Source: Ensifer adhaerens (GTDB lineage: Bacteria > Pseudomonadota > Alphaproteobacteria > Rhizobiales > Rhizobiaceae). Taken from it: 64,000 nt of DNA. The stretch's first letter is position 1, and the number at the start of each line of letters is the position of its first letter. Location: the NCBI RefSeq assembly GCF_013283195.1, contig NZ_JABEKT010000004.1, positions 394,452-458,451 of the forward strand, written 5' to 3'. A program made the position numbers and the translations under genes. Under the pieces are notes generated by a model. It had not been told where the DNA came from. It was given only the letters and a program-made list of their open reading frames with translations, and did not search any database. Below are positions 1 through 64,000 of the stretch, one piece after another.

Positions 1-215
1 ACGGCTTTCGCACCTCCGGCTGGAATGCGGCGCCGCTCGGCGGCGCTGTTTTCGAGCGCATTCTGCCGATGATGAACCTGATGCCGACATTCGAGGTTCG
101 CGACGTCACATTTCCTTCGATTGCGGCCCAGAATGCCTATGGCTCCGAGCTGTTCTCCGGCCCGAACCGGGGAGAGCACGCAGACCCGGCAATGCCGTTG
201 GGCACTCCTTTGTAG
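1..215 (+). CDS. Penicillin-binding protein C-terminal fragment (partial, cut by window start)
   Basis: Codons run from base 3 to the stop TAG at 213-215 and give the last 70 residues of a protein that starts outside the window. The stretch TSGWNAAP followed by ERILPMM resembles the C-terminal tail of class B penicillin-binding proteins (FtsI/PBP2-like transpeptidases that cross-link septal peptidoglycan in the periplasm). The SxxK, SxN and KTG active-site motifs would lie upstream, so the call rests on the tail alone. The gene converges with the DUF2177 gene, with 13 bases between the two stops. Confidence 0.55.
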   Translation, partial: GFRTSGWNAAPLGGAVFERILPMMNLMPTFEVRDVTFPSIAAQNAYGSELFSGPNRGEHADPAMPLGTPL

Positions 216-228
216 CTGGCCGGACCAC

Positions 229-639
229 CTAGAGCGCAGAGACGCGAGCTGCGGCCTGATATCCCGCGGTTGCGGCAATCGCGGTCAAGGCCGCGCCCCA
301 GATCATGTCGACGATCGTCAGCGTCAGCGACCAATTGCGAAGCGTCGCCAGATTGCTGAGGTCGTATGTGCCATAAGCGACGAGCCCGAGGACGGCCCCT
401 GCCATCAGCGCAGTGGTCCAGCTTCCGGCCTGGAGTGCTGGAGATACCGCGAAGTAGACGATGCCGGCCACGTAAATTACGTAGAAAGCGCCCGCGGCGG
501 CGAAATTGGGCTGGTCAAGCAGCAACCCGCCCAAGCGCTCGCGATAGAACCCCGATGCGACACGCGTGAGCCACAGAAAATCCAGCACCAAAAACACGAA
601 TGCGGTGGCGAGGTATGCGGCGACGTGCACCAGCATCAA
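229..639 (-). CDS. DUF2177 family membrane protein
   Basis: A 136-residue protein with four hydrophobic segments (about residues 5-25, 47-65, 73-93 and 105-127). The N-terminal VFLVLDFLWL and the central YVIYVAGIVYFAV and GTYDLSNLATLRNW stretches are typical of the DUF2177 inner-membrane family, whose function is unknown. It lies 28 bases downstream of chrR on the same strand and is probably the third gene of the rpoE-chrR transcript, so it is likely made when the sigma factor is active. Family assignment is good; a role in photooxidative stress is inference from position only. Confidence 0.8.
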   Translation of the reverse strand: MMLVHVAAYLATAFVFLVLDFLWLTRVASGFYRERLGGLLLDQPNFAAAGAFYVIYVAGIVYFAVSPALQAGSWTTALMAGAVLGLVAYGTYDLSNLATLRNWSLTLTIVDMIWGAALTAIAATAGYQAAARVSAL

Positions 640-667
640 ATCTGCTCCCGTCGGATAGGCCGATCGC

Positions 668-1336
668 TCATATGCCGAGCACCGGCTGGATGAGCCGGAC
701 CAACCAGCTCTTGAATTTCAAGGGCGCATCGGTGACTGCAAGGCAAATGCAATCCTCACCTTCGCTTGCCAGAGGTTGATGCGTCAGGCTGGCATCGGCC
801 TCTTCCAGATCGCCGCGCGCAAAGACATCGCTGCCGTCGCGGAAACTTCCGGCGAGCACGAGGGTCAACTCCTGCCCCGCGTGACCATGCTCAGGCACAG
901 GCTTGCCGGCCGGAATCCTGAGCAGTCTTGCAATGGTGCTGGTATCGGCCAACCGGATCGGGATCTGGTAAGCCCCCATCCCGAGCGAGCGCCATTTGAG
1001 GCTGTCGATATCGCCGCCGAGATAAGAACGCAGCGGCTCCGGCAAGATGGGCTCGGCACGGCCCGCCTGTCGATGGTCTTCCATTGGCTGCGACACGCGC
1101 ACGTCTGCCTTGTCCATCCGTCTGCGCATGCGTGCCCAGGCATCGTCGGATGCGGCACCCGTCGATATGTTTTCGAGAAGCGCTCCGCCGATCGTCTCCA
1201 TCTTCGACAGGCGTTGGCGACAAGACGGGCAAAGCGCAAGATGCGTCGCAACCGCGAGGCTCCAGCCTTCCGCCAGCTCGCCCGAAGCGTAGCGCAGCAG
1301 CAACTCGTCGCTAATGTGGTGGTTGATCGACATCAT
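668..1336 (-). CDS. chrR: ChrR-type zinc anti-sigma factor with C-terminal cupin domain
   Basis: A 222-residue cytoplasmic protein that should bind and hold RpoE inactive until singlet oxygen or related stress. The N-terminal zinc anti-sigma domain has His6/His7, then His32, Cys36 and Cys39 in the stretch THLALCPSCR, matching the ligand set known for Rhodobacter sphaeroides ChrR. Residues about 100-215 form a cupin with PEHGHAGQE and later His residues, the second zinc site of ChrR. The start overlaps the rpoE stop by an ATGA at 1333-1336, so the two proteins are translationally coupled, as is usual for a sigma factor and its antagonist. Confidence 0.92.
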   Translation of the reverse strand: MMSINHHISDELLLRYASGELAEGWSLAVATHLALCPSCRQRLSKMETIGGALLENISTGAASDDAWARMRRRMDKADVRVSQPMEDHRQAGRAEPILPEPLRSYLGGDIDSLKWRSLGMGAYQIPIRLADTSTIARLLRIPAGKPVPEHGHAGQELTLVLAGSFRDGSDVFARGDLEEADASLTHQPLASEGEDCICLAVTDAPLKFKSWLVRLIQPVLGI

Positions 1337-1899
1337 CGCTCCTCCAGTGCCGCGCGCAGCTTGGCAAAGGCAAGACGGATACGTGACTTCACCGTGCCGA
1401 GCGGGATCGAGAGCGCCTCGGCAATGGCACTGTGGGAGCTGTCCTCGTAGAAGGAACGTTTCAGAAGATCGAGCTGCTCGGCCGGCAAAGCCGCCATCGC
1501 GCGGCGCAGCCGCTCGGCCTCCTGAAACGCCTCAAACGCCTTGTCGGCAGGCGCCGCATCGTCCTGAACGAAGGCGGGATCATTGAGGTCGAACTCCGGT
1601 CGCTTCGTCCGGCGGTAGACATCGACCCGCACGTTGCGGGCAATCGTATAGATCCAGGTCGAGACAGTGCCACGCGAAGGCTCGAACTGGGCAGCCTTGT
1701 TCCACACGACCATCATGGTTTCCTGCATCAGTTCCTCGGCGGCGGTGCCATCCCTGGAAAGGCGCGCCATGTAGGCCTTGACGCGCGGCGCGTAGTGGCG
1801 AAACAGCACCTCGAAGGCCTCGACATCCCGGTTCAGCCCGACCGAAACAAGCAGGCCGGACATGTCGTCCGTGGGCTGTTCCTGATCGCTTTCATCCAT
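1333..1899 (-). CDS. rpoE: ECF RNA polymerase sigma factor RpoE (ChrR-controlled, ECF11-like)
   Basis: A 188-residue sigma-70-family factor. Region 2 includes LFRHYAPRVKAYM, the helix EELMQETMMVVWNKA and STWIYTIARNVRVDVYRR. Region 4 holds LLKRSFYEDSSHSAIAEAL and IPLGTVKSRIRLAF. The frame stays open upstream to 2076, but the start at 1899 gives the usual family length and removes an atypical N-terminus. The next gene codes for a ChrR-type anti-sigma factor, which places it with the singlet-oxygen/photooxidative-stress ECF factors. A promoter of the type it should recognise lies at 2013-2042, so it probably activates its own gene. Confidence 0.93.
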   Translation of the reverse strand: MDESDQEQPTDDMSGLLVSVGLNRDVEAFEVLFRHYAPRVKAYMARLSRDGTAAEELMQETMMVVWNKAAQFEPSRGTVSTWIYTIARNVRVDVYRRTKRPEFDLNDPAFVQDDAAPADKAFEAFQEAERLRRAMAALPAEQLDLLKRSFYEDSSHSAIAEALSIPLGTVKSRIRLAFAKLRAALEER

Positions 1900-2012
1900 G
1901 CGCGTGCGCCTGCTCCCGCTTTTCGGCCAAGCCTCGGCGAGACGATCCGGACTTGGCTTCCGCTCGTTTTCGCATGGCGCCGCAAGGATGGGAACAGCGA
2001 TTGTCATGCGGG

Positions 2013-2042
2013 TTGATACGGATGGTCGGAACCGACGGATCA
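2013..2042 (-). promoter_or_regulatory. Candidate RpoE-dependent promoter of rpoE-chrR
   Basis: On the minus strand TGATCC (2042-2037) is followed after exactly 18 bases by TATCAA (2018-2013). TGATCC is, from memory, the -35 element of the R. sphaeroides RpoE/ChrR regulon. The same element and spacer occur ahead of two other units of this locus (2069-2098 and 7486-7515). Confidence 0.7.
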
Positions 2043-2068
2043 CCGCGCCGAAAAATTCTTCGGGCGAT

Positions 2069-2098
2069 CGATCCAATCACGCACCGGCTTCGTAGTGA
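2069..2098 (+). promoter_or_regulatory. Candidate RpoE-dependent promoter of the amine oxidase-DUF1365 pair
   Basis: CGATCC (2069-2074), an 18-base spacer and TAGTGA (2093-2098) precede the ATG at 2129. It differs from the rpoE promoter by one base in the -35 element and keeps the same spacer. It lies back to back with the rpoE promoter in the 229-base divergent region. Confidence 0.62.
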
Positions 2099-2128
2099 TG
2101 AGCAGGTTCAAACGTGAGAGGTTCGTGA

Positions 2129-3484
2129 ATGGATGTCGGGGGCGGAGAAAAACGGCAGCAGCGAAGGCGCGTTGCGGTCATCGGAACCGGCATATCCGGC
2201 CTGTCAGCCGCGTGGTTGCTCAGCAAGAGCATGGACGTCGTCCTCTATGAAGAAGCCGACCGCCTCGGAGGGCATGCCAACACCGTGACCGTGCCCTCCC
2301 CGATCGGTTCCGTCTCCGTCGATACCGGCTTCATCGTCTACAACGATCGCAACTACCCCAACCTTGTCGCGCTTTTCGACCATCTCGACGTCCCGACGCT
2401 TGCCTCCGACATGTCGTTCTCGGCCTCTCTGGATGGCGGGTCGTTCGAATACTCAGGATCCGGTTTGCGCGGGCTTCTCGGCCAGAGACGCAATGCGGTG
2501 CGTCCGCGCTTCTGGCGGATGCTGTCGGAGATCGTCCGGTTCTATCGCGAGGCGCCGCCCCTGCTTCGGCAGCCGGAGTTCGAAGCGGTCTGCCTCGGCG
2601 ACTATCTCGACCGCGGCGGCTACGCACGATCCTTCGTCGACGATCACCTGCTGCCGATGGGTGCAGCCATCTGGTCGACGACGGCCAGCGAAATGCGCGC
2701 CTATCCGCTGCACGCCTTCATCCGCTTCTTCGAAAGCCATGGCCTGCTTTCACTGTCGAACCGGCCGCGCTGGCGAACCGTCGAGGGAGGAAGCCGCCAA
2801 TATATCCAACGGCTGATGGCAGATTTCTCGGGTACCGTGCGGCTTGCGAGCGCCGTGCGCAGCGTCCGCCGTATCGGTGGCGAGGTCGAGGTCATCGATC
2901 GACGCGGTCACGTCGACCGTTTCTCGGATGTGGTCATCGCCACCCACGCGGACCAGGCGCTTGCGATACTCGACGATCCCGACGGCCAGGAGCGTCGCCT
3001 GCTTTCGGTGTTCAAATACACGGCCAATCATGCGGTGCTCCATTGCGACGAGAACCTGATGCCGCAGCGCAAGCAAGTCTGGGCGAGCTGGAACTATATC
3101 GGCGACAGCGCACATGAGGGGGTGAAACCGCTCTGCGTCACCTATTGGATGAACCGCTTGCAGGGGATCGATCCTTCGGCGCCGCTGTTCGTGACCCTGA
3201 ACCCCTGCCGTCCGGTTGCAGCGGAGCGCACGCTCGGAACCTTCGCCTACACCCACCCGCTCTTCGATCAGGTCGCCCTCGTTGCGCAGCGTCAGCTCTG
3301 GCAGCTGCAGGGACGCCGCAACACGTGGTTCTGCGGTGCCTATTTCGGCAGCGGCTTTCATGAGGACGGGCTACAATCAGGCCTCGCGGTCGCAGAGGAG
3401 CTCGGCGGCGTTGACAGACCCTGGGCGGTTCACGAGCCGTCAGGCAGAATTTTCCGCAGCGAAGCATTGTTGGCAGCCGAATGA
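2129..3484 (+). CDS. FAD-dependent amine-oxidase-family protein (NAD/FAD-binding)
   Basis: A 451-residue flavoprotein. The N-terminal Rossmann motif VAVIGTGISGLSAAWLL is followed by an acidic residue pair (YEEADRLGGHANT) that binds the FAD ribose; the C-terminus ends with the FAD-contacting YFGSGFHEDGLQSGLAVAEE. Homologues beside rpoE-chrR are common in alphaproteobacteria, and in Rhodobacter related sigma-E target genes act on membrane fatty acids during singlet-oxygen stress. The substrate here is inferred, probably an acyl chain. It shares an ATGA overlap with the DUF1365 gene at 3481-3484. Confidence 0.85.
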   Translation: MDVGGGEKRQQRRRVAVIGTGISGLSAAWLLSKSMDVVLYEEADRLGGHANTVTVPSPIGSVSVDTGFIVYNDRNYPNLVALFDHLDVPTLASDMSFSASLDGGSFEYSGSGLRGLLGQRRNAVRPRFWRMLSEIVRFYREAPPLLRQPEFEAVCLGDYLDRGGYARSFVDDHLLPMGAAIWSTTASEMRAYPLHAFIRFFESHGLLSLSNRPRWRTVEGGSRQYIQRLMADFSGTVRLASAVRSVRRIGGEVEVIDRRGHVDRFSDVVIATHADQALAILDDPDGQERRLLSVFKYTANHAVLHCDENLMPQRKQVWASWNYIGDSAHEGVKPLCVTYWMNRLQGIDPSAPLFVTLNPCRPVAAERTLGTFAYTHPLFDQVALVAQRQLWQLQGRRNTWFCGAYFGSGFHEDGLQSGLAVAEELGGVDRPWAVHEPSGRIFRSEALLAAE

Positions 3485-4299
3485 GCCTGAAGTCATCGAT
3501 ATACACCGGGCATGTCGCCCATGCCCGCCATCGGCCCCGCTCACACCGGCTGCGCTACCGCGTGTTTTCGCTGCTGCTCGATCTCGACGAACTGCCCAGC
3601 CTCGACGCGGACAGCCGGTTGTTCGGCTACAACCGCGCGGCCATCTTCAGTTTTCGCGACGAAGACCATGGCGATGGCAGCAGGGGTGGTTTGAGGGATT
3701 GGGTCGGCCGACAGCTGGAGGAAGCCGGCCTCGCGGCCGGTGACCTGCGGGTGCGCGTGCTCTGCTATCCCCGAATTTTCGGTTATGTCTTCAACCCGCT
3801 GACAGTCTACTTCTGCTATCGGCCCGACGACAGCCTGTGCGCCGCGCTGTACGAAGTCTGCAACACCTTCCACGAGCGCCACACCTATGTCATCCCGGTC
3901 GGCGAACCATCCGGCGGCGCGATCAGACAGTGTTGCGACAAGGCGCTCTACGTGTCGCCATTCACCCCCATGGCAAGCCGCTACGACTTTCGCGTCGAGC
4001 CGCCGCGCGAGCGCGTTTTCGTCGGCATCAACCAGTCGGACAACGATGGTCCGCTTCTGGCGGCGAGCTTTGCCGGAAAATACCTCGCCTTCTCAGACAG
4101 GGCGCTGCTGAAGCTGCTTCTCGCCTATCCCCTGATGACCCTGAAAGTCATGGGCGCGATCCACGTGGAGGCCCTTCGGCTATGGCTCAAGGGCGTGCCC
4201 GTTCATCCGCATTCGGCGGCAAACATGCCGCGCGCCACCACCATCGTCATCGAGCAAAACGCCTCTCAGCCGAGCCATGCGAAGGCGCGGGCCAGTTAG
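3481..4299 (+). CDS. DUF1365 domain-containing protein
   Basis: A 272-residue protein with the family hallmarks YTGHVAHARHRP at the start, YRVFSLLLDLDELP, and PRIFGYVFNPLTVYFCY in the middle. DUF1365 proteins nearly always sit beside the amine-oxidase gene and often beside a cyclopropane-fatty-acid-synthase-like methyltransferase; their biochemical role is not established to my knowledge. The ATGA overlap indicates co-translation with the flavoprotein. No such methyltransferase gene follows: the next gene is convergent, 9 bases away. Confidence 0.88.
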   Translation: MSLKSSIYTGHVAHARHRPRSHRLRYRVFSLLLDLDELPSLDADSRLFGYNRAAIFSFRDEDHGDGSRGGLRDWVGRQLEEAGLAAGDLRVRVLCYPRIFGYVFNPLTVYFCYRPDDSLCAALYEVCNTFHERHTYVIPVGEPSGGAIRQCCDKALYVSPFTPMASRYDFRVEPPRERVFVGINQSDNDGPLLAASFAGKYLAFSDRALLKLLLAYPLMTLKVMGAIHVEALRLWLKGVPVHPHSAANMPRATTIVIEQNASQPSHAKARAS

Positions 4300-4308
4300 T
4301 CCCTCGCC

Positions 4309-5100
4309 TCAGTCGCGCAGCATTCGCCGCGTTATGGCAAATCTCAGGCGGGCGGGCATCAGCCTCAGAGCCTTCATCGCCATGGCCATCTGCCAGGGAA
4401 AGATGATCTCGTAACGGCGCGCCTTCAGCCCGCGCACGATGATCGTCGCAGCCTTGTCCGCCGGGACCAGAAACGGCATCGGAAAATCGTTCTTCTTCGT
4501 CAGAGGCGTGTCGACGAAACCGGGATTGATCAGGCTGAGATCGATCCCAAGCTTCCTGAGTTCAGGATAGAGCGCCTCGCACATGGCAATCAGCGCCGCC
4601 TTGCTCGCGCCATAGGCTGCCGCACCCGGCAAGCCGACGAGGCCGGCGGTGGAGGCGACGACGGCGATATGCCCGCTGCCGCGGGCGAGCATGTGCGCCA
4701 TGGCGATGTCCAGGCAATGGACCGTGCCGAGAAGGTTCAGATTGACGATCGACGAGAAGCGAGTGGCATTGAAATCCTGAACACCATCACGCGCGTAAGT
4801 GCCGGCCGAAAACACGGCAAGATCCACCGGCCCGAGGCCGTCCTCGATCAGTCGGAACGCTCTGGTGACAGACGCAGCATTTGTGACGTCGACGGGAAAT
4901 GCAAAGATCTGGCCGGGAACGGCGTCCTCAAGCGCCAGCAAATCGTCCTTGCTGCGCGCACTGATGGCCACCTCCCAACCTTCGCGCGCCAACTCCACCG
5001 CAAGCGCGCGCCCTATGCCGCTGCTGGCGCCGGTGATCCAGGCGATCCCGGCGGTTGTGGAAGTCTTGCGCCTCGTTGTCTCAACGACCAATTTCTGCAC
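4309..5100 (-). CDS. Short-chain dehydrogenase/reductase (SDR)
   Basis: A 263-residue classical SDR. TGASSGIGRALA is the cofactor-binding TGxxxGxG; the catalytic residues are Ser in VVASTAGLVG and the YGASKAAL motif (YxxxK). A GTG start at 5100 is used: an in-frame stop lies 15 bases upstream and no ATG precedes the Rossmann strand. It lies 49 bases behind the MFS gene and is the last gene of the operon that begins at 7439. An SDR is a frequent member of alphaproteobacterial sigma-E/ChrR loci; the substrate is unknown. Confidence 0.88.
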   Translation of the reverse strand: MQKLVVETTRRKTSTTAGIAWITGASSGIGRALAVELAREGWEVAISARSKDDLLALEDAVPGQIFAFPVDVTNAASVTRAFRLIEDGLGPVDLAVFSAGTYARDGVQDFNATRFSSIVNLNLLGTVHCLDIAMAHMLARGSGHIAVVASTAGLVGLPGAAAYGASKAALIAMCEALYPELRKLGIDLSLINPGFVDTPLTKKNDFPMPFLVPADKAATIIVRGLKARRYEIIFPWQMAMAMKALRLMPARLRFAITRRMLRD

Positions 5101-5149
5101 CCGAATGAGATTTCAACATATGCAGATACGGTGTGGCACGGCAGATGGT

Positions 5150-6478
5150 TCACCCCGCCTCGATTTTTTGCCTCAAGGCGCGCTGCTCGGCCTCGCCGAT
5201 CGGAAAACGCCACATCAGGGCGATGGCCGTGAGCTTGGCGGGGATCGGCAGCCAGGCGTAGAGCATCGAAAGCGCATCGAGCGCTCCGGCGGAATTGTCG
5301 CTTTCACCTGCAAAACCGGCAAGGGCAAGCAGCGGAAAGACGATGCCGACTGCGGCGGCAAGCGACAGTTTCGTCGCAAGGCTCCAGGCAGCGAAATAGA
5401 CGCCAGACCGCTGTTCGCCCGAAGAGGCGGTATCCTGATCGATCACGTCCGCCTGGATGGCAGGAGGCAGCACGAGATCGAAACCGAGCATCAAACCTGT
5501 CGCAACGCAGATGGCAGCGAACAGATAGACATCCCCCGGCCCAAGAAAGCCGGCCCCGGCGAAGACGGCGCAAGCCACCGCCATCGCGATGCACCAGGCC
5601 CGGTGCTTGCCGAGGAAGCGGGCGGAGAAAAGCGCAAGCGGAACGCCAGCAAGGCCGCTGACGAAATAGGCAAGCAAAAACGGCCCGCTCCATTGCGCCG
5701 CCTCCAGCCGCTGGCCAACGAAATAGAGGAACAGCGTCGCCGGGACGGCATTGGCAAAGCCGTTCATGACAAAGGCAAGGATCAGCCGCCTGAAGGGTCG
5801 GTTGGCGGCCAGAAAACGTCCCGCATCTCCAAGCGAGAGGCGATGCCTTGATCTGTCCAGCGGTTCGGGCACGCAAAGGAAGGCGACGCATGCCGAAAAT
5901 GGCAGAAAGACCGCGACGAAGATCGCGAGCGGTCGCAGGCCGCCTGGGGTCGACAAGGCCTCGTTGCCGGCTGCGAACGGCAAACCGATCGCGCATAGCG
6001 TCCCGATCAGGGTCGCGCCCTCCCTCCAGGCCGATACGCGCAGGCGCCCCGAATAGTCGTTCGCCAGTTCCGCTCCCCAGGCGGAATAGGGCAGCAACAT
6101 GCCTGTATATCCGAGCGACAGGACAGCTGCCCAAAGAGCGAGATAGGCGAGCCCTGCGTCATCCGGCGGCCAAAACAGCATGAAGGCACCGAGTGCGGTG
6201 GGCGCGGCCGTGGCCAGAAACAGCGAGCGTCTGCGCCCGGCCCGCGCGACGATCCGGTCCGCCAGCCAGCCGATGGCGGGGTCGGCGATCGCGTCGACAA
6301 TACGGATCGCAAGCAGCACAAGACCGACTGCGCCAAGCGGCAAACCGAGCGTGCTGACATAGAAGGTCGGAACGACGATGTAGAGCGGCAGGGCGAGGGC
6401 CGCCAGAACCACGGCGGGCAATGCGTAGGCAAGCAACAAGCGGCTTGTCAGCGGGTGCTGGCCGGAGCGAAACGTCAT
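5150..6478 (-). CDS. MFS transporter, GPH (glycoside-pentoside-hexuronide) cation-symporter type
   Basis: A 442-residue integral membrane protein with about 12 hydrophobic segments. The loop after helix 2 reads RIVDAIADPAIGWLADR, the D-x-x-D-P-x-x-G-x-x-x-D signature of the GPH group of the major facilitator superfamily. The frame extends to 6511, but the ATG at 6478 makes a perfect ATGA overlap with the upstream DUF3833 stop (TCAT on the plus strand at 6475-6478), so I prefer it. The transported substrate cannot be read from sequence. Confidence 0.85.
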   Translation of the reverse strand: MTFRSGQHPLTSRLLLAYALPAVVLAALALPLYIVVPTFYVSTLGLPLGAVGLVLLAIRIVDAIADPAIGWLADRIVARAGRRRSLFLATAAPTALGAFMLFWPPDDAGLAYLALWAAVLSLGYTGMLLPYSAWGAELANDYSGRLRVSAWREGATLIGTLCAIGLPFAAGNEALSTPGGLRPLAIFVAVFLPFSACVAFLCVPEPLDRSRHRLSLGDAGRFLAANRPFRRLILAFVMNGFANAVPATLFLYFVGQRLEAAQWSGPFLLAYFVSGLAGVPLALFSARFLGKHRAWCIAMAVACAVFAGAGFLGPGDVYLFAAICVATGLMLGFDLVLPPAIQADVIDQDTASSGEQRSGVYFAAWSLATKLSLAAAVGIVFPLLALAGFAGESDNSAGALDALSMLYAWLPIPAKLTAIALMWRFPIGEAEQRALRQKIEAG

Positions 6479-6981
6479 CGCCGGGAACGCCGAAACGTGA
6501 CGCTCGTCCATGCCACGGGCAGGCCGTACTTTGTCACAAGCGCCGTGTTTCGGACCTCGCCGTCATAGCCGAGCACCATGAGATCGTGGAACCGGACTTT
6601 GTTCTTCCGGGCAGCGTCGAGATAGACGACATATGAGAACCGCGCCTTGCGGCCATCGATCGTGACTGCCACGTCGCCGACCACATCCTCGCGCGAGCCG
6701 AGATATTCCCCCGGCCCCGTCTTGCGAAACCGCCAGGTCTTCGTATCTCGGGCACCATCATCGAAGGTGAAGTCTTCGCGAAGCGTCAGCGTCGCACCGT
6801 TCCAGCGCCCCAGCAAGGCGACCGAGAACCGCCGCGACACACCGTTGATCGCCGTGAAGCTGCCCGTCGCCTGAGTTCTGCCCACGAAGTAGCGTTCAAG
6901 CGAGAAGACGGGGTCTCGTGCCTGAGCAAAGATCGGCAATGCGAAGATTGAAGCCAAGAAGGCAATGGCAACGATACGCAT
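6475..6981 (-). CDS. DUF3833 family secreted protein
   Basis: A 168-residue protein with a signal peptide (MRIVAIAFLASIF then a cut near AQA) and the DUF3833 pattern: ERYFVGRTQATGSF, REDFTFDDGARDTKTWRF and YVVYLDAARKNKVRFHD. Function unknown; the fold is thought to be lipocalin-like and extracytoplasmic. An alternative ATG at 7056 would overlap the upstream stop by ATGA but adds 25 residues before the signal peptide, so 6981 is favoured. It sits between a DUF995-like protein and the MFS gene in the sigma-E operon. Confidence 0.8.
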   Translation of the reverse strand: MRIVAIAFLASIFALPIFAQARDPVFSLERYFVGRTQATGSFTAINGVSRRFSVALLGRWNGATLTLREDFTFDDGARDTKTWRFRKTGPGEYLGSREDVVGDVAVTIDGRKARFSYVVYLDAARKNKVRFHDLMVLGYDGEVRNTALVTKYGLPVAWTSVTFRRSRR

Positions 6982-7052
6982 GACGAAGGTCCCGTGCGCT
7001 ACGGTTGTCGTGAGCGTTGAGGTCGGTCTGGCGGTAAAGGCGTTGCGCCGTG

Positions 7053-7439
7053 TCATAGCGGCGGCCCGATGCGCGCGGTTCCCTTGTCGCCATTGTCCTG
7101 GATCCATCGGATGCGGGTTTCATCAAGGCGATAGAGTTCGAAACAGAGCTGCGAACCGTCGTACCAGGTGCTGAACTTCTGGCAGAGCCGGTCACCGGCT
7201 ATCCACCAGGTGCCGCTATCGCGCGGGCGCGTGAACTTTCCCAGCCCCAAAGCTTCGCCAGTACCATCGACGCGGCCGTCGCGGCGATAGTTCAACGGAA
7301 ACTCCCCGCCGAACGGGACGGCAAGAAACACCGTCTTGCCGACGATCTGGTCGCGGATGTCTTCGGCCGACAGGCGATCCGATGCCGCATGACTGGAATG
7401 GGCAACGAGCATGAACAGCAAAACTGGCAGTAGACGCAT
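7053..7439 (-). CDS. Small secreted protein, DUF995-like
   Basis: A 128-residue protein. MRLLPVLLFMLVAHSSHAA is a signal peptide. The mature part has the pattern DSGTWWIAGDRLCQKF, then a second Cys in SQLCFELYRLD, reminiscent of DUF995 proteins of rhizobia; the assignment is tentative. A strong ribosome site, AGGGAGGAG, lies 3 bases before the ATG, which decides this start although the frame is open to 7535. It is the first gene of the four-gene operon under the candidate RpoE promoter at 7486-7515. Confidence 0.7.
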   Translation of the reverse strand: MRLLPVLLFMLVAHSSHAASDRLSAEDIRDQIVGKTVFLAVPFGGEFPLNYRRDGRVDGTGEALGLGKFTRPRDSGTWWIAGDRLCQKFSTWYDGSQLCFELYRLDETRIRWIQDNGDKGTARIGPPL

Positions 7440-7485
7440 ACGCTCCTCCCTACTGCATCGGTGGACGTGTCCGGTTCTTCCCTGT

Positions 7486-7515
7486 GAGGTACGCGACATC
7501 GCTCGCCTCGGATCA
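7486..7515 (-). promoter_or_regulatory. Candidate RpoE-dependent promoter of the DUF995-like/DUF3833/MFS/SDR operon
   Basis: Minus-strand TGATCC (7515-7510), an 18-base spacer, then TACCTC (7491-7486), 47 bases before the ATG at 7439. It has the same -35 hexamer and identical spacer length as the rpoE promoter, linking this operon to the sigma factor 5.5 kb away. Confidence 0.6.
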
Positions 7516-7699
7516 CCGGCGGCGGTCGAATTCATGATTGACAGAAGGCATCGGGGAAGCAGGGCCGGCGGCGGATGGCAGAACGAAAGGTACGGCGACC
7601 GTCGTCACGCAATCATCGGCAGGGCGGCAAAGTCGCCGGAGCGCCAAGACGCCGGAAATGTCGGCAATGAGGCGCGACATTGCCCGCTTTCAGAGGGGT

Positions 7700-7733
7700 G
7701 GCCGGCTCGCCCGTTGCGACAGGCGAGCCGGCC
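7700..7733 (-). terminator. Strong hairpin downstream of the nitroreductase gene
   Basis: A perfect 12-base stem (GGCCGGCTCGCC at 7700-7711 paired with 7722-7733) around a 10-base loop, 8 bases after the nitroreductase stop. The downstream minus strand has only a weak run of T, so it may act with Rho or as an mRNA 3' stabiliser. Confidence 0.65.
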
Positions 7734-7741
7734 GACTGATG

Positions 7742-8344
7742 TCAAGCCTGTTCGAACCGGCCTTCGGAGACGATCTCGGAAAGTGCCTTGCGCGGACTTG
7801 GCACTTCGCGCTCCCTCAGGCCCTCGGGCAATTGCGCCTTGTCGCCGATCCTGCCGATCGCCACAGCGGCCTCGATGCGGTAGTCGGACGGGACGCCAAG
7901 GTCGGCCCGAGCCTTGTCATAGTCGAGACCAGCCATGCCGTGCGCCTGCCAGCCGGAATAGGCGGCCTGCAGCGCCAGTGCACCCCAGGCAGCACCGGTG
8001 TCGAACGAGTGCGTGTAGGAGGGCACTTCTTCGCCGGCGCCCGGCGGCACCAGCGTTGTTTTCGACAACACGAAGACCAGCGCGGACGCGTCCTTCGCCC
8101 AGCTTTGGTTGAAGGCGTTGAGAATGCCGAACAGCTTGTCCCAATGTTCCGTGCCGCGGCGGGCATAGATGAAATGCCACGGCTGGGCATTGTAGGCCGA
8201 AGGTGCCCAGCGCGCCGCCTCCAGGATGCCGAACAATTCGGCTTCAGCGATGTCCGCTCCGGCATAGGCGCGTGGCGACCAGCGTTCGAGAAAGAGCGGA
8301 TTGATCGGGTGGCCGGCGATCCGCGAATTGATTTCGATGGTCAT
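7742..8344 (-). CDS. Nitroreductase family protein
   Basis: A 200-residue FMN-dependent NAD(P)H oxidoreductase of the nitroreductase fold. RWSPRAYAGADIAE at the start and EAARWAPSAYNAQPWHFIYARR are the FMN phosphate and isoalloxazine contacts; GAAWGALALQAAYSGWQAHGM is the dimer-interface helix. Members reduce nitroaromatics, quinones or flavins. Because several flavin-dependent monooxygenases are encoded downstream on the same strand, a flavin-reductase role is possible, but the genes are not contiguous with that operon. Confidence 0.88.
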   Translation of the reverse strand: MTIEINSRIAGHPINPLFLERWSPRAYAGADIAEAELFGILEAARWAPSAYNAQPWHFIYARRGTEHWDKLFGILNAFNQSWAKDASALVFVLSKTTLVPPGAGEEVPSYTHSFDTGAAWGALALQAAYSGWQAHGMAGLDYDKARADLGVPSDYRIEAAVAIGRIGDKAQLPEGLREREVPSPRKALSEIVSEGRFEQA

Positions 8345-8393
8345 GGTTTTCCTGTGTGTTGGCTTTGGTATCTGCTCTCAGCCGCAATCGCCG

Positions 8394-8597
8394 TCACCAG
8401 GCTTCGTAACGTTCCGGTCGGCGCTTGAGATTGGAAATCTCGTCCGAAAGCTCGGCGATGCGATCGCGAAGGTCGTTCGTCGTTCCGTCCTCGAGATCGT
8501 CGATGCCGAAACAGTCCCTTGCTTCGTAGAGCTCAAGCTTGCCTTGCAAGACATCGCGGATCGCGCTCAAGCGTTCATATTGTCGCAGGACACTCAT
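8394..8597 (-). CDS. Small hypothetical protein, coiled-coil
   Basis: A 67-residue charged protein (MSVLRQYERLSAIRDVL) with heptad-like spacing of Leu and Ile through ELSDEISNLKRRPERY, suggesting a short coiled coil. The ribosome site GAGGTG lies 5 bases before this ATG, which is why I start here and not at the longer 8639 frame. I do not recognise a family. It stands alone, 49 bases upstream of the nitroreductase start on the same strand. Confidence 0.6.
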   Translation of the reverse strand: MSVLRQYERLSAIRDVLQGKLELYEARDCFGIDDLEDGTTNDLRDRIAELSDEISNLKRRPERYEAW

Positions 8598-8798
8598 GAC
8601 ACACCTCGTCAAAAGCCATCGTTGTTTAGAAATGCGCAAACAACGGAAAAGGTTTCGTTCGATCGCTCGGCTTCAAGCATTCCGAAAATTATCGAGTTAA
8701 ACAGTAGATTAAAGGAACCGCGGCCCAAAGATCGTGCCAGGCTTGGAAAAGTGATCCGGCGCAGTGGCGCAACCACTCAACCCTCGCTCGGTGTATGC

Positions 8799-9395
8799 CT
8801 ACGGCCTTTCGCCTTTCAGGTGCTGCTCCAGGAACGCCAGATTGTCCTGACCCCAATAGATCTCGCCGTCGTAGCCGAAAGTCGGGAAACCGAAGACGCC
8901 GCTCCGGACGGCATGATCGCGATCGGAGGCCCATTTCCCGGCAACGTCTTCATCACTTTCCCGCGCGCGCAGGGCGCCGCCGTCGAACCCCGCTCGGATG
9001 GCCACCGCCTCGCGCACGTCTGGCTGGCCGATATCCTCGGCGCGGACCCAGAAGGCCTCCTGCAGGGCCGCCGTCAACGCGAGCCAGTCCTTGCCGTCGA
9101 GATAGGCGGCAATCACCAGCCGCGACGCAGGCGTCGGATCGGAAAGCGTCGGACGGCCGTCGATCCGAAGGTCCTTTCCGCGAGCCCGGCTCCAACGTTT
9201 CAGGTCGCGCGTACCGTACGCGCGGCGCGCCTCCGGCTTGTTGCGCGACAGGATGCCGCCATTCTCCTCGACGACGGTTGCCAGGTACGGCTTGATTTCC
9301 GCTTCATGGCGGCGAACCAGAGCGGCAAAGGCTTCGAGCCCGATGAACGACCAGGGAGAACCGATCGAGAAGAAATAGTCGATGCTTTTCGTCAC
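8799..9395 (-). CDS. DsbA-family thioredoxin-fold protein, 2-hydroxychromene-2-carboxylate isomerase-like
   Basis: A 198-residue protein starting at a GTG with GAAGG 10 bases upstream. DYFFSIGSPWSFIGLEAF is the N-terminal strand-helix of the kappa-GST/HCCA isomerase family, with Ser-Pro-Trp where DsbA has its CxxC; the C-terminal GVFGFPTFGYDGEIYWGQDN includes the family's cis-proline. Such proteins are glutathione-dependent isomerases or transferases. It is the last gene of the nine-gene operon, 49 bases after an LLM monooxygenase gene, and could process a thiol-linked product. Confidence 0.8.
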   Translation of the reverse strand: MTKSIDYFFSIGSPWSFIGLEAFAALVRRHEAEIKPYLATVVEENGGILSRNKPEARRAYGTRDLKRWSRARGKDLRIDGRPTLSDPTPASRLVIAAYLDGKDWLALTAALQEAFWVRAEDIGQPDVREAVAIRAGFDGGALRARESDEDVAGKWASDRDHAVRSGVFGFPTFGYDGEIYWGQDNLAFLEQHLKGERP

Positions 9396-9444
9396 TGCAG
9401 GAATGCCTTCATGGAGTTTTGATCGGGGACTGATGGCGAGGGTT

Positions 9445-10506
9445 TCAAGCCGCCGCCGGGTTTGTGGAGGATGCCTCGGCGATCTCGCCGCTTGTTTGCG
9501 ACCAGCCAAGCGCCGGCGCGATGCGCGTGACGACGTCATCGAGAATTTGCCGGTACTCGTCGTGTTCGAATTCGTAGGGCAACTCGAGCCGGAGTTCGCG
9601 CACGTGCGGCAGGATCGGATCAGCCAGCAGCCGCTCGAGGATCTGCTCGGACGTGCCGACGAGATCGCGGGCATAGAGTGTGCGCCGCTCGCCTTGCGGC
9701 GTCAGCGTGCGCTCATGCCGGCCGGCGGCGTAATCGAGATACCGGCGCCTTGTGCTGGCATCGGCACCATCGAGCGGCACGATGACGCGGCCGAGTGCCA
9801 CGCGTTTCTCTGCCCCGCCCGCCTGCCGATAGGTTTCGAGCTGGCGCGCCTGCGCCTCGAAGAAATCGTCGGTCTGCTCACCGGTCGTGACGTTGCCGAT
9901 CAACAGATTAAAGCCGTTTTCACCGGCCCACCGGGCTGAACGCAAGGATCCGCCGCCGTACCAGAGCCTGTTGGAAAGCCCCTTGGCATAGGGTTGCAGC
10001 CGCGGTCTCTGCGGACCGAAAGGCGTCTTGATCACCGTGTGCGCATCGCCGAGGAAATCCCCGCGCAGATTATCGGCAAAACGCAGCACCCGCTGATGCG
10101 AGAAATCGTAAGCAGACCAGTCTCCGTCAAACGCCAGCGGCCCGATGAGGTCGAGATGCGGCGGGCGACCCGCACTCAGGCCGATGTTCAGACGGCCGCG
10201 CGACAACACGTCGACGGTCGAGAGATCCTCGGCGAGCCGGTAGGGATTTTCGTAGCCGATCGGGATCACCGCGGTACCGAGCTGGATGCGGCGGGTCCTC
10301 TGCGTCGCCGCCGCCAGAAAGGCGGCCGCCGACGAGATGCCGGGTTCCAGATGGCGTTGCCGCACCCAGGCGCTCGCGAAACCGAGCGTCTCGCCATATT
10401 CGAGCAGCCGCAGCGTCTGTTCCAGGCCCGCAAGCGGATTGTCGTTTGCGTAATTTCCGGGCGTCAGAAAGCCGATATGATCGATCGAGATCTTGTGCGT
10501 CGACAT
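9445..10506 (-). CDS. LLM-class flavin-dependent oxidoreductase (third in operon)
   Basis: A 353-residue bacterial-luciferase-like TIM-barrel enzyme: IDHIGFLTPGNYAND at the start, YGETLGFASAWVRQRHLEP, then QLGTAVIPIGYENPYRLAEDL and SRGRLNIGLSAG, the usual FMN-binding and substrate-pocket strands. These enzymes use reduced FMN and oxygen, often to break carbon-sulfur or carbon-nitrogen bonds. It starts 9 bases after the solute-binding-protein gene. The substrate is inferred from the operon to be an S-substituted, N-acetylated cysteine or a breakdown product of one. Confidence 0.87.
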   Translation of the reverse strand: MSTHKISIDHIGFLTPGNYANDNPLAGLEQTLRLLEYGETLGFASAWVRQRHLEPGISSAAAFLAAATQRTRRIQLGTAVIPIGYENPYRLAEDLSTVDVLSRGRLNIGLSAGRPPHLDLIGPLAFDGDWSAYDFSHQRVLRFADNLRGDFLGDAHTVIKTPFGPQRPRLQPYAKGLSNRLWYGGGSLRSARWAGENGFNLLIGNVTTGEQTDDFFEAQARQLETYRQAGGAEKRVALGRVIVPLDGADASTRRRYLDYAAGRHERTLTPQGERRTLYARDLVGTSEQILERLLADPILPHVRELRLELPYEFEHDEYRQILDDVVTRIAPALGWSQTSGEIAEASSTNPAAA

Positions 10507-10515
10507 CCTTGCACC

Positions 10516-11460
10516 TCAGGTTTTCGGCAGACCGGGAGGATTGGTCTCAGACTTCGGCAGCGCCTCTTCCGCCAGATGCCAGCGATCAAGGATCTTGGCA
10601 TAAGTGCCATTTTCGATGAGGCCATTGGTGGCGACGGTCAGCGCATCGGCAAGGCCGCTGCCCTTGCGGGTGGTGATCGCCACGTCGGAGCGCTCCGGCC
10701 AGCCGGCGCTCAAGGTGCCGACGCGCTTGATGTTCTGGTCGCGCGCCGCAATGAAGACAAGCTGTGCATGCGGCTGGACGATCACGTCGGCGCGGCCGGA
10801 AGCCAGTGCCACAAGGCTCGTCGCCTCGTCGTCGTAATATTGCAGCTCAAGTGGCTTCAGGCCGGCGGCGATATTCTCGTCGTTCCATTTGAGAAGAATG
10901 CGCTCCTGGTTGGTGCCGGCGCCAACGATGATCCGCAGACCCGCCGCATCCTTGGGCTCTCTGATCGAGGTGACCCCACTGTCGGCCTTGACAAAGAAGC
11001 CGTGCAGTCCCTGGCGGTAGCTCGAGAAATCGAACTTCTCCTTGCGCTGTTCGGTGACGCCGACATTGGAGATGACCGCATCGTATTTGCCCGATGTCAG
11101 ACCAAGCGGCCAGTCGATCCAGGCGATCGGCACGAGTTCCAATGTCAGACCGAGGCTGTCGGCGACCGCCTGGGCATAGTCCGGATCGGCCCCGATCACG
11201 GTTTTTGCATCCGTCGCATAGGTCGCCAGCGGCGGCCCGCCGGGGCTGACGGCGACAGTGAATTTTCCGGGGGTCACGAACGTGAATCCCGGCGCGATAG
11301 CCGCAACCGCCGCGTCGTTGCGTTCGGCCCTGACGCGCCCCGGCTGTTCCGGGCTGAAGTCAAAACCGTCAGCTTCAGTGGCTGCGGCCGGGCCGAAATG
11401 GAAGAGCGCGGTCACGAATGCGGCGATAAAAGCGGGACGTAAGGCAGCTAGACCGAACAT
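10516..11460 (-). CDS. ABC transporter amino-acid-type solute-binding protein (paralogue 1)
   Basis: A 314-residue periplasmic protein of the SBP_bac_3 family. It has a signal peptide ending near PAAATEADG, then FTVAVSPGGPPLATYATD, GADPDYAQAVADSLGL and WPLGLTSGKYDAVISNVGV, which contact the ligand amino and carboxyl groups in this family. It is a close paralogue of the next gene upstream (same GKYDAVISNV and EQRKEKFDFS blocks). Two binding proteins sharing one permease widen the range of ligands. Confidence 0.9.
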   Translation of the reverse strand: MFGLAALRPAFIAAFVTALFHFGPAAATEADGFDFSPEQPGRVRAERNDAAVAAIAPGFTFVTPGKFTVAVSPGGPPLATYATDAKTVIGADPDYAQAVADSLGLTLELVPIAWIDWPLGLTSGKYDAVISNVGVTEQRKEKFDFSSYRQGLHGFFVKADSGVTSIREPKDAAGLRIIVGAGTNQERILLKWNDENIAAGLKPLELQYYDDEATSLVALASGRADVIVQPHAQLVFIAARDQNIKRVGTLSAGWPERSDVAITTRKGSGLADALTVATNGLIENGTYAKILDRWHLAEEALPKSETNPPGLPKT

Positions 11461-11494
11461 GTCTGTCGTCTCCTGAGGGTATGGTGGGGACGTG

Positions 11495-11515
11495 GGCCGG
11501 CGACGAGCCGGCCCG
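11495..11515 (-). terminator. Intercistronic hairpin between the two solute-binding-protein genes
   Basis: A perfect 8-base stem, GGGCCGGC (11495-11502) with GCCGGCCC (11508-11515), and a 5-base loop. It has no T run. Such hairpins after binding-protein genes commonly stabilise the upstream mRNA or attenuate read-through so that the binding protein exceeds its partners. Confidence 0.6.
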
Positions 11516-11530
11516 CGATATCAGCGAGAT

Positions 11531-12475
11531 TTAAGAGCCGCTCTTCGGCAGGCCGGGAGGATTGGTCTGCGACCCGTCGACGGCCTCGTCGGTCAGGCTC
11601 CAGCGCTTCAGCACCTCGCCGTATTTGCCGTTCTTGATCAGGTCGTTGACGGCAAGAGTGATCGCGTCGGCAAGCCCGCCACCCTTGCGGGTCGTCACGG
11701 CAATCTCGGCGGTCAGCGGCCAGCCGCCGCTGGCGACGCCGACGACCTTGGTGTCGTTGCGGATCGAAGAGGCATAGGCGCGCGTCGCGTTGGGATTGAA
11801 TTCGACGTCGGCGCGGCCCGACTGCAGCGCCAGGTCACCCGCTGCACGGTCGTCGTAATATTGCACCTCGATCGGCTTCAGCCCGGCGGCAACATTCTGC
11901 CGGTCCCATTCCAGAATGATCTTTTCCTGGTTGGTGCCTGCACCGGTGATCACCTTCAGGCCGGCCACGTCCTTGGGCTCCTTGATTGAGGTGATCGGGC
12001 TGTCGGACTTGACGAAGAAGCCGAGCACGTCGCGCCGGTAGGTGGAGAAATCGAACTTCTCCTTGCGCTCCTCGGTGACGGTGACGTTGCTGATCACGGC
12101 ATCATACTTGCCCGAGGCAACGCCGAGCGGCCAATCGGCCCAGGCCACGGCCACGAGGTCCAGTTCGAGGCCGAGGCTGTCGGCAACCAGCGAAGCGAGA
12201 TCGGGATCGGCGCCGACGACCGTCTTCGAGTCCGAGGCGTAGGTGGCGATCGGCGGATCCCACGGGTTGACGGCAACCGTGAACTTGCCGGGATTGACGA
12301 ACTTGAAGTCCGGCGAGATCGCCTTGATCGCCGCTTCGTTACGTTCAGCGCGCACGCGGTTGGAGGTATCGGGGCTGAGATCGAATTTTTCCTGGGCCTG
12401 AACCGAGGCAGTACCGAGCGTTGCAACAGTGACCGCTCCTGCCAAAAGCAGCTTTGCTCTGTCGAAGAATGCCAT
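11531..12475 (-). CDS. ABC transporter amino-acid-type solute-binding protein (paralogue 2)
   Basis: A 314-residue SBP_bac_3 protein with signal peptide (LLLAGAVTVATLGT, cut near VQAQE). GKFTVAVNPWDPPIATYASD, GADPDLASLVADSLGLELD and GKYDAVISNVTVTEERKEKF give the family fold. It lies between the fused permease-ATPase gene and its paralogue, separated from the latter by a hairpin. It probably delivers a polar, cysteine-related amino acid to the fused transporter. Confidence 0.9.
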   Translation of the reverse strand: MAFFDRAKLLLAGAVTVATLGTASVQAQEKFDLSPDTSNRVRAERNEAAIKAISPDFKFVNPGKFTVAVNPWDPPIATYASDSKTVVGADPDLASLVADSLGLELDLVAVAWADWPLGVASGKYDAVISNVTVTEERKEKFDFSTYRRDVLGFFVKSDSPITSIKEPKDVAGLKVITGAGTNQEKIILEWDRQNVAAGLKPIEVQYYDDRAAGDLALQSGRADVEFNPNATRAYASSIRNDTKVVGVASGGWPLTAEIAVTTRKGGGLADAITLAVNDLIKNGKYGEVLKRWSLTDEAVDGSQTNPPGLPKSGS

Positions 12476-12552
12476 GTGTCTGGACTCCTTTTCATCTTTG
12501 GGTTGTGGTTGCTGTCAGTCAGATCCAGCGTCTGCACGCAGGCCTGGAAATT

Positions 12553-14328
12553 TCAGAGAACCTTGGCGAGGAACTCGCGGGTGCGGGGGTGTTCCGCGGC
12601 GGTGAAGATACGGGACGGCGGGCCGGCCTCAAGGATGCGGCCCGCTTCCATGAAGACGACGGTGTCGGCGACCTCGCGGGCGAAACCGGTCTCGTGGGTA
12701 ACGATGACCAGCGTCGTGCCGGTGCGCGCCAGTTCCTTGATGACATCGAGCACTTCGCCGACCAGTTCCGGATCGAGGGCCGAAGTCGGCTCGTCGAAGA
12801 GTAGGACCTTCGGTCGCAATGCCAGGGCACGGGCAATTGCAACGCGCTGCTGCTGGCCGCCCGAGAGCTGTCGGGGATAGGCGTTGATCTTGTCGCTCAA
12901 GCCCACTCGCGCCAAGAGATCCTGCGCCAGCCGCACGGCGTCGTCGCGTTTCAGACCGCGAACCTGGATCGGCGCCTCGATAAGATTTTCGAGCACAGTC
13001 AGATGCGGAAAGAGATTGAAATTCTGGAACACCATGCCGATGTCGGCGCGGCGCTTCAAAATGTCCTTCTCCTTCAGTTCATAGAGCGTGTTGCCCTTCT
13101 GGCTGTAGCCAACGAGATCGCCATCGATCGAGATGAAGCCGTCATCGACCCGCTCCAGATGGTTGATGGCGCGCAACAGCGTCGACTTGCCCGAGCCCGA
13201 TGGCCCGAGGATCGCCGTGACGCTACCGGCCGGCAAACTCAACTCGACATCGTCAAGCACTTTCAGCGAACCAAAACTCTTGGAGATGCCGTGGATGCGG
13301 ACGGCACCGCCGGCGCGAAAGGCGGTTGCGTCCTGAAACCCGGCCTTGCGGGCAACAGCACCATTGCTCGCAACCTCACTCAGCGGACGTCGAAACCGCG
13401 AGAAGAAGGCCTGGAACGGCAGCGGCACCGGATTGCGAACCGCACCCTTGGAGAAATGCCGCTCGATATAATACTGGGCGATCGACAGCCCGGTCATGAT
13501 CACCAGATACCAGACGGTCGCAACCATCAGGAGCGGAATGACTTCGAGATTGCGGCGGTAGATGACCTGAACGGTGTAGAAGAGTTCCGGCAACGCCAGC
13601 ACATAGACCATGGACGTGCTTTTCGCCAGACCGATGATCTCGTTGAAGCCCGTCGGCAGGATCGAACGCATCGCCTGCGGCAGCACGATCCTGAACGCCT
13701 GGCGATGACGCGGAAGGCCAAGTGCGGCCGCGGCCTCGTGCTGCCCATGATCGACGGAGAGAATGCCGCCGCGCACGATCTCGGCAAAGAAGGCCGACTG
13801 ATTGAGCGTGAGCCCCAGGAAGGCAGCCGCAAACGGCGTCAGCAACTGGGTGGTCGGATAGGTGAAGAAGGTGGTACCGGTGAAGGGAATACTGAGCGAG
13901 ATCGTCTCGTAGAGATAGCCGAGATTGTTGAGCACGAGCAGCAGCACGATCAGCGGAATCGAGCGCAGCAGCCAGATATAGCCGAAGGAAAGGCCACCCA
14001 GCAGCGGCGACTTCGAGACCCGGGCAAGCGCCAGCGCCGTTCCGAGCAGCGAGCCGGAAACGGTAGCAAGCGCCGTGAGCAGCAAGGTCCGCCCGAGGCC
14101 CGCAAGCACCGGCTCGGCAAAAAACCACTCGGCAAAGACCGGCCAGCCCCAGCGCGGATTGGTCAACACCGAATAGAGCACGCCGGCAATGACGAGTGCT
14201 GCAAACAGCGTGCCGAGCGCGCGGCCGGGATGGCGCGCCGGCACGACACGATAATGCGCGAAGCCCGGATTGGGTTCGCTCGTTCGCCCGGCGCCGGCAA
14301 CGCCGGCATAGTCGGTCAGAATGGCCAT
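12553..14328 (-). CDS. Fused amino-acid ABC transporter permease and ATPase
   Basis: A single 591-residue polypeptide. Residues about 35-290 form the HisMQ-type permease with the EAA loop (EAAAALGLPRHRQAF near 198). Residues about 343-591 are the PAAT-family ATPase: Walker A GPSGSGKS at 375-382, signature LSGGQQQR at 488, Walker B LLFDEP at 509. Fused permease-ATPase forms are known but less common than separate genes; one protein would dimerise to build the whole importer. No second permease gene is present, so it should work as a homodimer with the two downstream binding proteins. Confidence 0.9.
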   Translation of the reverse strand: MAILTDYAGVAGAGRTSEPNPGFAHYRVVPARHPGRALGTLFAALVIAGVLYSVLTNPRWGWPVFAEWFFAEPVLAGLGRTLLLTALATVSGSLLGTALALARVSKSPLLGGLSFGYIWLLRSIPLIVLLLVLNNLGYLYETISLSIPFTGTTFFTYPTTQLLTPFAAAFLGLTLNQSAFFAEIVRGGILSVDHGQHEAAAALGLPRHRQAFRIVLPQAMRSILPTGFNEIIGLAKSTSMVYVLALPELFYTVQVIYRRNLEVIPLLMVATVWYLVIMTGLSIAQYYIERHFSKGAVRNPVPLPFQAFFSRFRRPLSEVASNGAVARKAGFQDATAFRAGGAVRIHGISKSFGSLKVLDDVELSLPAGSVTAILGPSGSGKSTLLRAINHLERVDDGFISIDGDLVGYSQKGNTLYELKEKDILKRRADIGMVFQNFNLFPHLTVLENLIEAPIQVRGLKRDDAVRLAQDLLARVGLSDKINAYPRQLSGGQQQRVAIARALALRPKVLLFDEPTSALDPELVGEVLDVIKELARTGTTLVIVTHETGFAREVADTVVFMEAGRILEAGPPSRIFTAAEHPRTREFLAKVL

Positions 14329-14376
14329 GATGCATCCTCTCTGGAAGTGGTTTCGTGCGCCTGTCGGACGCTGGCG

Positions 14377-14928
14377 CTACGGGTGATGGGCTGCCTGCGG
14401 ATGCGATGGATTCGGGTCGCCGAGAAGTGCCAGCGACGTGACGAGATGGGTGATGTCCTTCTCGAACGGCAGCGTCTTGTAGACCTCCGGATCGGTGTCG
14501 ACGTCGAACAGCGCCGTGTACCCGTTGACGAGATAGAGGCCGACGGCCTCCGGCTGCCGGAAACCGGTCGTCAGGTAGATGCGGGAGTAGCCTTGGCGCG
14601 CGGCCTGGGCTTCGAGTTCGAGCAGAACCTTGCGTGCCAGCCCCTGGCGGCGCAGGTCGGAACGCGTCCAGATGCGTTTAAACTCGGCGGTGCGGTCGTC
14701 ATAGTGCTTGAAGGCGCCGCCGCCGATCGTCTCGCCATTGCGCACCAGCAACACGAAGTTGCCGTGCGGCGGCGCAAATGCCTCCGGTGGGTAGCGGTTG
14801 AGTTCTGCCGCAGCCCCCTCTTCGTTGAAGTAGGTGCCGTAGCGGCTGTCATATTCGATGATCAATTCGTCGATCAGCGGCTTGGCACGCGGGTCGAGGG
14901 GGGTGGTGTAAAGAAACGTATCGCTCAT
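14377..14928 (-). CDS. GNAT-family N-acetyltransferase
   Basis: A 183-residue acetyl-CoA-dependent acetyltransferase. The acetyl-CoA pyrophosphate loop is RSDLRRQGLARKVLLELE, preceded by the strand AEFKRIWT and followed by YSRIYLTTGFRQPEAVGLY. By position between a transporter and an M20 deacetylase it matches B. subtilis YxeL/YtmI, which N-acetylate S-substituted cysteines before oxidation. The ATG at 14928 is preferred; a second ATG at 14958 overlaps the upstream stop by ATGA but has no ribosome site. Confidence 0.83.
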   Translation of the reverse strand: MSDTFLYTTPLDPRAKPLIDELIIEYDSRYGTYFNEEGAAAELNRYPPEAFAPPHGNFVLLVRNGETIGGGAFKHYDDRTAEFKRIWTRSDLRRQGLARKVLLELEAQAARQGYSRIYLTTGFRQPEAVGLYLVNGYTALFDVDTDPEVYKTLPFEKDITHLVTSLALLGDPNPSHPQAAHHP

Positions 14929-14954
14929 GGGTTTCGCCAATCCCGTTATCGTCG

Positions 14955-16142
14955 TCATGCGAGGAAGGTTTCGACCAGCCGCACCCAATAGCGGGCGGCG
15001 GGCGCAATGATTGCGTCGTTGAAGTCGTAGTTGGCGCTGTGGAGCGGCGCGCTGTCGCCGTTGCCGACAAAGAGATAGCTGCCGGCCTTCTCCTCGAGCA
15101 TGAAGGCGAAGTCTTCGCTGGCCGTGCGCGGCTTGAAATCGCTGACGACCTGGCCCGCACCGAAGGCCTCCAGCGCGACGCTGCGGGCAAGATCCGTCTC
15201 CGTGCGGTGATTGATGAGTGCCGGGAAGCCGCGACGGTAATCCACCTCCGCGGTGGCGCCGAAGCTTTCCGCCTGGGCACGCGCCAGAGCCGGAACGCGC
15301 TCGCCCAAAAGGCCACGGGTCGTCTCGCTGAAGGCCCGCATGGTCAGCTTCAGCACCACACTTTCGGGAATGACATTGGAGGCAGAACCGCCGTGGATGG
15401 AGCCGACGGTGACGACAGCCATCTCCTGCGGATCGACATTGCGTGAAACCACGCTTTGCAGCGCCGTGATCAGCGACGCTGTGGCCAGCACCGGATCGAC
15501 GGTCAGTTGCGGTTCAGCGCCATGACCGCCTTTGCCGACGATCTTGATGTTGCACTGGTCCACAGAGGCCATGGCCGGGCCGGCGACGAAGCCGAACTGC
15601 CCTGATGGAACACCCGGCCAGTTGTGCAGGCCGAAGACGGCATCGACGGGAAACCGTTCGAACAGGCCCTCGGACAGCATCTTGCGCGCGCCGGCGCCGA
15701 TTTCCTCGGCCGGCTGGAAGATCAGGCGTAGGGTGCCGTCGAAACGACCGGCCTCCGCCAGATAGCGGGCGGCGGCAAGCAGGATGGCCGTATGGCCATC
15801 GTGGCCACAGGCATGCATCACGCCGCGATTGGTGCTCGCATGGGCAAGGCCCGTCGCCTCCTCAATCGGCAAGGCATCCATGTCGGCACGAATGCCGATG
15901 CGGCGCGATCCCTCGCCACGGCGCAAGGTGGCGACAACGCCGGTCCCGGCAATCCCCGTTTCCACCTCGTAGCCCCAGGACTTGAGCCGGGAGGCGACGA
16001 TCCCGCTTGTACGGTGTTCGTGAAACGAGAGCTCCGGGTGCCGGTGAAGGTCGTGCCGGAGAGCAACGATTTCATCGAGATAGGCGCCGATGCCCCGCTC
16101 GATCGCGTCCGCGGCCTGTGCGTCCTTGACGATCATGTTCAT
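14955..16142 (-). CDS. M20-family amidohydrolase (hippurate hydrolase / N-acetyl-amino-acid deacetylase type)
   Basis: A 395-residue metallopeptidase-fold enzyme. Metal ligands are seen in HACGHDGH (M20D signature), FQPAEE, and a late His in PLHSANYDFND. Substrates of the family are N-acyl amino acids. GGAGC, 6 bases upstream, decides the start at 16142 over longer frames. In the yxe/ytm-type pathway the equivalent enzymes (YxeP, HipO) remove the acetyl group at the end to release cysteine. Confidence 0.9.
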   Translation of the reverse strand: MNMIVKDAQAADAIERGIGAYLDEIVALRHDLHRHPELSFHEHRTSGIVASRLKSWGYEVETGIAGTGVVATLRRGEGSRRIGIRADMDALPIEEATGLAHASTNRGVMHACGHDGHTAILLAAARYLAEAGRFDGTLRLIFQPAEEIGAGARKMLSEGLFERFPVDAVFGLHNWPGVPSGQFGFVAGPAMASVDQCNIKIVGKGGHGAEPQLTVDPVLATASLITALQSVVSRNVDPQEMAVVTVGSIHGGSASNVIPESVVLKLTMRAFSETTRGLLGERVPALARAQAESFGATAEVDYRRGFPALINHRTETDLARSVALEAFGAGQVVSDFKPRTASEDFAFMLEEKAGSYLFVGNGDSAPLHSANYDFNDAIIAPAARYWVRLVETFLA

Positions 16143-16161
16143 GGGCAGCTCCATCGACGCC

Positions 16162-17511
16162 TCAGGCGCCGACGGCCCTTCCCTGCTCGATGTCTTCCTC
16201 CGGGGCCGCATAGCGGCTTTCGCGATAAGGCAGCCCCAGATGGTCACGCAGAGTCTCGCCCTTCAGGTGCGGGTCGAAATAGCCGCGCTGTTCCAGGACC
16301 GGCAGCACGTGGGCGGCAAAGTCTTCAAGACCTTCGGCAATGACGGAGAAGCCGAGGATGAAGCCGTCAGCCGCATCGGTGTCGACCCATCGGATGATCT
16401 CGTCGGCAATGTGCTCGGCGGTGCCGATGAAGGCGGTTCGCGGCGTTGCGACATCGAGCGCGATCTCGCGCAGTGTCTGGCCGGTCTCGCGCGCCGTCTT
16501 CTTGATGCGGTCTGTCGTTGCGCGAAAGCTGTTCTTGCCGATGTCGCCGATATCGGGGAAGGCTTCGTCCAGCGGATAGGCGCTGAAGTCGTGATGATCG
16601 AAAAACCGGCCGAGATAGAGCAGCGCCTCCTCGATCGTGACCAGCGCGCGGATCGCCTGGTATTTGGCTTCCGCCTCCTCGGCGGTCGCGCCGACGATCG
16701 GGGCGATGCCTGGGAACAGGCCGATATCGGCCGCCCTTCGCCCTTGCGCGATCGCGCTCTGCTTAATCTGCTTGTAGAAAGTTTGCGCGTCTGCGATCGG
16801 GCCGCCATTGGTAAAGACCGCATCGGCGTGTTTTCCGGCAAGACGAATGCCGGAGTCGGAGGCTCCCGCCTGGAAGATGACCGGCTGCCCCTGGCGCGAC
16901 CGGCTGATGTTGAGCGGTCCTTCGATGCGGAAGAAACGACCCTTGTGGTTCAACCGGCGCAGCTTGGTCTTGTCGACATAGACGCCCGCCTGACGGTCGC
17001 GCACGAAGGCATCGTCGTCCCAGGAGTCCCAGAGGCCCTTGGTCGCATCGAGATATTCGTCGGCGATCTCGTAGCGCAGCTCGTGTTCCGGATGCTCGCG
17101 CCCGTAGTTGCGGCCGGAACCCTCGAGCGGCGACGTCACCGCGTTCCAGCCGGCACGCCCGCCGCTGATCAGGTCGAGCGAGGCGAACTGCCGGGCAATG
17201 GTGAAGGGATCGCTGTACGAAGTCGAGACGGTGCCGACGAGCCCGATCTTCGAAGTCGACGCCGCAAGCGCGGACAGAATGGTCAGCGGTTCAAAGCGGT
17301 TGAGAAAGTGCGGGATCGACTGTTCGTTGATGTAAAGTCCGTCGGCAACGAAGGCGAAGGCAATACCGGCGGCCTCCGCCTTGCGCGCGGTGTCGACGAA
17401 GAAGCCGAAATTGACGCTGGCATCGGCGGGACCGCTCGGGTGCTTCCAGGCATTCATGTGGCCGCCGGGACCTTGCAGCATGATACCGAAGGTGACGTTT
17501 TTCTGGGTCAT
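16162..17511 (-). CDS. NtaA/SnaA/DszA-family FMN-dependent monooxygenase
   Basis: A 449-residue enzyme of the long LLM subgroup. It begins [19 protein letters not shown] and includes [19 protein letters not shown] with the GRxxWNxVTS flavin motif, then [18 protein letters not shown] and [16 protein letters not shown]. Members (nitrilotriacetate, dibenzothiophene-sulfone and N-acetyl-S-(2-succino)cysteine monooxygenases such as YxeK) need FMNH2 from a reductase. It starts 23 bases after the first LLM gene and is the best candidate for the carbon-sulfur-bond-cleaving step. Confidence 0.92.
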
Positions 17512-17534
17512 GGACGAGATCCTCTTGCGGATGT

Positions 17535-18530
17535 TCAGGCGACGAGCGAAAGCCGCTCTCTTGCGATGAGTTCGATCGATGCGAAGCGCTCGGCCGCTGG
17601 AAGCGCCGGCGTGTCGATCACGAATTCCTTGACGCCGTAGCGGCGATGGAGCGCATCGAGTTCCTGGCGCACCTGACGTGGCGTCCCGTGCAGCACGCTT
17701 GGGCTCTTTTCCTCCACCCGGTAATCGCTGACACCGGCCTGACGCGCGAATTCGGCCGCCTGCTCCTCGCTGCCGACATTGACGCTCTGCCCGTTGCCGA
17801 GGAAAACCTTGAAAATGCGAAGGCCTGCGACACGCTCGCGGGCACGCTCTTCGCTTTCGGCCGCCAGTGCCGCGACCGCCAGGATAGGGCGTCCGCCGCC
17901 CGTCGCACGCTCGTAGGCTGCAACCGTTCGCTCGAGGTTCTCAGGATCGCCGTTCAGATGCGCGGCAAACACCAGCTGCCAGCCTTTCGCGGCGGCGAGC
18001 TCAGCACTTTCGACGCTGGCGCCGAGCAGGAACCGCTCCGGCGGTTGCGCCGGCAACGGCGTTGCCAGCAAGTCTGCCTCTTCGGTCCTGCCGGGCGCGA
18101 GATAGTGGTTGAGGTCGCTCAGCTGTTCGGCAAAACCCGGCTTGCGCTCGTGGTCGATGCCGATCTGCAGCGCCCGCGTCGAGAGTGGAAAGCCACCCGG
18201 CGCCTTGCCGACGCCAAGATCGACCCGTCCCGGTGCAAGCGACGCCAGAAGATTGAATGTTTCGGCGACCTTGTAGGCGCTGTAATGCTGCAGCATGACG
18301 CCGCCGGATCCGATGCGAATCTTGGACGTGCGCGCCAGCAGGTAGGCGATCAGCGTTTCGGGTGCCGAACTTGCAAGGCCGGCCATGTTGTGATGTTCGG
18401 CCAGCCAGAAGCGGTGATAACCCCACTCCTCCGCTTTCGCTGCCAGCCGGGCGGTCGCCTGCAGCGCGTCGGTGGCGGTACTGCCGGGATCGATGGGGCT
18501 CTTGTCGAGAAGGCTGAGAAGATAGGACAT
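17535..18530 (-). CDS. LLM-class flavin-dependent oxidoreductase, MsnO8/YtmO-like (first gene of operon)
   Basis: A 331-residue luciferase-like enzyme of the short LLM subgroup: [35 protein letters not shown] with the family EHHN motif, [19 protein letters not shown] and [16 protein letters not shown]. It heads the nine-gene operon. YtmO of B. subtilis, in the S-methylcysteine/cystine operon, is the closest functional comparison by family and context; the substrate is inferred. Confidence 0.9.
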
Positions 18531-18576
18531 GCCACGTGTTCCAGATTGTCTCGGCGCCGCCGTCGGTCGCCATTAA

Positions 18577-18593
18577 TCTATAAAACACATAGA
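18577..18593 (-). promoter_or_regulatory. Inverted repeat TCTAT-N7-ATAGA upstream of the sulfur-type operon
   Basis: A perfect 5-base inverted repeat, 18577-18581 with 18589-18593, lies in an AT-rich patch 47 bases before the first ATG. It contains the T-N11-A geometry of LysR-type regulator sites. No LysR gene lies in the window, so the regulator would be elsewhere (for example a CysB/CbL-like protein). Confidence 0.45.
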
Positions 18594-18599
18594 CAATAT

Positions 18600-18912
18600 G
18601 CATTATAAGAAATGCGTTTCTATTTCGCGCCGGCTTGAGAGAAAAACCCGCCCACGCTCAGACCTTGCTGTGCAATCGAAAACACCGAGCGCCAGGCGCG
18701 GTTAGTGTAAGCACTCGCTCGTAGTGACGAGAGCTCGCAAATTGGGAAATTGGGTGGGATGCCGTGGCACCTGGGAGGACCAGCGCTCAAGCGCGGTCGC
18801 ACGAGGGTGTTACCGTCGCAAGCCTCAGCTGGGCAGATCGACGATCCGGAAATGCACGGACGCCGAGCAGGCATCGGCGCGCAGCAGAGCCGCGCGCCGA
18901 TCGAAAACAAGA
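18600..18912. other. Intergenic stretch with no recognised gene
   Basis: About 310 bases between the operon promoter and the end of the DUF992 gene. Open frames here are short and unsupported, and I see no hairpin or repeat. It probably holds the rest of the operon's upstream control region and the 3' end of the DUF992 transcript. Confidence 0.5.
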
Positions 18913-19440
18913 TCAGTTCACCGAGGTGAGCGTCATGGATGTGCCGGTGGCGGCAACATTGAGGCCGAGCTGGCCCGTGACGCTGACCGTCTGCAGGTGG
19001 ATGGAGCCAGCCGTGCCGCCGATGAGAATGTTGGCCCCGACGCCGGCGCCAAGCGTCGCTTCGGCCGTCGCGCCCTTGTAGATACCGCTGAGCGCACCCT
19101 GGTGGTAGCCGGCCGTCGGCGCAAACACAGCCCAGATCAGGCGGCTGCGGGTGGTGAAGCCGACATCCACGCCGAGCTTGCGGATCGCGCCGGCATAATG
19201 ATCGGAAGCCTCGGCACCGACGGTCGAACGGAAGACGCACTCGACTTCCTTGGCAGATCCCAGCACATAGCCGGCACCGCCGGCAATGTTGCAATCGAGG
19301 TAACCGATCTTCACGCCGTTGCGCGCGTCCGGCTCCCTGTAGGTTTCCTTGTAGGTCGGCAAGTCCGCAGCATTGACAGCCCACGCACCGGCAGACGCCA
19401 GGGAGGCGGCGGCAAGCGCCATCGCAAGGGTCTTTTTCAT
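18913..19440 (-). CDS. DUF992 domain-containing secreted protein
   Basis: A 175-residue exported protein. The signal peptide MKKTLAMALAAASLASAGAW is cut near VNAAD. The mature part fits DUF992: VKIGYLDCNIAGGAGYVLGS, EVECVF, YAGAIRKLGVDVGFTTRS, and a glycine/alanine-rich end. The strong site AAAAGGAGCG 5 bases upstream fixes the ATG at 19440. DUF992 proteins are abundant in Rhizobiales and of unknown function. It stands alone between two operons. Confidence 0.88.
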   Translation of the reverse strand: MKKTLAMALAAASLASAGAWAVNAADLPTYKETYREPDARNGVKIGYLDCNIAGGAGYVLGSAKEVECVFRSTVGAEASDHYAGAIRKLGVDVGFTTRSRLIWAVFAPTAGYHQGALSGIYKGATAEATLGAGVGANILIGGTAGSIHLQTVSVTGQLGLNVAATGTSMTLTSVN

Positions 19441-19733
19441 GTGTTCGCTCCTTTTCGGGTCGTTATTGATCAACAGCACTCGGTCTTCCGGCAAAAGAAT
19501 CGAGCTGCAGAGGCGTCACAGTTGAACGCCGATCGGACATTTCGAAGGCACCGCGCCGGACGCGGGGCCCGGCATTGAATTTTGCAGCGGACTGTTGCTC
19601 CGGGAGAACACCCGCCTAGAGGCAGCTGCGGCCAAGTACACACAGGATTGCTGATTCCCGGGCCCAGTGTGGTGGGAAGACCTCACCGCACGGTGGCCTC
19701 GAAAAAGGAAATGAGCGGTTATTCTCCCGCGTT
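19441..19733. other. Intergenic stretch with no recognised gene
   Basis: About 290 bases between the DUF992 gene and the next small gene, both leftward. Part must be the DUF992 promoter. I find no convincing frame, hairpin or repeat. Confidence 0.5.
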
Positions 19734-19961
19734 TCAGAAGCCAGGGCGCGAGGGCGTCTTGCGGTCGAGACCCATCACCCACCCGATCGCCATCAAGAGG
19801 ACGATTGCTGCAAGGGCGATCAGGCCAATGGCATACATCACCAGGAGTTCGACGAGGCGCGGCACGAAAAGCACGGCCTTGGTCGGCAGCGGCTGAGCGC
19901 CCCGCCACGCGGACAACTCATCCCGGTTGAAGGCCTCCAGTCGACGAACAAGAAAACGCAT
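19734..19961 (-). CDS. Small single-pass membrane protein
   Basis: A 75-residue protein. The first half is basic and polar (MRFLVRRLEAFNRDELSAW); the second carries a long hydrophobic segment (LLVMYAIGLIALAAIVLLMA) and a short basic tail. GAGGTGAGC just before the ATG supports this start. I do not recognise a family. It lies 114 bases downstream of the GT4 gene on the same strand and may share its transcript. Confidence 0.6.
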   Translation of the reverse strand: MRFLVRRLEAFNRDELSAWRGAQPLPTKAVLFVPRLVELLVMYAIGLIALAAIVLLMAIGWVMGLDRKTPSRPGF

Positions 19962-20075
19962 GCTCACCTCTTCCCGCCGACAGCAAGCCCATGCGGCGCG
20001 TCGGCAACTCCCGTTTGAACGTTGCACCCCAGTCGTTCGTGCCGGTTGGCAGCCAATCCCAGGTGCCGCGCGGGC

Positions 20076-21254
20076 TCAATGCAGCGGCGTGGCGCTTTCG
20101 GGCTCACGCATCTGGAAACCGCCGATCGCCAGCTTTCCGTCACCGAACGGCAAAGCACGGCGCAGGCGAAGCTCGTCGTCGATCACGGTCTGCATGCCGG
20201 CCTTGAATTTCCTGACGCTGAACTGCGCCGTGTGCGCCCTGATGACGTCGGGGCGGAACGCGTCTTCCCGTGCCTCGAAGGCATAGATCGTCTTGATCAA
20301 AGCATCGACGCTCTGCTGTTCGAAAAGCATGCCCGTCAGATTGGGCACGACGGTCTCGAGCGCTCCACCGGCGCCAAAGGCGATGACCGGGCGGCCGCTT
20401 GCCATAGCTTCGACAGGCACGATGCCGAAGTCTTCCTCGCCGGGAAAAACCAGGGCGCGACAGCGGGCGAGCTTTTCCTTCAGCACGGCAAAGGGTGCGC
20501 GACCAAGGAACGTGACGGTCGGGCCGGCGATCCGCTTGAGCCTGGCGATATCCTGTTCCTTGCCGTCGCCGATCACGACCAGGTTCTTGCCCATTTTCGT
20601 GAAGGCTTCTACGGCCAGGTCGATCCGCTTGTAGGGAACGATCTGGCCGGCGCAGAGGTAAAAGTCCTCGATCTGGGTCGAGGGCGCAAAGTCCTCGGTG
20701 CTGACGGGCGGATAGACCACGGTTGCCGGGCGCCGATAGTATTTGCTGATGCGTGCTGCCACGTGATGCGAGTTGGCGACAAAACGGTCCACCCGCATGC
20801 TGGTGTTGACGTCCCAGGTCCGCAGCATCGGCGCCAGAACCGGCATCATCATCCGCGACAGGAGGCCAGCACTCGAGCGATAGGCGTGATAGTGATCCCA
20901 AAGGTAGCGCATGGGCGAGTGGCAATAGCAGATATGGGCTGCATGCGGCGGCGGGATGATCCCCTTCGCCGGTCCGGATTCGCTCGAAATGATCAGGTCG
21001 TAACCGCTGAGATCGAGACTTTCGAGCGCGAAGGGCATCAGCGGCAACAGCGATTGATAATGCCCGATGGCACCGGGAATGCGCTGCAGGAACGACGAAG
21101 TGACCTTGTGCTTCTTGATCGTGTCCGACACGCGGCCCGGATCATAAACCAAAGTGAAAATGTCGGCCTCGGGATAGAGATCGCATAGTGCCTCGATCAC
21201 CTTCTCCCCACCCCGCATCGATACCAGCCAATAATGAACGATTGCGACGCGCAT
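20076..21254 (-). CDS. Glycosyltransferase family 4 protein
   Basis: A 392-residue GT-B-fold retaining glycosyltransferase. The N-terminal domain starts VAIVHYWLVSMRGGEKVIE, the acceptor-binding glycine loop. The C-terminal nucleotide-sugar domain has FLGRAPFAVLKEKL and PGEEDFGIVPVEAMASGRPV, the E-x7-E motif. Its ribosome site is AGGGGAG at 21259-21265. It diverges from the ExoF-like gene and probably adds one sugar in repeat-unit assembly on the inner face of the membrane. Confidence 0.9.
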   Translation of the reverse strand: MRVAIVHYWLVSMRGGEKVIEALCDLYPEADIFTLVYDPGRVSDTIKKHKVTSSFLQRIPGAIGHYQSLLPLMPFALESLDLSGYDLIISSESGPAKGIIPPPHAAHICYCHSPMRYLWDHYHAYRSSAGLLSRMMMPVLAPMLRTWDVNTSMRVDRFVANSHHVAARISKYYRRPATVVYPPVSTEDFAPSTQIEDFYLCAGQIVPYKRIDLAVEAFTKMGKNLVVIGDGKEQDIARLKRIAGPTVTFLGRAPFAVLKEKLARCRALVFPGEEDFGIVPVEAMASGRPVIAFGAGGALETVVPNLTGMLFEQQSVDALIKTIYAFEAREDAFRPDVIRAHTAQFSVRKFKAGMQTVIDDELRLRRALPFGDGKLAIGGFQMREPESATPLH

Positions 21255-21584
21255 GGCGCTCCCCTACTGCAACGATCCTGCCGCAGCATGGGGCAGACGG
21301 ACCTCGCGTGCACAGCGCCAAGATCGGTCCGGCAGTGCATCCGAAGGAACGATCGTCCTACTCGAAAGGTTTAGGGGCGGTGCAGGCCGACCGGTGTTTA
21401 ACCATCGGCCGGGGCAACCCTATCCGATGGTGCCGCCGGTTTAGAATTGCTCCCCTAAAGGGATTAGCCGCGATTAGACCGCAGGGAATTTACCTCGAAC
21501 GTTTTGGGCCGACAATCAATCCGACGCGCCACGCCAAGCTGAACTGTCCAGCACCGCGGCGCGCAGGAACATCTGCGAGGCCCC
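21255..21584. promoter_or_regulatory. Divergent control region of the exopolysaccharide cluster
   Basis: 330 bases between two divergent polysaccharide genes. It holds TCCCCTAAAGGGATTAG at 21451-21467, which contains both an imperfect TCCC-GGGA dyad and a perfect CTAA-N5-TTAG inverted repeat, and a reversed TTTAGGGGC at 21370-21378. A related CCCCTTAG palindrome lies ahead of the NRPS operon (49843-49860). These are candidate operators for a shared regulator. Confidence 0.45.
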
Positions 21585-22910
21585 ATGCCCCATGCCGATC
21601 ACAGTCTTTCGTATCGCCTGTCGTGCCTTGGCCGTGCCTCGACTCTCTGTCTTGCGATAGGCTTAAGCGCTTTGGCTCCACTCCAGCAGGCGCAAGCCGA
21701 GCCAGTGTTCCGCCTGCAACCTCAAACGAGGGTCAAGGTCGCGATCGTCGAGTGGGTCGCCTCGACAGGAGAATACAAGGAATGGACGGCGCTCAACGGC
21801 GAATATGTCGTCTCGCCCGCCGGCACGATCTCGGTTCCGCTGGTCGGCGAAGTCAAGGCCAGGGATAGAACGCCCTCGGAACTGGCGGCCACCATCGCCG
21901 ATCTCCTGAAGGAGCGCACCGGCCTCAGCAAGGCGCCGGAGACATCCGTCGAAGTTGTCCGTTACCCGATGATCTACGTCACGGGGCTGGTCGATCGGCC
22001 GAGCGAACTCGAATTCCGGCCCGGCATGACAGTGATGCAGGCGGTGGCCATGGCCGGTGGACGCGAACGCCGCACGAACCCTGCCGGCGGCTACTCGGAC
22101 ATGGAGCAGATCCGCTACACCGGCGAATTGAACCGGATGGAACTCGAGATGATGCAGCTGGCCGCCCGTCGCGCCCGGCTGAGGGCCGAGTTCACCGACA
22201 GCGCCAAGATCGAATTTCCCCAGGCGCTCAAGGCTGCCGATGGCGCCGCCATCCAGCAGATCGTGCGCGACGAAAGCACGCTCTTCGACGCCCGGCTCGA
22301 GGCCATGCGCCGGCAACTCGATTCCCTTTCCGAGCTCGGCACGCTGCTCAAGAACGAAATCGACGTGCTCGATGAAAAGACGACAGTCCAGCAGCACCAG
22401 ATCGACATTTCCCAGGACGAACTCAAAGGCGTATCGAAACTGGTGAGTGACCAGACGGTGACGAAGTCGCGCCAGACGGCACTCGAGCGCATCGTCGCCG
22501 AGCTGCAGAGCGACAAGCTCGACCTTCAGGTCGCCGCCATGCGCGCCAAGCAGAAGCTGAGCGAAACCGAGCGCGACGCGGTGACCTTGCAGGGGCAGCG
22601 CCGCACGGAGGCCGGCCGCGACCTGCAGACGACGGAAGCCGCGATCGAGGATCTGAAGCTCAAACGAAGCACGACGCTGCAGCTGCTGCAGATCAACGGC
22701 GCCTCGCTCTCCCGCTTCGCCGACATGAAGGCGATGGACCTTGAGCCGCTGGAGTACTGGATCACCCATGGCGGTGGCACCGAACCGGCCGTGAAGGTCA
22801 CGGAAGCAACTCTGCTCGTGCCGGGCGACGTGCTCGACGTGCGCTCGGCGCTGACGGCAGCGCTGGACAAGAAACTTCTGACGTCGGTCGGCATAGAACA
22901 GTCCCAGTAG
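21585..22910 (+). CDS. Polysaccharide export protein, ExoF/Wza type with SLBB domain
   Basis: A 441-residue periplasmic/outer-membrane export component. A signal peptide ends near residue 38 (QQAQAE). The Poly_export domain contains GEYVVSPAGTISVPLVGEVKA; the following soluble ligand-binding segment has YVTGLVDRPSELEFRPGMTV. Residues about 180-370 are long charged helices, coiled-coil-like, as in S. meliloti ExoF rather than Wza. The next gene is ExoP-like, 46 bases on, the usual pairing. Confidence 0.9.
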   Translation: MPHADHSLSYRLSCLGRASTLCLAIGLSALAPLQQAQAEPVFRLQPQTRVKVAIVEWVASTGEYKEWTALNGEYVVSPAGTISVPLVGEVKARDRTPSELAATIADLLKERTGLSKAPETSVEVVRYPMIYVTGLVDRPSELEFRPGMTVMQAVAMAGGRERRTNPAGGYSDMEQIRYTGELNRMELEMMQLAARRARLRAEFTDSAKIEFPQALKAADGAAIQQIVRDESTLFDARLEAMRRQLDSLSELGTLLKNEIDVLDEKTTVQQHQIDISQDELKGVSKLVSDQTVTKSRQTALERIVAELQSDKLDLQVAAMRAKQKLSETERDAVTLQGQRRTEAGRDLQTTEAAIEDLKLKRSTTLQLLQINGASLSRFADMKAMDLEPLEYWITHGGGTEPAVKVTEATLLVPGDVLDVRSALTAALDKKLLTSVGIEQSQ

Positions 22911-22956
22911 CAGCGGCAGATCGGTTGAAGCGCAGTGAACTTCGTGGGGAACACAA

Positions 22957-25230
22957 ATGGTCGTGCATGACATCTCAAAAATCGTGATGGATGAGAATTT
23001 CGAGGCCAAGCGTTCGGCCGGCCAGGAGAGCATATCCTTCCGCGATGTTTCCGACTTCCTGCGGCGTCACCTCGTTCGTATCGGGATTTGTGGCCTGATC
23101 GGCCTTGCGCTCGGCGCGTTCTACATCCTCAACACGGCACCGACCTTTACTGCGACCGTCCGTCTGGTGATTGACCCGGAACAGGGGCGCATCGCATCGC
23201 AGGATGCCTCGACCGGAACGATCATCATCGAAGCGGCCGAGATCGCCAGCGAAGTCGAAATCGTCAAATCCGAAGCGATTGCCCGCGCCGTCATCGAACA
23301 GCTCGACCTGACCAACGACCCGGAGATCGTCGGCGGCGGCGTCTCGATCCGGGGCATGATCGGCTCGCTGTTCTCCGCAAGCACCAAGAACGCCGACAAT
23401 GATGCGGCCGACGACGAGTATCTGATGCGGCGCACGATGGCTGCGTTTCTTTCGCGTGTTACCGTGCGGCGCGTTGGCCAATCCTACGTGCTCGAGATCG
23501 GCTATTCGTCCACGGATCCACAGAAGGCGGCGAAAACGGCCAACGCCATCGCCGGCGCCTACATCCGCACGGGCATGAACGAGAGATCCGACGCCGCACG
23601 AAGTGGCGCCAAGTGGCTCGAAAGTCGCCTGATCGAAGTCGGCGCGCAGGCACGCGCGGCCGCCATGACTGTGGAAGAGTTTCGCGCCAAGAACGACATC
23701 ACGACGGTTGGCACCGCGTCGACGCTCGACCAGCAGCAGCTTTCCGAACTCAGCAGCCAGATGCTCGCAGCGCGCGCTGCGACGGCGGCGGATACGGCCA
23801 AGCTGATGACGCTGCAGCAGCTCATGTCGCAAGACACGATGATCGGCAGCGTCAACGACAGCCTCGACAATCCGCAAATCCAGAAGCTCAACGAAGAAAT
23901 GCGCCTGGCGAAAGCCAAGCTCGACAATCTCAAGACGCGATACGACAGCGGAAACCCCGCAATTACCGCCGCCGAGGCAGACATTGCGCGGCTCGATGCC
24001 TCTCTTCGCAACGAATTCCTGCGCATCGAACAGTTCTACAAGTCGAATGTCGAGATCGCCAAGACCCGCGAAAAGCTGCTCGAAAGCGAGCTTGCCAATC
24101 TGACCGCGACGGGTGCCGGCAAGAACGTTGCACGCGTCGAACTGTCCGAGATGGAAAGTCGCGCGACGACCTATCGCAACATGTACGAGGGTATTCTTCA
24201 GCAGCTCATCGGCGCGCTGCAAAAGCAGTCCTTTCCTCTCGGCAAGGCACGTATCGTGACGGCGGCAACCGCGCCCTTGGGAAAGACCTGGCCGAAGCCC
24301 TCGACGATCATGCCGTTCTCCCTGATGTTCGGATTGGCGACCGGCCTCATGTTGTCGGTGCTGCGTGACGGCCTCGACCGCCGCGTCAGCTCCAGCGAAC
24401 GCCTGCGCGCCGAACTCGGCATTACCTCGCTCGGCCACGTGCCGATGTTCAGAAGCAGCCCCCGCCCGCATCAGCCTCCAATCGCCTCCACGATGCTGCC
24501 GCTCAGATCGGTGCTGGACATGCCCTATTCGCGGTTCTCCGAGGCCTTGCGCGGCGTGAAGAATTCCGTCGATTCGGCTTTCCCCGCCAATGCATCGGCA
24601 GTCATCGGGGTGACCTCGGTCGGCCCCGGCGAAGGCAAGACCACGATCGCTGCCAACCTCGCCCAACTCTACATGAACGAAGGCACATCGGTCCTGCTGG
24701 TCGACGCGGATTTCATCGGCTCGCGCCTCAGCCGCGTCGCCACCGAGGACGGCGCGGGCTTCGGCATGGAGAGCCTACGGATCCTCGGCATTCCCGGCCA
24801 ATATTCCAGGCGCAGGTCGAGTGAGGGACAACAGCACGTCGAGGAATTCGACGGCAAGGCGGTGCGCTGCGTTCCGGTTCTGACCGTCGAACAGACGCGC
24901 AAGGCCGCGGTCGGACATCAACGCTACGGCCACCTGCCGGCGCTGAAATCGGAACTCGAACTGCTGAGACAACGCTACAAGGTGATCATCGTCGACATGT
25001 CCGGCTTCGAAGATTCAGCCGACACGCGCGTGATCTGCACCTATCTCGACGGCATCGTCGTGGTTCTCGGACAATCCGACAAGATGACTGTCGAACGGCT
25101 CGGCGAGGCCCTGTCGACATTCGGCAAATCGCGTGTCGCGTTGCTCGGTGTGATCTCCAACAGAAGCGACGGCCCTCGCCGGACCAACATTCGCTGGGAC
25201 CGAAAACAATGGCGCAAGTTCAAGAAATGA
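22957..25230 (+). CDS. ExoP-type polysaccharide co-polymerase / BY-kinase-like protein
   Basis: A 757-residue inner-membrane protein controlling chain length. Membrane segments lie near 43-60 and 450-470, with a long periplasmic coiled-coil region between (about 220-400). The cytoplasmic domain has Walker A GPGEGKTT at 555-562 and Walker A' LLVDADF at 580-586. It lacks the C-terminal tyrosine cluster of classical bacterial tyrosine kinases and ends in basic residues (WRKFKK), so autophosphorylation is doubtful. The gene overlaps the next by 22 bases. Confidence 0.9.
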   Translation: MVVHDISKIVMDENFEAKRSAGQESISFRDVSDFLRRHLVRIGICGLIGLALGAFYILNTAPTFTATVRLVIDPEQGRIASQDASTGTIIIEAAEIASEVEIVKSEAIARAVIEQLDLTNDPEIVGGGVSIRGMIGSLFSASTKNADNDAADDEYLMRRTMAAFLSRVTVRRVGQSYVLEIGYSSTDPQKAAKTANAIAGAYIRTGMNERSDAARSGAKWLESRLIEVGAQARAAAMTVEEFRAKNDITTVGTASTLDQQQLSELSSQMLAARAATAADTAKLMTLQQLMSQDTMIGSVNDSLDNPQIQKLNEEMRLAKAKLDNLKTRYDSGNPAITAAEADIARLDASLRNEFLRIEQFYKSNVEIAKTREKLLESELANLTATGAGKNVARVELSEMESRATTYRNMYEGILQQLIGALQKQSFPLGKARIVTAATAPLGKTWPKPSTIMPFSLMFGLATGLMLSVLRDGLDRRVSSSERLRAELGITSLGHVPMFRSSPRPHQPPIASTMLPLRSVLDMPYSRFSEALRGVKNSVDSAFPANASAVIGVTSVGPGEGKTTIAANLAQLYMNEGTSVLLVDADFIGSRLSRVATEDGAGFGMESLRILGIPGQYSRRRSSEGQQHVEEFDGKAVRCVPVLTVEQTRKAAVGHQRYGHLPALKSELELLRQRYKVIIVDMSGFEDSADTRVICTYLDGIVVVLGQSDKMTVERLGEALSTFGKSRVALLGVISNRSDGPRRTNIRWDRKQWRKFKK

Positions 25231-26147
25231 TGCCGGCAACGGGTAACCATCCCGCCGCTCGCCCGCTAACGGTCGCCATCGGCATACCGAGCTGCGGCCG
25301 CAGCGACATTCTCTCCGCTGTCCTGCCGCTCATCGCCCGGCAGTCCCGGCAACCGGACGCGATCTATGTCTGCCTGTCGTCGCCGGAGGATATGGACCCT
25401 CGCTGTGTCGAGGGGCTCGCCTGCCCTGTCACCGTGGTCCTGTCCGAACGTGGCCTCTGCCGCCAACGCAACCGGATACTGGCGGAAGTAAGCGCCGATA
25501 TCATTCTGTTCCTTGACGACGATTTCCTGATGGCTCCGTCCTATGTCAGCGAACTCGTGGCGCTGTTTGCCAGCCAGCCCGATGTCGCCATGTGCACCGG
25601 CACTGTCATCGCCGATGGCATCATCGGCCCCGGCATCGCAGTCGATGATGGCCTTGAGATGATCGAGGCCGGATTGTCTCGGCCGGATCTGCCGGTGACC
25701 TTCGCGCCGATCTACAGCGCCTACGGCTGCAACATGGCTGTAAGGACTGCCGCGATCCGGCGCTCGGGGCTGCGCTTCGACGAAAATCTGCCACTCTACG
25801 GCTGGCTCGAAGATGTCGATTTCAGCCGCCTGGTTGCCCAGCATGGGCGTGTCGTTCGGTCGAGCCGACTGCTGGGTGTCCACCTTGGAACGAAGAAAGC
25901 CCGCACCCCTGGCATCAAGTTCGGCTACTCGCAGATCGCCAACCCCATCTACCTGATGCGCAAGCACACGATGAGCATCCGTCACGCCACCGTCCAGATG
26001 GGGCGAAACCTGATCGCGAACATCGTCAAGGTCTGGAACCCGGAGCCTTGGGTCGATCGAAAAGGACGTCTGCGCGGCAATGCTCGCGCGGTCGTGGATC
26101 TGCTGACCGGTCGGCTCGCCCCGCAGAACGTCGAAAGGCTCGAGTAA
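25209..26147 (+). CDS. Glycosyltransferase family 2 protein
   Basis: A 312-residue GT-A inverting glycosyltransferase. TVAIGIPSCGRSDILSAVLP is the nucleotide-binding start and ILFLDDDFLMAPSYV carries the DxD metal motif; GWLEDVDFSRLVAQ is the late ED acid pair typical of the family. No transmembrane export segment is seen, so it works on the cytoplasmic face, adding a sugar to the lipid-linked repeat unit. It overlaps the ExoP-like gene by 22 bases, implying coupled translation. Confidence 0.9.
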   Translation: MAQVQEMMPATGNHPAARPLTVAIGIPSCGRSDILSAVLPLIARQSRQPDAIYVCLSSPEDMDPRCVEGLACPVTVVLSERGLCRQRNRILAEVSADIILFLDDDFLMAPSYVSELVALFASQPDVAMCTGTVIADGIIGPGIAVDDGLEMIEAGLSRPDLPVTFAPIYSAYGCNMAVRTAAIRRSGLRFDENLPLYGWLEDVDFSRLVAQHGRVVRSSRLLGVHLGTKKARTPGIKFGYSQIANPIYLMRKHTMSIRHATVQMGRNLIANIVKVWNPEPWVDRKGRLRGNARAVVDLLTGRLAPQNVERLE

Positions 26148-26151
26148 CATC

Positions 26152-27459
26152 ATGGCTTCTCTGCCGCCAGACCGCGTCGTCGTCATCAACGATCGCTCCA
26201 CCAGGGTCGGTGGCGCCACGAACCTCGCCATCCTGTCGGCTGAACTGCTTCAGCAGCGCGGTATACCGGTGACATTCTTTGCCGGCGACGGCGCGCCAGC
26301 CAACAAGCCGGCGGCCGATACGATCAATCTCGACGCCGTTCCCCTGATGGAGCGGCGGCGAAGCCACGCACTGCGTCTCGGCCTTTACGACCCGCCCGTC
26401 TATGAGAGACTGAGCGGGCTAATCTCCAGCCGCGACACGCCGTCGACGATCTACCATCTCCATGGCTGGTCGAAGATCCTGTCGCCGGCGATCTTTCGGG
26501 CACTCGCGCCCGTGCGGGATCGCGTCGTTCTCCACGCTCACGATTACTTCCTGGCCTGCCCCAACGGCGGCTTCGTCAATTTCCAGACCCATCGTGTCTG
26601 CGAGTTGAAGCCGATGTCGGGTCGTTGCCTGACGACTCAATGCGACAAACGCGGTCTGCACGAGAAGGCCTGGCGCACCGCGCGGCACATGCTGCGGGAG
26701 CAGTTCTTTCCAACCAAGCGAATGCCCGCAAACATCATCGTCGTGCACGAGAGGATGCGCGCTTATTTCGAGCGTGCCGGCATGGATGGCACCCGGATCG
26801 AAACGATCCGCAATCCAGTCCTTCCCTTTGTCGATACCGGGCTCCAGCCCTGGACCAACCGCAACTTCGTGTTCGTCGGCCGGTTGGAACCCGAAAAGGG
26901 CTTCGAGGATGCGGCCAAGGCGGCGACGCTTGCCGGGTTGCCGCTTCACTTCATCGGTGACGGTGCCGGGCGCGCGCTCATCGAAGCACGGTTTCCCGAT
27001 GCAACGGTTCACGGCTGGAAAACCAAGGACGAGATGCTGGATATTATTCGCAGCGCACGCGCCGTGGTGGTTTCCTCGCGTGTGCCGGAACCGTTCGGGC
27101 TTGCGGCGCTCGAAGCCGTTTCTTGCGGCATACCGGTCATCCTGCCGGACGCGGCATTGCTCGCCGACGAGATCGTCGCGCTGGGGTGTGGGCTCAAATT
27201 CCGGATTGCCGATGTCGAACATCTTGCAGCCGCGATGCAGTCTATCGCCACCGACGACGCATTGGTGCATCGGATGAGCGACAACTGCTTGAGAGAGGCA
27301 GCCAGGCTCGCGCATTCACCGGCAACCTGGGCGGACGAATTGATTGCTCTCTATGCGAGCGTGCTGCAACGCGCCAACGGGAGCCCGAGCGATGTCATGC
27401 GACGGCGCCTGGCAACAGTTGGGACCGCGCATGATCTGCATGACGGAGGTGTTCGATGA
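26152..27459 (+). CDS. Glycosyltransferase family 4 protein
   Basis: A 435-residue GT-B glycosyltransferase. NDRSTRVGGATNLAILSAEL is the N-terminal glycine loop; FVGRLEPEKGFEDAAKAATL starts the C-terminal domain; SRVPEPFGLAALEAVSCGIP is the E-x7-E donor site. It begins 4 bases after the GT2 stop. The stop overlaps by ATGA with a short open frame at 27456. Confidence 0.9.
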   Translation: MASLPPDRVVVINDRSTRVGGATNLAILSAELLQQRGIPVTFFAGDGAPANKPAADTINLDAVPLMERRRSHALRLGLYDPPVYERLSGLISSRDTPSTIYHLHGWSKILSPAIFRALAPVRDRVVLHAHDYFLACPNGGFVNFQTHRVCELKPMSGRCLTTQCDKRGLHEKAWRTARHMLREQFFPTKRMPANIIVVHERMRAYFERAGMDGTRIETIRNPVLPFVDTGLQPWTNRNFVFVGRLEPEKGFEDAAKAATLAGLPLHFIGDGAGRALIEARFPDATVHGWKTKDEMLDIIRSARAVVVSSRVPEPFGLAALEAVSCGIPVILPDAALLADEIVALGCGLKFRIADVEHLAAAMQSIATDDALVHRMSDNCLREAARLAHSPATWADELIALYASVLQRANGSPSDVMRRRLATVGTAHDLHDGGVR

Positions 27460-27683
27460 AACGGCATCGTTCGTCGCTGCAAACCATCGATCGGCAAGGG
27501 ACACGTTCATCTGGCGAAACCGGCGGGCATACGGCCCTTTCGCGATTAGCAGGTTTACCCGGCTGCGCATTAATGCTGCCCGGCGCGTACCTCCATTGGA
27601 CTAGGCCTTGCCCATCAGGATCGATTGTAAATCCGGGCGCCCACTGGCAGCCTGTTAAAGGCGAACGGTGTTGGGAGGGGTGA
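27456..27683 (+). CDS. Possible small translationally coupled ORF (doubtful)
   Basis: A 75-codon frame begins at an ATGA overlap with the GT4 stop and has the site GGAGGTG 5 bases upstream, and it closes just before the ExoY-like gene. The product (starting MKRHRSSLQTIDRQG) has an unusual composition, rich in Gly, Pro, Trp and Cys, and matches no family I know. A second frame (27440-27604) could equally be read. Translation signals are good, coding signal is poor. Confidence 0.25.
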   Translation: MKRHRSSLQTIDRQGTRSSGETGGHTALSRLAGLPGCALMLPGAYLHWTRPCPSGSIVNPGAHWQPVKGERCWEG

Positions 27684-27688
27684 GAGAT

Positions 27689-28366
27689 ATGCTGTCTGTT
27701 TCTGATGGCGCTGCACGTCAAGGACACACCGCGCGCGGAACCATCGCAGCACGACGCGGCAGCAGGTCCAAGCGATTGATCGACGTGACCGTATCGGTCC
27801 TGGCGCTCGTCTTCCTTGCGCCGGCACTCGCGTTGATAGCGATAGCCCTCGTCATCGTCGATGGCCGACCGATCATTTTCCGACAAGCCCGCGTCGGTGC
27901 GCAGGGCAAAATGTTCGAGTGCCTCAAGTTCAGAACCATGCGCCGTGATGCGGCGGAAAGGCTTGCCGAACTTCTGGCCAACGACCCCGAACGAAACCGG
28001 GAGTGGACTGAAAAACGCAAACTCGTCGGCGACCCGCGCGTCCATTGGCTCGGCAAGATCCTCAGGATGACCTGTCTCGATGAGTTGCCGCAGTTCTACA
28101 ACGTGCTGCGCGGCGACATGAGCCTTGTCGGACCTCGCCCGATCTCGCTGGAAGAAACGGAAAAATACGGCCCGAACCTGCACTATTACACAAGCCTGAA
28201 GCCCGGCATCACCGGCATGTGGCAGGTCCGAAGACGGCCGGAGACCACCTATGACGAGCGGGTTCAGTTCGACATCGACTACTATCAGTCCCGGTCGATC
28301 TATCTCGACATCGTGATCATCGTAAAAACGGTGGGCGTCGTCCTCTTTGCAACAAACGAGATCTGA
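27689..28366 (+). CDS. Undecaprenyl-phosphate sugar-1-phosphate transferase, ExoY type
   Basis: A 225-residue initiating transferase that loads the first sugar phosphate onto the lipid carrier. One membrane helix (VTVSVLALVFLAPALALIAI) is followed by the family blocks IIFRQARVGAQGKMFECLKF, MTCLDELPQFYNVLRGDMSL, VGPRP and SLKPGITGMWQV. GGGAGGGG before the ATG at 27689 decides this start. It has the short ExoY architecture, without the four-helix WbaP-like front part. Confidence 0.92.
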   Translation: MLSVSDGAARQGHTARGTIAARRGSRSKRLIDVTVSVLALVFLAPALALIAIALVIVDGRPIIFRQARVGAQGKMFECLKFRTMRRDAAERLAELLANDPERNREWTEKRKLVGDPRVHWLGKILRMTCLDELPQFYNVLRGDMSLVGPRPISLEETEKYGPNLHYYTSLKPGITGMWQVRRRPETTYDERVQFDIDYYQSRSIYLDIVIIVKTVGVVLFATNEI

Positions 28367-28375
28367 CGGGGGCGT

Positions 28376-28477
28376 TTACCAGATGAAAAAGATCACGGCC
28401 GCCCAGAAGACAAGGCACAGCACGACCACGAACCAGCGAATGGCCAGCTTCGTGTTCCATGAAGACCGATTGGTCAT
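28376..28477 (-). CDS. Tiny single-pass membrane protein (33 residues)
   Basis: A 33-codon reading frame on the minus strand from ATG 28477 to TAA 28376. It begins MTNRSSWNTKLAIRW and continues as one hydrophobic helix ending in IFFIW. AGAGGG lies 4 bases before the ATG. It is convergent with the ExoY-like gene, 9 bases after that gene's stop. The ideal signal-anchor layout (polar head, basic residue, 18-residue helix) argues for a real gene. S. meliloti has a small membrane inhibitor, ExoX, beside exoY; this is much shorter and similarity is not claimed. Confidence 0.5.
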   Translation of the reverse strand: MTNRSSWNTKLAIRWFVVVLCLVFWAAVIFFIW

Positions 28478-28777
28478 GGCGCCCTCTTTGTCCAACGAGA
28501 TCCGTCTCAACATCGACTGCGAGCTCCCCTCTCCCGCGCGTACCCCCGACTTCTCCGTGTCTGCAACACGCCGTCGAATTCAGGCGAACGGCGGGCGCCA
28601 AAGTCCGTGCCATAACACACCCTACCGTACAAACGGGGCAAGACCCGAATCACGGTTTCAACGCATACCATACCGTACGAGTTTCGAATTTTCAGGCAAC
28701 CGGGGTTTTTTCCCGAAAGTCGGTGGGCAAACGTTCGCTCGCCCGATCGGGCCGCCCACGCCCCCGCCACCTCATCA
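28478..28777. promoter_or_regulatory. Intergenic region with TACCGTAC direct repeats
   Basis: 300 bases ahead of the flippase gene. TACCGTAC occurs at 28623-28630 and again at 28671-28678, 48 bases apart in the same orientation. GCTCCCCT occurs at 28523-28530. Near 28697-28711 a short CGGG-CCCG hairpin encloses six T. It probably contains the flippase promoter and the start site of the tiny minus-strand gene. Confidence 0.4.
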
Positions 28778-30328
28778 ATGCCGCTTACCGCCAGTCGTGG
28801 TGCAATGATGCCCCGCTGGTTCGAGACCGCAACTCTCCCGTTGCGACGGGTGTCATCCGTCTTCCCCAGGTCATTGCGCTTACCGCATCTGATCGGCGAC
28901 GGCTTTGCCGCGCTGTGCGCCAAAGTCATCTCACAGGCCGCACAACTGTCGATCTTCATCGTTGCGGCGCATGTGCTAGCGGCCGCCGAATTCGGCTTCT
29001 TTGCCTTCGCATCCTCCTTCGCCATTTTCGTTCTTGTGGTCGCCGAGGGTGGATGGGGCGAATTCATCATGAAAGGCGGCGTCGACAAGACGGACATCGA
29101 TCAGCTTGCGACCCTGTCGATGCTATCCGGGCTTGTTGCGACGATCCTTGGCCTTTCTGCCGCTGCAACCATGTACACGCTGGGCCACGGCTGGGACGCG
29201 CTGCTGATCGCCCTCTTCAGTTCCTGGTACCTACCAGCGTCGCTGTCGACGGTTTACGATGGCATTCTCATTTCACAAGGGCGCCTGAAGAGCCAATCCA
29301 TCATCCGCATTGCGGCCGAGATCATCGGGCTGTTCGTCGCGATCGGCGGGCTTTCGCTGGGGTGGAACATCGTGGCGCTCATCTGCGGGCGATTGGCGCA
29401 ACAACTGACGATCCTTGCCGCCTCGATGATCATGCTAAGGTGGCTGCCACGTCTGCGCCTGCACCGTGCATACGCCGCCCAAGTGCTGGAGTTCTCGCGC
29501 CATATCGTCGCCAACCGGCTTGTGGTGTTCTTCCGTTCCTACGCCGGCACGCTGGTGGTCGGAAGCTTCCTCGGCCTGGCCGAGGCGGGCTACTATCGCG
29601 CCGCCGAACGGATCGTTGCCGCCTTCTCCGAACTGATGGGCGAACCGGCCCGGATGCTGGCCTGGATCCTCTTCGGCCGCGCCGCCGGCAAAGACAGGGG
29701 CGACGTCGACCGGGCGGCGATCGGGACGACAGCCACGACCTTCATGACGGTGCTGATGGCGATCTCGACGCCGATCTATCTCGGTCTCGCGCTGATTTCG
29801 GCAGAACTCATCGACGTCGTCCTGGGCGACAAATGGGCGCCTGCAGCGATCCTCGTCGCAATTCTCGCCGCAAAACAGACCCTTCTGATCCCGGGCTATG
29901 TGACCGAGCCGTTGTTGTCGCTGAGCGGCAACATTCACAGGATGCCGAAAGCCGTCATGTTGAACGGCGCGATCTCCGTCGGGCTGATTGTTCTGCTGAC
30001 CCCGTTCGGCGCGGTTGCGACAGCGTTGGGGCAATGCGTCGCCGCAGTGTTCTCGTTCAACATTTCGATGCGCCTGCAGTCCCGCGAGGGTGAACTTGCC
30101 TGGAACCGCGTCCTTCGCGACTGCGGCCTGGTGGCAATCGCCGTCTGCGCCATGGCGGCCGCCGTCTTTCTGTTCGGCCGGATAGCCGAAGCGTCGTCGC
30201 TCAGGCAGATGTCGACAATCGCCCTGCAGGTGGTCGCCGGCGCGGCGATCTATGTGGCGGCACTGGCCATCCTGCAGCGATGGAGCGATGCCTTGCGGCC
30301 CATCTTCGCGTTCGGCCGTCACGGATGA
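28778..30328 (+). CDS. Oligosaccharide flippase (Wzx/ExoT-like, MOP superfamily)
   Basis: A 516-residue membrane protein with about 12-14 hydrophobic segments. KVISQAAQLSIFIVAAHVLA and EFGFFAFASSFAIFVLVVAE form the N-terminal repeat unit of the polysaccharide-biosynthesis (PST) branch of the MOP superfamily. It should move the lipid-linked repeat unit across the inner membrane. Internal ATGs at 28805 and 28808 are possible starts; the first membrane segment begins after them, so the true N-terminus is unsettled. Confidence 0.88.
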   Translation: MPLTASRGAMMPRWFETATLPLRRVSSVFPRSLRLPHLIGDGFAALCAKVISQAAQLSIFIVAAHVLAAAEFGFFAFASSFAIFVLVVAEGGWGEFIMKGGVDKTDIDQLATLSMLSGLVATILGLSAAATMYTLGHGWDALLIALFSSWYLPASLSTVYDGILISQGRLKSQSIIRIAAEIIGLFVAIGGLSLGWNIVALICGRLAQQLTILAASMIMLRWLPRLRLHRAYAAQVLEFSRHIVANRLVVFFRSYAGTLVVGSFLGLAEAGYYRAAERIVAAFSELMGEPARMLAWILFGRAAGKDRGDVDRAAIGTTATTFMTVLMAISTPIYLGLALISAELIDVVLGDKWAPAAILVAILAAKQTLLIPGYVTEPLLSLSGNIHRMPKAVMLNGAISVGLIVLLTPFGAVATALGQCVAAVFSFNISMRLQSREGELAWNRVLRDCGLVAIAVCAMAAAVFLFGRIAEASSLRQMSTIALQVVAGAAIYVAALAILQRWSDALRPIFAFGRHG

Positions 30329-30374
30329 GGGACAAACCAGACAAAACAAGCGCGACAATCAGGGGAGATGCATC

Positions 30375-31196
30375 GTGCTGACCAGCGACATCAAGAACAC
30401 CGCTTATCCGCTTTTGCGCAGCGCCGTGCGCAGCCTCAACCGCTCCCTGACGCCGTTGAAGGCAGCGAGCGGCCGGCTGCGCTATCTCTCGCCTTTCCCT
30501 CAGCGTTTTACCGGCGCCTATGGTTCTTTCGAAGACGCCATCGCGGCGGCCCGCTCCAACGGACTTGCCGGCTATGATCACGAAGAGATCGCCGAGGTCG
30601 CCTTCGAAAAGATGTGCCAGGTCGCCCCCTGGGACTACCCGGTGCTTTTCTGGATGCGGCAGGTGATGGGTGAGGTTAATGGGCTTGTCGATGCCGGCGG
30701 ACATATGGGCACGAAATACCGGGCATTCCGCGACCTTCTCTCCCTCGACGGGTCTTTCCGCTGGGTGGTCTACGATCTGCCGGCCATCGTGCAAGCGGGC
30801 CGGCGCAGGGCCGAGCAGGACAAGCTCGACAATCTGCATTTCGTTGAGCGCATCGCCGATGCCGGCCCAGTACCGTTGTTTCTGGGCTCCGGACTGCTGC
30901 AATATCTCGATATCCAGCTGTCCGACCTCCTGGCGCGGATGCCGTCCCTGCCCCGCCACCTCCTGCTCAACAAGGTGGCGCTGAGAAAGGGGAGCCCCGT
31001 CGTGACGCTGGAGCGCATCGGCAAGGCAATCGTGCCCTACCAGATGCGCAACGAAGACGTCTTTTGCTGTGACGTCGAAAGGCTCGGCTATCGCCTTGTC
31101 GACCGCTGGTCGATCCCGTCACTCGCACATGTGATCGAGACACATCCCGAGTTGGGGCCGAGCGAAAGCGCCGGCTTCTATTTCCGGCTGCAATGA
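30375..31196 (+). CDS. TIGR04325 (LIC12133-like) putative methyltransferase
   Basis: A 273-residue protein. FTGAYGSFEDAIAAARSNGL with AGYDHEEI is the conserved front block, and GLVDAGGHMGTKYRAFRDLL resembles a SAM-binding motif I. The family is found in lipopolysaccharide and exopolysaccharide clusters and is thought to methylate sugars. The start is a GTG at 30375, supported by AGGGGAG 7 bases upstream; the frame is open further but overlaps the flippase. It lies 46 bases after the flippase gene and probably shares its transcript. Confidence 0.75.
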   Translation: MLTSDIKNTAYPLLRSAVRSLNRSLTPLKAASGRLRYLSPFPQRFTGAYGSFEDAIAAARSNGLAGYDHEEIAEVAFEKMCQVAPWDYPVLFWMRQVMGEVNGLVDAGGHMGTKYRAFRDLLSLDGSFRWVVYDLPAIVQAGRRRAEQDKLDNLHFVERIADAGPVPLFLGSGLLQYLDIQLSDLLARMPSLPRHLLLNKVALRKGSPVVTLERIGKAIVPYQMRNEDVFCCDVERLGYRLVDRWSIPSLAHVIETHPELGPSESAGFYFRLQ

Positions 31197-31325
31197 CGAA
31201 CGAGCAGCGGTGCTGCCGAAGTCCTCATACTGGATTCGATCCAACGAATTATACTGCAACTTCATAGTGTTACGGCACCGTGCATCATATTTTCCGATCG
31301 GCACTGTCGCCGAAAGGGTCTGGCG

Positions 31326-33050
31326 TCACGCTCCGGAGGCGACGGCTGCTTCCTCGGCAACCGCACGCGGTGTCACGACAGGAACCGAACGCCTTTCCAA
31401 TCGCATCTTCAGATGATCGGCAAGACGCATCGCCAGGCCAAGTATCATCAAGGTCGGGTTGGCGTGACCTGGCGTGGAAAAGACAGAGCTTCCGGCAACA
31501 AAGAGCCCATCGACACCATGCACCATCGCGTCGGGATCGACGACGCTTGTGGCCGGATCGCTGCCCATGCGTGTGGTGCAGGACGGGTGCGCCATGTCTG
31601 TGAACGCAGCTCTGTCGTCTTCGTCCCAGGCAATCCAGTCGACCAGGTGCGGCTGGGGAAGCGCATTGCGCCCGAATTCGCAGACCAATGCTCGCGCCAG
31701 CCGCTTGACGCTCTGCACCTCCGTGGAGCCAATTTTCCAGGCGACGCGCGGCATCGGCACGCCGTATCGGTCAAGCTGGTCAGACAGGGTCACGCGGCTC
31801 TCCGCATCGAGCTTCTGCTCGACCATGACATCGAACCGCAGTTCGTCGGATCTGTGCATCATCCCTCGTTTTTGTACCATCCGCCGGAAAGCGCCCTTTG
31901 CCAGAAAGCCGGGAGACCGCGCGACGACGGTCAGGTCGCGCGCCATCCGCGTACGATCGCCCCGCATCAACCGTTTCAGTGCGGCCCAGGGGTCGCCGGG
32001 TGAATGGATCTGTACGGGATAGGCCGCACAATTGACGAGCTCCTCCTGTCTTTGCACGGTCGGACTGAGGCGCAGGCCGTGAAGATAGAACTGGGTCCTG
32101 CCGTGATCCACGAGACCGTAGAAATTGAAGTGCCTGGCCACGGCATCGATATCCGGCCGGTCGAAGCGCAGAAGTGTCGAGCGCGGGTGATCGGAAAGGT
32201 AGCGTCCTACGACATCCCTGGCGTTGCCGACGCCGCCAGCTGCCAGCGATCTGGAGGCCAGCAGCAGACGGGCGTTTTCGATGCCCCCGGCGCAGAGGAC
32301 GACCGTCTCGGGCCATACCGTTGCACAACCACCGTCAACACTGCGCAGATCAAGCGACGCGACGCGCCTGCCGCTCGTATCGAGCTGGATCTGCGTGACC
32401 GTGGCATGCGTCAGGATATCGATGTTCGGGGCGACCAACTCGGCTGCCACATGGGCAAAGCGCATGGGTTCGCCGTGCTGATCACGTTCATGGCTGAACT
32501 GCCAGAAGAATGGGCGAAGCAGATCACGGTCGAAGCCGAGTTCGTCCGGAGGCGAATGCAACCGGCCAAAGAGCCTCTCGTCGTAGAGATTGGGCCCGAG
32601 ATTGAGCAGTTGTGCCGCGCGATCGAGCGCCGGCGCCAGGCTTTCGCGGGTCATCGGCCAACCGGACACCGGCAGCCAGGACCGGCGCTCAAAGTCGATT
32701 TCGTCGAAACTTGCGCATTTACCGATCCAGGTATGTGTGCTGCCGCCGAGCCCTCGATTGCGCAACTCGAAGGGCGCTATGTCATTCAGCCACGCGAGGC
32801 TGCCGTTGTATCCCCTGCCCGGGCCTTCGACGCCCTCTCGGGCAATCGGCTCGCCGACATTCTCGACGGCATTCAAGGTCTGCTGCGCTGCCTCGAAGTC
32901 GGCACTGCCGCTTTCGATGACGAGCACCCGGCAGCGGCTGTTCGCGAGCTCACGCGCGATCGTCAGACCGACGGGACCGCCGCCGACGATGGCCACATCA
33001 GGACGAAACTCAGTGCCTGTGGGGGCTGATCGGAGATCACGGATCGGCAT
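31326..33050 (-). CDS. GMC-family FAD-dependent oxidoreductase
   Basis: A 574-residue flavoprotein. DVAIVGGGPVGLTIARELA is the FAD dinucleotide motif near residue 20; RGLGGSTHTWIGK corresponds to the second FAD contact. The C-terminal block has AHPSCTTRMGSDP and GHANPTLMILGLAMRL, the catalytic His/Asn region of glucose-methanol-choline oxidoreductases. No signal peptide is seen. Such enzymes oxidise sugar or alcohol hydroxyls; here it could make the keto-sugar used by the divergent DegT aminotransferase, or tailor the peptide product. Confidence 0.88.
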   Translation of the reverse strand: MPIRDLRSAPTGTEFRPDVAIVGGGPVGLTIARELANSRCRVLVIESGSADFEAAQQTLNAVENVGEPIAREGVEGPGRGYNGSLAWLNDIAPFELRNRGLGGSTHTWIGKCASFDEIDFERRSWLPVSGWPMTRESLAPALDRAAQLLNLGPNLYDERLFGRLHSPPDELGFDRDLLRPFFWQFSHERDQHGEPMRFAHVAAELVAPNIDILTHATVTQIQLDTSGRRVASLDLRSVDGGCATVWPETVVLCAGGIENARLLLASRSLAAGGVGNARDVVGRYLSDHPRSTLLRFDRPDIDAVARHFNFYGLVDHGRTQFYLHGLRLSPTVQRQEELVNCAAYPVQIHSPGDPWAALKRLMRGDRTRMARDLTVVARSPGFLAKGAFRRMVQKRGMMHRSDELRFDVMVEQKLDAESRVTLSDQLDRYGVPMPRVAWKIGSTEVQSVKRLARALVCEFGRNALPQPHLVDWIAWDEDDRAAFTDMAHPSCTTRMGSDPATSVVDPDAMVHGVDGLFVAGSSVFSTPGHANPTLMILGLAMRLADHLKMRLERRSVPVVTPRAVAEEAAVASGA

Positions 33051-33325
33051 GAAAAGAACTCCCGCGTGCTACATACCGGTCGTAGCACCAGCGCTTTCGC
33101 ACCGAAATCTCCCAATATGCATAGGGGAGTAGGGCAACTACTGATTTCGGCTAGTTGCAGCCTGCACACTTTGTTCAGCAGCTGGCCGGATGTCCATTTT
33201 GAAACGGTGCCGCGAGGCGACTAGGCTTGATCATTGGGGCCGGTACCCAGCAGGCGATTTGTCCTTATCCCTGGACGCCGATGGTCGGCGAGCGCGGAGA
33301 GCCGGCAAAGATCGGAGACTGAGGC
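33051..33325. promoter_or_regulatory. Divergent control region with two stacked dyads
   Basis: 275 bases between the GMC and DegT genes. CTCCC-N11-GGGAG spans 33109-33129 (centred on TATGCATA). GCAACTA-N11-TAGTTGC, perfect over 7 bases each side, spans 33134-33158. Both have an 11-base spacer and their centres are 27 bases apart. They look like operator sites for one or two dimeric regulators controlling both genes. Confidence 0.5.
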
Positions 33326-34507
33326 ATGGCGCGTGTAGGTATGAGAGAATGGCTGGCACTTGCTCCTGTGTTTGCGTCGGGCAAGCTGGCCCGCTTCAGC
33401 AGCGACGGCAACGGGCCACTCACGCGTTTCGAAGCGGATTTTTCCGCCAAGTTCGGCGTCGAGCATGTCCTGACGGTCAGCAGTGGCACCGGCGCGCTCA
33501 TAGCAGCACTTGCGGCAGCCGGCGTCGGACCGGGCGATGAAGTGCTGGTGCCTGCCTACACCTGGATTGCGACGGCGGGCGCGGCACTTGCCGTCGGTGC
33601 CGTCCCCATCATCGTCGAGATCGACGAGACCCTGACGATGGATCCGGCAGATATCCTGCGAAAGATCACCCCCTATACGCGCGCCATCATTCCCGTGCAC
33701 ATGGCCAACATGGTGTGCGACATGGAGCGCATCATGCAAATCGCCCGCGACCACGGGCTCATCGTCGTCGAGGATGCCTGCCAGGCGGTCGGCTTACCTT
33801 ACAAGGGGGTGCGCGTCGGCACGATCGGCGACGCCGGCGCCTTCAGCTTCAACCAGTTCAAGAACATCAATATCGGCGAAGGCGGCGCAGTCGTGACCAA
33901 CGATCCCAGGCTCTTTGCCAGGGCGCGCATGTACCATGATATCGGCGCGCTGTTTCGCGGCCATCTCGACAATGCCAACGAGCCGCCCATGCTCGGCATC
34001 AATCTCAAGGCCAGCCAGATCCAGGGCGCCATGCTCAACGTGCAGCTGAAGAAGCTGGATCCGATGATCCGCCGCATGCGTCGTCACTACGATGCAATTG
34101 CCGAGATCCTGTCGTCCAGCAACGCGATGCGCATCGGTCCGCACAACGATCAGGACAATGCCGCCGGCCTGCATGTCATCTTCGACACGGCCGAGGAGGC
34201 GCAGGCCTTTGCTGCCGAAAACAAGCGCGGCGTCTACCGCCTCTACGATTCCAGCCGCCACGTCTACAGCAACTGGCTGCCGGTGCTCGAACAACGCACG
34301 GCAAATCCCAAGATGAACCCCTATGCCTGGACCTCCCGCAAGATTGAATACGCCCCGGATATGTGCCCGCGGTCGCTCGATATTCTCAAGAGGACATGCC
34401 GCATCGGGCTCGGCGAGAACTATCCCTTGCCGCTCATGACCTATTTCGCCCGACGCATGGTGCGCCAGCGGCCCGCCGCCAAGGGGAGCCTCGTCTATGC
34501 GACCTAG
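33326..34507 (+). CDS. DegT/DnrJ/EryC1/StrS-family aminotransferase
   Basis: A 393-residue PLP enzyme. VSSGTGALIAALAAAGVGPG and DEVLVPAYTWIATAGAA are the cofactor phosphate and front loops; VVEDACQAVG carries the PLP-pyridine Asp; FNQFKNINIGEGG has the Schiff-base Lys (K179). Members usually aminate keto-sugars bound to nucleotides. It overlaps the PPTase gene by 11 bases, so the two are co-translated and the enzyme may serve either the polysaccharide or the peptide pathway. An internal ATG at 33341 is an alternative start. Confidence 0.9.
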   Translation: MARVGMREWLALAPVFASGKLARFSSDGNGPLTRFEADFSAKFGVEHVLTVSSGTGALIAALAAAGVGPGDEVLVPAYTWIATAGAALAVGAVPIIVEIDETLTMDPADILRKITPYTRAIIPVHMANMVCDMERIMQIARDHGLIVVEDACQAVGLPYKGVRVGTIGDAGAFSFNQFKNINIGEGGAVVTNDPRLFARARMYHDIGALFRGHLDNANEPPMLGINLKASQIQGAMLNVQLKKLDPMIRRMRRHYDAIAEILSSSNAMRIGPHNDQDNAAGLHVIFDTAEEAQAFAAENKRGVYRLYDSSRHVYSNWLPVLEQRTANPKMNPYAWTSRKIEYAPDMCPRSLDILKRTCRIGLGENYPLPLMTYFARRMVRQRPAAKGSLVYAT

Positions 34508-35297
34508 TCTGGACCGGATCGGTCCCAACTTCATCGATATCTGGCGCTGGAACCTCGACCAGACCGAGCGGGAAATCGATCGCCTGTTCCCGATATTGAG
34601 CGGCGAGGAAAGGGCGCGAGCCTCGCGTTTCGTCTATCCGGAACATCGACAACGTTTCATTGCCGGCCGTGCCGGCCTGCGCCTGGTGCTCGGTCACTAC
34701 CTCCACCTTCCGCCGCACCGCATCGGTCTTTCCTGCAACGTCTTCGGCAAACCGCGCATCGCCGGCGCATCGGAGTTGCTGCAGTTCAATCTCAGCCACA
34801 GCGCGGACGTGGCGATGCTGGCGATTTCCGACCATTACCCTGTCGGCATCGACGTCGAGGCGATCAAGCCTCTGAAGGAGGATATTGCCGGGCATTTCTT
34901 CTCGAAGCGCGAGTGCGAGGCTCTGGCCGCATTCCGCGGCGACGATTATCTGCACGCGTTTTATCGCTGCTGGACGCGCAAGGAAGCCTTCGTGAAGGCC
35001 CATGGCGCCGGGCTGTCGCTACCGCTTGACTCCTTCGACGTGACCGTCGACGCGACCTCCCGTCCAAAGCTCGAATCGCTGGATGGTGATCAGGACGCGC
35101 CGCTGAACTGGAGTCTGTTCGACCTCGCGACGCCGACGGGTTTCGCCGGCACCTTGGCGGCGCTCACCCTCGGCAACGCCGTGCATCTTCGTTACTGGAA
35201 TGACGATGTGCTGACGCTCAAAGCGTCAGTCGCGCATCCAGCACATAACGATCCCCGGCCGCGTCAAAGTGGTGGCAACCGAGCAAGCCCGGCTTGA
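34497..35297 (+). CDS. 4'-phosphopantetheinyl transferase, Sfp type
   Basis: A 266-residue enzyme that transfers the phosphopantetheine arm from CoA to carrier-protein serines. The motifs are FNLSHSADVAMLAIS (about 98), GIDVEAIKPL with magnesium ligands D119 and E121, and the W-x-R-K-E block CWTRKEAFVKAHGAG at 158-172. It should activate the four carrier domains of the NRPS/PKS proteins encoded on the other strand. AAGGGGAG lies 8 bases before the ATG. Its last 80 bases overlap the end of the convergent GINT1-like gene. Confidence 0.93.
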   Translation: MRPSLDRIGPNFIDIWRWNLDQTEREIDRLFPILSGEERARASRFVYPEHRQRFIAGRAGLRLVLGHYLHLPPHRIGLSCNVFGKPRIAGASELLQFNLSHSADVAMLAISDHYPVGIDVEAIKPLKEDIAGHFFSKRECEALAAFRGDDYLHAFYRCWTRKEAFVKAHGAGLSLPLDSFDVTVDATSRPKLESLDGDQDAPLNWSLFDLATPTGFAGTLAALTLGNAVHLRYWNDDVLTLKASVAHPAHNDPRPRQSGGNRASPA

Positions 35298-36804
35298 AAT
35301 CGGGCTTGATCGTCCTGATGCATCGTTCGCGGTAGTTCTCCAGGTCCAGTTGCTCGATCTCCATGATGTTCAGCCCATAGCCGTAGATCCCGTGCGCATT
35401 GTGCTGCGACGGGCGGAACACACGTCCTTCGCGCGCGAAAATACGGCCGGCATTGCGCGCGACCGTGCTGCCGAGCACCACCGGATTGCGCTTGTGCGGC
35501 GTGATGCGTGCGAGCCCCGGGCCATCGACTTCAAAGACGTGAAGTTCGCTGCAATGGTCCTCGTAGGCGTGAAACTCCGACAGGTTCGTAAACAGCCACC
35601 ACCGCCCCTCGTGACGTGTCAGTATGCTGTCTGCGGCGGACAAACCGTTGAGTGCCGTTGCGTGCAACTCCCACTTCAGTGGAAATTCGACGCAGCGCCA
35701 GATCTCGATGCGCTTGGATTGATGTGTCTCGGGCATCATGAAGATGTCGTCGCCGTCGCGAAAGACGAAAGGGTAGGACAGATGGTAGTCGCAATTCAGC
35801 GCTACGCCCACCGGCTCGAGCCGGTCGCCGTCAAAACGACCGACCGCGATATGCGCCTTGCGGTCGCCATCGGCATAGGCTTCGTAGAACAGGTAGCATT
35901 CGTCCTCATGCTGAAGCAGAAACGGATCCGCCTTGATGTCCGTCGCCGTCGGTGGGATCTCGACGGATCCGCCCGGTTCGAAATCGTCGATCCGGCCGCT
36001 GCCGGTAAAGAGCGTCCAGACGGCAGCCCCTGTCCCGGCCTTGTGCTGCACGGCCTTCTTTACCCGTCCGACAAGATGACCGCTCAGGATGCCGAGATAT
36101 CGCGCCAATTCGTCGATCGACGGCGGCGAGGCTTGGCGGCGCGCCGGCAGTGGCGTGGTGATCAGTTCCCCTGTATCGGCCAACCGCGAGAGTTCGCGCA
36201 CTAAAAGGGTGGCCGCACGCTCCTTGATGAAGTTGATGTTCCTGACCGCGCTGAACTTGATGTTGAAGGACGACGACGCAATTGCAACGGACGAGGCAGA
36301 CGCCCCGAGCCGAACGTAGAGCGCCAGGTCCACGGACGGCGCGCCGGTTGCAACCTCAAGATAGCTGAACCACTCACCCGCTCCCGATTTCTGATCGGAG
36401 AAGGACAGCGCCCATTCGCCATAGGGCAACTCGCGCACGGCGTCGTCAGGAAGACCATTCGGCGTCATGCGGATCACCAGGTCGAGGCCAAGCTCCGCCA
36501 CTTGCGCCTGCGCAGCGCCTGGCTCCGCTGATGCCAATGGCACGATGCGTTGCTTGTGCGCATCGAAGTTGCACGGATTGTAAGCCGCCTGACGGCCGAA
36601 CGCCGTCTGCTCCAGCCGATGGGCAAGCTTGAAGAACACGGACCTCCGACCGGCCCCATAGGGCGCGGGGTGAACGAGCAAGGCAGTCAGGGCATATCTC
36701 GGATCCGCAACGATCCGGTCAAAGACCATCAGTTGCCAATTCTCGAAGCCCTCGTTCTGCTCGACCAGGATGCCGATGCGCAAGGGGAGGCTTGTGACAC
36801 GCAT
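35218..36804 (-). CDS. GINT1-like protein: formyltransferase-like N-domain plus beta-propeller
   Basis: A 528-residue protein, last gene of the NRPS operon. Residues about 8-170 (RIGILVEQNEGFENWQLMVF; LGLDLVIRMTPNGLPDDAVR; VDLALYVRLG) resemble the N-terminal fold of methionyl-tRNA-formyltransferase-like proteins but lack an obvious folate motif. Residues about 290-528 (IKADPFLLQHEDECYLFYEA; YHLSYPFVFRDGDDIFMMPE; WWLFTN) match the five-bladed propeller of the glucosamine inositolphosphorylceramide transferase 1 family. Bacterial members are found in polysaccharide clusters with unknown chemistry. It might join the peptide unit to a sugar; this is inference. Confidence 0.75.
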   Translation of the reverse strand: MRVTSLPLRIGILVEQNEGFENWQLMVFDRIVADPRYALTALLVHPAPYGAGRRSVFFKLAHRLEQTAFGRQAAYNPCNFDAHKQRIVPLASAEPGAAQAQVAELGLDLVIRMTPNGLPDDAVRELPYGEWALSFSDQKSGAGEWFSYLEVATGAPSVDLALYVRLGASASSVAIASSSFNIKFSAVRNINFIKERAATLLVRELSRLADTGELITTPLPARRQASPPSIDELARYLGILSGHLVGRVKKAVQHKAGTGAAVWTLFTGSGRIDDFEPGGSVEIPPTATDIKADPFLLQHEDECYLFYEAYADGDRKAHIAVGRFDGDRLEPVGVALNCDYHLSYPFVFRDGDDIFMMPETHQSKRIEIWRCVEFPLKWELHATALNGLSAADSILTRHEGRWWLFTNLSEFHAYEDHCSELHVFEVDGPGLARITPHKRNPVVLGSTVARNAGRIFAREGRVFRPSQHNAHGIYGYGLNIMEIEQLDLENYRERCIRTIKPDFKPGLLGCHHFDAAGDRYVLDARLTL

Positions 36805-36828
36805 GGATGTTGCCTTCGTAAGCCGGGT

Positions 36829-39633
36829 TCAGCTCTCGTGATGTGAGCGAAATCTGTTGATGACAATCGTCGCCAGTGCCTGAATGCTGTTGCTGTTCAG
36901 GCTATCCTCATGCCAGCCCTCGAGGTCGAAGACCTCGCTGTCTGCAGCGATTGCACCACCCCAACCGAAAAGCAACTTACGGGCGCGGCGGTGGGTGGCT
37001 TCGCTTCGAAACAGCAGAACGGACTTCTCGTTCGTCGCTGCCGGGCGGTAGCGACGGGCCGCATTGACCAGCAGATCGGTAACATCGGCATTGACGGCTT
37101 CTTCCCGGGAATAGGTCGCCGCCCGCACGCCAAGGCGCTGGAGGAAGGCAAGCGTGAAGTTGAACTCCCTGAGATAGTCGACAAAACCGAGGCGGCCGGA
37201 AAACAGCTTGCGGGTGAAGTAGCCAATGCGCTTCACGCGGCGCTCGGCGTTCCAGCGAAGGCGCCGGAGCCGGGACTGCGACCTGACATAACCAGGCGCC
37301 CAGGCATCGATGACCGCCGTGAAACGCAGATCGGCGCCACGCTGGCGCAGCTGGCGGGCAATTTCGACCGCCAGCACGCCGTTGACGCAAAGCCCCATGA
37401 CGCCAACCGGCCCTTTGAGAATGTCTGTGCCCATGCTGTCGACGGCATGCCCGGCGATCTCCTCGAGTGACATTGAGGCGAGATCGCCAGTGAGATCCGC
37501 ATGAAACATGTTGGCATTGTAGACCGAGACGCTATCGCCGAGGTCGGTGGCAAGCCGGTAGTAGAGGAACGGATGATTGAGCGTGTAGAGCGTAAAGGGC
37601 GCCTCGGTTTTCCCGCAGGCACTGACAGTCCAGGGACTTGCACTCGCTCCGTCCTGTTCCGTTCCTCTCGGTTCCGTTCCGCCGAACAGCGCCTTGGCAA
37701 AGCCGCCAAATGTCGGCTCCTTGAAGAGCAGCTCCAGGTCGGCCTTCGCACCAAGCTTCGATCGGGCGCCGGAGAGCATGCGCAATGCCAGGAGCGAGTG
37801 GCCGCCGAGCGCGAAGAAGTTGTCGTCCGGCGCGATTGTCGGGACGCCGAGAACGTCCGCCCATATCGCCGCAAGGGCCTTGGTTTGGTCGGGTTGCGCC
37901 GGGGTCGGCACCGGCGCGTTCACCGTTTCGAGCCGGTCGACAACCGGCTTGGCAGCGGCGGGCGGGGCCACAGGAATGCGCAACGCTTTTCGATCGACGG
38001 TGCCACTGGCATCGCGCGGCAAATTGAGGAGTACGCTGATGCCGCCGGGCATGGCGGATTGGGACAGGTGCCGGCCCAGATAGTCCATCAGGTACTCCGG
38101 CAGACTGTCGAGCGGTTCCGTGGTCGTCGGAGCTGGTGTGACAAAGGCATGCGCGCGTTTTCCATCCTCGTCGAGCAGGACCGCGGCCGAACCGACGGAT
38201 GGATGGGCGGCAAGCATTTGTTCGATCGCCGTCGCGCGCCCCGTCTCGAGGGGCTGCGCCTTGATCTCCCGCGCCGGGATGGCCAGGGCTGAAAGCAGAG
38301 CAGTGGGCCGCTCCAGCGCCATTTCGTAGGCTTCCTGCCAGAGCCGCAGCAGGGATTCGATCGTCGCCTTTTCGAACAGGTCGGCATTATATTCGATGGA
38401 CATGCGCCATCCGCTCGGTCTGCCGATCATGATGAAGCTCAGATCGTAGATGACACCAGGGGATTGCGACGGCGCGCTGAGCAGTTCGAAGCCACCATAC
38501 TGATGGTCTTCCAGGAAGGCCTTCTGCAGGTTGAAGTTCACCGAGATCAGCGGATTGCGCGAGGGGTCGCGGACCGGATTGACCAGTTCCACCAGCTTGT
38601 TGAACGGCATTCTGTGGTGGTTGAGCGCAGCGGTCACCGTTGCGCCTGCCGAACGCACATGTTCGGCAAAGGTGATGTCGCTGCCCATGTCGAAGCGCAG
38701 GACGACATTGTTGATGAAGACCCCGATGAGGTTCTCCAGGTCCGTCTCGTCGCGCCCGGCGACCTGGGAGCCGAACATGACGGTATTCTTCCCGGTGTAG
38801 CGCTGCAGCAAGGCGCTGACGACGGCCGCCCCGAAACTGTAGAGCGACACCCGGTGAGCGCGCGCGGCGGCGTCGATACGCTCGCTGAAATCGCCGGTAT
38901 TGTTGACAGAGAGGATGTTGCCGCGGCTGGTCTTGACCGGTCCACGCGGCGTATCCGGAACAACCTCGAAATAGGGTGCGCCAGTCAACTGCTCGCGCCA
39001 GAACGACTTCTCGGTCTCGAAACCATAGCTGCCCAGATACTCCTGCTGCCACAGCGAGAAGTCGCCATATTGCAACGGCAGTTCGGGTACGGCCGGCTGC
39101 CGTCCGGCATCAAGCGCCGATGCGATCTCACCGACCTCGCGGCCCAGCACGCGGATCGACCAGCCGTCGAAGCAGCTCTGGTGGGCGGTGATCAGCAGAA
39201 AGCCCCGCTCGTTCTCCACCATCAGCAGCGAGACGCGGAAGAGATAGGGGCTGCTGAGATCGAAAGGCGCGCGGGCGGTTTCCTCGCCAATCGACAGGAT
39301 GCGCTGATCGCGCTGATCGACCGGCACGTTTCGCAGGTCGATGACCGACATCCTGAAGTCGACCTTATCGACCACCTGCTGGCAGGGCCTGCCGCCGACC
39401 TCGACGAACCGGGTGCGCAGGATCTCATGGCGCTGGATGACGGTGCGAAAGGCAGCCTCCAACGTCGAAGATCGAAAGGTGCCACGGATCTCCCAGCGGA
39501 CCGCGACGTTGAGCGCCGGATTGCCCGGCTTCAACTGGTCGAGGATCCAGCAGCGCAGCTGGGTCTGGGAACAGGGAAACTCCGCGATCACGGTGGCTTC
39601 GGCGGCAGGTGCAGTGTTGTTGGTCTCTTTCAT
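36829..39633 (-). CDS. Terminal NRPS protein: C (His-to-Gln), A-domain remnant, PCP, Cys-type thioesterase
   Basis: 934 residues. Condensation domain about 15-440, but the HHxxxDG motif reads HQSCFDG (151-157), so the catalytic second His is Gln152. Residues about 465-555 are only the C-terminal subdomain of an adenylation domain (SVGSAAVLLDEDGKRAHAF), and the A10 motif NGKxDR is SGTVDR, with Thr545 for Lys. PCP about 580-655 is intact (GGHSLLALRM, S613). Thioesterase about 675-934 has GLCVNG (Cys749 in place of Ser), Asp777 and His908 as a possible triad. It starts by an ATGA overlap with the PKS/NRPS stop. It probably accepts and releases the chain without activating an amino acid itself. 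Confidence 0.88.
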   Translation of the reverse strand: MKETNNTAPAAEATVIAEFPCSQTQLRCWILDQLKPGNPALNVAVRWEIRGTFRSSTLEAAFRTVIQRHEILRTRFVEVGGRPCQQVVDKVDFRMSVIDLRNVPVDQRDQRILSIGEETARAPFDLSSPYLFRVSLLMVENERGFLLITAHQSCFDGWSIRVLGREVGEIASALDAGRQPAVPELPLQYGDFSLWQQEYLGSYGFETEKSFWREQLTGAPYFEVVPDTPRGPVKTSRGNILSVNNTGDFSERIDAAARAHRVSLYSFGAAVVSALLQRYTGKNTVMFGSQVAGRDETDLENLIGVFINNVVLRFDMGSDITFAEHVRSAGATVTAALNHHRMPFNKLVELVNPVRDPSRNPLISVNFNLQKAFLEDHQYGGFELLSAPSQSPGVIYDLSFIMIGRPSGWRMSIEYNADLFEKATIESLLRLWQEAYEMALERPTALLSALAIPAREIKAQPLETGRATAIEQMLAAHPSVGSAAVLLDEDGKRAHAFVTPAPTTTEPLDSLPEYLMDYLGRHLSQSAMPGGISVLLNLPRDASGTVDRKALRIPVAPPAAAKPVVDRLETVNAPVPTPAQPDQTKALAAIWADVLGVPTIAPDDNFFALGGHSLLALRMLSGARSKLGAKADLELLFKEPTFGGFAKALFGGTEPRGTEQDGASASPWTVSACGKTEAPFTLYTLNHPFLYYRLATDLGDSVSVYNANMFHADLTGDLASMSLEEIAGHAVDSMGTDILKGPVGVMGLCVNGVLAVEIARQLRQRGADLRFTAVIDAWAPGYVRSQSRLRRLRWNAERRVKRIGYFTRKLFSGRLGFVDYLREFNFTLAFLQRLGVRAATYSREEAVNADVTDLLVNAARRYRPAATNEKSVLLFRSEATHRRARKLLFGWGGAIAADSEVFDLEGWHEDSLNSNSIQALATIVINRFRSHHES

Positions 39634-42600
39634 ACGCGTGATACCTGCTCAAACCGGCGCCGCGCGCCATTGCGGAAATCTCTCAGCGAAGGAACTTGCG
39701 GTTGGGCGGCGTTCAGCTCGCCGTCGTCGCGTGTTTCGGCAAAGGTGGCGAGTTCTGCGATGGAGGGATGCATCATCAGATGCTTGGCCTCCAGCTGCAG
39801 GCCACTGTCCAGCATGCGGGCAGCGATGCGGAAGATGATCAGAGAATCCGCACCCAGCGCGTAGAGGTTGTCCTCGACACCGATCTCCTGCGCATTCAGG
39901 ACGTCGCGCCAGATCTCGCAGAGCCGTGTTTCCATGGCAGTGCGCGGCGGCACCCGGATGGCCGCGACCTCTCGTTGCGGCAGGCCGCGCTGTTCGAGCG
40001 CCTTGCGGTCGAGCTTGCCATTGGCCGTCTGGGGAAGCGCTTCCTCCAGCACCCAGAACCCGGGGAGCATATGCGCCGGCAGGTTGGCCTCCGCATGTGC
40101 CGCGAGCATGGATGTCGTGGGCTTGCCGTTCTCGTTCTGCGGGATCACGTAGCAGACGAGCTGTTTGTCGCCGTTCTTGTTCTGAGCGGCGACGACGGCG
40201 CATTGGCGAACGCCTTCTGCGCTGGAGATCGCAGCCTCGATGTCGCCAAGCTCGATGCGGAAGCCACGCAGCTTGATCTGCTGATCGCGTCGGCCGAGCA
40301 ATTGCAACGAACTATCCGCGAGCCGACGCCCGACGTCGCCCGTCTTGTAGAGACGCTGAACCGCTCCCGTGCCGATGTCGATATCGACGAAGGCCTTCTC
40401 GGTGAGGTCGGGGCGGGCGAAGTAGCCGTTGGCGAGGCCCTCGCCACCGATATGCAGCTCACCGGTGACGCCGATGGCGGCGACGCGGCCCGCCTTGTCG
40501 AGGATGAGAAGTTGCGTGTTGGCGATTGGATGACCGATGGTGATCGGCTTTTCGCTATCCTCGATCCGCTGGACGGACGACCAGATCGTCGTCTCGGTCG
40601 GGCCGTACATGTTCCACAGTTCGCCGCCGAGGCCGAGCAGCGAGGACGCAAGTGCCTTGGGAAGCGGCTCGCCACCGCACAGCATCTTGAGGCCGGGGCG
40701 GCTAAGACCAGCCTCGACCAGCATCTGCCAGAGTGTCGGCGTCGCCTGCAGCACGGTCGCACCACAGCTTTCGACGAGCCGAACGAGAGCAAACCCGTCG
40801 CGCACCGTGTGCCGGCCGGCAAGCACGACCTTCGCGCCTGCGACCAACGGCAGGTAGAGTTCAAGGCCGGCGATGTCGAAGGAGATCGTCGTTACCGCGA
40901 CGATGGTGTCGCGATCGGTGAACCCAGGCTCCCGCGCCATCGATGTCAGGAAGTTGACGAGGGCACGATGGGAAACCTCGACCCCCTTCGGTGCTCCGGT
41001 CGATCCCGAGGTGAAGATGATATAGGCCGGCGTCGCCGCGTCCGTCGGGACTTGCGGCAGTGCCGCGGCCGGGCCGGTCGCGCCCTGTTCGCCGTCGATG
41101 CGGATGATCACGACGTCCTTGCCAGCCAGAGTTTCTGCCCGGTCGCTGTCGCAGATCATGCCGGCAACGCTCGCAACCGCCAGTGTCTGGGACAGACGCG
41201 TCTCCGGGTGGGCCGGGTCGAGCGGCACATAGGCGTGCCCCGATTTCATGATCGCCAGCAGGGCGACCACCATTTCAAGCGACCGTTCGACCAGGAGCGC
41301 GATGCGCTGCCCCGGCTGCGGGACGGCCTTCTGGATCCGGCAGGCCAATTGGTTGGATCGCGTTTCGAGCTCGGCATAGGTCATCGCCTGGCCGTCGAGT
41401 TCGACAGCAATCGCCGTCGGCCGTTCGGCAGCCTTGCGCGCAAACAGCGAGAAGACGAATGCGTCGCGGTCGTAGTCGGCGGCGGTGTCGTTCAGGCCCT
41501 CTGCAAGCCAGGCCTGTTCGACTGCGGACAGAAGCGGCAGGTCGTTGATCGGCCGGGCAATATCGGCGGCCAGCGCCGCAACCAGTGTCGCGTAGTGGCC
41601 GATCCAGCGCTCGATCGTGCTGCGTTCGAAGACTTCCGCATTGTAGTCGACGTCGATGCGAACGCCCGCGGGGCTTTCAGTCAGGTTGAAGAACATGTCG
41701 AAGTTGGAGAAGGCCTTGGCGTTCGAGGAAATCTTGGTCTGCAGGCCGCCGAAATCCAGATTGTCCGGCACCCGCTCCAGATTGAACTGGATCTCCGTCA
41801 ACGGCAGGCGATGCGTGTCGCGCTTGACGCCCAGTTTGCGCACAAGCGTGCCATAGGTGTAGTCCTGGTGCTCGAACGCGCCGAGCACAAGCTGCTGCGT
41901 GGCTTTGAGATGCTCGTCAAAACGTCTGTCAGACGCGACTGTCTGGCGAAGCGGCAGAAGATTGACACAGTGGCCGACGAGCGTCTGACCATCGAGCAGG
42001 CTCTGCCCGGCCGAAGGCACGGCAATGACGATGTCGTCCTGGCCGGAGAGGCGGGAGATCATGATCTGCAGCGCCGCCAGCAAGGTGGAGAACAGCGTTG
42101 CTCCGGACTTTGCCCCTGCCTTCTTCAGCGCTTTGTAGGTTTCCGCCTCGATATGTCCGGTGACGGTCCCGCCGGCAAAGCTGCGGCGTTCCGGCCGTGG
42201 CCGATCCAGCGGCATATCAGGCAGATCGGGAACGTCCCTGTACTGGTCGAGCCAGAACTGCTCTGTCGCACCGGCGATCTCCGCATCGGGTGCCAGATCG
42301 ATCGCGTAAGTGGCAAAGGACAGCGGCGACGCAAGGTCGGCCTCGGCGTCACGTACATTGGCCGAGTAGATCGCGGCGAGCTCTTCGATCACGACATTCA
42401 CCGACCAGCCATCGCAGATGATGTGGTGCGCCGTGAAGACCAGACGGTGGCTGTCGGGAGCCATCCTGACGATGGACGCCCTGACCAGCGGCCCGTTGGC
42501 GAGATCGAAGGGGGTGCGCGCATCCTCGTCGATCAACTGCCGGAACAACACTTCGCCATCGCTCTCGCCTCCAAAGTCGATATCGGCGACATCGAGCTCG

Positions 42601-45600
42601 AAATCGGGAATGAATTCGAAACGATCGCCTGCCCGGGCAAACCGGATCTGCAGTGCGTCGTGTCTCGCAACGACGGCATCGAGCGCCCGGCCGAGGCGCT
42701 CCCGGTCGAACGGCCCGTCCAGTACCATCGTGAAGGACTCGTTGAAGGCACAGGAGGCTTCATCGCCGGCCTGGGCGGCAAGCCAGATCTCCTTTTGTGC
42801 CTCCGTCAGCGGCGCCGTCGACGGCCGGACAAATTCCACGCCGGCGGACGCTGGGGCGATTTCCTCTGCCTGGTCTTGCGTGCCGAGAATCCCGACCGAT
42901 TGAAGTGCATCGAGGCTGTTGCGGAAGGCGGCGGCGATCGCCTGGAAATCCGCCTCGCTGTGGGCGGTCGTCAGGAAGCAGGGATAGCCGTCCTGGATAT
43001 GGATGCCTTGCATGCGCATCTTGGCGTAGAGAAGTGAACCAAGCGGATCGTCGCTGCCAAACTCGGTGAAGAACCAGCTCTTGTAGCCGTTGACGGACCT
43101 GGCGATCCCGCGCCGTGCGAGATCGCCATTGATCTCGGCGACCAGAGCCTGCGTACGATCGGCGACCGCGCCGTAGAGTGCCGCCCCCTCGCCCTTGATG
43201 TGCTGAAGAACGGCGCGCGCCGCTGCCAGCACCAACGGATGGCGCACGAATGTTCCGGCAAAGAAGGTTGGCGCCGTCATCGGAACGCTGTCGTCGCCAT
43301 AGTTCCAGCAACCGCCGTCAAGCGCATCCATGAAGCGGCTGTCGCCGACCAGCACGCCGATCGGCATGCCGCCGCCGATGACCTTGCCATAGGTCGCCAT
43401 GTCGCCCTTGATGCCCCAGATCGCCTGCATGCCGCCGGGATCGACCCGGAAGCCGGTGACGACCTCGTCGAAGACCAGGGCGAACTCGGATTTCGTTGCG
43501 ATATCGCGCAGCGCACGCACGAACTCGACCGGCCGCAACTCCGGATGACGGCTCTGAACAGGCTCGATGATCACCGCGGCGATATCGCCGGCATTGGCTT
43601 TGATCCAGTCAAGGCTTTCCGGATCGCCGTAGCGAAGCACGGTCATGTTGGCGACGGAGGCGGCCGGGATACCGGCTGCAACCGGTATCGCGACAGGAGC
43701 GCCCGCCCGGTTCTTGCCCTTGACCAAAACTTCGTCGAACTGCCCGTGGTAGTCGTTTCCGAAAATCACGATGCGGTCCCGGCCGGTGACCGTGCGCGCC
43801 ACCCGCATCGCCGCCATCACGGCTTCGGAACCGGTGTTGCAGAAGGTCACGCGCTCGTGGCCGGTCATCTCCGCGATCATTTCCGCGACTTCGCCGGCAA
43901 GCGGCGTTTGCGGGCCGATGGCAAATCCGGCGTCCGCCTGCGCCTTCACGGCTTCCACGACGAAGTCCGGCGCATGTCCGAAGGCCGTCTGGCCCATGCC
44001 GTTCACGAGATCGATATACTCGTTGCCGTCGACATCCCAGATGCGCGACCCCTTCGACCGATCGGAGACGACAGGGAACACGATCTCCTTCCAGTCCTGA
44101 CGGAAGCCGGCAGCAGTGCGCGGGTCGGCGAGCCACTTCCGGTTCTGGCCGGTAAAGCTCTTCGACTTCCCGTTCCGTGCCTCGTAGGCTGCAATCAGAT
44201 TGGCGACGAACGCCTGTTTTTCCGGGGTCATCTCGGGCGCCAGGCTCTTGGCGCCTGGACGATAGAGCTTGATACGGCCCGCTCCGATTTCGCCGTCGGC
44301 CGTGGCGTCGACCCCATCCTTCGCCACCGGCTGCGGCGCGCTCGTCGCGGCCGGAGTGGCTATCGCTGCCGCAGTAACGGTCGCCGTCACGGGCGGGGCG
44401 GCGGAGCCCGCTGCCTGAAGCACCTGGAGCTGCTGCGAAACGACCGCCTGCAGCATCTGCAACTGCGACTGCAGGACGGCTTCGATGCCGGCAACCGGCG
44501 CGGCCGTTGTGGCGGGGGCAGCGGCAAGAAGCGGGAGAACCTGTGCGGCGACGGGCGGGGCGGCTGCGGCGGGGAGCGGCAGGGTGGCTTCAACTGCTGC
44601 AGCCACTGACGCCGGCGCCTGCTGCGGCTCGGGCGGCAGCTGCCGATCGAGATGCGCGGCCAGATCCTGTATGGTGGGAATGTTGCTCAACAGTTCCCGG
44701 AACGAGAGCTTGATCTTGTAATCCTTCTCGATCCGCTGGGCGAACTGACCGATGAAGAGCGAGTCAAAGCCGAGCTCAAGGAATGTCGCACCCGCTTCGC
44801 CGGGTCCAAGCGCCTCTCCCGACATGTCGCTGAGCAGGGTAATAAGCGAGGTTTGCAATGCGGGGATACGGCTTGCAGCAACGGCTGGTGTAGCAACATT
44901 CATGATTTTCATCCCGTCAAACGGTTGCGCTTGCGTGTCGGTGGAAGACGGCTCGGCGGCTAAGAGCTGCGCGACCGATGACGCCGGCCGGCTTTCGCCG
45001 CGCCGCGCGGAGGCAGGTGCGTCGATCCAGTGTCTTTGCCGCTGGAACGGATAGGTGGGCAGAATGAGGGGCGCGCTGCCGGCTGCCGGCGATGTCGGCC
45101 AATTGAGATCACAGCCGGACATCCAGAGCTTGCCATGGGCTTCGGCGAGCGTGTCGCCGGCGGCATGCGCACGGTCATGTTCCGGCAGCGACTGGACGAC
45201 GGCGCTGACCGCATCGCGGCCGAGCGTCTGCGCGGCGAAGACCGACAGGGTGCGACCCGGCCCAACCTCCAGCAAGACAGGCTTCCGCCCGTCGCAAAGG
45301 GTCGCCAATCCATCGGAAAACCGGACGGCGGCACGGCAATGTTTCGCCCAATAGTCGGGCGACATGCCCTGCTCACCCGTCTGCCAGGCGCCGGTGACGC
45401 AGGAGATGTAAGGCGTAATCGCCGTGCCGTAGGTGACCTTTGCGGTCTCCTCGCGCAAGGCATCGGTGACACCGTCCATCATTGCGGAATGAAATGCATG
45501 TGAGGTGTGAAGCCGGCTGAAGGCGATACCTGCGCGCTCCATCGCCGCGCACGCCGCATCGACGGCATCGAACGTTCCGGAAATCACGCAGAGTTTCGGC

Positions 45601-47717
45601 GCGTTGACCGCAGCGACCTCGACCCCGTCGCCGAGATAGGCTGAGACGGTCTCTACATCGGCGCGCACGGAAACCATCGCGCCCTGAGGCTGCGACTGCA
45701 TCAAACGTCCGCGCGCGGCCACGAGCCGCAATCCGTCCTCAAACGAGATGACATTGGCCAGTGTCGCGGCGACGAATTCGCCAACGCTGTGGCCGATCAT
45801 CGCGTCGGGTTTCAAGCCGCGGCTCATCCATAGGCGCGCCAGCGCGTATTCGACGAGGTAGAGGCAGGGCTGGGCGATGCGGGTTTCGCGCTGTTCGTCT
45901 GCCATCGCCTGGCTGACGGTGCCACTGTGGCAGATGAAATCGCGCAGGTCCGTCTTCAGTGGTGCCCGGAGCAGATCGGCGCCCCGGTCTATCCAACGCG
46001 TGAATTCCGGTTCGCGGCTGTAGAGTGCGGCTCCCATGCCGACATATTGCGAGCCCTGGCCGGGAAACATGAAGGCGAGCGGAGGACGGTCGGTCGCGAC
46101 CGCGCTTGCCACCCGTTCGTCGCCGAGGCGCTCGATCGCCTGGTCGATATCGTTGACGGCGACCGCGGTGCGATGGCTGAAGGCGCGCCGTCCGGTCTGC
46201 AGCGTGTGGGCAACCTGCGCCAACGGCAATGCCGGGTTGGCCTGCAGGTGATCGCGCAGGTTCGCCCGCATGGCCGCAAGCGCGGCCTCGTTGCGCGCGG
46301 ACAACGGCAGGATGTACGGTCCCCGCGCCATGGCGTCGACATCACCCTGCGATGCCGGTGCCTGCTCCAGCACGAGGTGCACATTGGTACCTCCGACGCC
46401 GAACGAGCTGATGCCGGCGCGGCGCGGACCCTCGGTAACCGGCCAGTCGGTGGTGCTGGCGGGAATGTAGAAGGGGCTTTCATCGAGATTGATGCGCGGG
46501 TTCGGACGTTGATAATTCGCCATTCCCGGAATCTTGGCGTGATAGAGCGCCAGCGTCGTCTTGATCAACCCGCAGACACCGGCGGCGGCATCGAGGTGAC
46601 CGACATTGCCCTTGACCGAGCCCAATGCGCAATGCTGCCGCATGTCGCCAGCATCGGCAAAGGCGGCGCGCAATCCGCCGAACTCGATGGGGTCGCCGAG
46701 CGGCGTCGCGGTGCCGTGGCATTCGACATAACCGATCGTCTGTGGATCGACGCCGGCATTTGCCAACGCCGATGAAATCGCATCCGCCTGCCCCTCGACG
46801 CTCGGCGCCGTAAACCCGATCTTGTCCGAACCGTCGTTGTTGATGCCGTAGCCGCGAATGACCGCGAAGATCCGGTCTCCATCCTCAAGGGCGTCTTCCA
46901 GCCGCTTCAGCAGCACGATGCCGGCGCCGCTGCCGAAAACGGTTCCGGCCGCCTGCTCGTCGAACGGCCGGCAGACGCCATCGGGCGAGACCATACCGCC
47001 CTCCTGGTAGATATAGCCACGCCGCTGCGGAATGGTGATCGATACCCCACCCGCAAGCGCCATGTCGCAGCTATAGGTCAGAAGGTTCTGGCAGGCCTGG
47101 GACACTGCCAGAAGCGACGTCGAGCAGGCCGACTGGATTGCGATTGCCGGCCCGCGCAGATTGAACTTGTAGGCGATCCTTGTCGCCAGCACGTCCGTCA
47201 GCGAGCCGACGATCTGCTGAAAGCAGCCGATCTGATAATTGGAGGTGAACTCCTCGGCTTTTGCCCGTTCGCCCAGGACATTGTTGATGAGATAAGTCGG
47301 CATCGACGCGCCGGCAAAAACGCCGATCAGACCTGGATAACGATGGGGATCGTACCCGGCCCGCTCCAGCGCTTCCCAGCAGACTTCCAGGAAGACCCGG
47401 TGCTGCGGGTCGGTAACTGCCGCCTCGCGCGGGAACATGCCGAAGAACTCGGCGTCGAACATGTCGATGTCAGGAAGCTGCGGCCGGGCCGGGACATAGT
47501 TCGCCGCAGCGCGTTCCTCGTCGGTAAAAGCGTCCTCGATTTCGTCCGGTCTCAGTTTCGAAAATGCATGCCGCCCCTCGCACACCAGCTCCCAGAGAGC
47601 CTCGACCGACGGGGCGCCCGGAAAACGACCGGACATGCCGATGATCGCAATGCCAGTCACGTCCTGGTCATTGCGATCGGAACCGCGCGCGTCGTCCGCA
47701 CCATTGAAAACCGTCAT
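39630..47717 (-). CDS. Hybrid PKS-NRPS: KS-AT-ACP-aminotransferase-C-A(Gly)-PCP
   Basis: 2695 residues. KS about 20-455 with triad C198 (SACSTS), H334, H374. AT about 548-860 with GHSVGE (S644) and HAFHS at 740-744, the malonyl-CoA signature. ACP S986 (LGFDSL). An Ala/Pro/Gln-rich linker runs 1030-1135. The class III aminotransferase is about 1185-1610 (K1445 in TYGKVIGGG). C about 1635-2060 has intact HHIICDG (1764-1770). A about 2085-2580 has TSGSTGAPKG and NGKLDR (K2568). PCP S2625. My alignment to the GrsA positions gives the code D-I-L-Q-L-G-M-I-W-K, one residue from the glycine code DILQLGLIWK. There is no KR, DH or ER, so the beta-keto group should be turned into a beta-amine, as in McyE, ItuA and MycA. 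Confidence 0.95.
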   Translation of the reverse strand: MTVFNGADDARGSDRNDQDVTGIAIIGMSGRFPGAPSVEALWELVCEGRHAFSKLRPDEIEDAFTDEERAAANYVPARPQLPDIDMFDAEFFGMFPREAAVTDPQHRVFLEVCWEALERAGYDPHRYPGLIGVFAGASMPTYLINNVLGERAKAEEFTSNYQIGCFQQIVGSLTDVLATRIAYKFNLRGPAIAIQSACSTSLLAVSQACQNLLTYSCDMALAGGVSITIPQRRGYIYQEGGMVSPDGVCRPFDEQAAGTVFGSGAGIVLLKRLEDALEDGDRIFAVIRGYGINNDGSDKIGFTAPSVEGQADAISSALANAGVDPQTIGYVECHGTATPLGDPIEFGGLRAAFADAGDMRQHCALGSVKGNVGHLDAAAGVCGLIKTTLALYHAKIPGMANYQRPNPRINLDESPFYIPASTTDWPVTEGPRRAGISSFGVGGTNVHLVLEQAPASQGDVDAMARGPYILPLSARNEAALAAMRANLRDHLQANPALPLAQVAHTLQTGRRAFSHRTAVAVNDIDQAIERLGDERVASAVATDRPPLAFMFPGQGSQYVGMGAALYSREPEFTRWIDRGADLLRAPLKTDLRDFICHSGTVSQAMADEQRETRIAQPCLYLVEYALARLWMSRGLKPDAMIGHSVGEFVAATLANVISFEDGLRLVAARGRLMQSQPQGAMVSVRADVETVSAYLGDGVEVAAVNAPKLCVISGTFDAVDAACAAMERAGIAFSRLHTSHAFHSAMMDGVTDALREETAKVTYGTAITPYISCVTGAWQTGEQGMSPDYWAKHCRAAVRFSDGLATLCDGRKPVLLEVGPGRTLSVFAAQTLGRDAVSAVVQSLPEHDRAHAAGDTLAEAHGKLWMSGCDLNWPTSPAAGSAPLILPTYPFQRQRHWIDAPASARRGESRPASSVAQLLAAEPSSTDTQAQPFDGMKIMNVATPAVAASRIPALQTSLITLLSDMSGEALGPGEAGATFLELGFDSLFIGQFAQRIEKDYKIKLSFRELLSNIPTIQDLAAHLDRQLPPEPQQAPASVAAAVEATLPLPAAAAPPVAAQVLPLLAAAPATTAAPVAGIEAVLQSQLQMLQAVVSQQLQVLQAAGSAAPPVTATVTAAAIATPAATSAPQPVAKDGVDATADGEIGAGRIKLYRPGAKSLAPEMTPEKQAFVANLIAAYEARNGKSKSFTGQNRKWLADPRTAAGFRQDWKEIVFPVVSDRSKGSRIWDVDGNEYIDLVNGMGQTAFGHAPDFVVEAVKAQADAGFAIGPQTPLAGEVAEMIAEMTGHERVTFCNTGSEAVMAAMRVARTVTGRDRIVIFGNDYHGQFDEVLVKGKNRAGAPVAIPVAAGIPAASVANMTVLRYGDPESLDWIKANAGDIAAVIIEPVQSRHPELRPVEFVRALRDIATKSEFALVFDEVVTGFRVDPGGMQAIWGIKGDMATYGKVIGGGMPIGVLVGDSRFMDALDGGCWNYGDDSVPMTAPTFFAGTFVRHPLVLAAARAVLQHIKGEGAALYGAVADRTQALVAEINGDLARRGIARSVNGYKSWFFTEFGSDDPLGSLLYAKMRMQGIHIQDGYPCFLTTAHSEADFQAIAAAFRNSLDALQSVGILGTQDQAEEIAPASAGVEFVRPSTAPLTEAQKEIWLAAQAGDEASCAFNESFTMVLDGPFDRERLGRALDAVVARHDALQIRFARAGDRFEFIPDFELDVADIDFGGESDGEVLFRQLIDEDARTPFDLANGPLVRASIVRMAPDSHRLVFTAHHIICDGWSVNVVIEELAAIYSANVRDAEADLASPLSFATYAIDLAPDAEIAGATEQFWLDQYRDVPDLPDMPLDRPRPERRSFAGGTVTGHIEAETYKALKKAGAKSGATLFSTLLAALQIMISRLSGQDDIVIAVPSAGQSLLDGQTLVGHCVNLLPLRQTVASDRRFDEHLKATQQLVLGAFEHQDYTYGTLVRKLGVKRDTHRLPLTEIQFNLERVPDNLDFGGLQTKISSNAKAFSNFDMFFNLTESPAGVRIDVDYNAEVFERSTIERWIGHYATLVAALAADIARPINDLPLLSAVEQAWLAEGLNDTAADYDRDAFVFSLFARKAAERPTAIAVELDGQAMTYAELETRSNQLACRIQKAVPQPGQRIALLVERSLEMVVALLAIMKSGHAYVPLDPAHPETRLSQTLAVASVAGMICDSDRAETLAGKDVVIIRIDGEQGATGPAAALPQVPTDAATPAYIIFTSGSTGAPKGVEVSHRALVNFLTSMAREPGFTDRDTIVAVTTISFDIAGLELYLPLVAGAKVVLAGRHTVRDGFALVRLVESCGATVLQATPTLWQMLVEAGLSRPGLKMLCGGEPLPKALASSLLGLGGELWNMYGPTETTIWSSVQRIEDSEKPITIGHPIANTQLLILDKAGRVAAIGVTGELHIGGEGLANGYFARPDLTEKAFVDIDIGTGAVQRLYKTGDVGRRLADSSLQLLGRRDQQIKLRGFRIELGDIEAAISSAEGVRQCAVVAAQNKNGDKQLVCYVIPQNENGKPTTSMLAAHAEANLPAHMLPGFWVLEEALPQTANGKLDRKALEQRGLPQREVAAIRVPPRTAMETRLCEIWRDVLNAQEIGVEDNLYALGADSLIIFRIAARMLDSGLQLEAKHLMMHPSIAELATFAETRDDGELNAAQPQVPSLRDFRNGARRRFEQVSRV

Positions 47718-49660
47718 GAGGCGCTCCTGCGGAAGTGGGACATGTTCTTTTTCTGGCGCGCCGCACGTTCGGCCGCCGTCATCGTGCGGGCACTGGCCGA
47801 CGACTTTCCGTCAAGAAAACCAGCCAGTTCGCGAACGGTCGTATGCTTGAACAGCGCGACCACATCGATCGGTCGGGCGAGCTTTACCTCCAGCGCCGCA
47901 TGCACCCGCATCAGCTGCAGCGAAGTCCCGCCGAAATCGAAGAAGTTGCGATCGAGCTCCACGGCCGGAAGACCGAGGACGCTGCACCAGAGTTCTTGCA
48001 AGACCGCCTCGGTTCGGCTGGCGACCGGTGCGTTTTCGGTGGGCAATGCATCCACCGGCATCGGCAACCTGGCACGGTCGACCTTGCCCGACTGGTGCAG
48101 CGGCAAATGATCGAGCACGATCACTGCACTCGGGATCATGTAGGCGGGAAGACTGTTGCGCAGCCTTTCCATCACACCGCGGATCAGGTCTGCATCGTCT
48201 GTCCGCGTGCCCTCGCGCGGGCACAGGTAGCCGACGATCCGCTTGTGGGACTGGTCCAGATGCTGGCAGATGACGACACCGTCGGCGAGCCGTGGATCAC
48301 GCCGCAAGGCGGCTTCGATCTCGTCGAGCTCGATGCGTTTGCCGTTCAACTTAATCTGCCGGTCCCGCCGGCCGCGGAAGAGCAGGATGCCGTCGTTGCC
48401 GAGCACGGATAGATCGCCCGTCAGATAGCCGCGCACGTCGCCCTCATCGGTGCGGATCGTCACGAACCGCTCCGCCGTCAGTTCGGGACGCCGGTAGTAA
48501 CCGATGGCGACCCCCTCGCCGGTCAGAACAAGCTCCCCCTCCATGCCGCGCCCGACCGGGCGATGGTCTTCATCGACAATCAATATTCCGGTGTGACTGA
48601 CGGCACGGCCGATCGGCACATCCTTGCCGTCGAAGCCGGCGGGAATGTCGAAGGCGGTGGCGATAACGGTGATTTCCGTCGGGCCGTAGCCGTTGGTCAG
48701 GCGGCACTCCGGATGCGCCTTCTGAAACCGTTTGACATGTTCGGCCGAAGCGACTTCGCCGCCGAACATCAGGTGTCGCAGCGTCGGCAGTTCGCCGCAG
48801 GAGAAATCGGCGAGCAGATTGAACAGACCCGTGGTGATCAGGGAGACGGTGACGCCGTTGTCGCGGATGACGTCCCGCAGCCGGCCGATCGAGAAATTTC
48901 CGTCCGGCAAACCGGCAATGGTGCCGCCATTCGTCAACGTGCCCCAGACCTCGAAGGTGGCGATGTCGAACGCGATGGTGGCCGCGTGCAGCACGACATC
49001 GCCGCTGCCGAGCTCGACATAGTTCTGATCGAGCGCGAGCCGCGTGATGCCGCGATGCGGAATGGCGACGCCCTTCGGTCGGCCGGTCGAACCCGACGTG
49101 TACATGACGTAGGCCATGTCGCCACCGACGACAGCCACGGGTTCGAATGGCTTCGCCTGAGCGCGCGAGAGGTCGGCAACGAGGGCATGGAGGTCAGCGA
49201 TCGTGCCTTTGACGCTCGGAACCTGAAGCATCGTGACAAGCGTGCAGGTATCGACAAAGACCACCTTCGGCTCGCAGTCGCCGATGACGTAGTCGAGATG
49301 GTCGACGGGAAAGGTCGTGTCCAGCGGCAGATAGGCAGCGCCCGCCTTTAGGATGGCCAGCATGGCGACGATCGTCTCAAGAGACCGCGGAACGAAGAGG
49401 CAGACGATGTCGCCCTTCGTCACGCCTCGGTCGATCAGGTAAGCGGCGAGCGCATCCGACAGAGTGTCAAGTTCGCCATAGGTGATCGAGTGATCGTCGA
49501 AGATGATTGCCGTTGCCTGCGGAGCCGCCTGAGCCTGCTGATGAACGATGGCATGAACCGAACGCTCCGGATCGTAGGACGCGGTTTCCTGCGAGCGACC
49601 TGTCGCGCGCACGGGCATCCCCCCCGAGCCGTCGCCTCCGGAAAATCGGAACTCAGCCAT
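47714..49660 (-). CDS. NRPS starter protein: adenylation domain plus PCP
   Basis: 648 residues. Adenylation about 30-535: MYTSGSTGRPKGVAIPH, FDIATFEVW, NGYGPTE, YLTGDLSV, A10 motif SGKVDR (K526). PCP about 550-620 with FGGTSL (S580). No condensation domain precedes it, so it loads the first acid. The specificity residues as I align them are D-I-F-L-M-G-G-V-I-K (D232, I233, F236, L274, M298, G300, G324, V332, I333, K526); I cannot assign a substrate. It overlaps the PKS start by ATGA. AGGAGGCG 4 bases before the ATG is a strong ribosome site. Confidence 0.92.
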   Translation of the reverse strand: MAEFRFSGGDGSGGMPVRATGRSQETASYDPERSVHAIVHQQAQAAPQATAIIFDDHSITYGELDTLSDALAAYLIDRGVTKGDIVCLFVPRSLETIVAMLAILKAGAAYLPLDTTFPVDHLDYVIGDCEPKVVFVDTCTLVTMLQVPSVKGTIADLHALVADLSRAQAKPFEPVAVVGGDMAYVMYTSGSTGRPKGVAIPHRGITRLALDQNYVELGSGDVVLHAATIAFDIATFEVWGTLTNGGTIAGLPDGNFSIGRLRDVIRDNGVTVSLITTGLFNLLADFSCGELPTLRHLMFGGEVASAEHVKRFQKAHPECRLTNGYGPTEITVIATAFDIPAGFDGKDVPIGRAVSHTGILIVDEDHRPVGRGMEGELVLTGEGVAIGYYRRPELTAERFVTIRTDEGDVRGYLTGDLSVLGNDGILLFRGRRDRQIKLNGKRIELDEIEAALRRDPRLADGVVICQHLDQSHKRIVGYLCPREGTRTDDADLIRGVMERLRNSLPAYMIPSAVIVLDHLPLHQSGKVDRARLPMPVDALPTENAPVASRTEAVLQELWCSVLGLPAVELDRNFFDFGGTSLQLMRVHAALEVKLARPIDVVALFKHTTVRELAGFLDGKSSASARTMTAAERAARQKKNMSHFRRSAS

Positions 49661-50111
49661 ACTTCGCCTCCTGTTCCTCTCGCTTCACTGCCTGGCGGAA
49701 AGACCCAGACGTCCTCCCGGCAACAGACGGCCGGAGAAATTTGCTGCAATGCCGTCGTCTGCCAGAATTCCATGGTGGCGAAAAATGAACAGCTGATCAT
49801 TGGGATAGCCGCATCGATACCCGGCGATCAAAAGGGTTAGCTCCCCTTAGTCCTTAGGGGGATGCGACCCGGGGAGATACGCAGACAACCCGTCAGACCC
49901 CGCAGACAGAACCGTTTGTTTTCGCTTTGTTTTCACGCGCTTCCAAAGGCAGGTGCGGCAGTGGACAGTGAGGGCCGGGCGAGGTGAAAACGATCGGCCG
50001 CGCCGAGCCCCCTGTCAGGCGGACAAGGCTCGCCGCGCCACCTCGAATTGCTCCATGTTCTCGTTCTTGAACCGGACGGAATTTGAGGAAGCATGCAGTC
50101 GCCGGCGCGAT
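49661..50111. promoter_or_regulatory. Upstream region of the NRPS operon with CCCCTTAG palindrome
   Basis: 450 bases between the NRPS starter gene and the end of the GH16 gene, both leftward. An 18-base imperfect palindrome CCCCTTAG-TC-CTTAGGGG (49843-49860, 7 of 9 base pairs) lies 183 bases before the ATG. CGCAGACA is repeated at 49880-49887 and 49901-49908, 21 bases apart, two helical turns. Open frames here are short and unsupported. Confidence 0.5.
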
Positions 50112-50969
50112 CTATGGAAGGTCGTAGGCCCTGATGTAATCGATGAACATGTGGGAGGGATCATGCGCCTGGTCCGCCGTCTTTTCGACCAGGGCGAGGT
50201 TGAGCAGCACATACATCGGCTGCCGGTGCTCGGGTCGTGTCTCCGCCTTCCATACGAGCTTCCGGTCGAAATACATCCGGATGAACTCGGAATCGATCTT
50301 CACCCCATAGGTGTGAAAGTCCTGCGGATCGGCGTCGCGAAACACCTCGATCCGACTGAACTGGGAATCGTTCTTGTCGTCGCGATGCCAGACATGGATG
50401 ACCGAGGAGTAACCGTCCGGCTTGTCGCCGTAAAATTCCATCACGTCTATTTCCGCCGTCGACTTCGAGCGATCCTTGCCGATCAACCAGAAGGCGGGCC
50501 ATACCCCGGGACCGACCGGCAGTTGGGCGCGCATTTCGAAATAGCCGTATTGCTGGGCAAAGCCGTTGCCCTTCGGATCCACCGAAGCGAGCAGGCCGGA
50601 CTGCCAGTCTCCCTCCGGATCACGCTTTGCCTCGATCCTCAGGATGCCGTTCTCGGTCTTGAAAGGTGTGCGCTCGCCGGGATTGGCGAAGCGGGCACCT
50701 CCGAAATCCCCGGACCACGGCGTGTGGGCGATCCAGCGGGTTCCAGGCCCCCAGGCCGATACGTCCAGCTCATCAAAGTTCTCGTCGAAGGTCAGACGCA
50801 TATCGTCGACTGGAAGCGCATCGCCCGTGTCCCCGCCCGTGTATCCGTCAGCCGAGGCGCCAGATGCGAGCATCAAGATCCACAGACAACCGATGACAGG
50901 CCGGACGAAGTGCCGAACTGAAGAGCGGCGGGCCAGGTAACGGCGCGGTTCGCGAACAGATGGGGTCAT
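50112..50969 (-). CDS. Glycoside hydrolase family 16 protein (ExoK-like endo-beta-glucanase)
   Basis: 285 residues with an N-terminal signal segment (VIGCLWILMLASGASA, cut near residue 40). The catalytic motif E-I-D-V-M-E is at 173-178, with the nucleophile and acid/base Glu residues in place; YGYFEMRAQLPVGPGVWPAF and the late aromatic strands fit the jelly-roll fold of GH16. ExoK-like enzymes in rhizobial clusters cut nascent beta-glucan-type exopolysaccharide to lower its length. This implies a beta-linked glucan-containing polymer here. Confidence 0.92.
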   Translation of the reverse strand: MTPSVREPRRYLARRSSVRHFVRPVIGCLWILMLASGASADGYTGGDTGDALPVDDMRLTFDENFDELDVSAWGPGTRWIAHTPWSGDFGGARFANPGERTPFKTENGILRIEAKRDPEGDWQSGLLASVDPKGNGFAQQYGYFEMRAQLPVGPGVWPAFWLIGKDRSKSTAEIDVMEFYGDKPDGYSSVIHVWHRDDKNDSQFSRIEVFRDADPQDFHTYGVKIDSEFIRMYFDRKLVWKAETRPEHRQPMYVLLNLALVEKTADQAHDPSHMFIDYIRAYDLP

Positions 50970-51108
50970 GGCGGGAAACTAGCGCGGCAGCCCGCCCGGG
51001 GTCCATTACCGATTCAGGCCGGCACGCTATGCGAAAGGCTTAGCCGCAGGCGTAAATACGCGGCATGCCCCCTTTGATAGGATCGTTTCATGAACTGGAA
51101 ATGGTGGC
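50970..51108. promoter_or_regulatory. Divergent promoter region between GH16 and polymerase genes
   Basis: 139 bases between divergent starts. It must hold both promoters. I see no clear dyad; a GCCCCCTTTGATAGG stretch at 51065-51079 is loosely like the CCCCTTAG sites but is not scored as one. Confidence 0.4.
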
Positions 51109-52554
51109 ATGAGCTTTGAACTGATCGGCTTCGTTACCGTACTTGTGGGGTTGGGCGTGCTCATGGCGCCCATCCATTGGGCTTTGACGTTCATGGTCGT
51201 TTCCACCACGCTCGGCTCGGCGGCGGCAATCAACCTTCCAGCCCTTGGCGGCGCGTCCATCCTTGTTCCCAATGTCTTCCTGCTGTTTTTCGGCGTCAGG
51301 ATCCTGATGGCTTATGGCGAAGGTCCTGTATTGGCAGCCTTCGTACCGGCCGGCTCCGGCTTCTGGCTGATGGTGCTCACGCTTTTCGGCGTGCTGACCG
51401 CGATCCTGTCGCCTCGCCTGTTCCAGGGCGCTGTCGATGTGATGACGGTCGAACGATCGGTCGGCGCGAGAAGTTTCATAGCGCTGTCGCCGCTCAGGTC
51501 TTCATCCAACAACATAACGCAGGCCGTCTACGCCCTCGGGGGACTTGCCTGTTTCGGGTTCTGCCACGCCTATCTGCGTCGCCCGGGGGCTCCGTCGCAC
51601 CTCGTCAGCGCCATCCTCATTGCTGCAGCGGTTAATCTCGCCTTCGCGGCCGCCGACATCGTCACCTACTTCTCCGGTACAGAGTATCTTCTGAGCGTGG
51701 TGCGAACGGCCAACTACGCTCTTCTGACCGCAGCGGAAAAAGGCGGACTGAAACGGATTTCCGGATCCTTCCCCGAGGCATCGGCATTTGCCGATTACAC
51801 CCTGGTCCTGTTCGCCGCGACGGCGAGCCTCTGGCTCGACCGGATCCGCTCGCGGCTGACGGCAGCGTTGGCGCTTGCTTCACTCGCCGGCCTGGTGTTT
51901 TCGACGTCTGCGACAGCGCTGCTCGGGTTGGCCGTCGTCTTCCCATTTCTCTGGATACGGTCGATCATCACGGTCTTCCAACGGAAAAACCCCGGACGCC
52001 CGGTGTTTCTCGCGGCCCTTTTCCTAATCGTGCCACTCGTCCTGCTTACGGTCGTCAACCTGTTTCCCGAGATGGTGTCGACCGTCTACGACTTTCTCGA
52101 TGAGATGCTCCTGTCAAAGGTCGACAGCCAGTCCGGCCGCGAGCGCGCAATGTGGAACGCAGCCGCCTATGAGGCCTTCGTCAACACTTTCGGCATGGGC
52201 GCGGGCCTGGGGAGCGCGCGCGCCTCCAGCTATCTGTTGGTTCTCCTGTCGAATGTCGGTGTTCTGGGGCTCGTCATCTTCTGCATCTTTGTCGCAACCA
52301 TCCTTTGCGCTCGCGTGCCGTTGGCCGCTCAGCGGCGCGTGGAAGGTCTTGCAGCGCTAAGGGCAGCGAAAGCCGGATTTGTCGCTGCGCTCAGCACGTC
52401 TCTGGTTTCGGGCACTGTCTATGACCTGGGCCTGCTTTTCTACATCCTCGCCGGTAGCGTGTCGGCGCTGACATGCCTGCAAATCAGCGATGCGGCAGCA
52501 CGCCGACCACCACTTGTCGGTGCGGCTAGCCCGCGCCGCATAGGAGGCTCCTGA
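51109..52554 (+). CDS. O-antigen ligase/polymerase-like protein (Wzy/ExoQ type)
   Basis: A 481-residue membrane protein with about 11 hydrophobic segments and a large periplasmic loop near residues 320-370 (SKVDSQSGRERAMWNAAAYE, followed by FGMGAGLGSARASSY), the position of the Wzy_C block with conserved Arg and Gly residues. It should join repeat units on the periplasmic side, together with the ExoP-like co-polymerase and the Wzx flippase encoded 22 kb away. Its stop overlaps the next start by one base (TGATG). Confidence 0.82.
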   Translation: MSFELIGFVTVLVGLGVLMAPIHWALTFMVVSTTLGSAAAINLPALGGASILVPNVFLLFFGVRILMAYGEGPVLAAFVPAGSGFWLMVLTLFGVLTAILSPRLFQGAVDVMTVERSVGARSFIALSPLRSSSNNITQAVYALGGLACFGFCHAYLRRPGAPSHLVSAILIAAAVNLAFAAADIVTYFSGTEYLLSVVRTANYALLTAAEKGGLKRISGSFPEASAFADYTLVLFAATASLWLDRIRSRLTAALALASLAGLVFSTSATALLGLAVVFPFLWIRSIITVFQRKNPGRPVFLAALFLIVPLVLLTVVNLFPEMVSTVYDFLDEMLLSKVDSQSGRERAMWNAAAYEAFVNTFGMGAGLGSARASSYLLVLLSNVGVLGLVIFCIFVATILCARVPLAAQRRVEGLAALRAAKAGFVAALSTSLVSGTVYDLGLLFYILAGSVSALTCLQISDAAARRPPLVGAASPRRIGGS

Positions 52555-53837
52555 TGAAGGTCGTCGTCTTCAACGTCAAGTACAGCGAGAACCTCGGTGA
52601 CGGTATTCTTGCGCAGTGCCTTGAGACCGCGCTCGCGCGGGGGACAAAAGGGCTGGAGGTCAAGACGATCGATCTCGCCGGCAGGACAGCGTTCGGCACC
52701 GGCGGTGGCGGGCGTCGCCGGCAATTGCTGAAGGTGCTACAGGCCCTGCCCGCGTTCGCGCGCCGGCGGGTTGTCAAGCAGGCACTCGCCCCGACACTGC
52801 GCCGATTGCAGGTCGAATGGCAAAGAGAGATCGAGGCAGCCGATGCCGTCGTTATCGGCGGGGGAAACCTGTTTCAGGACGATGACCTGAACTTCCCGCT
52901 GAAGGTGGGAGCCGCGCTCGAATGTGTCAAACGTAGCGGCAAGCCGCTCGCGATCTATGCCGTCGGCACCAGCCGGGACTGGTCGCCACAGGCAAGACAG
53001 CTCTTCGGCAGGCTCGAGGAAAGCCAACTGGTCCATGTCTCGGTTCGCGATACCATCGCCAGCCGCAACTGGTTCGGCCATTTTCCAGCCGGGCCGCACG
53101 CCCGGATACTGCCCGACCCCGGATTGCTCGTTCGGGAGATCGTTTCGAGCCACGCGCTCGAACCACTGAAGGCTGAGGACCGGGCGATCGGCATCTGTGT
53201 CACCGACCCGCTGATCCTGCGGCGTCATTCGGGCCACGGATCGCAAGGAATTCCGTTTCGGCATATCGAAGATTATCATCGATTGCTGAGCATGATGCTC
53301 GAAGCCGGATACAGGATCTGTCTCTTCACCAATGGCGCACAGGAAGACCAGGCCTTTGCGCGACGCATTCTCAGCGGAGACGGTCTCGCGGGGCAGATTG
53401 ACAGCGGCAATCTCTATCTGGCCCCCCGCCCGAAAACGCCCGAGGAACTGATCCACATTATCGCATCGACGCAGGTCATCCTGGCGCATCGTCTGCACGC
53501 CTGTATCGCCGCCTATTCCCTCGGCGTACCGCAGGTCGGTCTCGGTTGGGATCCGAAAGTCGACGGCTTTTTCCAGTTCGTCGGCCGGTCAGAGTATTTT
53601 GCCGGCGATGCCGACGTCTCAGCACAACACGTCGCCTCCTTGCTCGAGGAGGCAGCCCGCAAGGGCATCGATCCCGAGACCCACGCCTCCATCCTCGATC
53701 AGGCCCGCGACGGCATCGCGTTCTTGCGAGAATGCCTGGAAATGCACCAGAACCGCGGCGCGAACCGGAAGACCCAGCCGGCGGTTGTGCCGAACGAACA
53801 AGGCTTGGCCGGCTACGCCTGGTCGAACGGCCTCTGA
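52554..53837 (+). CDS. Polysaccharide pyruvyl transferase family protein
   Basis: 427 residues. VVFNVKYSENLGDGILAQCL at the start, VVIGGGNLFQDDD with the glycine loop, and AHRLHACIAAYSLGVPQVGL with the R-x-H-x-x-I-x-x motif near the end are family hallmarks. These enzymes transfer pyruvate from phosphoenolpyruvate onto a sugar as a ketal, giving the polymer negative charge (as ExoV does in succinoglycan). Translationally coupled to the polymerase gene. The C-terminal 30 residues are low-complexity polar. Confidence 0.9.
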   Translation: MKVVVFNVKYSENLGDGILAQCLETALARGTKGLEVKTIDLAGRTAFGTGGGGRRRQLLKVLQALPAFARRRVVKQALAPTLRRLQVEWQREIEAADAVVIGGGNLFQDDDLNFPLKVGAALECVKRSGKPLAIYAVGTSRDWSPQARQLFGRLEESQLVHVSVRDTIASRNWFGHFPAGPHARILPDPGLLVREIVSSHALEPLKAEDRAIGICVTDPLILRRHSGHGSQGIPFRHIEDYHRLLSMMLEAGYRICLFTNGAQEDQAFARRILSGDGLAGQIDSGNLYLAPRPKTPEELIHIIASTQVILAHRLHACIAAYSLGVPQVGLGWDPKVDGFFQFVGRSEYFAGDADVSAQHVASLLEEAARKGIDPETHASILDQARDGIAFLRECLEMHQNRGANRKTQPAVVPNEQGLAGYAWSNGL

Positions 53838-54058
53838 CGGTTGCGGGCTACCTGATCCCTTGCACAAAGCAATTGGCTTCTCCAACACCTAAATTCCAAG
53901 CTTTTCAGCTCTTTACCGTTTGCCCCACCCGGCCGGATTAAGCTGATATCGATGTGGATTCCCACAATTACTAATCATCTTGGGTAATATTCCTAACCAC
54001 CGGTTGTTTGCTATATACTTAAGTACAATCGAAAAGACCGAAGAGAGAGTGCGCCTTT
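53838..54058 (+). promoter_or_regulatory. Upstream region of the Crp/Fnr-type regulator
   Basis: 220 bases. The right half is AT-rich and holds a perfect 10-base palindrome TACTTAAGTA at 54016-54025 within CTATATACTTAAGTAC, 34 bases before the ATG and overlapping the likely -10 region. It is a candidate operator or autoregulatory site. Confidence 0.4.
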
Positions 54059-54775
54059 ATGGTGGGGCAACTTGGGGCATTTATAGGGTCGCAACAGCGC
54101 GGTGAACCGTCGAGTTTCGACACGAACCAACACAGATCGGAACTCAACGTTGCGCGAAAGCGGGTGTTCCCGGCCGGCTCCATTTTGTTCGAGCCAGAGG
54201 GGAGGTCATGCGTTCTGTTCTTCATCTCCGGCTGGAGTGTCAGTCGCAAGATTCTGGCGAACGGCACGCGGATCGTCGTGGAATTCATGCTGCGCGGAGA
54301 CATGGTCTGGACCTTGTCTTCCGAGTTGACGCAAGAAACCATCCAGGCCCTCTCGGACGTGACCGTCTATGAATTTGCCGTGCCTCCCGGCGCCTGTGGC
54401 CCCAATCTTTCGACGAGGATCCAACAGAATTTCGTGCACGAGATGCTCAAGCGCCAAGTGCGAATGACCGAGCGGCTGGCAAACATCGCGCGCCGCGATG
54501 CGCTGGAGCGCACAGGCCATCTGCTGCTCGAACTGGCGGTGCGAGCCGGCAAACCGAGCAGATCGGGTTTTGACGGTTTCGAATGCCCCCTGACGCAGTC
54601 AGACATCGGCGATGCCGTCGGGCTATCGTCCGTACACATCAACCGCGTTTTGAAGGAGATGAGGTTGAAGGGGTTGTTATCCTTCAGGAATGGCATCGTC
54701 GAGTTTCTCGATCGCCGACGACTGGCCGAATTGGTTGATTTCGATCCCGGCTATCTTCGCACGAATCTCGACTGA
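54059..54775 (+). CDS. Crp/Fnr-family transcriptional regulator
   Basis: 238 residues. The N-terminal cNMP-binding-like barrel is seen in FPAGSILFEPEGRSCVLFFI and RIVVEFMLRGDMVW; a long dimer helix follows (LKRQVRMTERLANIARRDAL), then the Crp-type winged helix LTQSDIGDAVGLSSVHINRV with LKEMRLKGLLSF. The N-terminal cysteine set of Fnr oxygen sensors is absent. It is the first of two regulators at the right end of the exopolysaccharide/NRPS cluster and may control it. Confidence 0.9.
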   Translation: MVGQLGAFIGSQQRGEPSSFDTNQHRSELNVARKRVFPAGSILFEPEGRSCVLFFISGWSVSRKILANGTRIVVEFMLRGDMVWTLSSELTQETIQALSDVTVYEFAVPPGACGPNLSTRIQQNFVHEMLKRQVRMTERLANIARRDALERTGHLLLELAVRAGKPSRSGFDGFECPLTQSDIGDAVGLSSVHINRVLKEMRLKGLLSFRNGIVEFLDRRRLAELVDFDPGYLRTNLD

Positions 54776-54945
54776 TTGATTGCGAGTACATTAACCTATG
54801 TTAATGCAGAGCAGAAATATATGTGATCTGATTGGAAATATATAACAACAAAATCATGAGAGGAACCCGAAGGTATATTTGCACTTATACTTGTATCTAG
54901 AATATTTTACACCTGACAAAATAAGAATAAAAAGGAGAAAATTCA
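54776..54945 (+). promoter_or_regulatory. AT-rich leader with perfect CATTAAC-N4-GTTAATG dyad
   Basis: 170 bases, much richer in A and T than the rest of the window. A perfect inverted repeat of 7 bases per arm lies at 54789-54806 (spacer CTAT). The strong site AAAAGGAGAAA precedes the ATG at 54946. Such AT-rich leaders in rhizobia are typical targets of silencing or MucR/Ros-type regulators, and the dyad could be an autoregulatory LuxR-type box. Confidence 0.55.
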
Positions 54946-55713
54946 ATGGATATTCGTACAGCAACAATTGCGAGAAACTCCACGACGCGACCGACATCCT
55001 TCCCAAGCGCACTGGAACAATCCCTCCCCCAAGGCTTGAGCGGTTCGGACATGACGGATCAGGAAGAGGATTTCGACTACATCCTGCTCATTGACCCGCG
55101 CGCGCTCGACCGGGAATGCCTGTCGAAAAGTCTGACGGGCTACGATCCCGGACTGACGATCGTTACCGTCGGATCCTTTGACGAGTGGCGCAGCCGAAAA
55201 TTGCAGACCGACCCCTCTGCCGTGCTTCTGATCGTCGGTGGCGGCAAAGTGGGCGACCTTGCAGTCTGCGAAAAAATCGAAACGCTGGTTGAGAAGTTCA
55301 AATACAGCCCGGTGATCGTGGTTGCCGAAACGGACGAACTCGGCCAGATCCTCAAAGCGCTGGAATGTGGTGCCCGTGGCTACATTCCAAGCAATGTCGG
55401 GATCAATGTTGCAGCCGAAGCGATCGCACTTGCGCGCGCCGGCGGCGTCTTCGTTCCGGCGAGCAGCATCCTGACGATGAGGGAGGCCATCAACTCGGTC
55501 GTGAATGGCGCCCGATGCTCAGACAGCCTGTTCACGCCGCGGGAAATCGAGGTTGCCGAAGCCTTGCGCCGTGGAAAGGCAAACAAGATCATCGCCTACG
55601 AGATGGATCTGTGTGAAAGCACAGTGAAGGTCCACATCAGAAACATCATGAAAAAGCTGAACGCGACCAACCGTACCGAGGTCGCCTACAAGATCCGCGA
55701 GTTCATGAAGTAG
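54946..55713 (+). CDS. LuxR/FixJ-family response-regulator-like protein without phosphoacceptor Asp
   Basis: 255 residues. Residues about 43-170 have the receiver fold (YILLIDPRALDRECLSKSL; SPVIVVAETDELGQILKALE; GARGYIPSN), but the strand that should end in the phosphorylated Asp reads AVLLIVGGGK (92-101), so no acceptor is seen. Residues about 193-255 are the LuxR helix-turn-helix (LFTPREIEVAEALRRGKANK; ESTVKVHIRNIMKKLNATNR). It is probably controlled by amount or by another ligand rather than by a kinase. It is the likely regulator of the neighbouring cluster. Confidence 0.88.
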   Translation: MDIRTATIARNSTTRPTSFPSALEQSLPQGLSGSDMTDQEEDFDYILLIDPRALDRECLSKSLTGYDPGLTIVTVGSFDEWRSRKLQTDPSAVLLIVGGGKVGDLAVCEKIETLVEKFKYSPVIVVAETDELGQILKALECGARGYIPSNVGINVAAEAIALARAGGVFVPASSILTMREAINSVVNGARCSDSLFTPREIEVAEALRRGKANKIIAYEMDLCESTVKVHIRNIMKKLNATNRTEVAYKIREFMK

Positions 55714-55973
55714 GCTGGCAACAGCAGAGGAGCCGGCAGGCGTGTTTTGACGGCTGCCCGCTGAACAAGAACGAGATCGGCTGACATGTCTCCTGTATCC
55801 GGCAATTCGGCCGGTATGGGACGACATCAGCTGTACGGCAATGCCGCCATCGCGCCTTATCCACTTCGACAGGAACGTGTCGGGGAGGCTCCGTTGCGGC
55901 ACCCGCACCGGCGCATTCAGCCTGGACGTGCCTTGCCAAGGGCGCGGCCTAGGGCGTTATGCGCAAACCTCAG

Positions 55974-56585
55974 TCAACGGCTTCCGGCACCATTGACGAG
56001 ATTGAGGATGAGCTGGTGAATGTTACCACCATCGCTGAGTTCGACACGGTCGAAGTCCCGGCTTCTCTGGCGCTGGGCTACGGACAGTTCGCCGAGCCGC
56101 CTTGTCAGTTCGGCCCTTATCTTGCGGCAGTTGGGATCTGCATCGACCGAGAGCCCCACCGATGTGCTCTCGATCGCCTTCACCAGATCCTTGATGAAGT
56201 CGCCGTGCACCAGTTCGTGGCTGCGAACGCCTGAGATAAAGGTTTCCCAGTTCTGCGCCATGGCGCCCTGCAGCGGCTTTGACGGCTTCGGCAGCGTATA
56301 GGTGATGATAAGCTTCGGCTTGGCCGAGACGAGCGTGCAGGCGTTGTTGTCTTGCGGCTCGTATTTCCGGGTCCAGGTCAGCTTGAAATCGGTGTGCGCG
56401 ATGGCACGAACCATTCCGCCAACCTTTGGCCCTCGCTCGCCGATCGACGCGTAAAGTTCAGCTCCCGTCTGACCGGAAATTGCATAGGTGTGGGTCTTTT
56501 CCACCGCCTGCCATTCGGCATGCACCAGGGACGGCAACGAAAATGTGCAGACCATCATGCTGCAGAAGAGAATATCTAGCTTCAC
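55974..56585 (-). CDS. DUF922 secreted zinc-protease-like protein
   Basis: 203 residues starting at a GTG (AGGGGAT 5 bases upstream). A signal peptide ends near VHAEW. The DUF922 pattern includes YAISGQTGAELYASIGERGP, FKLTWTRKYEP, two Cys residues, and a metal motif HELVHGD, an HExxH site, near the centre. The family is described as predicted periplasmic metalloproteases; activity is not shown. It stands alone between the LuxR-type regulator and the RND operon. Confidence 0.85.
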   Translation of the reverse strand: MKLDILFCSMMVCTFSLPSLVHAEWQAVEKTHTYAISGQTGAELYASIGERGPKVGGMVRAIAHTDFKLTWTRKYEPQDNNACTLVSAKPKLIITYTLPKPSKPLQGAMAQNWETFISGVRSHELVHGDFIKDLVKAIESTSVGLSVDADPNCRKIRAELTRRLGELSVAQRQRSRDFDRVELSDGGNIHQLILNLVNGAGSR

Positions 56586-56804
56586 CCGAATCCCCTGGAA
56601 GGCGTCTGATTGCGGGCGACCCTACTGCATAAATTTCTGATCGGCACCGGCTAAAGGCAAAGGCGGTCGCACGTTTTCACGTTCGCGCGTCCGATCGGCG
56701 CTCCTGCGTCCGCCGCCCGCACAGTGAATTCGATGCCCCCATCACTTGCCCCTGCAATGGCGTCGGCCGACCGACGCCATTGCATTTCATCCTCCTCGTC
56801 AGCG

Positions 56805-59800
56805 CTATTCTGCAGCAACGGCCGGCGGATAAAGCATCACCGCTGCGGGTTCAGCAGCGTCCGCTTCAATGGTTTCCGGCTCGGTTTCCTGCCGCTTCGG
56901 CTCCCGGCCGAAGAACAGCGCATAGCCGGCCGGCAGCACCAGGATCGTCAGAACGGTGGCGACAAGGATGCCGCCCATCATCGCATAGGCCAAAGGCCCC
57001 CAGAAGACGCCGCGCGAGATCGGGATCAGCGCCAGAACCGCGGTCAGCGCCGTCAGCATGATCGGACGGAACCGGCGCACGGCCGAGCCGATGATGGCCT
57101 CGGAGCGATCCATGCCGGCCGCAATATCCTGGTCGATCTGGTCCACCAGGATGATCGAATTGCGCATGATGATGCCGAGCAGCGCGATAACCCCGAGAAT
57201 GGCAACGAAGCCGAAGGGAGCGCCGCTGATCAACAGCGCTGCCGCCGCTCCGATGATACCGAGCGGGCCGGTCGCCAGAACCAGCATCGCCTTGCCGAAA
57301 TGCTGGAGCTGGACCATCAGCAGCACGACGATGACCGCCAGCATGATCGGCGCCTTGGCGGCGATCGAGCCCTGGCTTTCGGCCGCGTCTTCAGCCCCGC
57401 CCTGGATGTTGATGCTGTATCCCGGGGCGAGGCTGTCGCGCAGCGACTGCATCTCGCCATACATCTTCAACGCCACGTCATTCGGCTGAACACCGTCGGG
57501 CAAGGTGCCGCGAACGGTGATTGTCGGCAGGCGATCCCTGCGCCATTCGATGCCCTGCTCAAGCACCGGCACCACCTTGGCGACCTGCGAAAGCGGAACG
57601 AAACTGCCGAAATCGGTCGGGATATAGATCGATTCCACCGACGACAGCAGCGCGCGGGTGGCATCCGGCTCGCGGGCGACGATCGAGACCGTCTCTTCGC
57701 CGTCGCGGAAATTGTCGAGAGGCACACCGGACATTGTCGCCTGGAGCATCTGCCGGACGCGCTGCGAGGTGACGCCGAGCGCGCGGGCGCGATCCTGGTC
57801 GATCACCAGCTTCATCGCCGTCACCGGCTCCAGCCAGTCATCATGCACCGCACCGAGTTGCGGGTTTTCGGCGAACTTCGCCTTCACCTGGTCCGCAATG
57901 CGGCGCACCTCCTGGCGGTCCGGTCCCATGATGCGCATCTGCACCGGCCAACCGGTCGGCGGGCCGAGGAAGAGACGATCGACCTTGGAGCGGATCGAGG
58001 GGAAATCCTCCGAAAGAATCTTGCGCAGCTTGACGATCAGCCGTTCGCGCGCCGGCTCGTCATTGGCCATGATGAGCAGCTGAGCGAAGTTCGGATTGCG
58101 CAGCTGCTGGTCGAGCGGCAGGAAGAAGCGCGGCGCGCCTTCGCCGATATAGGTCGCGATGAAGCGCTTGTCCGCATCGTCCATCATCCGCGCTTCGAGC
58201 GCCTTGGCCTCGCTCTCGACTTGCTTGATGCTGGTGCCTTCCGGCAGCCAGAGATCGACGAGGATTTCCGGGCGGGAGGATTGCGGGAAAAAGTTCTTCG
58301 GAATGAACTGGAACGCCCACAGGCTGACGAAGAAGGCGACGAGCGTCAGCGACAGGACGATGACGCGGTGATGGACCGCCCAGGACACCGTCGTGCGTAG
58401 GCGGCGATAGAAGCGGGTATCGAAGACATCGTGATGGCCGCCGGCATGGGCGCGCTGCTTCAGGATCATGTTGCCGAGCCACGGCGTGAAGTAGACGGCG
58501 ACGAACCACGAAACCACGAGCGCGATGCCAACGACATAAAACAGTGAGCGCACATATTCGCCCGCGGTCGAGGCGGCAAAGCCGACCGGAATGAAGCCGG
58601 CGGTGGTGATGAGCGTGCCCGTCAGCATCGGGAAGGCCGTCGAAGAATAGGCAAAGCTGGCGGCCTCGACCTTGACGAGCCCCTCCTCCAGCTTGCGCTC
58701 CATCATTTCGACAACGATCATGGCGTCGTCGACCAGAAGCCCGAGCGCGATGATTAGCGCGCCAAGCGAAATGCGCTGCAGGTCGATGCCAAGTTCGTAC
58801 ATGATGGCAAAGGTTGCAGCGAGCACCAGCGGAATGGTGATGGCAATCACCAGGCCGGAGCGCCAGCCGATCGACACGAACGAGACGACGAGCACGATCA
58901 CCAGCGCCTCGCCGAGCGCCTTCATGAACTCGCCGACGGCTTCGGTGACCACTTCCGGCTGGTTGGAGATCTGATCGACAACGACGCCATAGGGCAGAGA
59001 CGCCTCGAAACGCTTGTACGTCTCCTCGACGGCCGCGCCCACGTCGGTGACCTTGAAGCCCTTGGCCATCACCACGCCGATCTGCACGCTGTCCTGGCCG
59101 TTGAAGCGGAACTTGCGCGAATAGGGATCCTCCAGCCCTGAGGTGACGGTGGCTATATCGCCAAGGCGGGTGACTTCCCCACCGGCCCTGAGGCTGAGGT
59201 TCCTGAGATCCTCGACCTTGTCGAGGCCGCCCTCGACGGAAATGCGCACCGAACGCGAGCCGGTATCGACCGAACCTGCCGGATCGACATTGTTCTGGCC
59301 GGCGATGGTGTTTCTGAGATCGTTGAGCGTCAGCCCACGCGCGGCCAGCACGTTCGAGGAGACGTCGATATAGATCTTCTCGGGCTGGTCGCCGAGAATG
59401 ACCGCCTTTTCGACGCCGGGCGTCGTCAACAGCATGTCGCGCGCCTGGATCGCAAACTTTTTCAGTTCGGGATAGCTGTAACCGTCGCCGCTCAGCGAAT
59501 TGAGCGTGATGAAGGTGTCGCCGAACTCGTCATTGAAATAGGGCCCAAGGAGCCCTTCCGGCAACTCGTTGGCGATGTCGCCGACCTTCTTGCGGACCTG
59601 ATAGAACGCGTCGGCCACCTCTTGGGCATTGGTGTCGCCCTCCACCTGCAGCGTGATGATCGCGCTTCCGGCGCGGGTGTAGGAGCGGACGAAATCGAGA
59701 TGCGGGGTCTCCTGCAGCTTGCGTTCGATCTTGTTGACGACCTGATCCTCCATCTCCTGGATCGAGGCGCCCGGCCAGAAAGCCTGGATCACCATGACGC

Positions 59801-59966
59801 GGAAGGTGAAGTCGGGGTCCTCCTTCTGGCCCATGCGCATCAGACCGAGCACACCGGTGATGATGATCAGGCCGAACAGGAACCGCGCGATGCTGGGATG
59901 GGCAATCGCCCAGCGCGAAAGATTGAAAGGCCGCTTTTCTTCGGTGGACTGGGACATCGGCATCAT
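56805..59966 (-). CDS. RND-family efflux pump inner-membrane transporter
   Basis: 1053 residues, full length for the AcrB/HAE-like family. The N-terminal helix is followed by the first periplasmic domain (PDFTFRVMVIQAFWPGAS), then TM4 with the proton-relay Asp pair in ALGLLVDDAMIVVEMMERKL. The second half repeats the pattern, ending with helix 12 and a short polar tail. It works with the adaptor encoded 17 bases upstream to expel hydrophobic compounds. An ATG at 59957 is an alternative start. No outer-membrane channel gene is present, so a shared TolC would be used. Confidence 0.93.
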   Translation of the reverse strand: MMPMSQSTEEKRPFNLSRWAIAHPSIARFLFGLIIITGVLGLMRMGQKEDPDFTFRVMVIQAFWPGASIQEMEDQVVNKIERKLQETPHLDFVRSYTRAGSAIITLQVEGDTNAQEVADAFYQVRKKVGDIANELPEGLLGPYFNDEFGDTFITLNSLSGDGYSYPELKKFAIQARDMLLTTPGVEKAVILGDQPEKIYIDVSSNVLAARGLTLNDLRNTIAGQNNVDPAGSVDTGSRSVRISVEGGLDKVEDLRNLSLRAGGEVTRLGDIATVTSGLEDPYSRKFRFNGQDSVQIGVVMAKGFKVTDVGAAVEETYKRFEASLPYGVVVDQISNQPEVVTEAVGEFMKALGEALVIVLVVSFVSIGWRSGLVIAITIPLVLAATFAIMYELGIDLQRISLGALIIALGLLVDDAMIVVEMMERKLEEGLVKVEAASFAYSSTAFPMLTGTLITTAGFIPVGFAASTAGEYVRSLFYVVGIALVVSWFVAVYFTPWLGNMILKQRAHAGGHHDVFDTRFYRRLRTTVSWAVHHRVIVLSLTLVAFFVSLWAFQFIPKNFFPQSSRPEILVDLWLPEGTSIKQVESEAKALEARMMDDADKRFIATYIGEGAPRFFLPLDQQLRNPNFAQLLIMANDEPARERLIVKLRKILSEDFPSIRSKVDRLFLGPPTGWPVQMRIMGPDRQEVRRIADQVKAKFAENPQLGAVHDDWLEPVTAMKLVIDQDRARALGVTSQRVRQMLQATMSGVPLDNFRDGEETVSIVAREPDATRALLSSVESIYIPTDFGSFVPLSQVAKVVPVLEQGIEWRRDRLPTITVRGTLPDGVQPNDVALKMYGEMQSLRDSLAPGYSINIQGGAEDAAESQGSIAAKAPIMLAVIVVLLMVQLQHFGKAMLVLATGPLGIIGAAAALLISGAPFGFVAILGVIALLGIIMRNSIILVDQIDQDIAAGMDRSEAIIGSAVRRFRPIMLTALTAVLALIPISRGVFWGPLAYAMMGGILVATVLTILVLPAGYALFFGREPKRQETEPETIEADAAEPAAVMLYPPAVAAE

Positions 59967-59983
59967 TCCGCGGTTGGGTTGGC

Positions 59984-61141
59984 TCAGCGCACGATTTCGG
60001 CGGCTGCGGTCTTGTCGGCGGCAGCAGACTGGCGGGCGACATCGCCCGAAATCGCCACTTTCAGGTTTTCGGCCATGAACTGCGTACCGGCGGCCACGAC
60101 GAGGTCGCCGCGCTGCAGTCCGTCGATCACGCGCACGCCCTCACCGGTAAAGTCCGCAACGGTGATCGTCCGGCTCGTCACGGTCTGGCTGTCGCGATCG
60201 ACGACCCAAACCGTCGTCCCGCCGTCCTTTTGAGCCAGAGCGCTCAGCGGCACGGCGATGTGGCGCTCGGCGTCGTCAGCTGACGCAAGGACCGTGGCGG
60301 TCATGCCGAGCAGGACGCGCGGATCGTTGGGCAGGCTGACGCGCACCGCAAAGGTTCGCGACGGCTGTTCGGCACTGCCGGCCACCTCGCGCACCTTGCC
60401 ATCGAGTATCAGCCCCTGATCCGACCAGAAGCCGGCCTTGACCGCCATGCCCGGCTTGAAATTGGCAACATCGACCTCCGGGACGGCGATCAGCACTTCC
60501 TTTTCGCCATCGACGGCGACGGTGGCGACCGGCGTGCCGGAGCCGACCACCTGACCGACATCGGCGACGATGGACGCGACGATGCCGCCGCGATCGGCCA
60601 CCAGTTCCGTATAGGTCACCTGGTTTTTTGCCTGCGCGAGCGCGGAAGCTGCGGCATCGCGCGTGGCAACCGCCTGGTTATGGCCGAGTGTCGCCTGGTC
60701 CAGTTGTGCCTTGGAGGCGACTTTCCTGGCAAAGAGCTGTTCGGCGCGCGCGCGGACCAATGCAGTCGTTTCGACCTGACGCTCAGCGGCCTCTAGGCTT
60801 GCGGCCGCGCTCTTGACCGATAGGTCATAGTCCGTCGCGTCAATGCGGGCGAGCGGATCGCCTGGTTTCACCCGATCGCCGACATTGACCAGCCGCTCGG
60901 TGATCTTGCCGTTGACGCGAAAGCCGAGATTCATCTCTGTGCGAGCACGCACAATACCGGAATAGCTCATCTGGCGCGATTGACCGGCATCGCCGATTTC
61001 GACCACCTTGACCGGACGCACGACCGGCTTGGCTTCCTCGGTTTCCTCGGAGCAGGCCGCAAGCACGAAGGAGATCACGGCAAGAAGGGCTATCCTTCCG
61101 CTCGATGCGAAACGGCGACGGGTTTGAACGGGCATGGGCAT
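59984..61141 (-). CDS. RND efflux periplasmic adaptor (membrane-fusion lipoprotein)
   Basis: 385 residues. The lipobox LAAC lies near residue 30 after a hydrophobic signal. PVKVVEIGDAGQSRQMSYSG starts the beta-barrel/lipoyl part, a helical hairpin with AAASLEAAERQVETTALVRA follows, then the lipoyl half VADVGQVVGSGTPVATVAVD. AGGAG 8 bases before the ATG supports the start. It links the RND pump to an outer-membrane channel. Operon with the pump gene. Confidence 0.92.
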   Translation of the reverse strand: MPMPVQTRRRFASSGRIALLAVISFVLAACSEETEEAKPVVRPVKVVEIGDAGQSRQMSYSGIVRARTEMNLGFRVNGKITERLVNVGDRVKPGDPLARIDATDYDLSVKSAAASLEAAERQVETTALVRARAEQLFARKVASKAQLDQATLGHNQAVATRDAAASALAQAKNQVTYTELVADRGGIVASIVADVGQVVGSGTPVATVAVDGEKEVLIAVPEVDVANFKPGMAVKAGFWSDQGLILDGKVREVAGSAEQPSRTFAVRVSLPNDPRVLLGMTATVLASADDAERHIAVPLSALAQKDGGTTVWVVDRDSQTVTSRTITVADFTGEGVRVIDGLQRGDLVVAAGTQFMAENLKVAISGDVARQSAAADKTAAAEIVR

Positions 61142-61201
61142 TTCCGCACTCCTGGGGTGGCATCAGCCAAACGGTTCACATCAGCGCCGCGCGCGGCTTT
61201 G

Positions 61202-61810
61202 TCAGTTCTTCAGTGCCTTGATCGCAAATTCGATCAGTTCATCCGGCGTCGCCCGATTTTCCTTCGAGAGACACTGCGCCACCATCTGGGGATGACAGAG
61301 AATGACGGTCGCAGCGCCGAAACATCTGGAGGCAGCGTCGGCGTCCTGGTCGGGGAATTCGCCCGCAAGAATGCCTTCGCGGATCACCTCGGCGACAAGG
61401 GCGTGCAGACGATCGATGTGCTTGTCGATCACATGCCAGTCGCGCTCCATGGCGATCACGACCATCTCGTGCACTTTCTGGTCATCGAGCATGACCTCGA
61501 CGGTCATCTGGTGCTGAGCGCGGATATATTGCCGCAAGCGCTCGGTCGGGCTCAGCGGCAGCCGGCAAATCGCCTGGGCCTGCTCGTAGCTGGCCGCCAG
61601 CATGCGGCCGCAGATCGCCTGATGGATTTCAGCCTTCGAGGCGAAGAAACGGTAAATATTGGCTGGGGACATGCCGAGATCGCGGGCGATGTCGGCCACA
61701 TTGGTCTTCGAGTAGCCGAAATGCCGAAACAGCCGCTCGGCGGCATCGAGGATCCGCGAGACATTCTCCTGACGCGTGGCGTCCAGCTGGCTTTCGAGGC
61801 CGTCATCCAT
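61202..61810 (-). CDS. TetR-family repressor of the RND operon
   Basis: 202 residues. The DNA-binding helix-turn-helix is ILDAAERLFRHFGYSKTNVA followed by IARDLGMSPANIYRFFASKA. The C-terminal ligand domain is helical. Frames extend to 61885, but the ATG at 61810 with GGAAG upstream is chosen because a longer frame would run through the operator at 61824-61867. It lies 60 bases upstream of the adaptor gene on the same strand, so repressor and pump are co-transcribed and controlled together. Confidence 0.92.
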   Translation of the reverse strand: MDDGLESQLDATRQENVSRILDAAERLFRHFGYSKTNVADIARDLGMSPANIYRFFASKAEIHQAICGRMLAASYEQAQAICRLPLSPTERLRQYIRAQHQMTVEVMLDDQKVHEMVVIAMERDWHVIDKHIDRLHALVAEVIREGILAGEFPDQDADAASRCFGAATVILCHPQMVAQCLSKENRATPDELIEFAIKALKN

Positions 61811-61823
61811 GTAAGTTTGCTTC

Positions 61824-61867
61824 CGATTTACGACTGACGATTTTCGTATTTCGTCAGTCGTAAATCG
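61824..61867 (-). promoter_or_regulatory. Perfect 17-base inverted repeat, TetR operator
   Basis: Left arm 61824-61840 (CGATTTACGACTGACGA) and right arm 61851-61867 are perfect reverse complements around a 10-base spacer. The element begins 13 bases before the tetR ATG. Bound repressor would cover the promoter or leader of tetR and the pump genes. It is long enough to hold two dimers. Confidence 0.8.
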
Positions 61868-62028
61868 AAAATCATCAAGCGTCAATAAAGCGCGACCGTT
61901 TTCGCCTCACGAAATGGTGTCCACCCGCCAGCCGTTCGCGTGTCGTTGACTCGACACGCTGCGGTGGTTACTGCCGAATTCCCGGGGCAGCGGCTCCACG
62001 GAATTTCAGCGCAAAGGGTTAGTATTCA

Positions 62029-62997
62029 ATGGCTACTGGTCTCATCGCCCTGCTCGACGATATCGCGGCCATCGCCAAAATGGCGGCTGCCTCGCTCGAC
62101 GACGTCGCCGCGCAGACGGCAAAGGCTGGCGCCAAGGCGGCGGGAGTGGTCATCGACGACGCAGCCGTGACGCCGCGCTACGTGGTCGGCTTGACGCCTG
62201 AACGCGAACTTCCGATCATCGGTCGCATTGCGCTCGGTTCGCTCAAGAACAAGCTCCTGTTCCTTTTGCCCGGCGCGCTGCTGCTCGGCTATTTCGCTCC
62301 CTGGGCGATCACCCCCTTGCTGATGCTGGGCGGCGTTTATCTGTGCTACGAGGGTGCCGAGAAGCTCTATGGGGTCTTCTTTCCGCACGCGGCACACGAA
62401 CACGAAAATGCCGTGCTCGGGCACAAGACCGACCCGGTCGCGCTTGAGAACGAGAAGGTCGCCGGCGCCGTGCGCACCGATTTCATCCTGTCGGCCGAGA
62501 TCATGGCGCTGACGCTGTCAACTGTCGCCGATGCCAGCATCTACATGCAGGGCGCCGTGCTTGCGGCAGTCGGCATCGCCATCACGCTGGCCGTCTATGG
62601 CGTCGTCGGCCTGATCGTCAAAGCCGACGATGCGGGCGTCGCGCTGGCCAAAACTTCAGTTTCGGCGCTGCGCGCCATCGGCCGCGGCCTGGTCGTCGGC
62701 ATGCCGGTCTTTCTGAAGTTTCTCGCGGCAGTCGGCACTGCCGCAATGCTTTGGGTCGGGGGCAGCATTCTCGTCCATGGCCTTGCCCAGATGGGATATG
62801 CCGGCCCGGAACACACCATCCACGACATTTCCGAAGTCGTGACCCACGCGGTGGCTGTCGCCCCGGGCCTTGTCGGCTGGATCGCCACATCGGCGCAACA
62901 GGCACTGCTTGCAATCGTCGTCGGCGCCGTGACCATTGCCGTCATGGGCAACATCGTCGGCCCGATCTGGAGCCGCCTGAGACCCGCAAGCCACTGA
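62029..62997 (+). CDS. DUF808 family membrane protein (YedI-like)
   Basis: 322 residues. GLIALLDDIAAIAKMAAASL at the start, TPRYVVGLTPERELPIIGRI and GALLLGYFAPWAITPLLMLG are family-defining; about seven hydrophobic segments follow, among them AAVGIAITLAVYGVVGLIVK. Function unknown; E. coli YedI is the prototype. It is monocistronic, with its own ATG after AAAGGG. Confidence 0.9.
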   Translation: MATGLIALLDDIAAIAKMAAASLDDVAAQTAKAGAKAAGVVIDDAAVTPRYVVGLTPERELPIIGRIALGSLKNKLLFLLPGALLLGYFAPWAITPLLMLGGVYLCYEGAEKLYGVFFPHAAHEHENAVLGHKTDPVALENEKVAGAVRTDFILSAEIMALTLSTVADASIYMQGAVLAAVGIAITLAVYGVVGLIVKADDAGVALAKTSVSALRAIGRGLVVGMPVFLKFLAAVGTAAMLWVGGSILVHGLAQMGYAGPEHTIHDISEVVTHAVAVAPGLVGWIATSAQQALLAIVVGAVTIAVMGNIVGPIWSRLRPASH

Positions 62998-63023
62998 TCG
63001 CGCCGGGTGCCCGCACGTCCAAA

Positions 63024-63046
63024 CTCTGGCCCCGAATGGGCCAGAG
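63024..63046. terminator. Hairpin between convergent DUF808 and L,D-transpeptidase genes
   Basis: A perfect 9-base stem, CTCTGGCCC (63024-63032) with GGGCCAGAG (63038-63046), and a 5-base loop, 27 bases after the DUF808 stop and 51 before the end of the opposite gene. It could serve both. The flanks are only slightly T-rich. Confidence 0.6.
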
Positions 63047-63096
63047 ACGGTTAAGTTAGCCGGACGGTAGACCGTCGCTGGCACGCCAAGCCCAAA

Positions 63097-63858
63097 TCAG
63101 CTCGTGGCGAGATGCGCCTTCGACGGATCCGGGATGACGACGATCGGGCTGCCGTCGCGGACCTGATCGTGCAGATAGACCACATCCTGGTTGAGCATGC
63201 GGATGCAGCCGGACGAGACGGCCTTGCCGATCGAGCGCGCCTCGGGACTGCCATGGATGCGGTAAAGCGTGTCCTTGCCGTCCTTGTGGATATAGAGCGC
63301 CCGCGCGCCGAGCGGGTTTTTCAGGCCAGGCCCCATGCCGCCGTTCTTGATGCTGTAGGGTTCGAGCTTCGGCTGCCGCGCCACCATTTCGTCGGGCGGC
63401 GTCCAGCGCGGCCATTTCCGTTTGTAGGCGACCACCGCCCGCCCGGACCAGGCGAAGCCCTCGCGGCCGACGCCGATGCCATAGCGCATGGCGCGCTGGC
63501 CAGGCAGCACGTGATAGAGGTACTTCGCCGGCGTATCGACGATGATCGTGCCCGGGCGCTCCTGCGTCGGGTAGTCGACCTCCTGGCGCCAGAACTTCGG
63601 ATCCACCTCGGAAATATTCACCTCCGGAATGGGAAACGGCTCGTTCGGCATTGCATAATACATCGGCGGCACGGCGCCCTGTGGCAGCGGTGGCGTCTCG
63701 ACCACCACTGGCTTCGGTGTCGGGCGCGCCGTTGCTGCGCAGCCGGACAAAAGCATGGCGGTTGCGCCGACGAAAAGGCTGCGGCGCGTCAGCGTGCCGC
63801 CGAGACTCATATGGGTTGTCGCTGACGGCAATGGGTTCGGCTGGTCTTTATCGGACAT
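63097..63858 (-). CDS. L,D-transpeptidase (YkuD domain) lipoprotein
   Basis: 253 residues. LTRRSLFVGATAMLLSGC near residue 22-40 is a twin-arginine-like signal with a lipobox Cys. The YkuD catalytic core is YRIHGSPEARSIGKAVSSGC: His202 and Cys218 in the S-x-G-C-I-R-M motif. It forms 3-3 peptidoglycan cross-links or attaches proteins to the wall in the periplasm. An internal ATG at 63810 is another possible start. It diverges from the response-regulator gene at the window end. Confidence 0.92.
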   Translation of the reverse strand: MSDKDQPNPLPSATTHMSLGGTLTRRSLFVGATAMLLSGCAATARPTPKPVVVETPPLPQGAVPPMYYAMPNEPFPIPEVNISEVDPKFWRQEVDYPTQERPGTIIVDTPAKYLYHVLPGQRAMRYGIGVGREGFAWSGRAVVAYKRKWPRWTPPDEMVARQPKLEPYSIKNGGMGPGLKNPLGARALYIHKDGKDTLYRIHGSPEARSIGKAVSSGCIRMLNQDVVYLHDQVRDGSPIVVIPDPSKAHLATS

Positions 63859-63967
63859 TCATCGACTCGAAGGGGTTGTTACGATGACCCCAAAGGAATG
63901 CGCTACCTTAAGGCTGCCTTAAGGGACGTGTTAAACAACCGCGGTCGATTGCACGTGGAGATCTTGA

Positions 63968-64000
63968 GTGCGGGTACTGATTGTCGAAGACGATGACATC
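63968..64000 (+). CDS. Response regulator N-terminus (partial, cut by window end)
   Basis: Eleven codons from a GTG start, with GGAG 6 bases upstream, encode MRVLIVEDDDI (GTG read as Met). This is the first strand and acidic cluster of a receiver domain, as in OmpR/PhoB-type regulators. Which regulator it is cannot be decided from so little. Confidence 0.65.
   Translation, partial: MRVLIVEDDDI

Follow-up and report, generated by a model that had tools for sequence, protein, structure and literature searches.

An NRPS/PKS assembly line kept with exopolysaccharide genes in Alphaproteobacteria may supply a peptide-like decoration of the polymer

The locus studied here raises the question of why a Wzx/Wzy-type exopolysaccharide cluster of Ensifer adhaerens encloses a three-protein NRPS/PKS assembly line and a dedicated 4'-phosphopantetheinyl transferase (PPTase). 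In the window (the whole stretch of 64,000 nucleotides that was analysed), Pfam matches fall at the expected places for GT4, ExoF, ExoP, GT2, ExoY, Wzx, PS_pyruv_trans, PPTase, GINT1_N, and the NRPS/PKS domains. The left side of the cluster begins with a minus-strand GT4 glycosyltransferase gene, GT4a (20076 to 21254; PF00534), which is a well conserved polymer marker. It continues on the plus strand with an ExoF-type outer-membrane export protein (21585 to 22910; PF02563 and SLBB, i.e., Poly_export/SLBB), an ExoP-type chain-length co-polymerase with Wzz and P-loop domains (22957 to 25230; Wzz, CbiA, and GNVR), a GT2 glycosyltransferase (25209 to 26147; PF00535), a second GT4 glycosyltransferase, GT4b (26152 to 27459; PF00534), an ExoY-type initiating sugar-phosphate transferase (27668 to 28366; PF02397, Bac_transf, with a TIGR03022 match of 2e-79 that lies under the family cut-off), and a Wzx flippase (28778 to 30328; PF13440, Polysacc_synt_3). 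The initiating transferase, flippase, co-polymerase, and outer-membrane export protein of a Wzx/Wzy-dependent pathway are all found in the cluster.

To the right of the assembly line lie a GH16 glycanase on the NRPS (minus) strand (50112 to 50969; PDB match ULam111, 3.7e-18, with homologues annotated as GH16 in loci L007 and L008) and a plus-strand polysaccharide pyruvyl transferase (52554 to 53837; PF04230). Between them, the plus-strand ORF at 51109 to 52554 has no match in Pfam or NCBIfam; its position, by-eye hydrophobicity, and conservation indicate that it is probably the Wzy polymerase. The first-pass annotation had placed polymer genes on both sides of the assembly line, and this arrangement stands, with the correction that the GH16 gene is the minus-strand ORF (the plus-strand ORF at that position matches nothing in Pfam). 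Neither Rfam families nor tRNA genes were found in the window, and a sigma-70 promoter scan of positions 49500 to 51300 found no promoter-like site.

Three genes absent from the earlier gene list lie between the flippase and PPTase genes: a TIGR04325-family methyltransferase (30375 to 31196, plus strand; above cut-off), a GMC oxidoreductase (31326 to 33050, minus strand; PF05199/PF00732), which is present in 14 of 16 relatives, and a DegT-family aminotransferase (33326 to 34507, plus strand; PF01041). The last is sugar-type by its nearest structures, with 8-amino-3,8-dideoxy-octulosonate transaminase as the top PDB match (5k8b, 2.8e-61) and perosamine synthetases close behind. The two halves of the locus are interleaved: the DegT gene overlaps the PPTase gene (34497 to 35297, plus strand; PF01648) by 11 bp, and a GINT-type gene comes after NRPS3 on a common strand. 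That the NRPS has its own PPTase, and that its operon ends in a GINT1-like protein (35218 to 36804, minus strand; PF24793, 7.6e-40), had both been read correctly on first pass.

The GINT1_N-family protein shares the Pfam GINT1_N region with plant GINT1 but otherwise differs from it. A GT64 catalytic domain is the mark of the plant-type GINT1 glycosyltransferase; the window protein has no GT64 match, and GINT1_N is its only Pfam match at E<=0.001. Its model (pLDDT 89) has an N-terminal formyltransferase-like fold, an assignment based on Foldseek rows (the separate fold-match list covers residues 271 to 528 only), and a C-terminal five-bladed propeller that matches GH130/GH43-type propellers in the fold search. 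The gene is also present in polymer clusters that lack the NRPS; it therefore does not mark the NRPS half and belongs with the polymer genes.

What the assembly line might make can be predicted from its domains. Encoded on the minus strand, it comprises NRPS1 (47714 to 49660), an A-PCP loading module (A code DIFLMGGVI); NRPS2 (39630 to 47717), in which Pfam places KS, AT, ACP, a class-III aminotransferase (AMT), C, A, and PCP, in that order, within one protein (A code DILQLGMIW); and NRPS3 (36829 to 39633), in which the only Pfam domains are C (with HQxxxDG), AMP-binding_C, PCP, and TE. The A core of NRPS3 has no match, so that this protein departs from the rule of one A domain per elongation module, and the same core is missing in 103 of 104 survey rows, being intact in G670 only. 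The KS cysteine, AT motifs (GHSVGE/SHAFHS), AMT lysine motif, C-domain HHxxxDG, and carrier serines are mostly kept (up to 106 rows). The first-pass annotation had proposed a beta-aminoacyl-glycine product, which agrees with the AMT domain, the malonyl-type AT of NRPS2, and an A2 pocket that is glycine-type in all 99 readable rows. Because the starter is activated by an amino-acid-type A domain, the predicted product can be refined to a 3,4-diaminoacyl-glycine. The starter pocket itself is highly variable (39 distinct codes among 103 rows).

The thioesterase (TE) is an alpha/beta-hydrolase at the C terminus of the line (structure model pLDDT 90), and its nucleophile is a cysteine, GxC being present in 103 of 104 rows and the longer G-x-C-V-[NH]-G in nearly all. 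The top Foldseek match of the model is the TE of Pks13, in which the nucleophile is a serine; many other TEs, that of SulM among them, match too, many with similar TM-scores. The second histidine of C3 is lost in 90 of 104 rows and the C-terminal histidine of the TE is missing in 26 of 101 complete rows, and the transfer step of module 3 is uncertain for this reason.

Do the NRPS and polymer genes belong together? Polymer genes adjoin the NRPS in all 16 Rhizobiaceae relatives from a 394-genome sample (the source genome being extra) and in 19 of the 20 Rhodobacterales examined. In a third set, which overlaps the other two, 74 of 80 loci carry at least two of six polymer markers and 76 carry at least one; the four without any are fragments of 8.5 to 15.2 kb. 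No polymer HMM match occurs in 13 unrelated NRPS stretches used as controls, a set from which G670 was removed after the fact. G670, the cousin with the intact third A domain, had appeared EPS-free by an initial tblastn, but wider flanks, Pfam, and HMMs revealed a different, XrtA-like polymer cluster (TIGR03015 match of 240 bits, below the 324-bit cut-off), and it was abandoned as a negative control. Both G670 and G791 join the NRPS to quite different polymer machinery. The sole clear exception is G1149 among the Rhodobacterales, in which the NRPS is accompanied by TIGR04325 and PPTase genes and the GT4a homologue lies on another contig; among ten ORFs adjoining this NRPS, Pfam finds one glycosyltransferase-like ORF and otherwise mainly unrelated genes. 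Aliiroseovarius M344 (L012), with a serine in its TE and different GPTE regions, was not accepted as a close relative and is a parallel case at most.

The association runs in one direction. With thresholds picked after the data were seen, GT4a matches of at least 560 bits and N3 matches of at least 700 bits coincide in 15 of the 394 genomes and neither is found alone, such GT4a matches being confined to NRPS-bearing genomes; in three Rhodobacterales plasmid loci GT4a is 50 to 57% identical. The next tier of GT4a homologues occurs in 24 genomes without an NRPS of this kind, and the 10 of these that were examined all have polymer genes and lack the NRPS. Since homologous polymer clusters exist without it, the NRPS is an add-on that is not part of every such polymer. 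The suggestion that the halves are always kept together thus nearly always holds from NRPS to polymer genes, in two orders, but not in reverse, and the NRPS genes are not often found without EPS genes in relatives.

In Rhizobiaceae, the NRPS and polymer proteins diverge in step beyond species divergence. Partial correlations of N2 with six polymer genes (GINT counted), given rpoB, are 0.78 to 0.93, values as high in none of 2,000 permutations, and those among the six polymer genes themselves are 0.62 to 0.90. Between orders, the core gene set is kept while gene order is reshuffled. No DegT, GMC, or GH16 orthologues were seen in the tabulated Rhodobacterales loci, and no dedicated transferase is common to all members. 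The GT4a tree gives no support for common ancestry of the NRPS-linked copies across orders, as those of both orders do not group apart from NRPS-less Rhizobiaceae copies.

The retention of the NRPS beside polymer genes in dozens of bacteria from soil, roots, and the sea suggests a polymer decorated with a peptide-like group. We consider it reasonably probable that the NRPS/PKS genes belong to the polysaccharide pathway, with a 3,4-diaminoacyl-glycine being attached to the lipid-linked sugar repeat and leaving the cell as part of the polymer. NRPS1 would load a starter amino acid that varies by lineage; NRPS2 would add malonyl, aminate the beta-keto group to give a 3,4-diaminoacyl unit, and then add glycine; the PCP of NRPS3 would carry the chain, and the cysteine-type TE would pass it on to a sugar, at an amino or hydroxyl group, either in the undecaprenyl-linked repeat or on a nucleotide precursor. 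We infer this covalent attachment, as well as the identity of the acceptor, which in Rhizobiaceae would likely be the amino sugar produced by the DegT enzyme. Wzx would then flip the decorated unit, and Wzy, ExoP, and ExoF would polymerise and export it, and a separate exporter would therefore be unnecessary. A diaminoacyl group and pyruvate on one polymer would make it zwitterionic. More tentatively, and with somewhat less than even confidence, we propose a widespread alphaproteobacterial class in which the cysteine TE ligates the cationic 3,4-diaminoacyl-glycine to every repeat before flipping, yielding a zwitterionic exopolymer whose side group is retuned by the starter A domain, with the aminated core and glycine fixed.

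A different functional link, which we regard as improbable but the most serious competitor, is that the NRPS makes a free small diamino-peptide (a signal, cross-linker, metal binder, or matrix cation) for the same biofilm matrix, the genes being kept together for co-regulation. Release of free products is the normal TE role, the NRPS of G1149 is separate from its GT4a homologue, and regulators adjoin the cluster on the plus strand: a Crp/Fnr regulator (54059 to 54775; PF13545), which has a homologue in 11 of the 16 relatives, and a LuxR-type regulator (54946 to 55713; PF00196), which has one in 13. The early statement that no dedicated exporter exists needs qualifying, because RND (56805 to 61141) and ABC (12553 to 14328) transporters do flank the cluster. 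Among 22 wide loci, only 3 have an RND homologue, and two of these 3 are close kin, which rules this pump out as a conserved product exporter, and the annotated L007 and L008 tables list no exporter inside the cluster. The overlap of the PPTase and sugar aminotransferase genes, and a union that holds despite the different polymer machinery of G670 and G791, also weigh against a free product.

It is unlikely that the product instead sits at one end of the chain, as a primer, cap, or anchor, a role loosely akin to the lipid one proposed for the RkpA protein of the rhizobial K-antigen. By reasoning only, such a role would call for a small number of molecules per chain and for no acceptor in the repeat unit, which suits a low-throughput line; however, the chain start is already served by the ExoY-type transferase, and the product is predicted to be polar and cationic, unlike a lipid. 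Least probable is a chance neighbourhood, or genomic-island hitch-hiking, of two unrelated systems on common replicons. Several cluster copies are plasmid-borne and the distribution is patchy (absent in 6 of 8 same-genus genomes listed, the source included in the 8), as such a history would allow, but co-occurrence spans two orders with shuffled gene order, and the clean controls and strong co-divergence disfavour it.

Known systems overlap only partially with the decorated polymer proposed here. The succinoglycan (exo) locus shares ExoF, ExoP, ExoY, Wzx, glycosyltransferases, and pyruvyl transferase with the window cluster, and differs in that only the latter has an assembly line within it; known rhizobial EPS substituents are acetyl, succinyl, and pyruvyl groups. 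RkpA of the rhizobial K-antigen, a fatty-acid-synthase-like PKS/FAS protein without NRPS for which a lipid role is proposed, resembles the window line, by description only, in being a multidomain enzyme that builds acyl groups and is encoded among surface-polysaccharide genes. Microcystin/iturin-type hybrids, which carry an aminotransferase domain and make free peptides, have the KS-AT-ACP-AMT-C-A-PCP order of NRPS2; the window line differs in its A-PCP loading, its two or three building blocks, and the surrounding polymer genes. Mycobacterial Pks13, as described in excerpts of PMC9900942, ligates its product to trehalose by a C-terminal assembly-line TE, and is in this respect a precedent for sugar ligation by a TE placed as in the window. 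Pks13 has a lipid product and trehalose as acceptor, whereas the window line has a predicted diamino-peptide and a putative sugar acceptor; the nucleophiles (serine and cysteine, as noted above) differ as well. The cysteine nucleophile is common to the NRPS thioesterases SulM and ObiF1, according to excerpts of PMC11298585, but these form a beta-lactam or beta-lactone, and the window TE family does not have the Gln-Cys-Asn motif found in SulM.

Among titles and abstract openings, we found no account of a polysaccharide cluster that includes an NRPS/PKS, nor of a polymer decorated by a machine-made peptide-like group. The portion of PMC3557214 (Rhizobium tropici genomes) that was searched does not contain "polyketide", "peptide synthetase", or "non-ribosomal", and excerpts of PMC6256449 on Rhizobium 11515TR, which carries the cluster, offer a general mention only. 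If the proposal is correct, NRPS/PKS modules set surface-polymer chemistry, with a programmable peptide assembly line feeding a polysaccharide pathway, and a conserved "orphan" NRPS/PKS family of rhizobia and marine Rhodobacterales is explained. Cationic or zwitterionic exopolymers would be predicted, with a route toward designed polysaccharides. The calculated added mass of the bare 3,4-diaminobutanoyl-glycyl group (C6H11N3O2) is 157.09 Da per unit, plus the starter side chain, i.e., 199.13 with a valine starter or 213.15 with a leucine starter, and a second glycine would add 57.02.

We conclude that the NRPS is hardly ever found without polymer genes, and that the polymer family also exists without the NRPS. 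The idea raised in the first-pass annotation, that the two halves might always be kept together, stands for the NRPS, which nearly always lies beside polymer genes (16 of 16 Rhizobiaceae and 19 of 20 Rhodobacterales genomes), but not in general, as polymer clusters lacking an NRPS occur and one Rhodobacterales genome, G1149, has a detached NRPS. With NRPS3 as marker for the NRPS half in relatives, matches at E<=1e-60 were found in 20 of 394 sampled Rhizobiaceae genomes. Seventeen of these, counting the window's own, are clear relatives (at least 621 bits), and the other three match through a generic C domain alone. Polymer genes adjoin the NRPS in every one of the 16 relatives other than the window's genome, 13 of which also belong to the 80-locus set of a species scan. 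That scan took one genome per species and the best 80 loci, from sources that include Ensifer/Sinorhizobium (the closest relatives of the cluster), Rhizobium, Ciceribacter, Chelativorans, Nitratireductor, Pseudaminobacter, Stappia, Consotaella, Tianweitania, many Rhodobacterales, one Hyphomonadaceae, and others. Strains with the cluster include Sinorhizobium americanum, Rhizobium leucaenae, and Loktanella salsilacus. Six polymer markers were scored (ExoF, ExoP, ExoY, Wzx, Wzy, and the GT4 glycosyltransferase GT4a), with extra flanks for 17 of the loci; at least two are present in 74 of the 80 best loci and at least one in 76. Four of the six loci below two markers are marker-less fragments of 8.5 to 15.2 kb; locus L147 (17.1 kb) has one marker, and at L087 Wzy, pyruvyl transferase, and GH16 adjoin the NRPS, with GT4a on a separate contig.

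Within the Rhodobacterales, the order of G795 (Oceanicola), 22 of 390 sampled genomes carry NRPS3 at E<=1e-120. About 19 kb per side, contig permitting, was taken for 20 of them (5 also in the 80-locus set), and 19 have at least three polymer genes near NRPS3; the remaining two of the 22, L140 and L154, both have polymer genes. The exception is G1149:C15 (loci L272 and L273), where NRPS1-3 have only the TIGR04325 methyltransferase and PPTase as markers nearby and the GT4a homologue is on a different contig. As a control, 13 stretches around unrelated NRPS genes in 12 genomes (one contig only 22 kb) were chosen from generic C-domain matches. None of the 13 gave a match to ten polymer-side HMMs, which were trained on NRPS-linked loci and are thus biased towards positives; a PPTase is present in four. 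These models are not blind, because they detected polymer genes in the divergent loci G670, G791, and L012.

In the reverse direction, the 15 best GT4a matches in the same 394 Rhizobiaceae genomes (at least 562 bits) all come from genomes with NRPS3; in the other two NRPS3 genomes, G052 and G198, the polymer genes have diverged further. The next tier (437 to 543 bits) comprises 24 genomes without NRPS3. All ten of these that were fetched have polymer genes and lack the NRPS, and a GINT-like gene is present in four; therefore the polymer family can exist without the NRPS. The homologous NRPS-less clusters of nG266, nG311, nG063, and nG212 (L160-L167), with GT4a, ExoY, Wzx, and a GINT-like gene, are a natural comparison group for undecorated polymer.

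When pairwise protein distances are compared across 15 Rhizobiaceae genomes, NRPS2 correlates with six polymer-side genes at r of 0.91-0.98, and at 0.78-0.93 once rpoB distance is removed (0 of 2,000 permutations as high); the six correlate with one another at 0.62-0.90. This shows joint inheritance rather than chemistry, and linkage on a single segment adds to the correlation. In the GT4a tree, the Rhizobiaceae-type NRPS-linked copies form a group (support 76/80), and the Rhodobacterales NRPS-linked copies fall outside both the NRPS-linked and the NRPS-less Rhizobiaceae copies.

In the window itself, from a 7.07-Mb genome, Pfam bears out the polymer genes, the NRPS/PKS proteins, and the PPTase, and the genes are more interleaved than first annotated. 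NRPS1/NRPS2 and NRPS2/NRPS3 each overlap by 4 bp, the GINT-type gene starts 24 bp past NRPS3 on the same strand, and the GH16 gene is on the NRPS strand as well. The PPTase gene overlaps that of the DegT aminotransferase, whose closest solved structures are mostly sugar aminotransferases. Left of the cluster, positions 9445-18530 encode three luciferase-like monooxygenases, two family-3 binding proteins, an ABC transporter, and an M20 peptidase. These genes probably form an operon for uptake and catabolism that is unrelated to the cluster.

The predicted product of the line is a diaminoacyl-glycine. In all 99 readable rows of 106 (some genomes appear twice), the pocket of the NRPS2 A domain is of the glycine type, DILQLGMIW or close to it. 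The starter pocket is highly variable: 103 rows yield 39 codes, the window's being DIFLMGGVI. Many Rhizobiaceae have codes that look aliphatic, and the code differs in almost every Rhodobacterales row. Code positions and specificities follow general rules for A domains, applied to alignments, and are rough for divergent rows. For L148 (= G198; two loci entries), we saw no in-frame loading module ahead of the KS. SHAFHS, a malonyl-type AT motif, is kept in 106 of 106 rows, and for NRPS2 of the window Pfam reports no KR, DH, or ER. A starter amino acid extended with malonyl and aminated would give a 3,4-diaminoacyl unit, to which glycine would be added.

The third module retains its carrier serine in 104 of 104 NRPS3 rows and GxC at the TE nucleophile in 103, and lacks the A core in 103; the second His of its C motif is retained in 14 rows and replaced by Gln in 89 and by Arg in 1. 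Among 101 rows (three fragments excluded), 75 have a C-terminal TE His, none with a His after the Cys (GLCVNG in 73, GLCVAG and GWCVGG in one each), and the 26 without it all read GxCVHG. The TEs are thus complementary, with either a C-terminal GWH-type His or a His two residues past the Cys, never both. A complete third A domain occurs in one row only, G670, again with the pocket DILQLGMIW. This locus is surrounded by an XrtA-like polymer cluster that includes Bac_transf, Wzx, Wzy_C, glycosyltransferases, and a kinase-like ORF. Because of this, the ancestor probably contained three full modules and was already associated with a polymer, the third A core being lost afterwards; the NRPS2 A domain shares the specificity of the lost one and may load both carriers. 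Compared with the window's TE, those of Stappia are 38-39% identical and those in the Hyphomonadaceae, Rhodobacterales, Consotaella, and Tianweitania rows 16-25%, a pattern that would fit a change on the acceptor side.

Building on the observed gene set, joint inheritance, and domain states, we propose that the TE would ligate diaminoacyl-glycine to a sugar within the lipid-linked repeat, which would then be flipped and exported along with the polymer. Pks13, whose terminal TE ligates to a sugar (PMC9900942), offers a precedent. The search for exporters was aimed at homologues of the RND, HlyD, and ABC proteins encoded in the window. An RND homologue is present in 3 of 22 wide loci (the close kin L006 and G270, and L010 at 25%) and in 1 of 20 Rhodobacterales loci, and ABC ATPase matches (~30-50% identity) are scattered among loci. 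We found no description of an NRPS/PKS-polysaccharide union in the open-access literature, with few subscription papers covered; the two halves are each of a familiar type, and what is new, as far as we have seen, is their conserved union and the product that it implies.

On an Aliiroseovarius sp. M344 plasmid (L012, 20022-30311), a single 3,429-aa A-PCP-KS-AT-ACP-AMT-C-A-PCP-TE protein with a Ser-type TE and its own PPTase is surrounded by ExoY, Wzx, and capsule genes. Here the same architecture may have been united with a polymer independently. A more distant NRPS2 relative on a Variovorax sp. RA8 plasmid (L013) has three TIGR04325 methyltransferase genes near the NRPS/PKS (17808-43154), two just downstream. 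As the methyltransferase is the only polymer-side HMM match there in 49 kb, this family may go with what the NRPS makes and not with the sugar. The GINT1_N family, found in the window (35218-36804, minus strand) and eight Rhodobacterales loci, occurs in polymer clusters with and without an NRPS; judged from a model of the window's protein, it appears to fuse a formyltransferase-like fold to a glycosidase-like propeller. In Rhizobium CCGE531 (L007, 2742-5083), the curli-type genes csgF, csgG, and csgH are close to the cluster, as is a CsgG/HfaB gene in Loktanella (L010, 1-204), which hints at shared biofilm regions.
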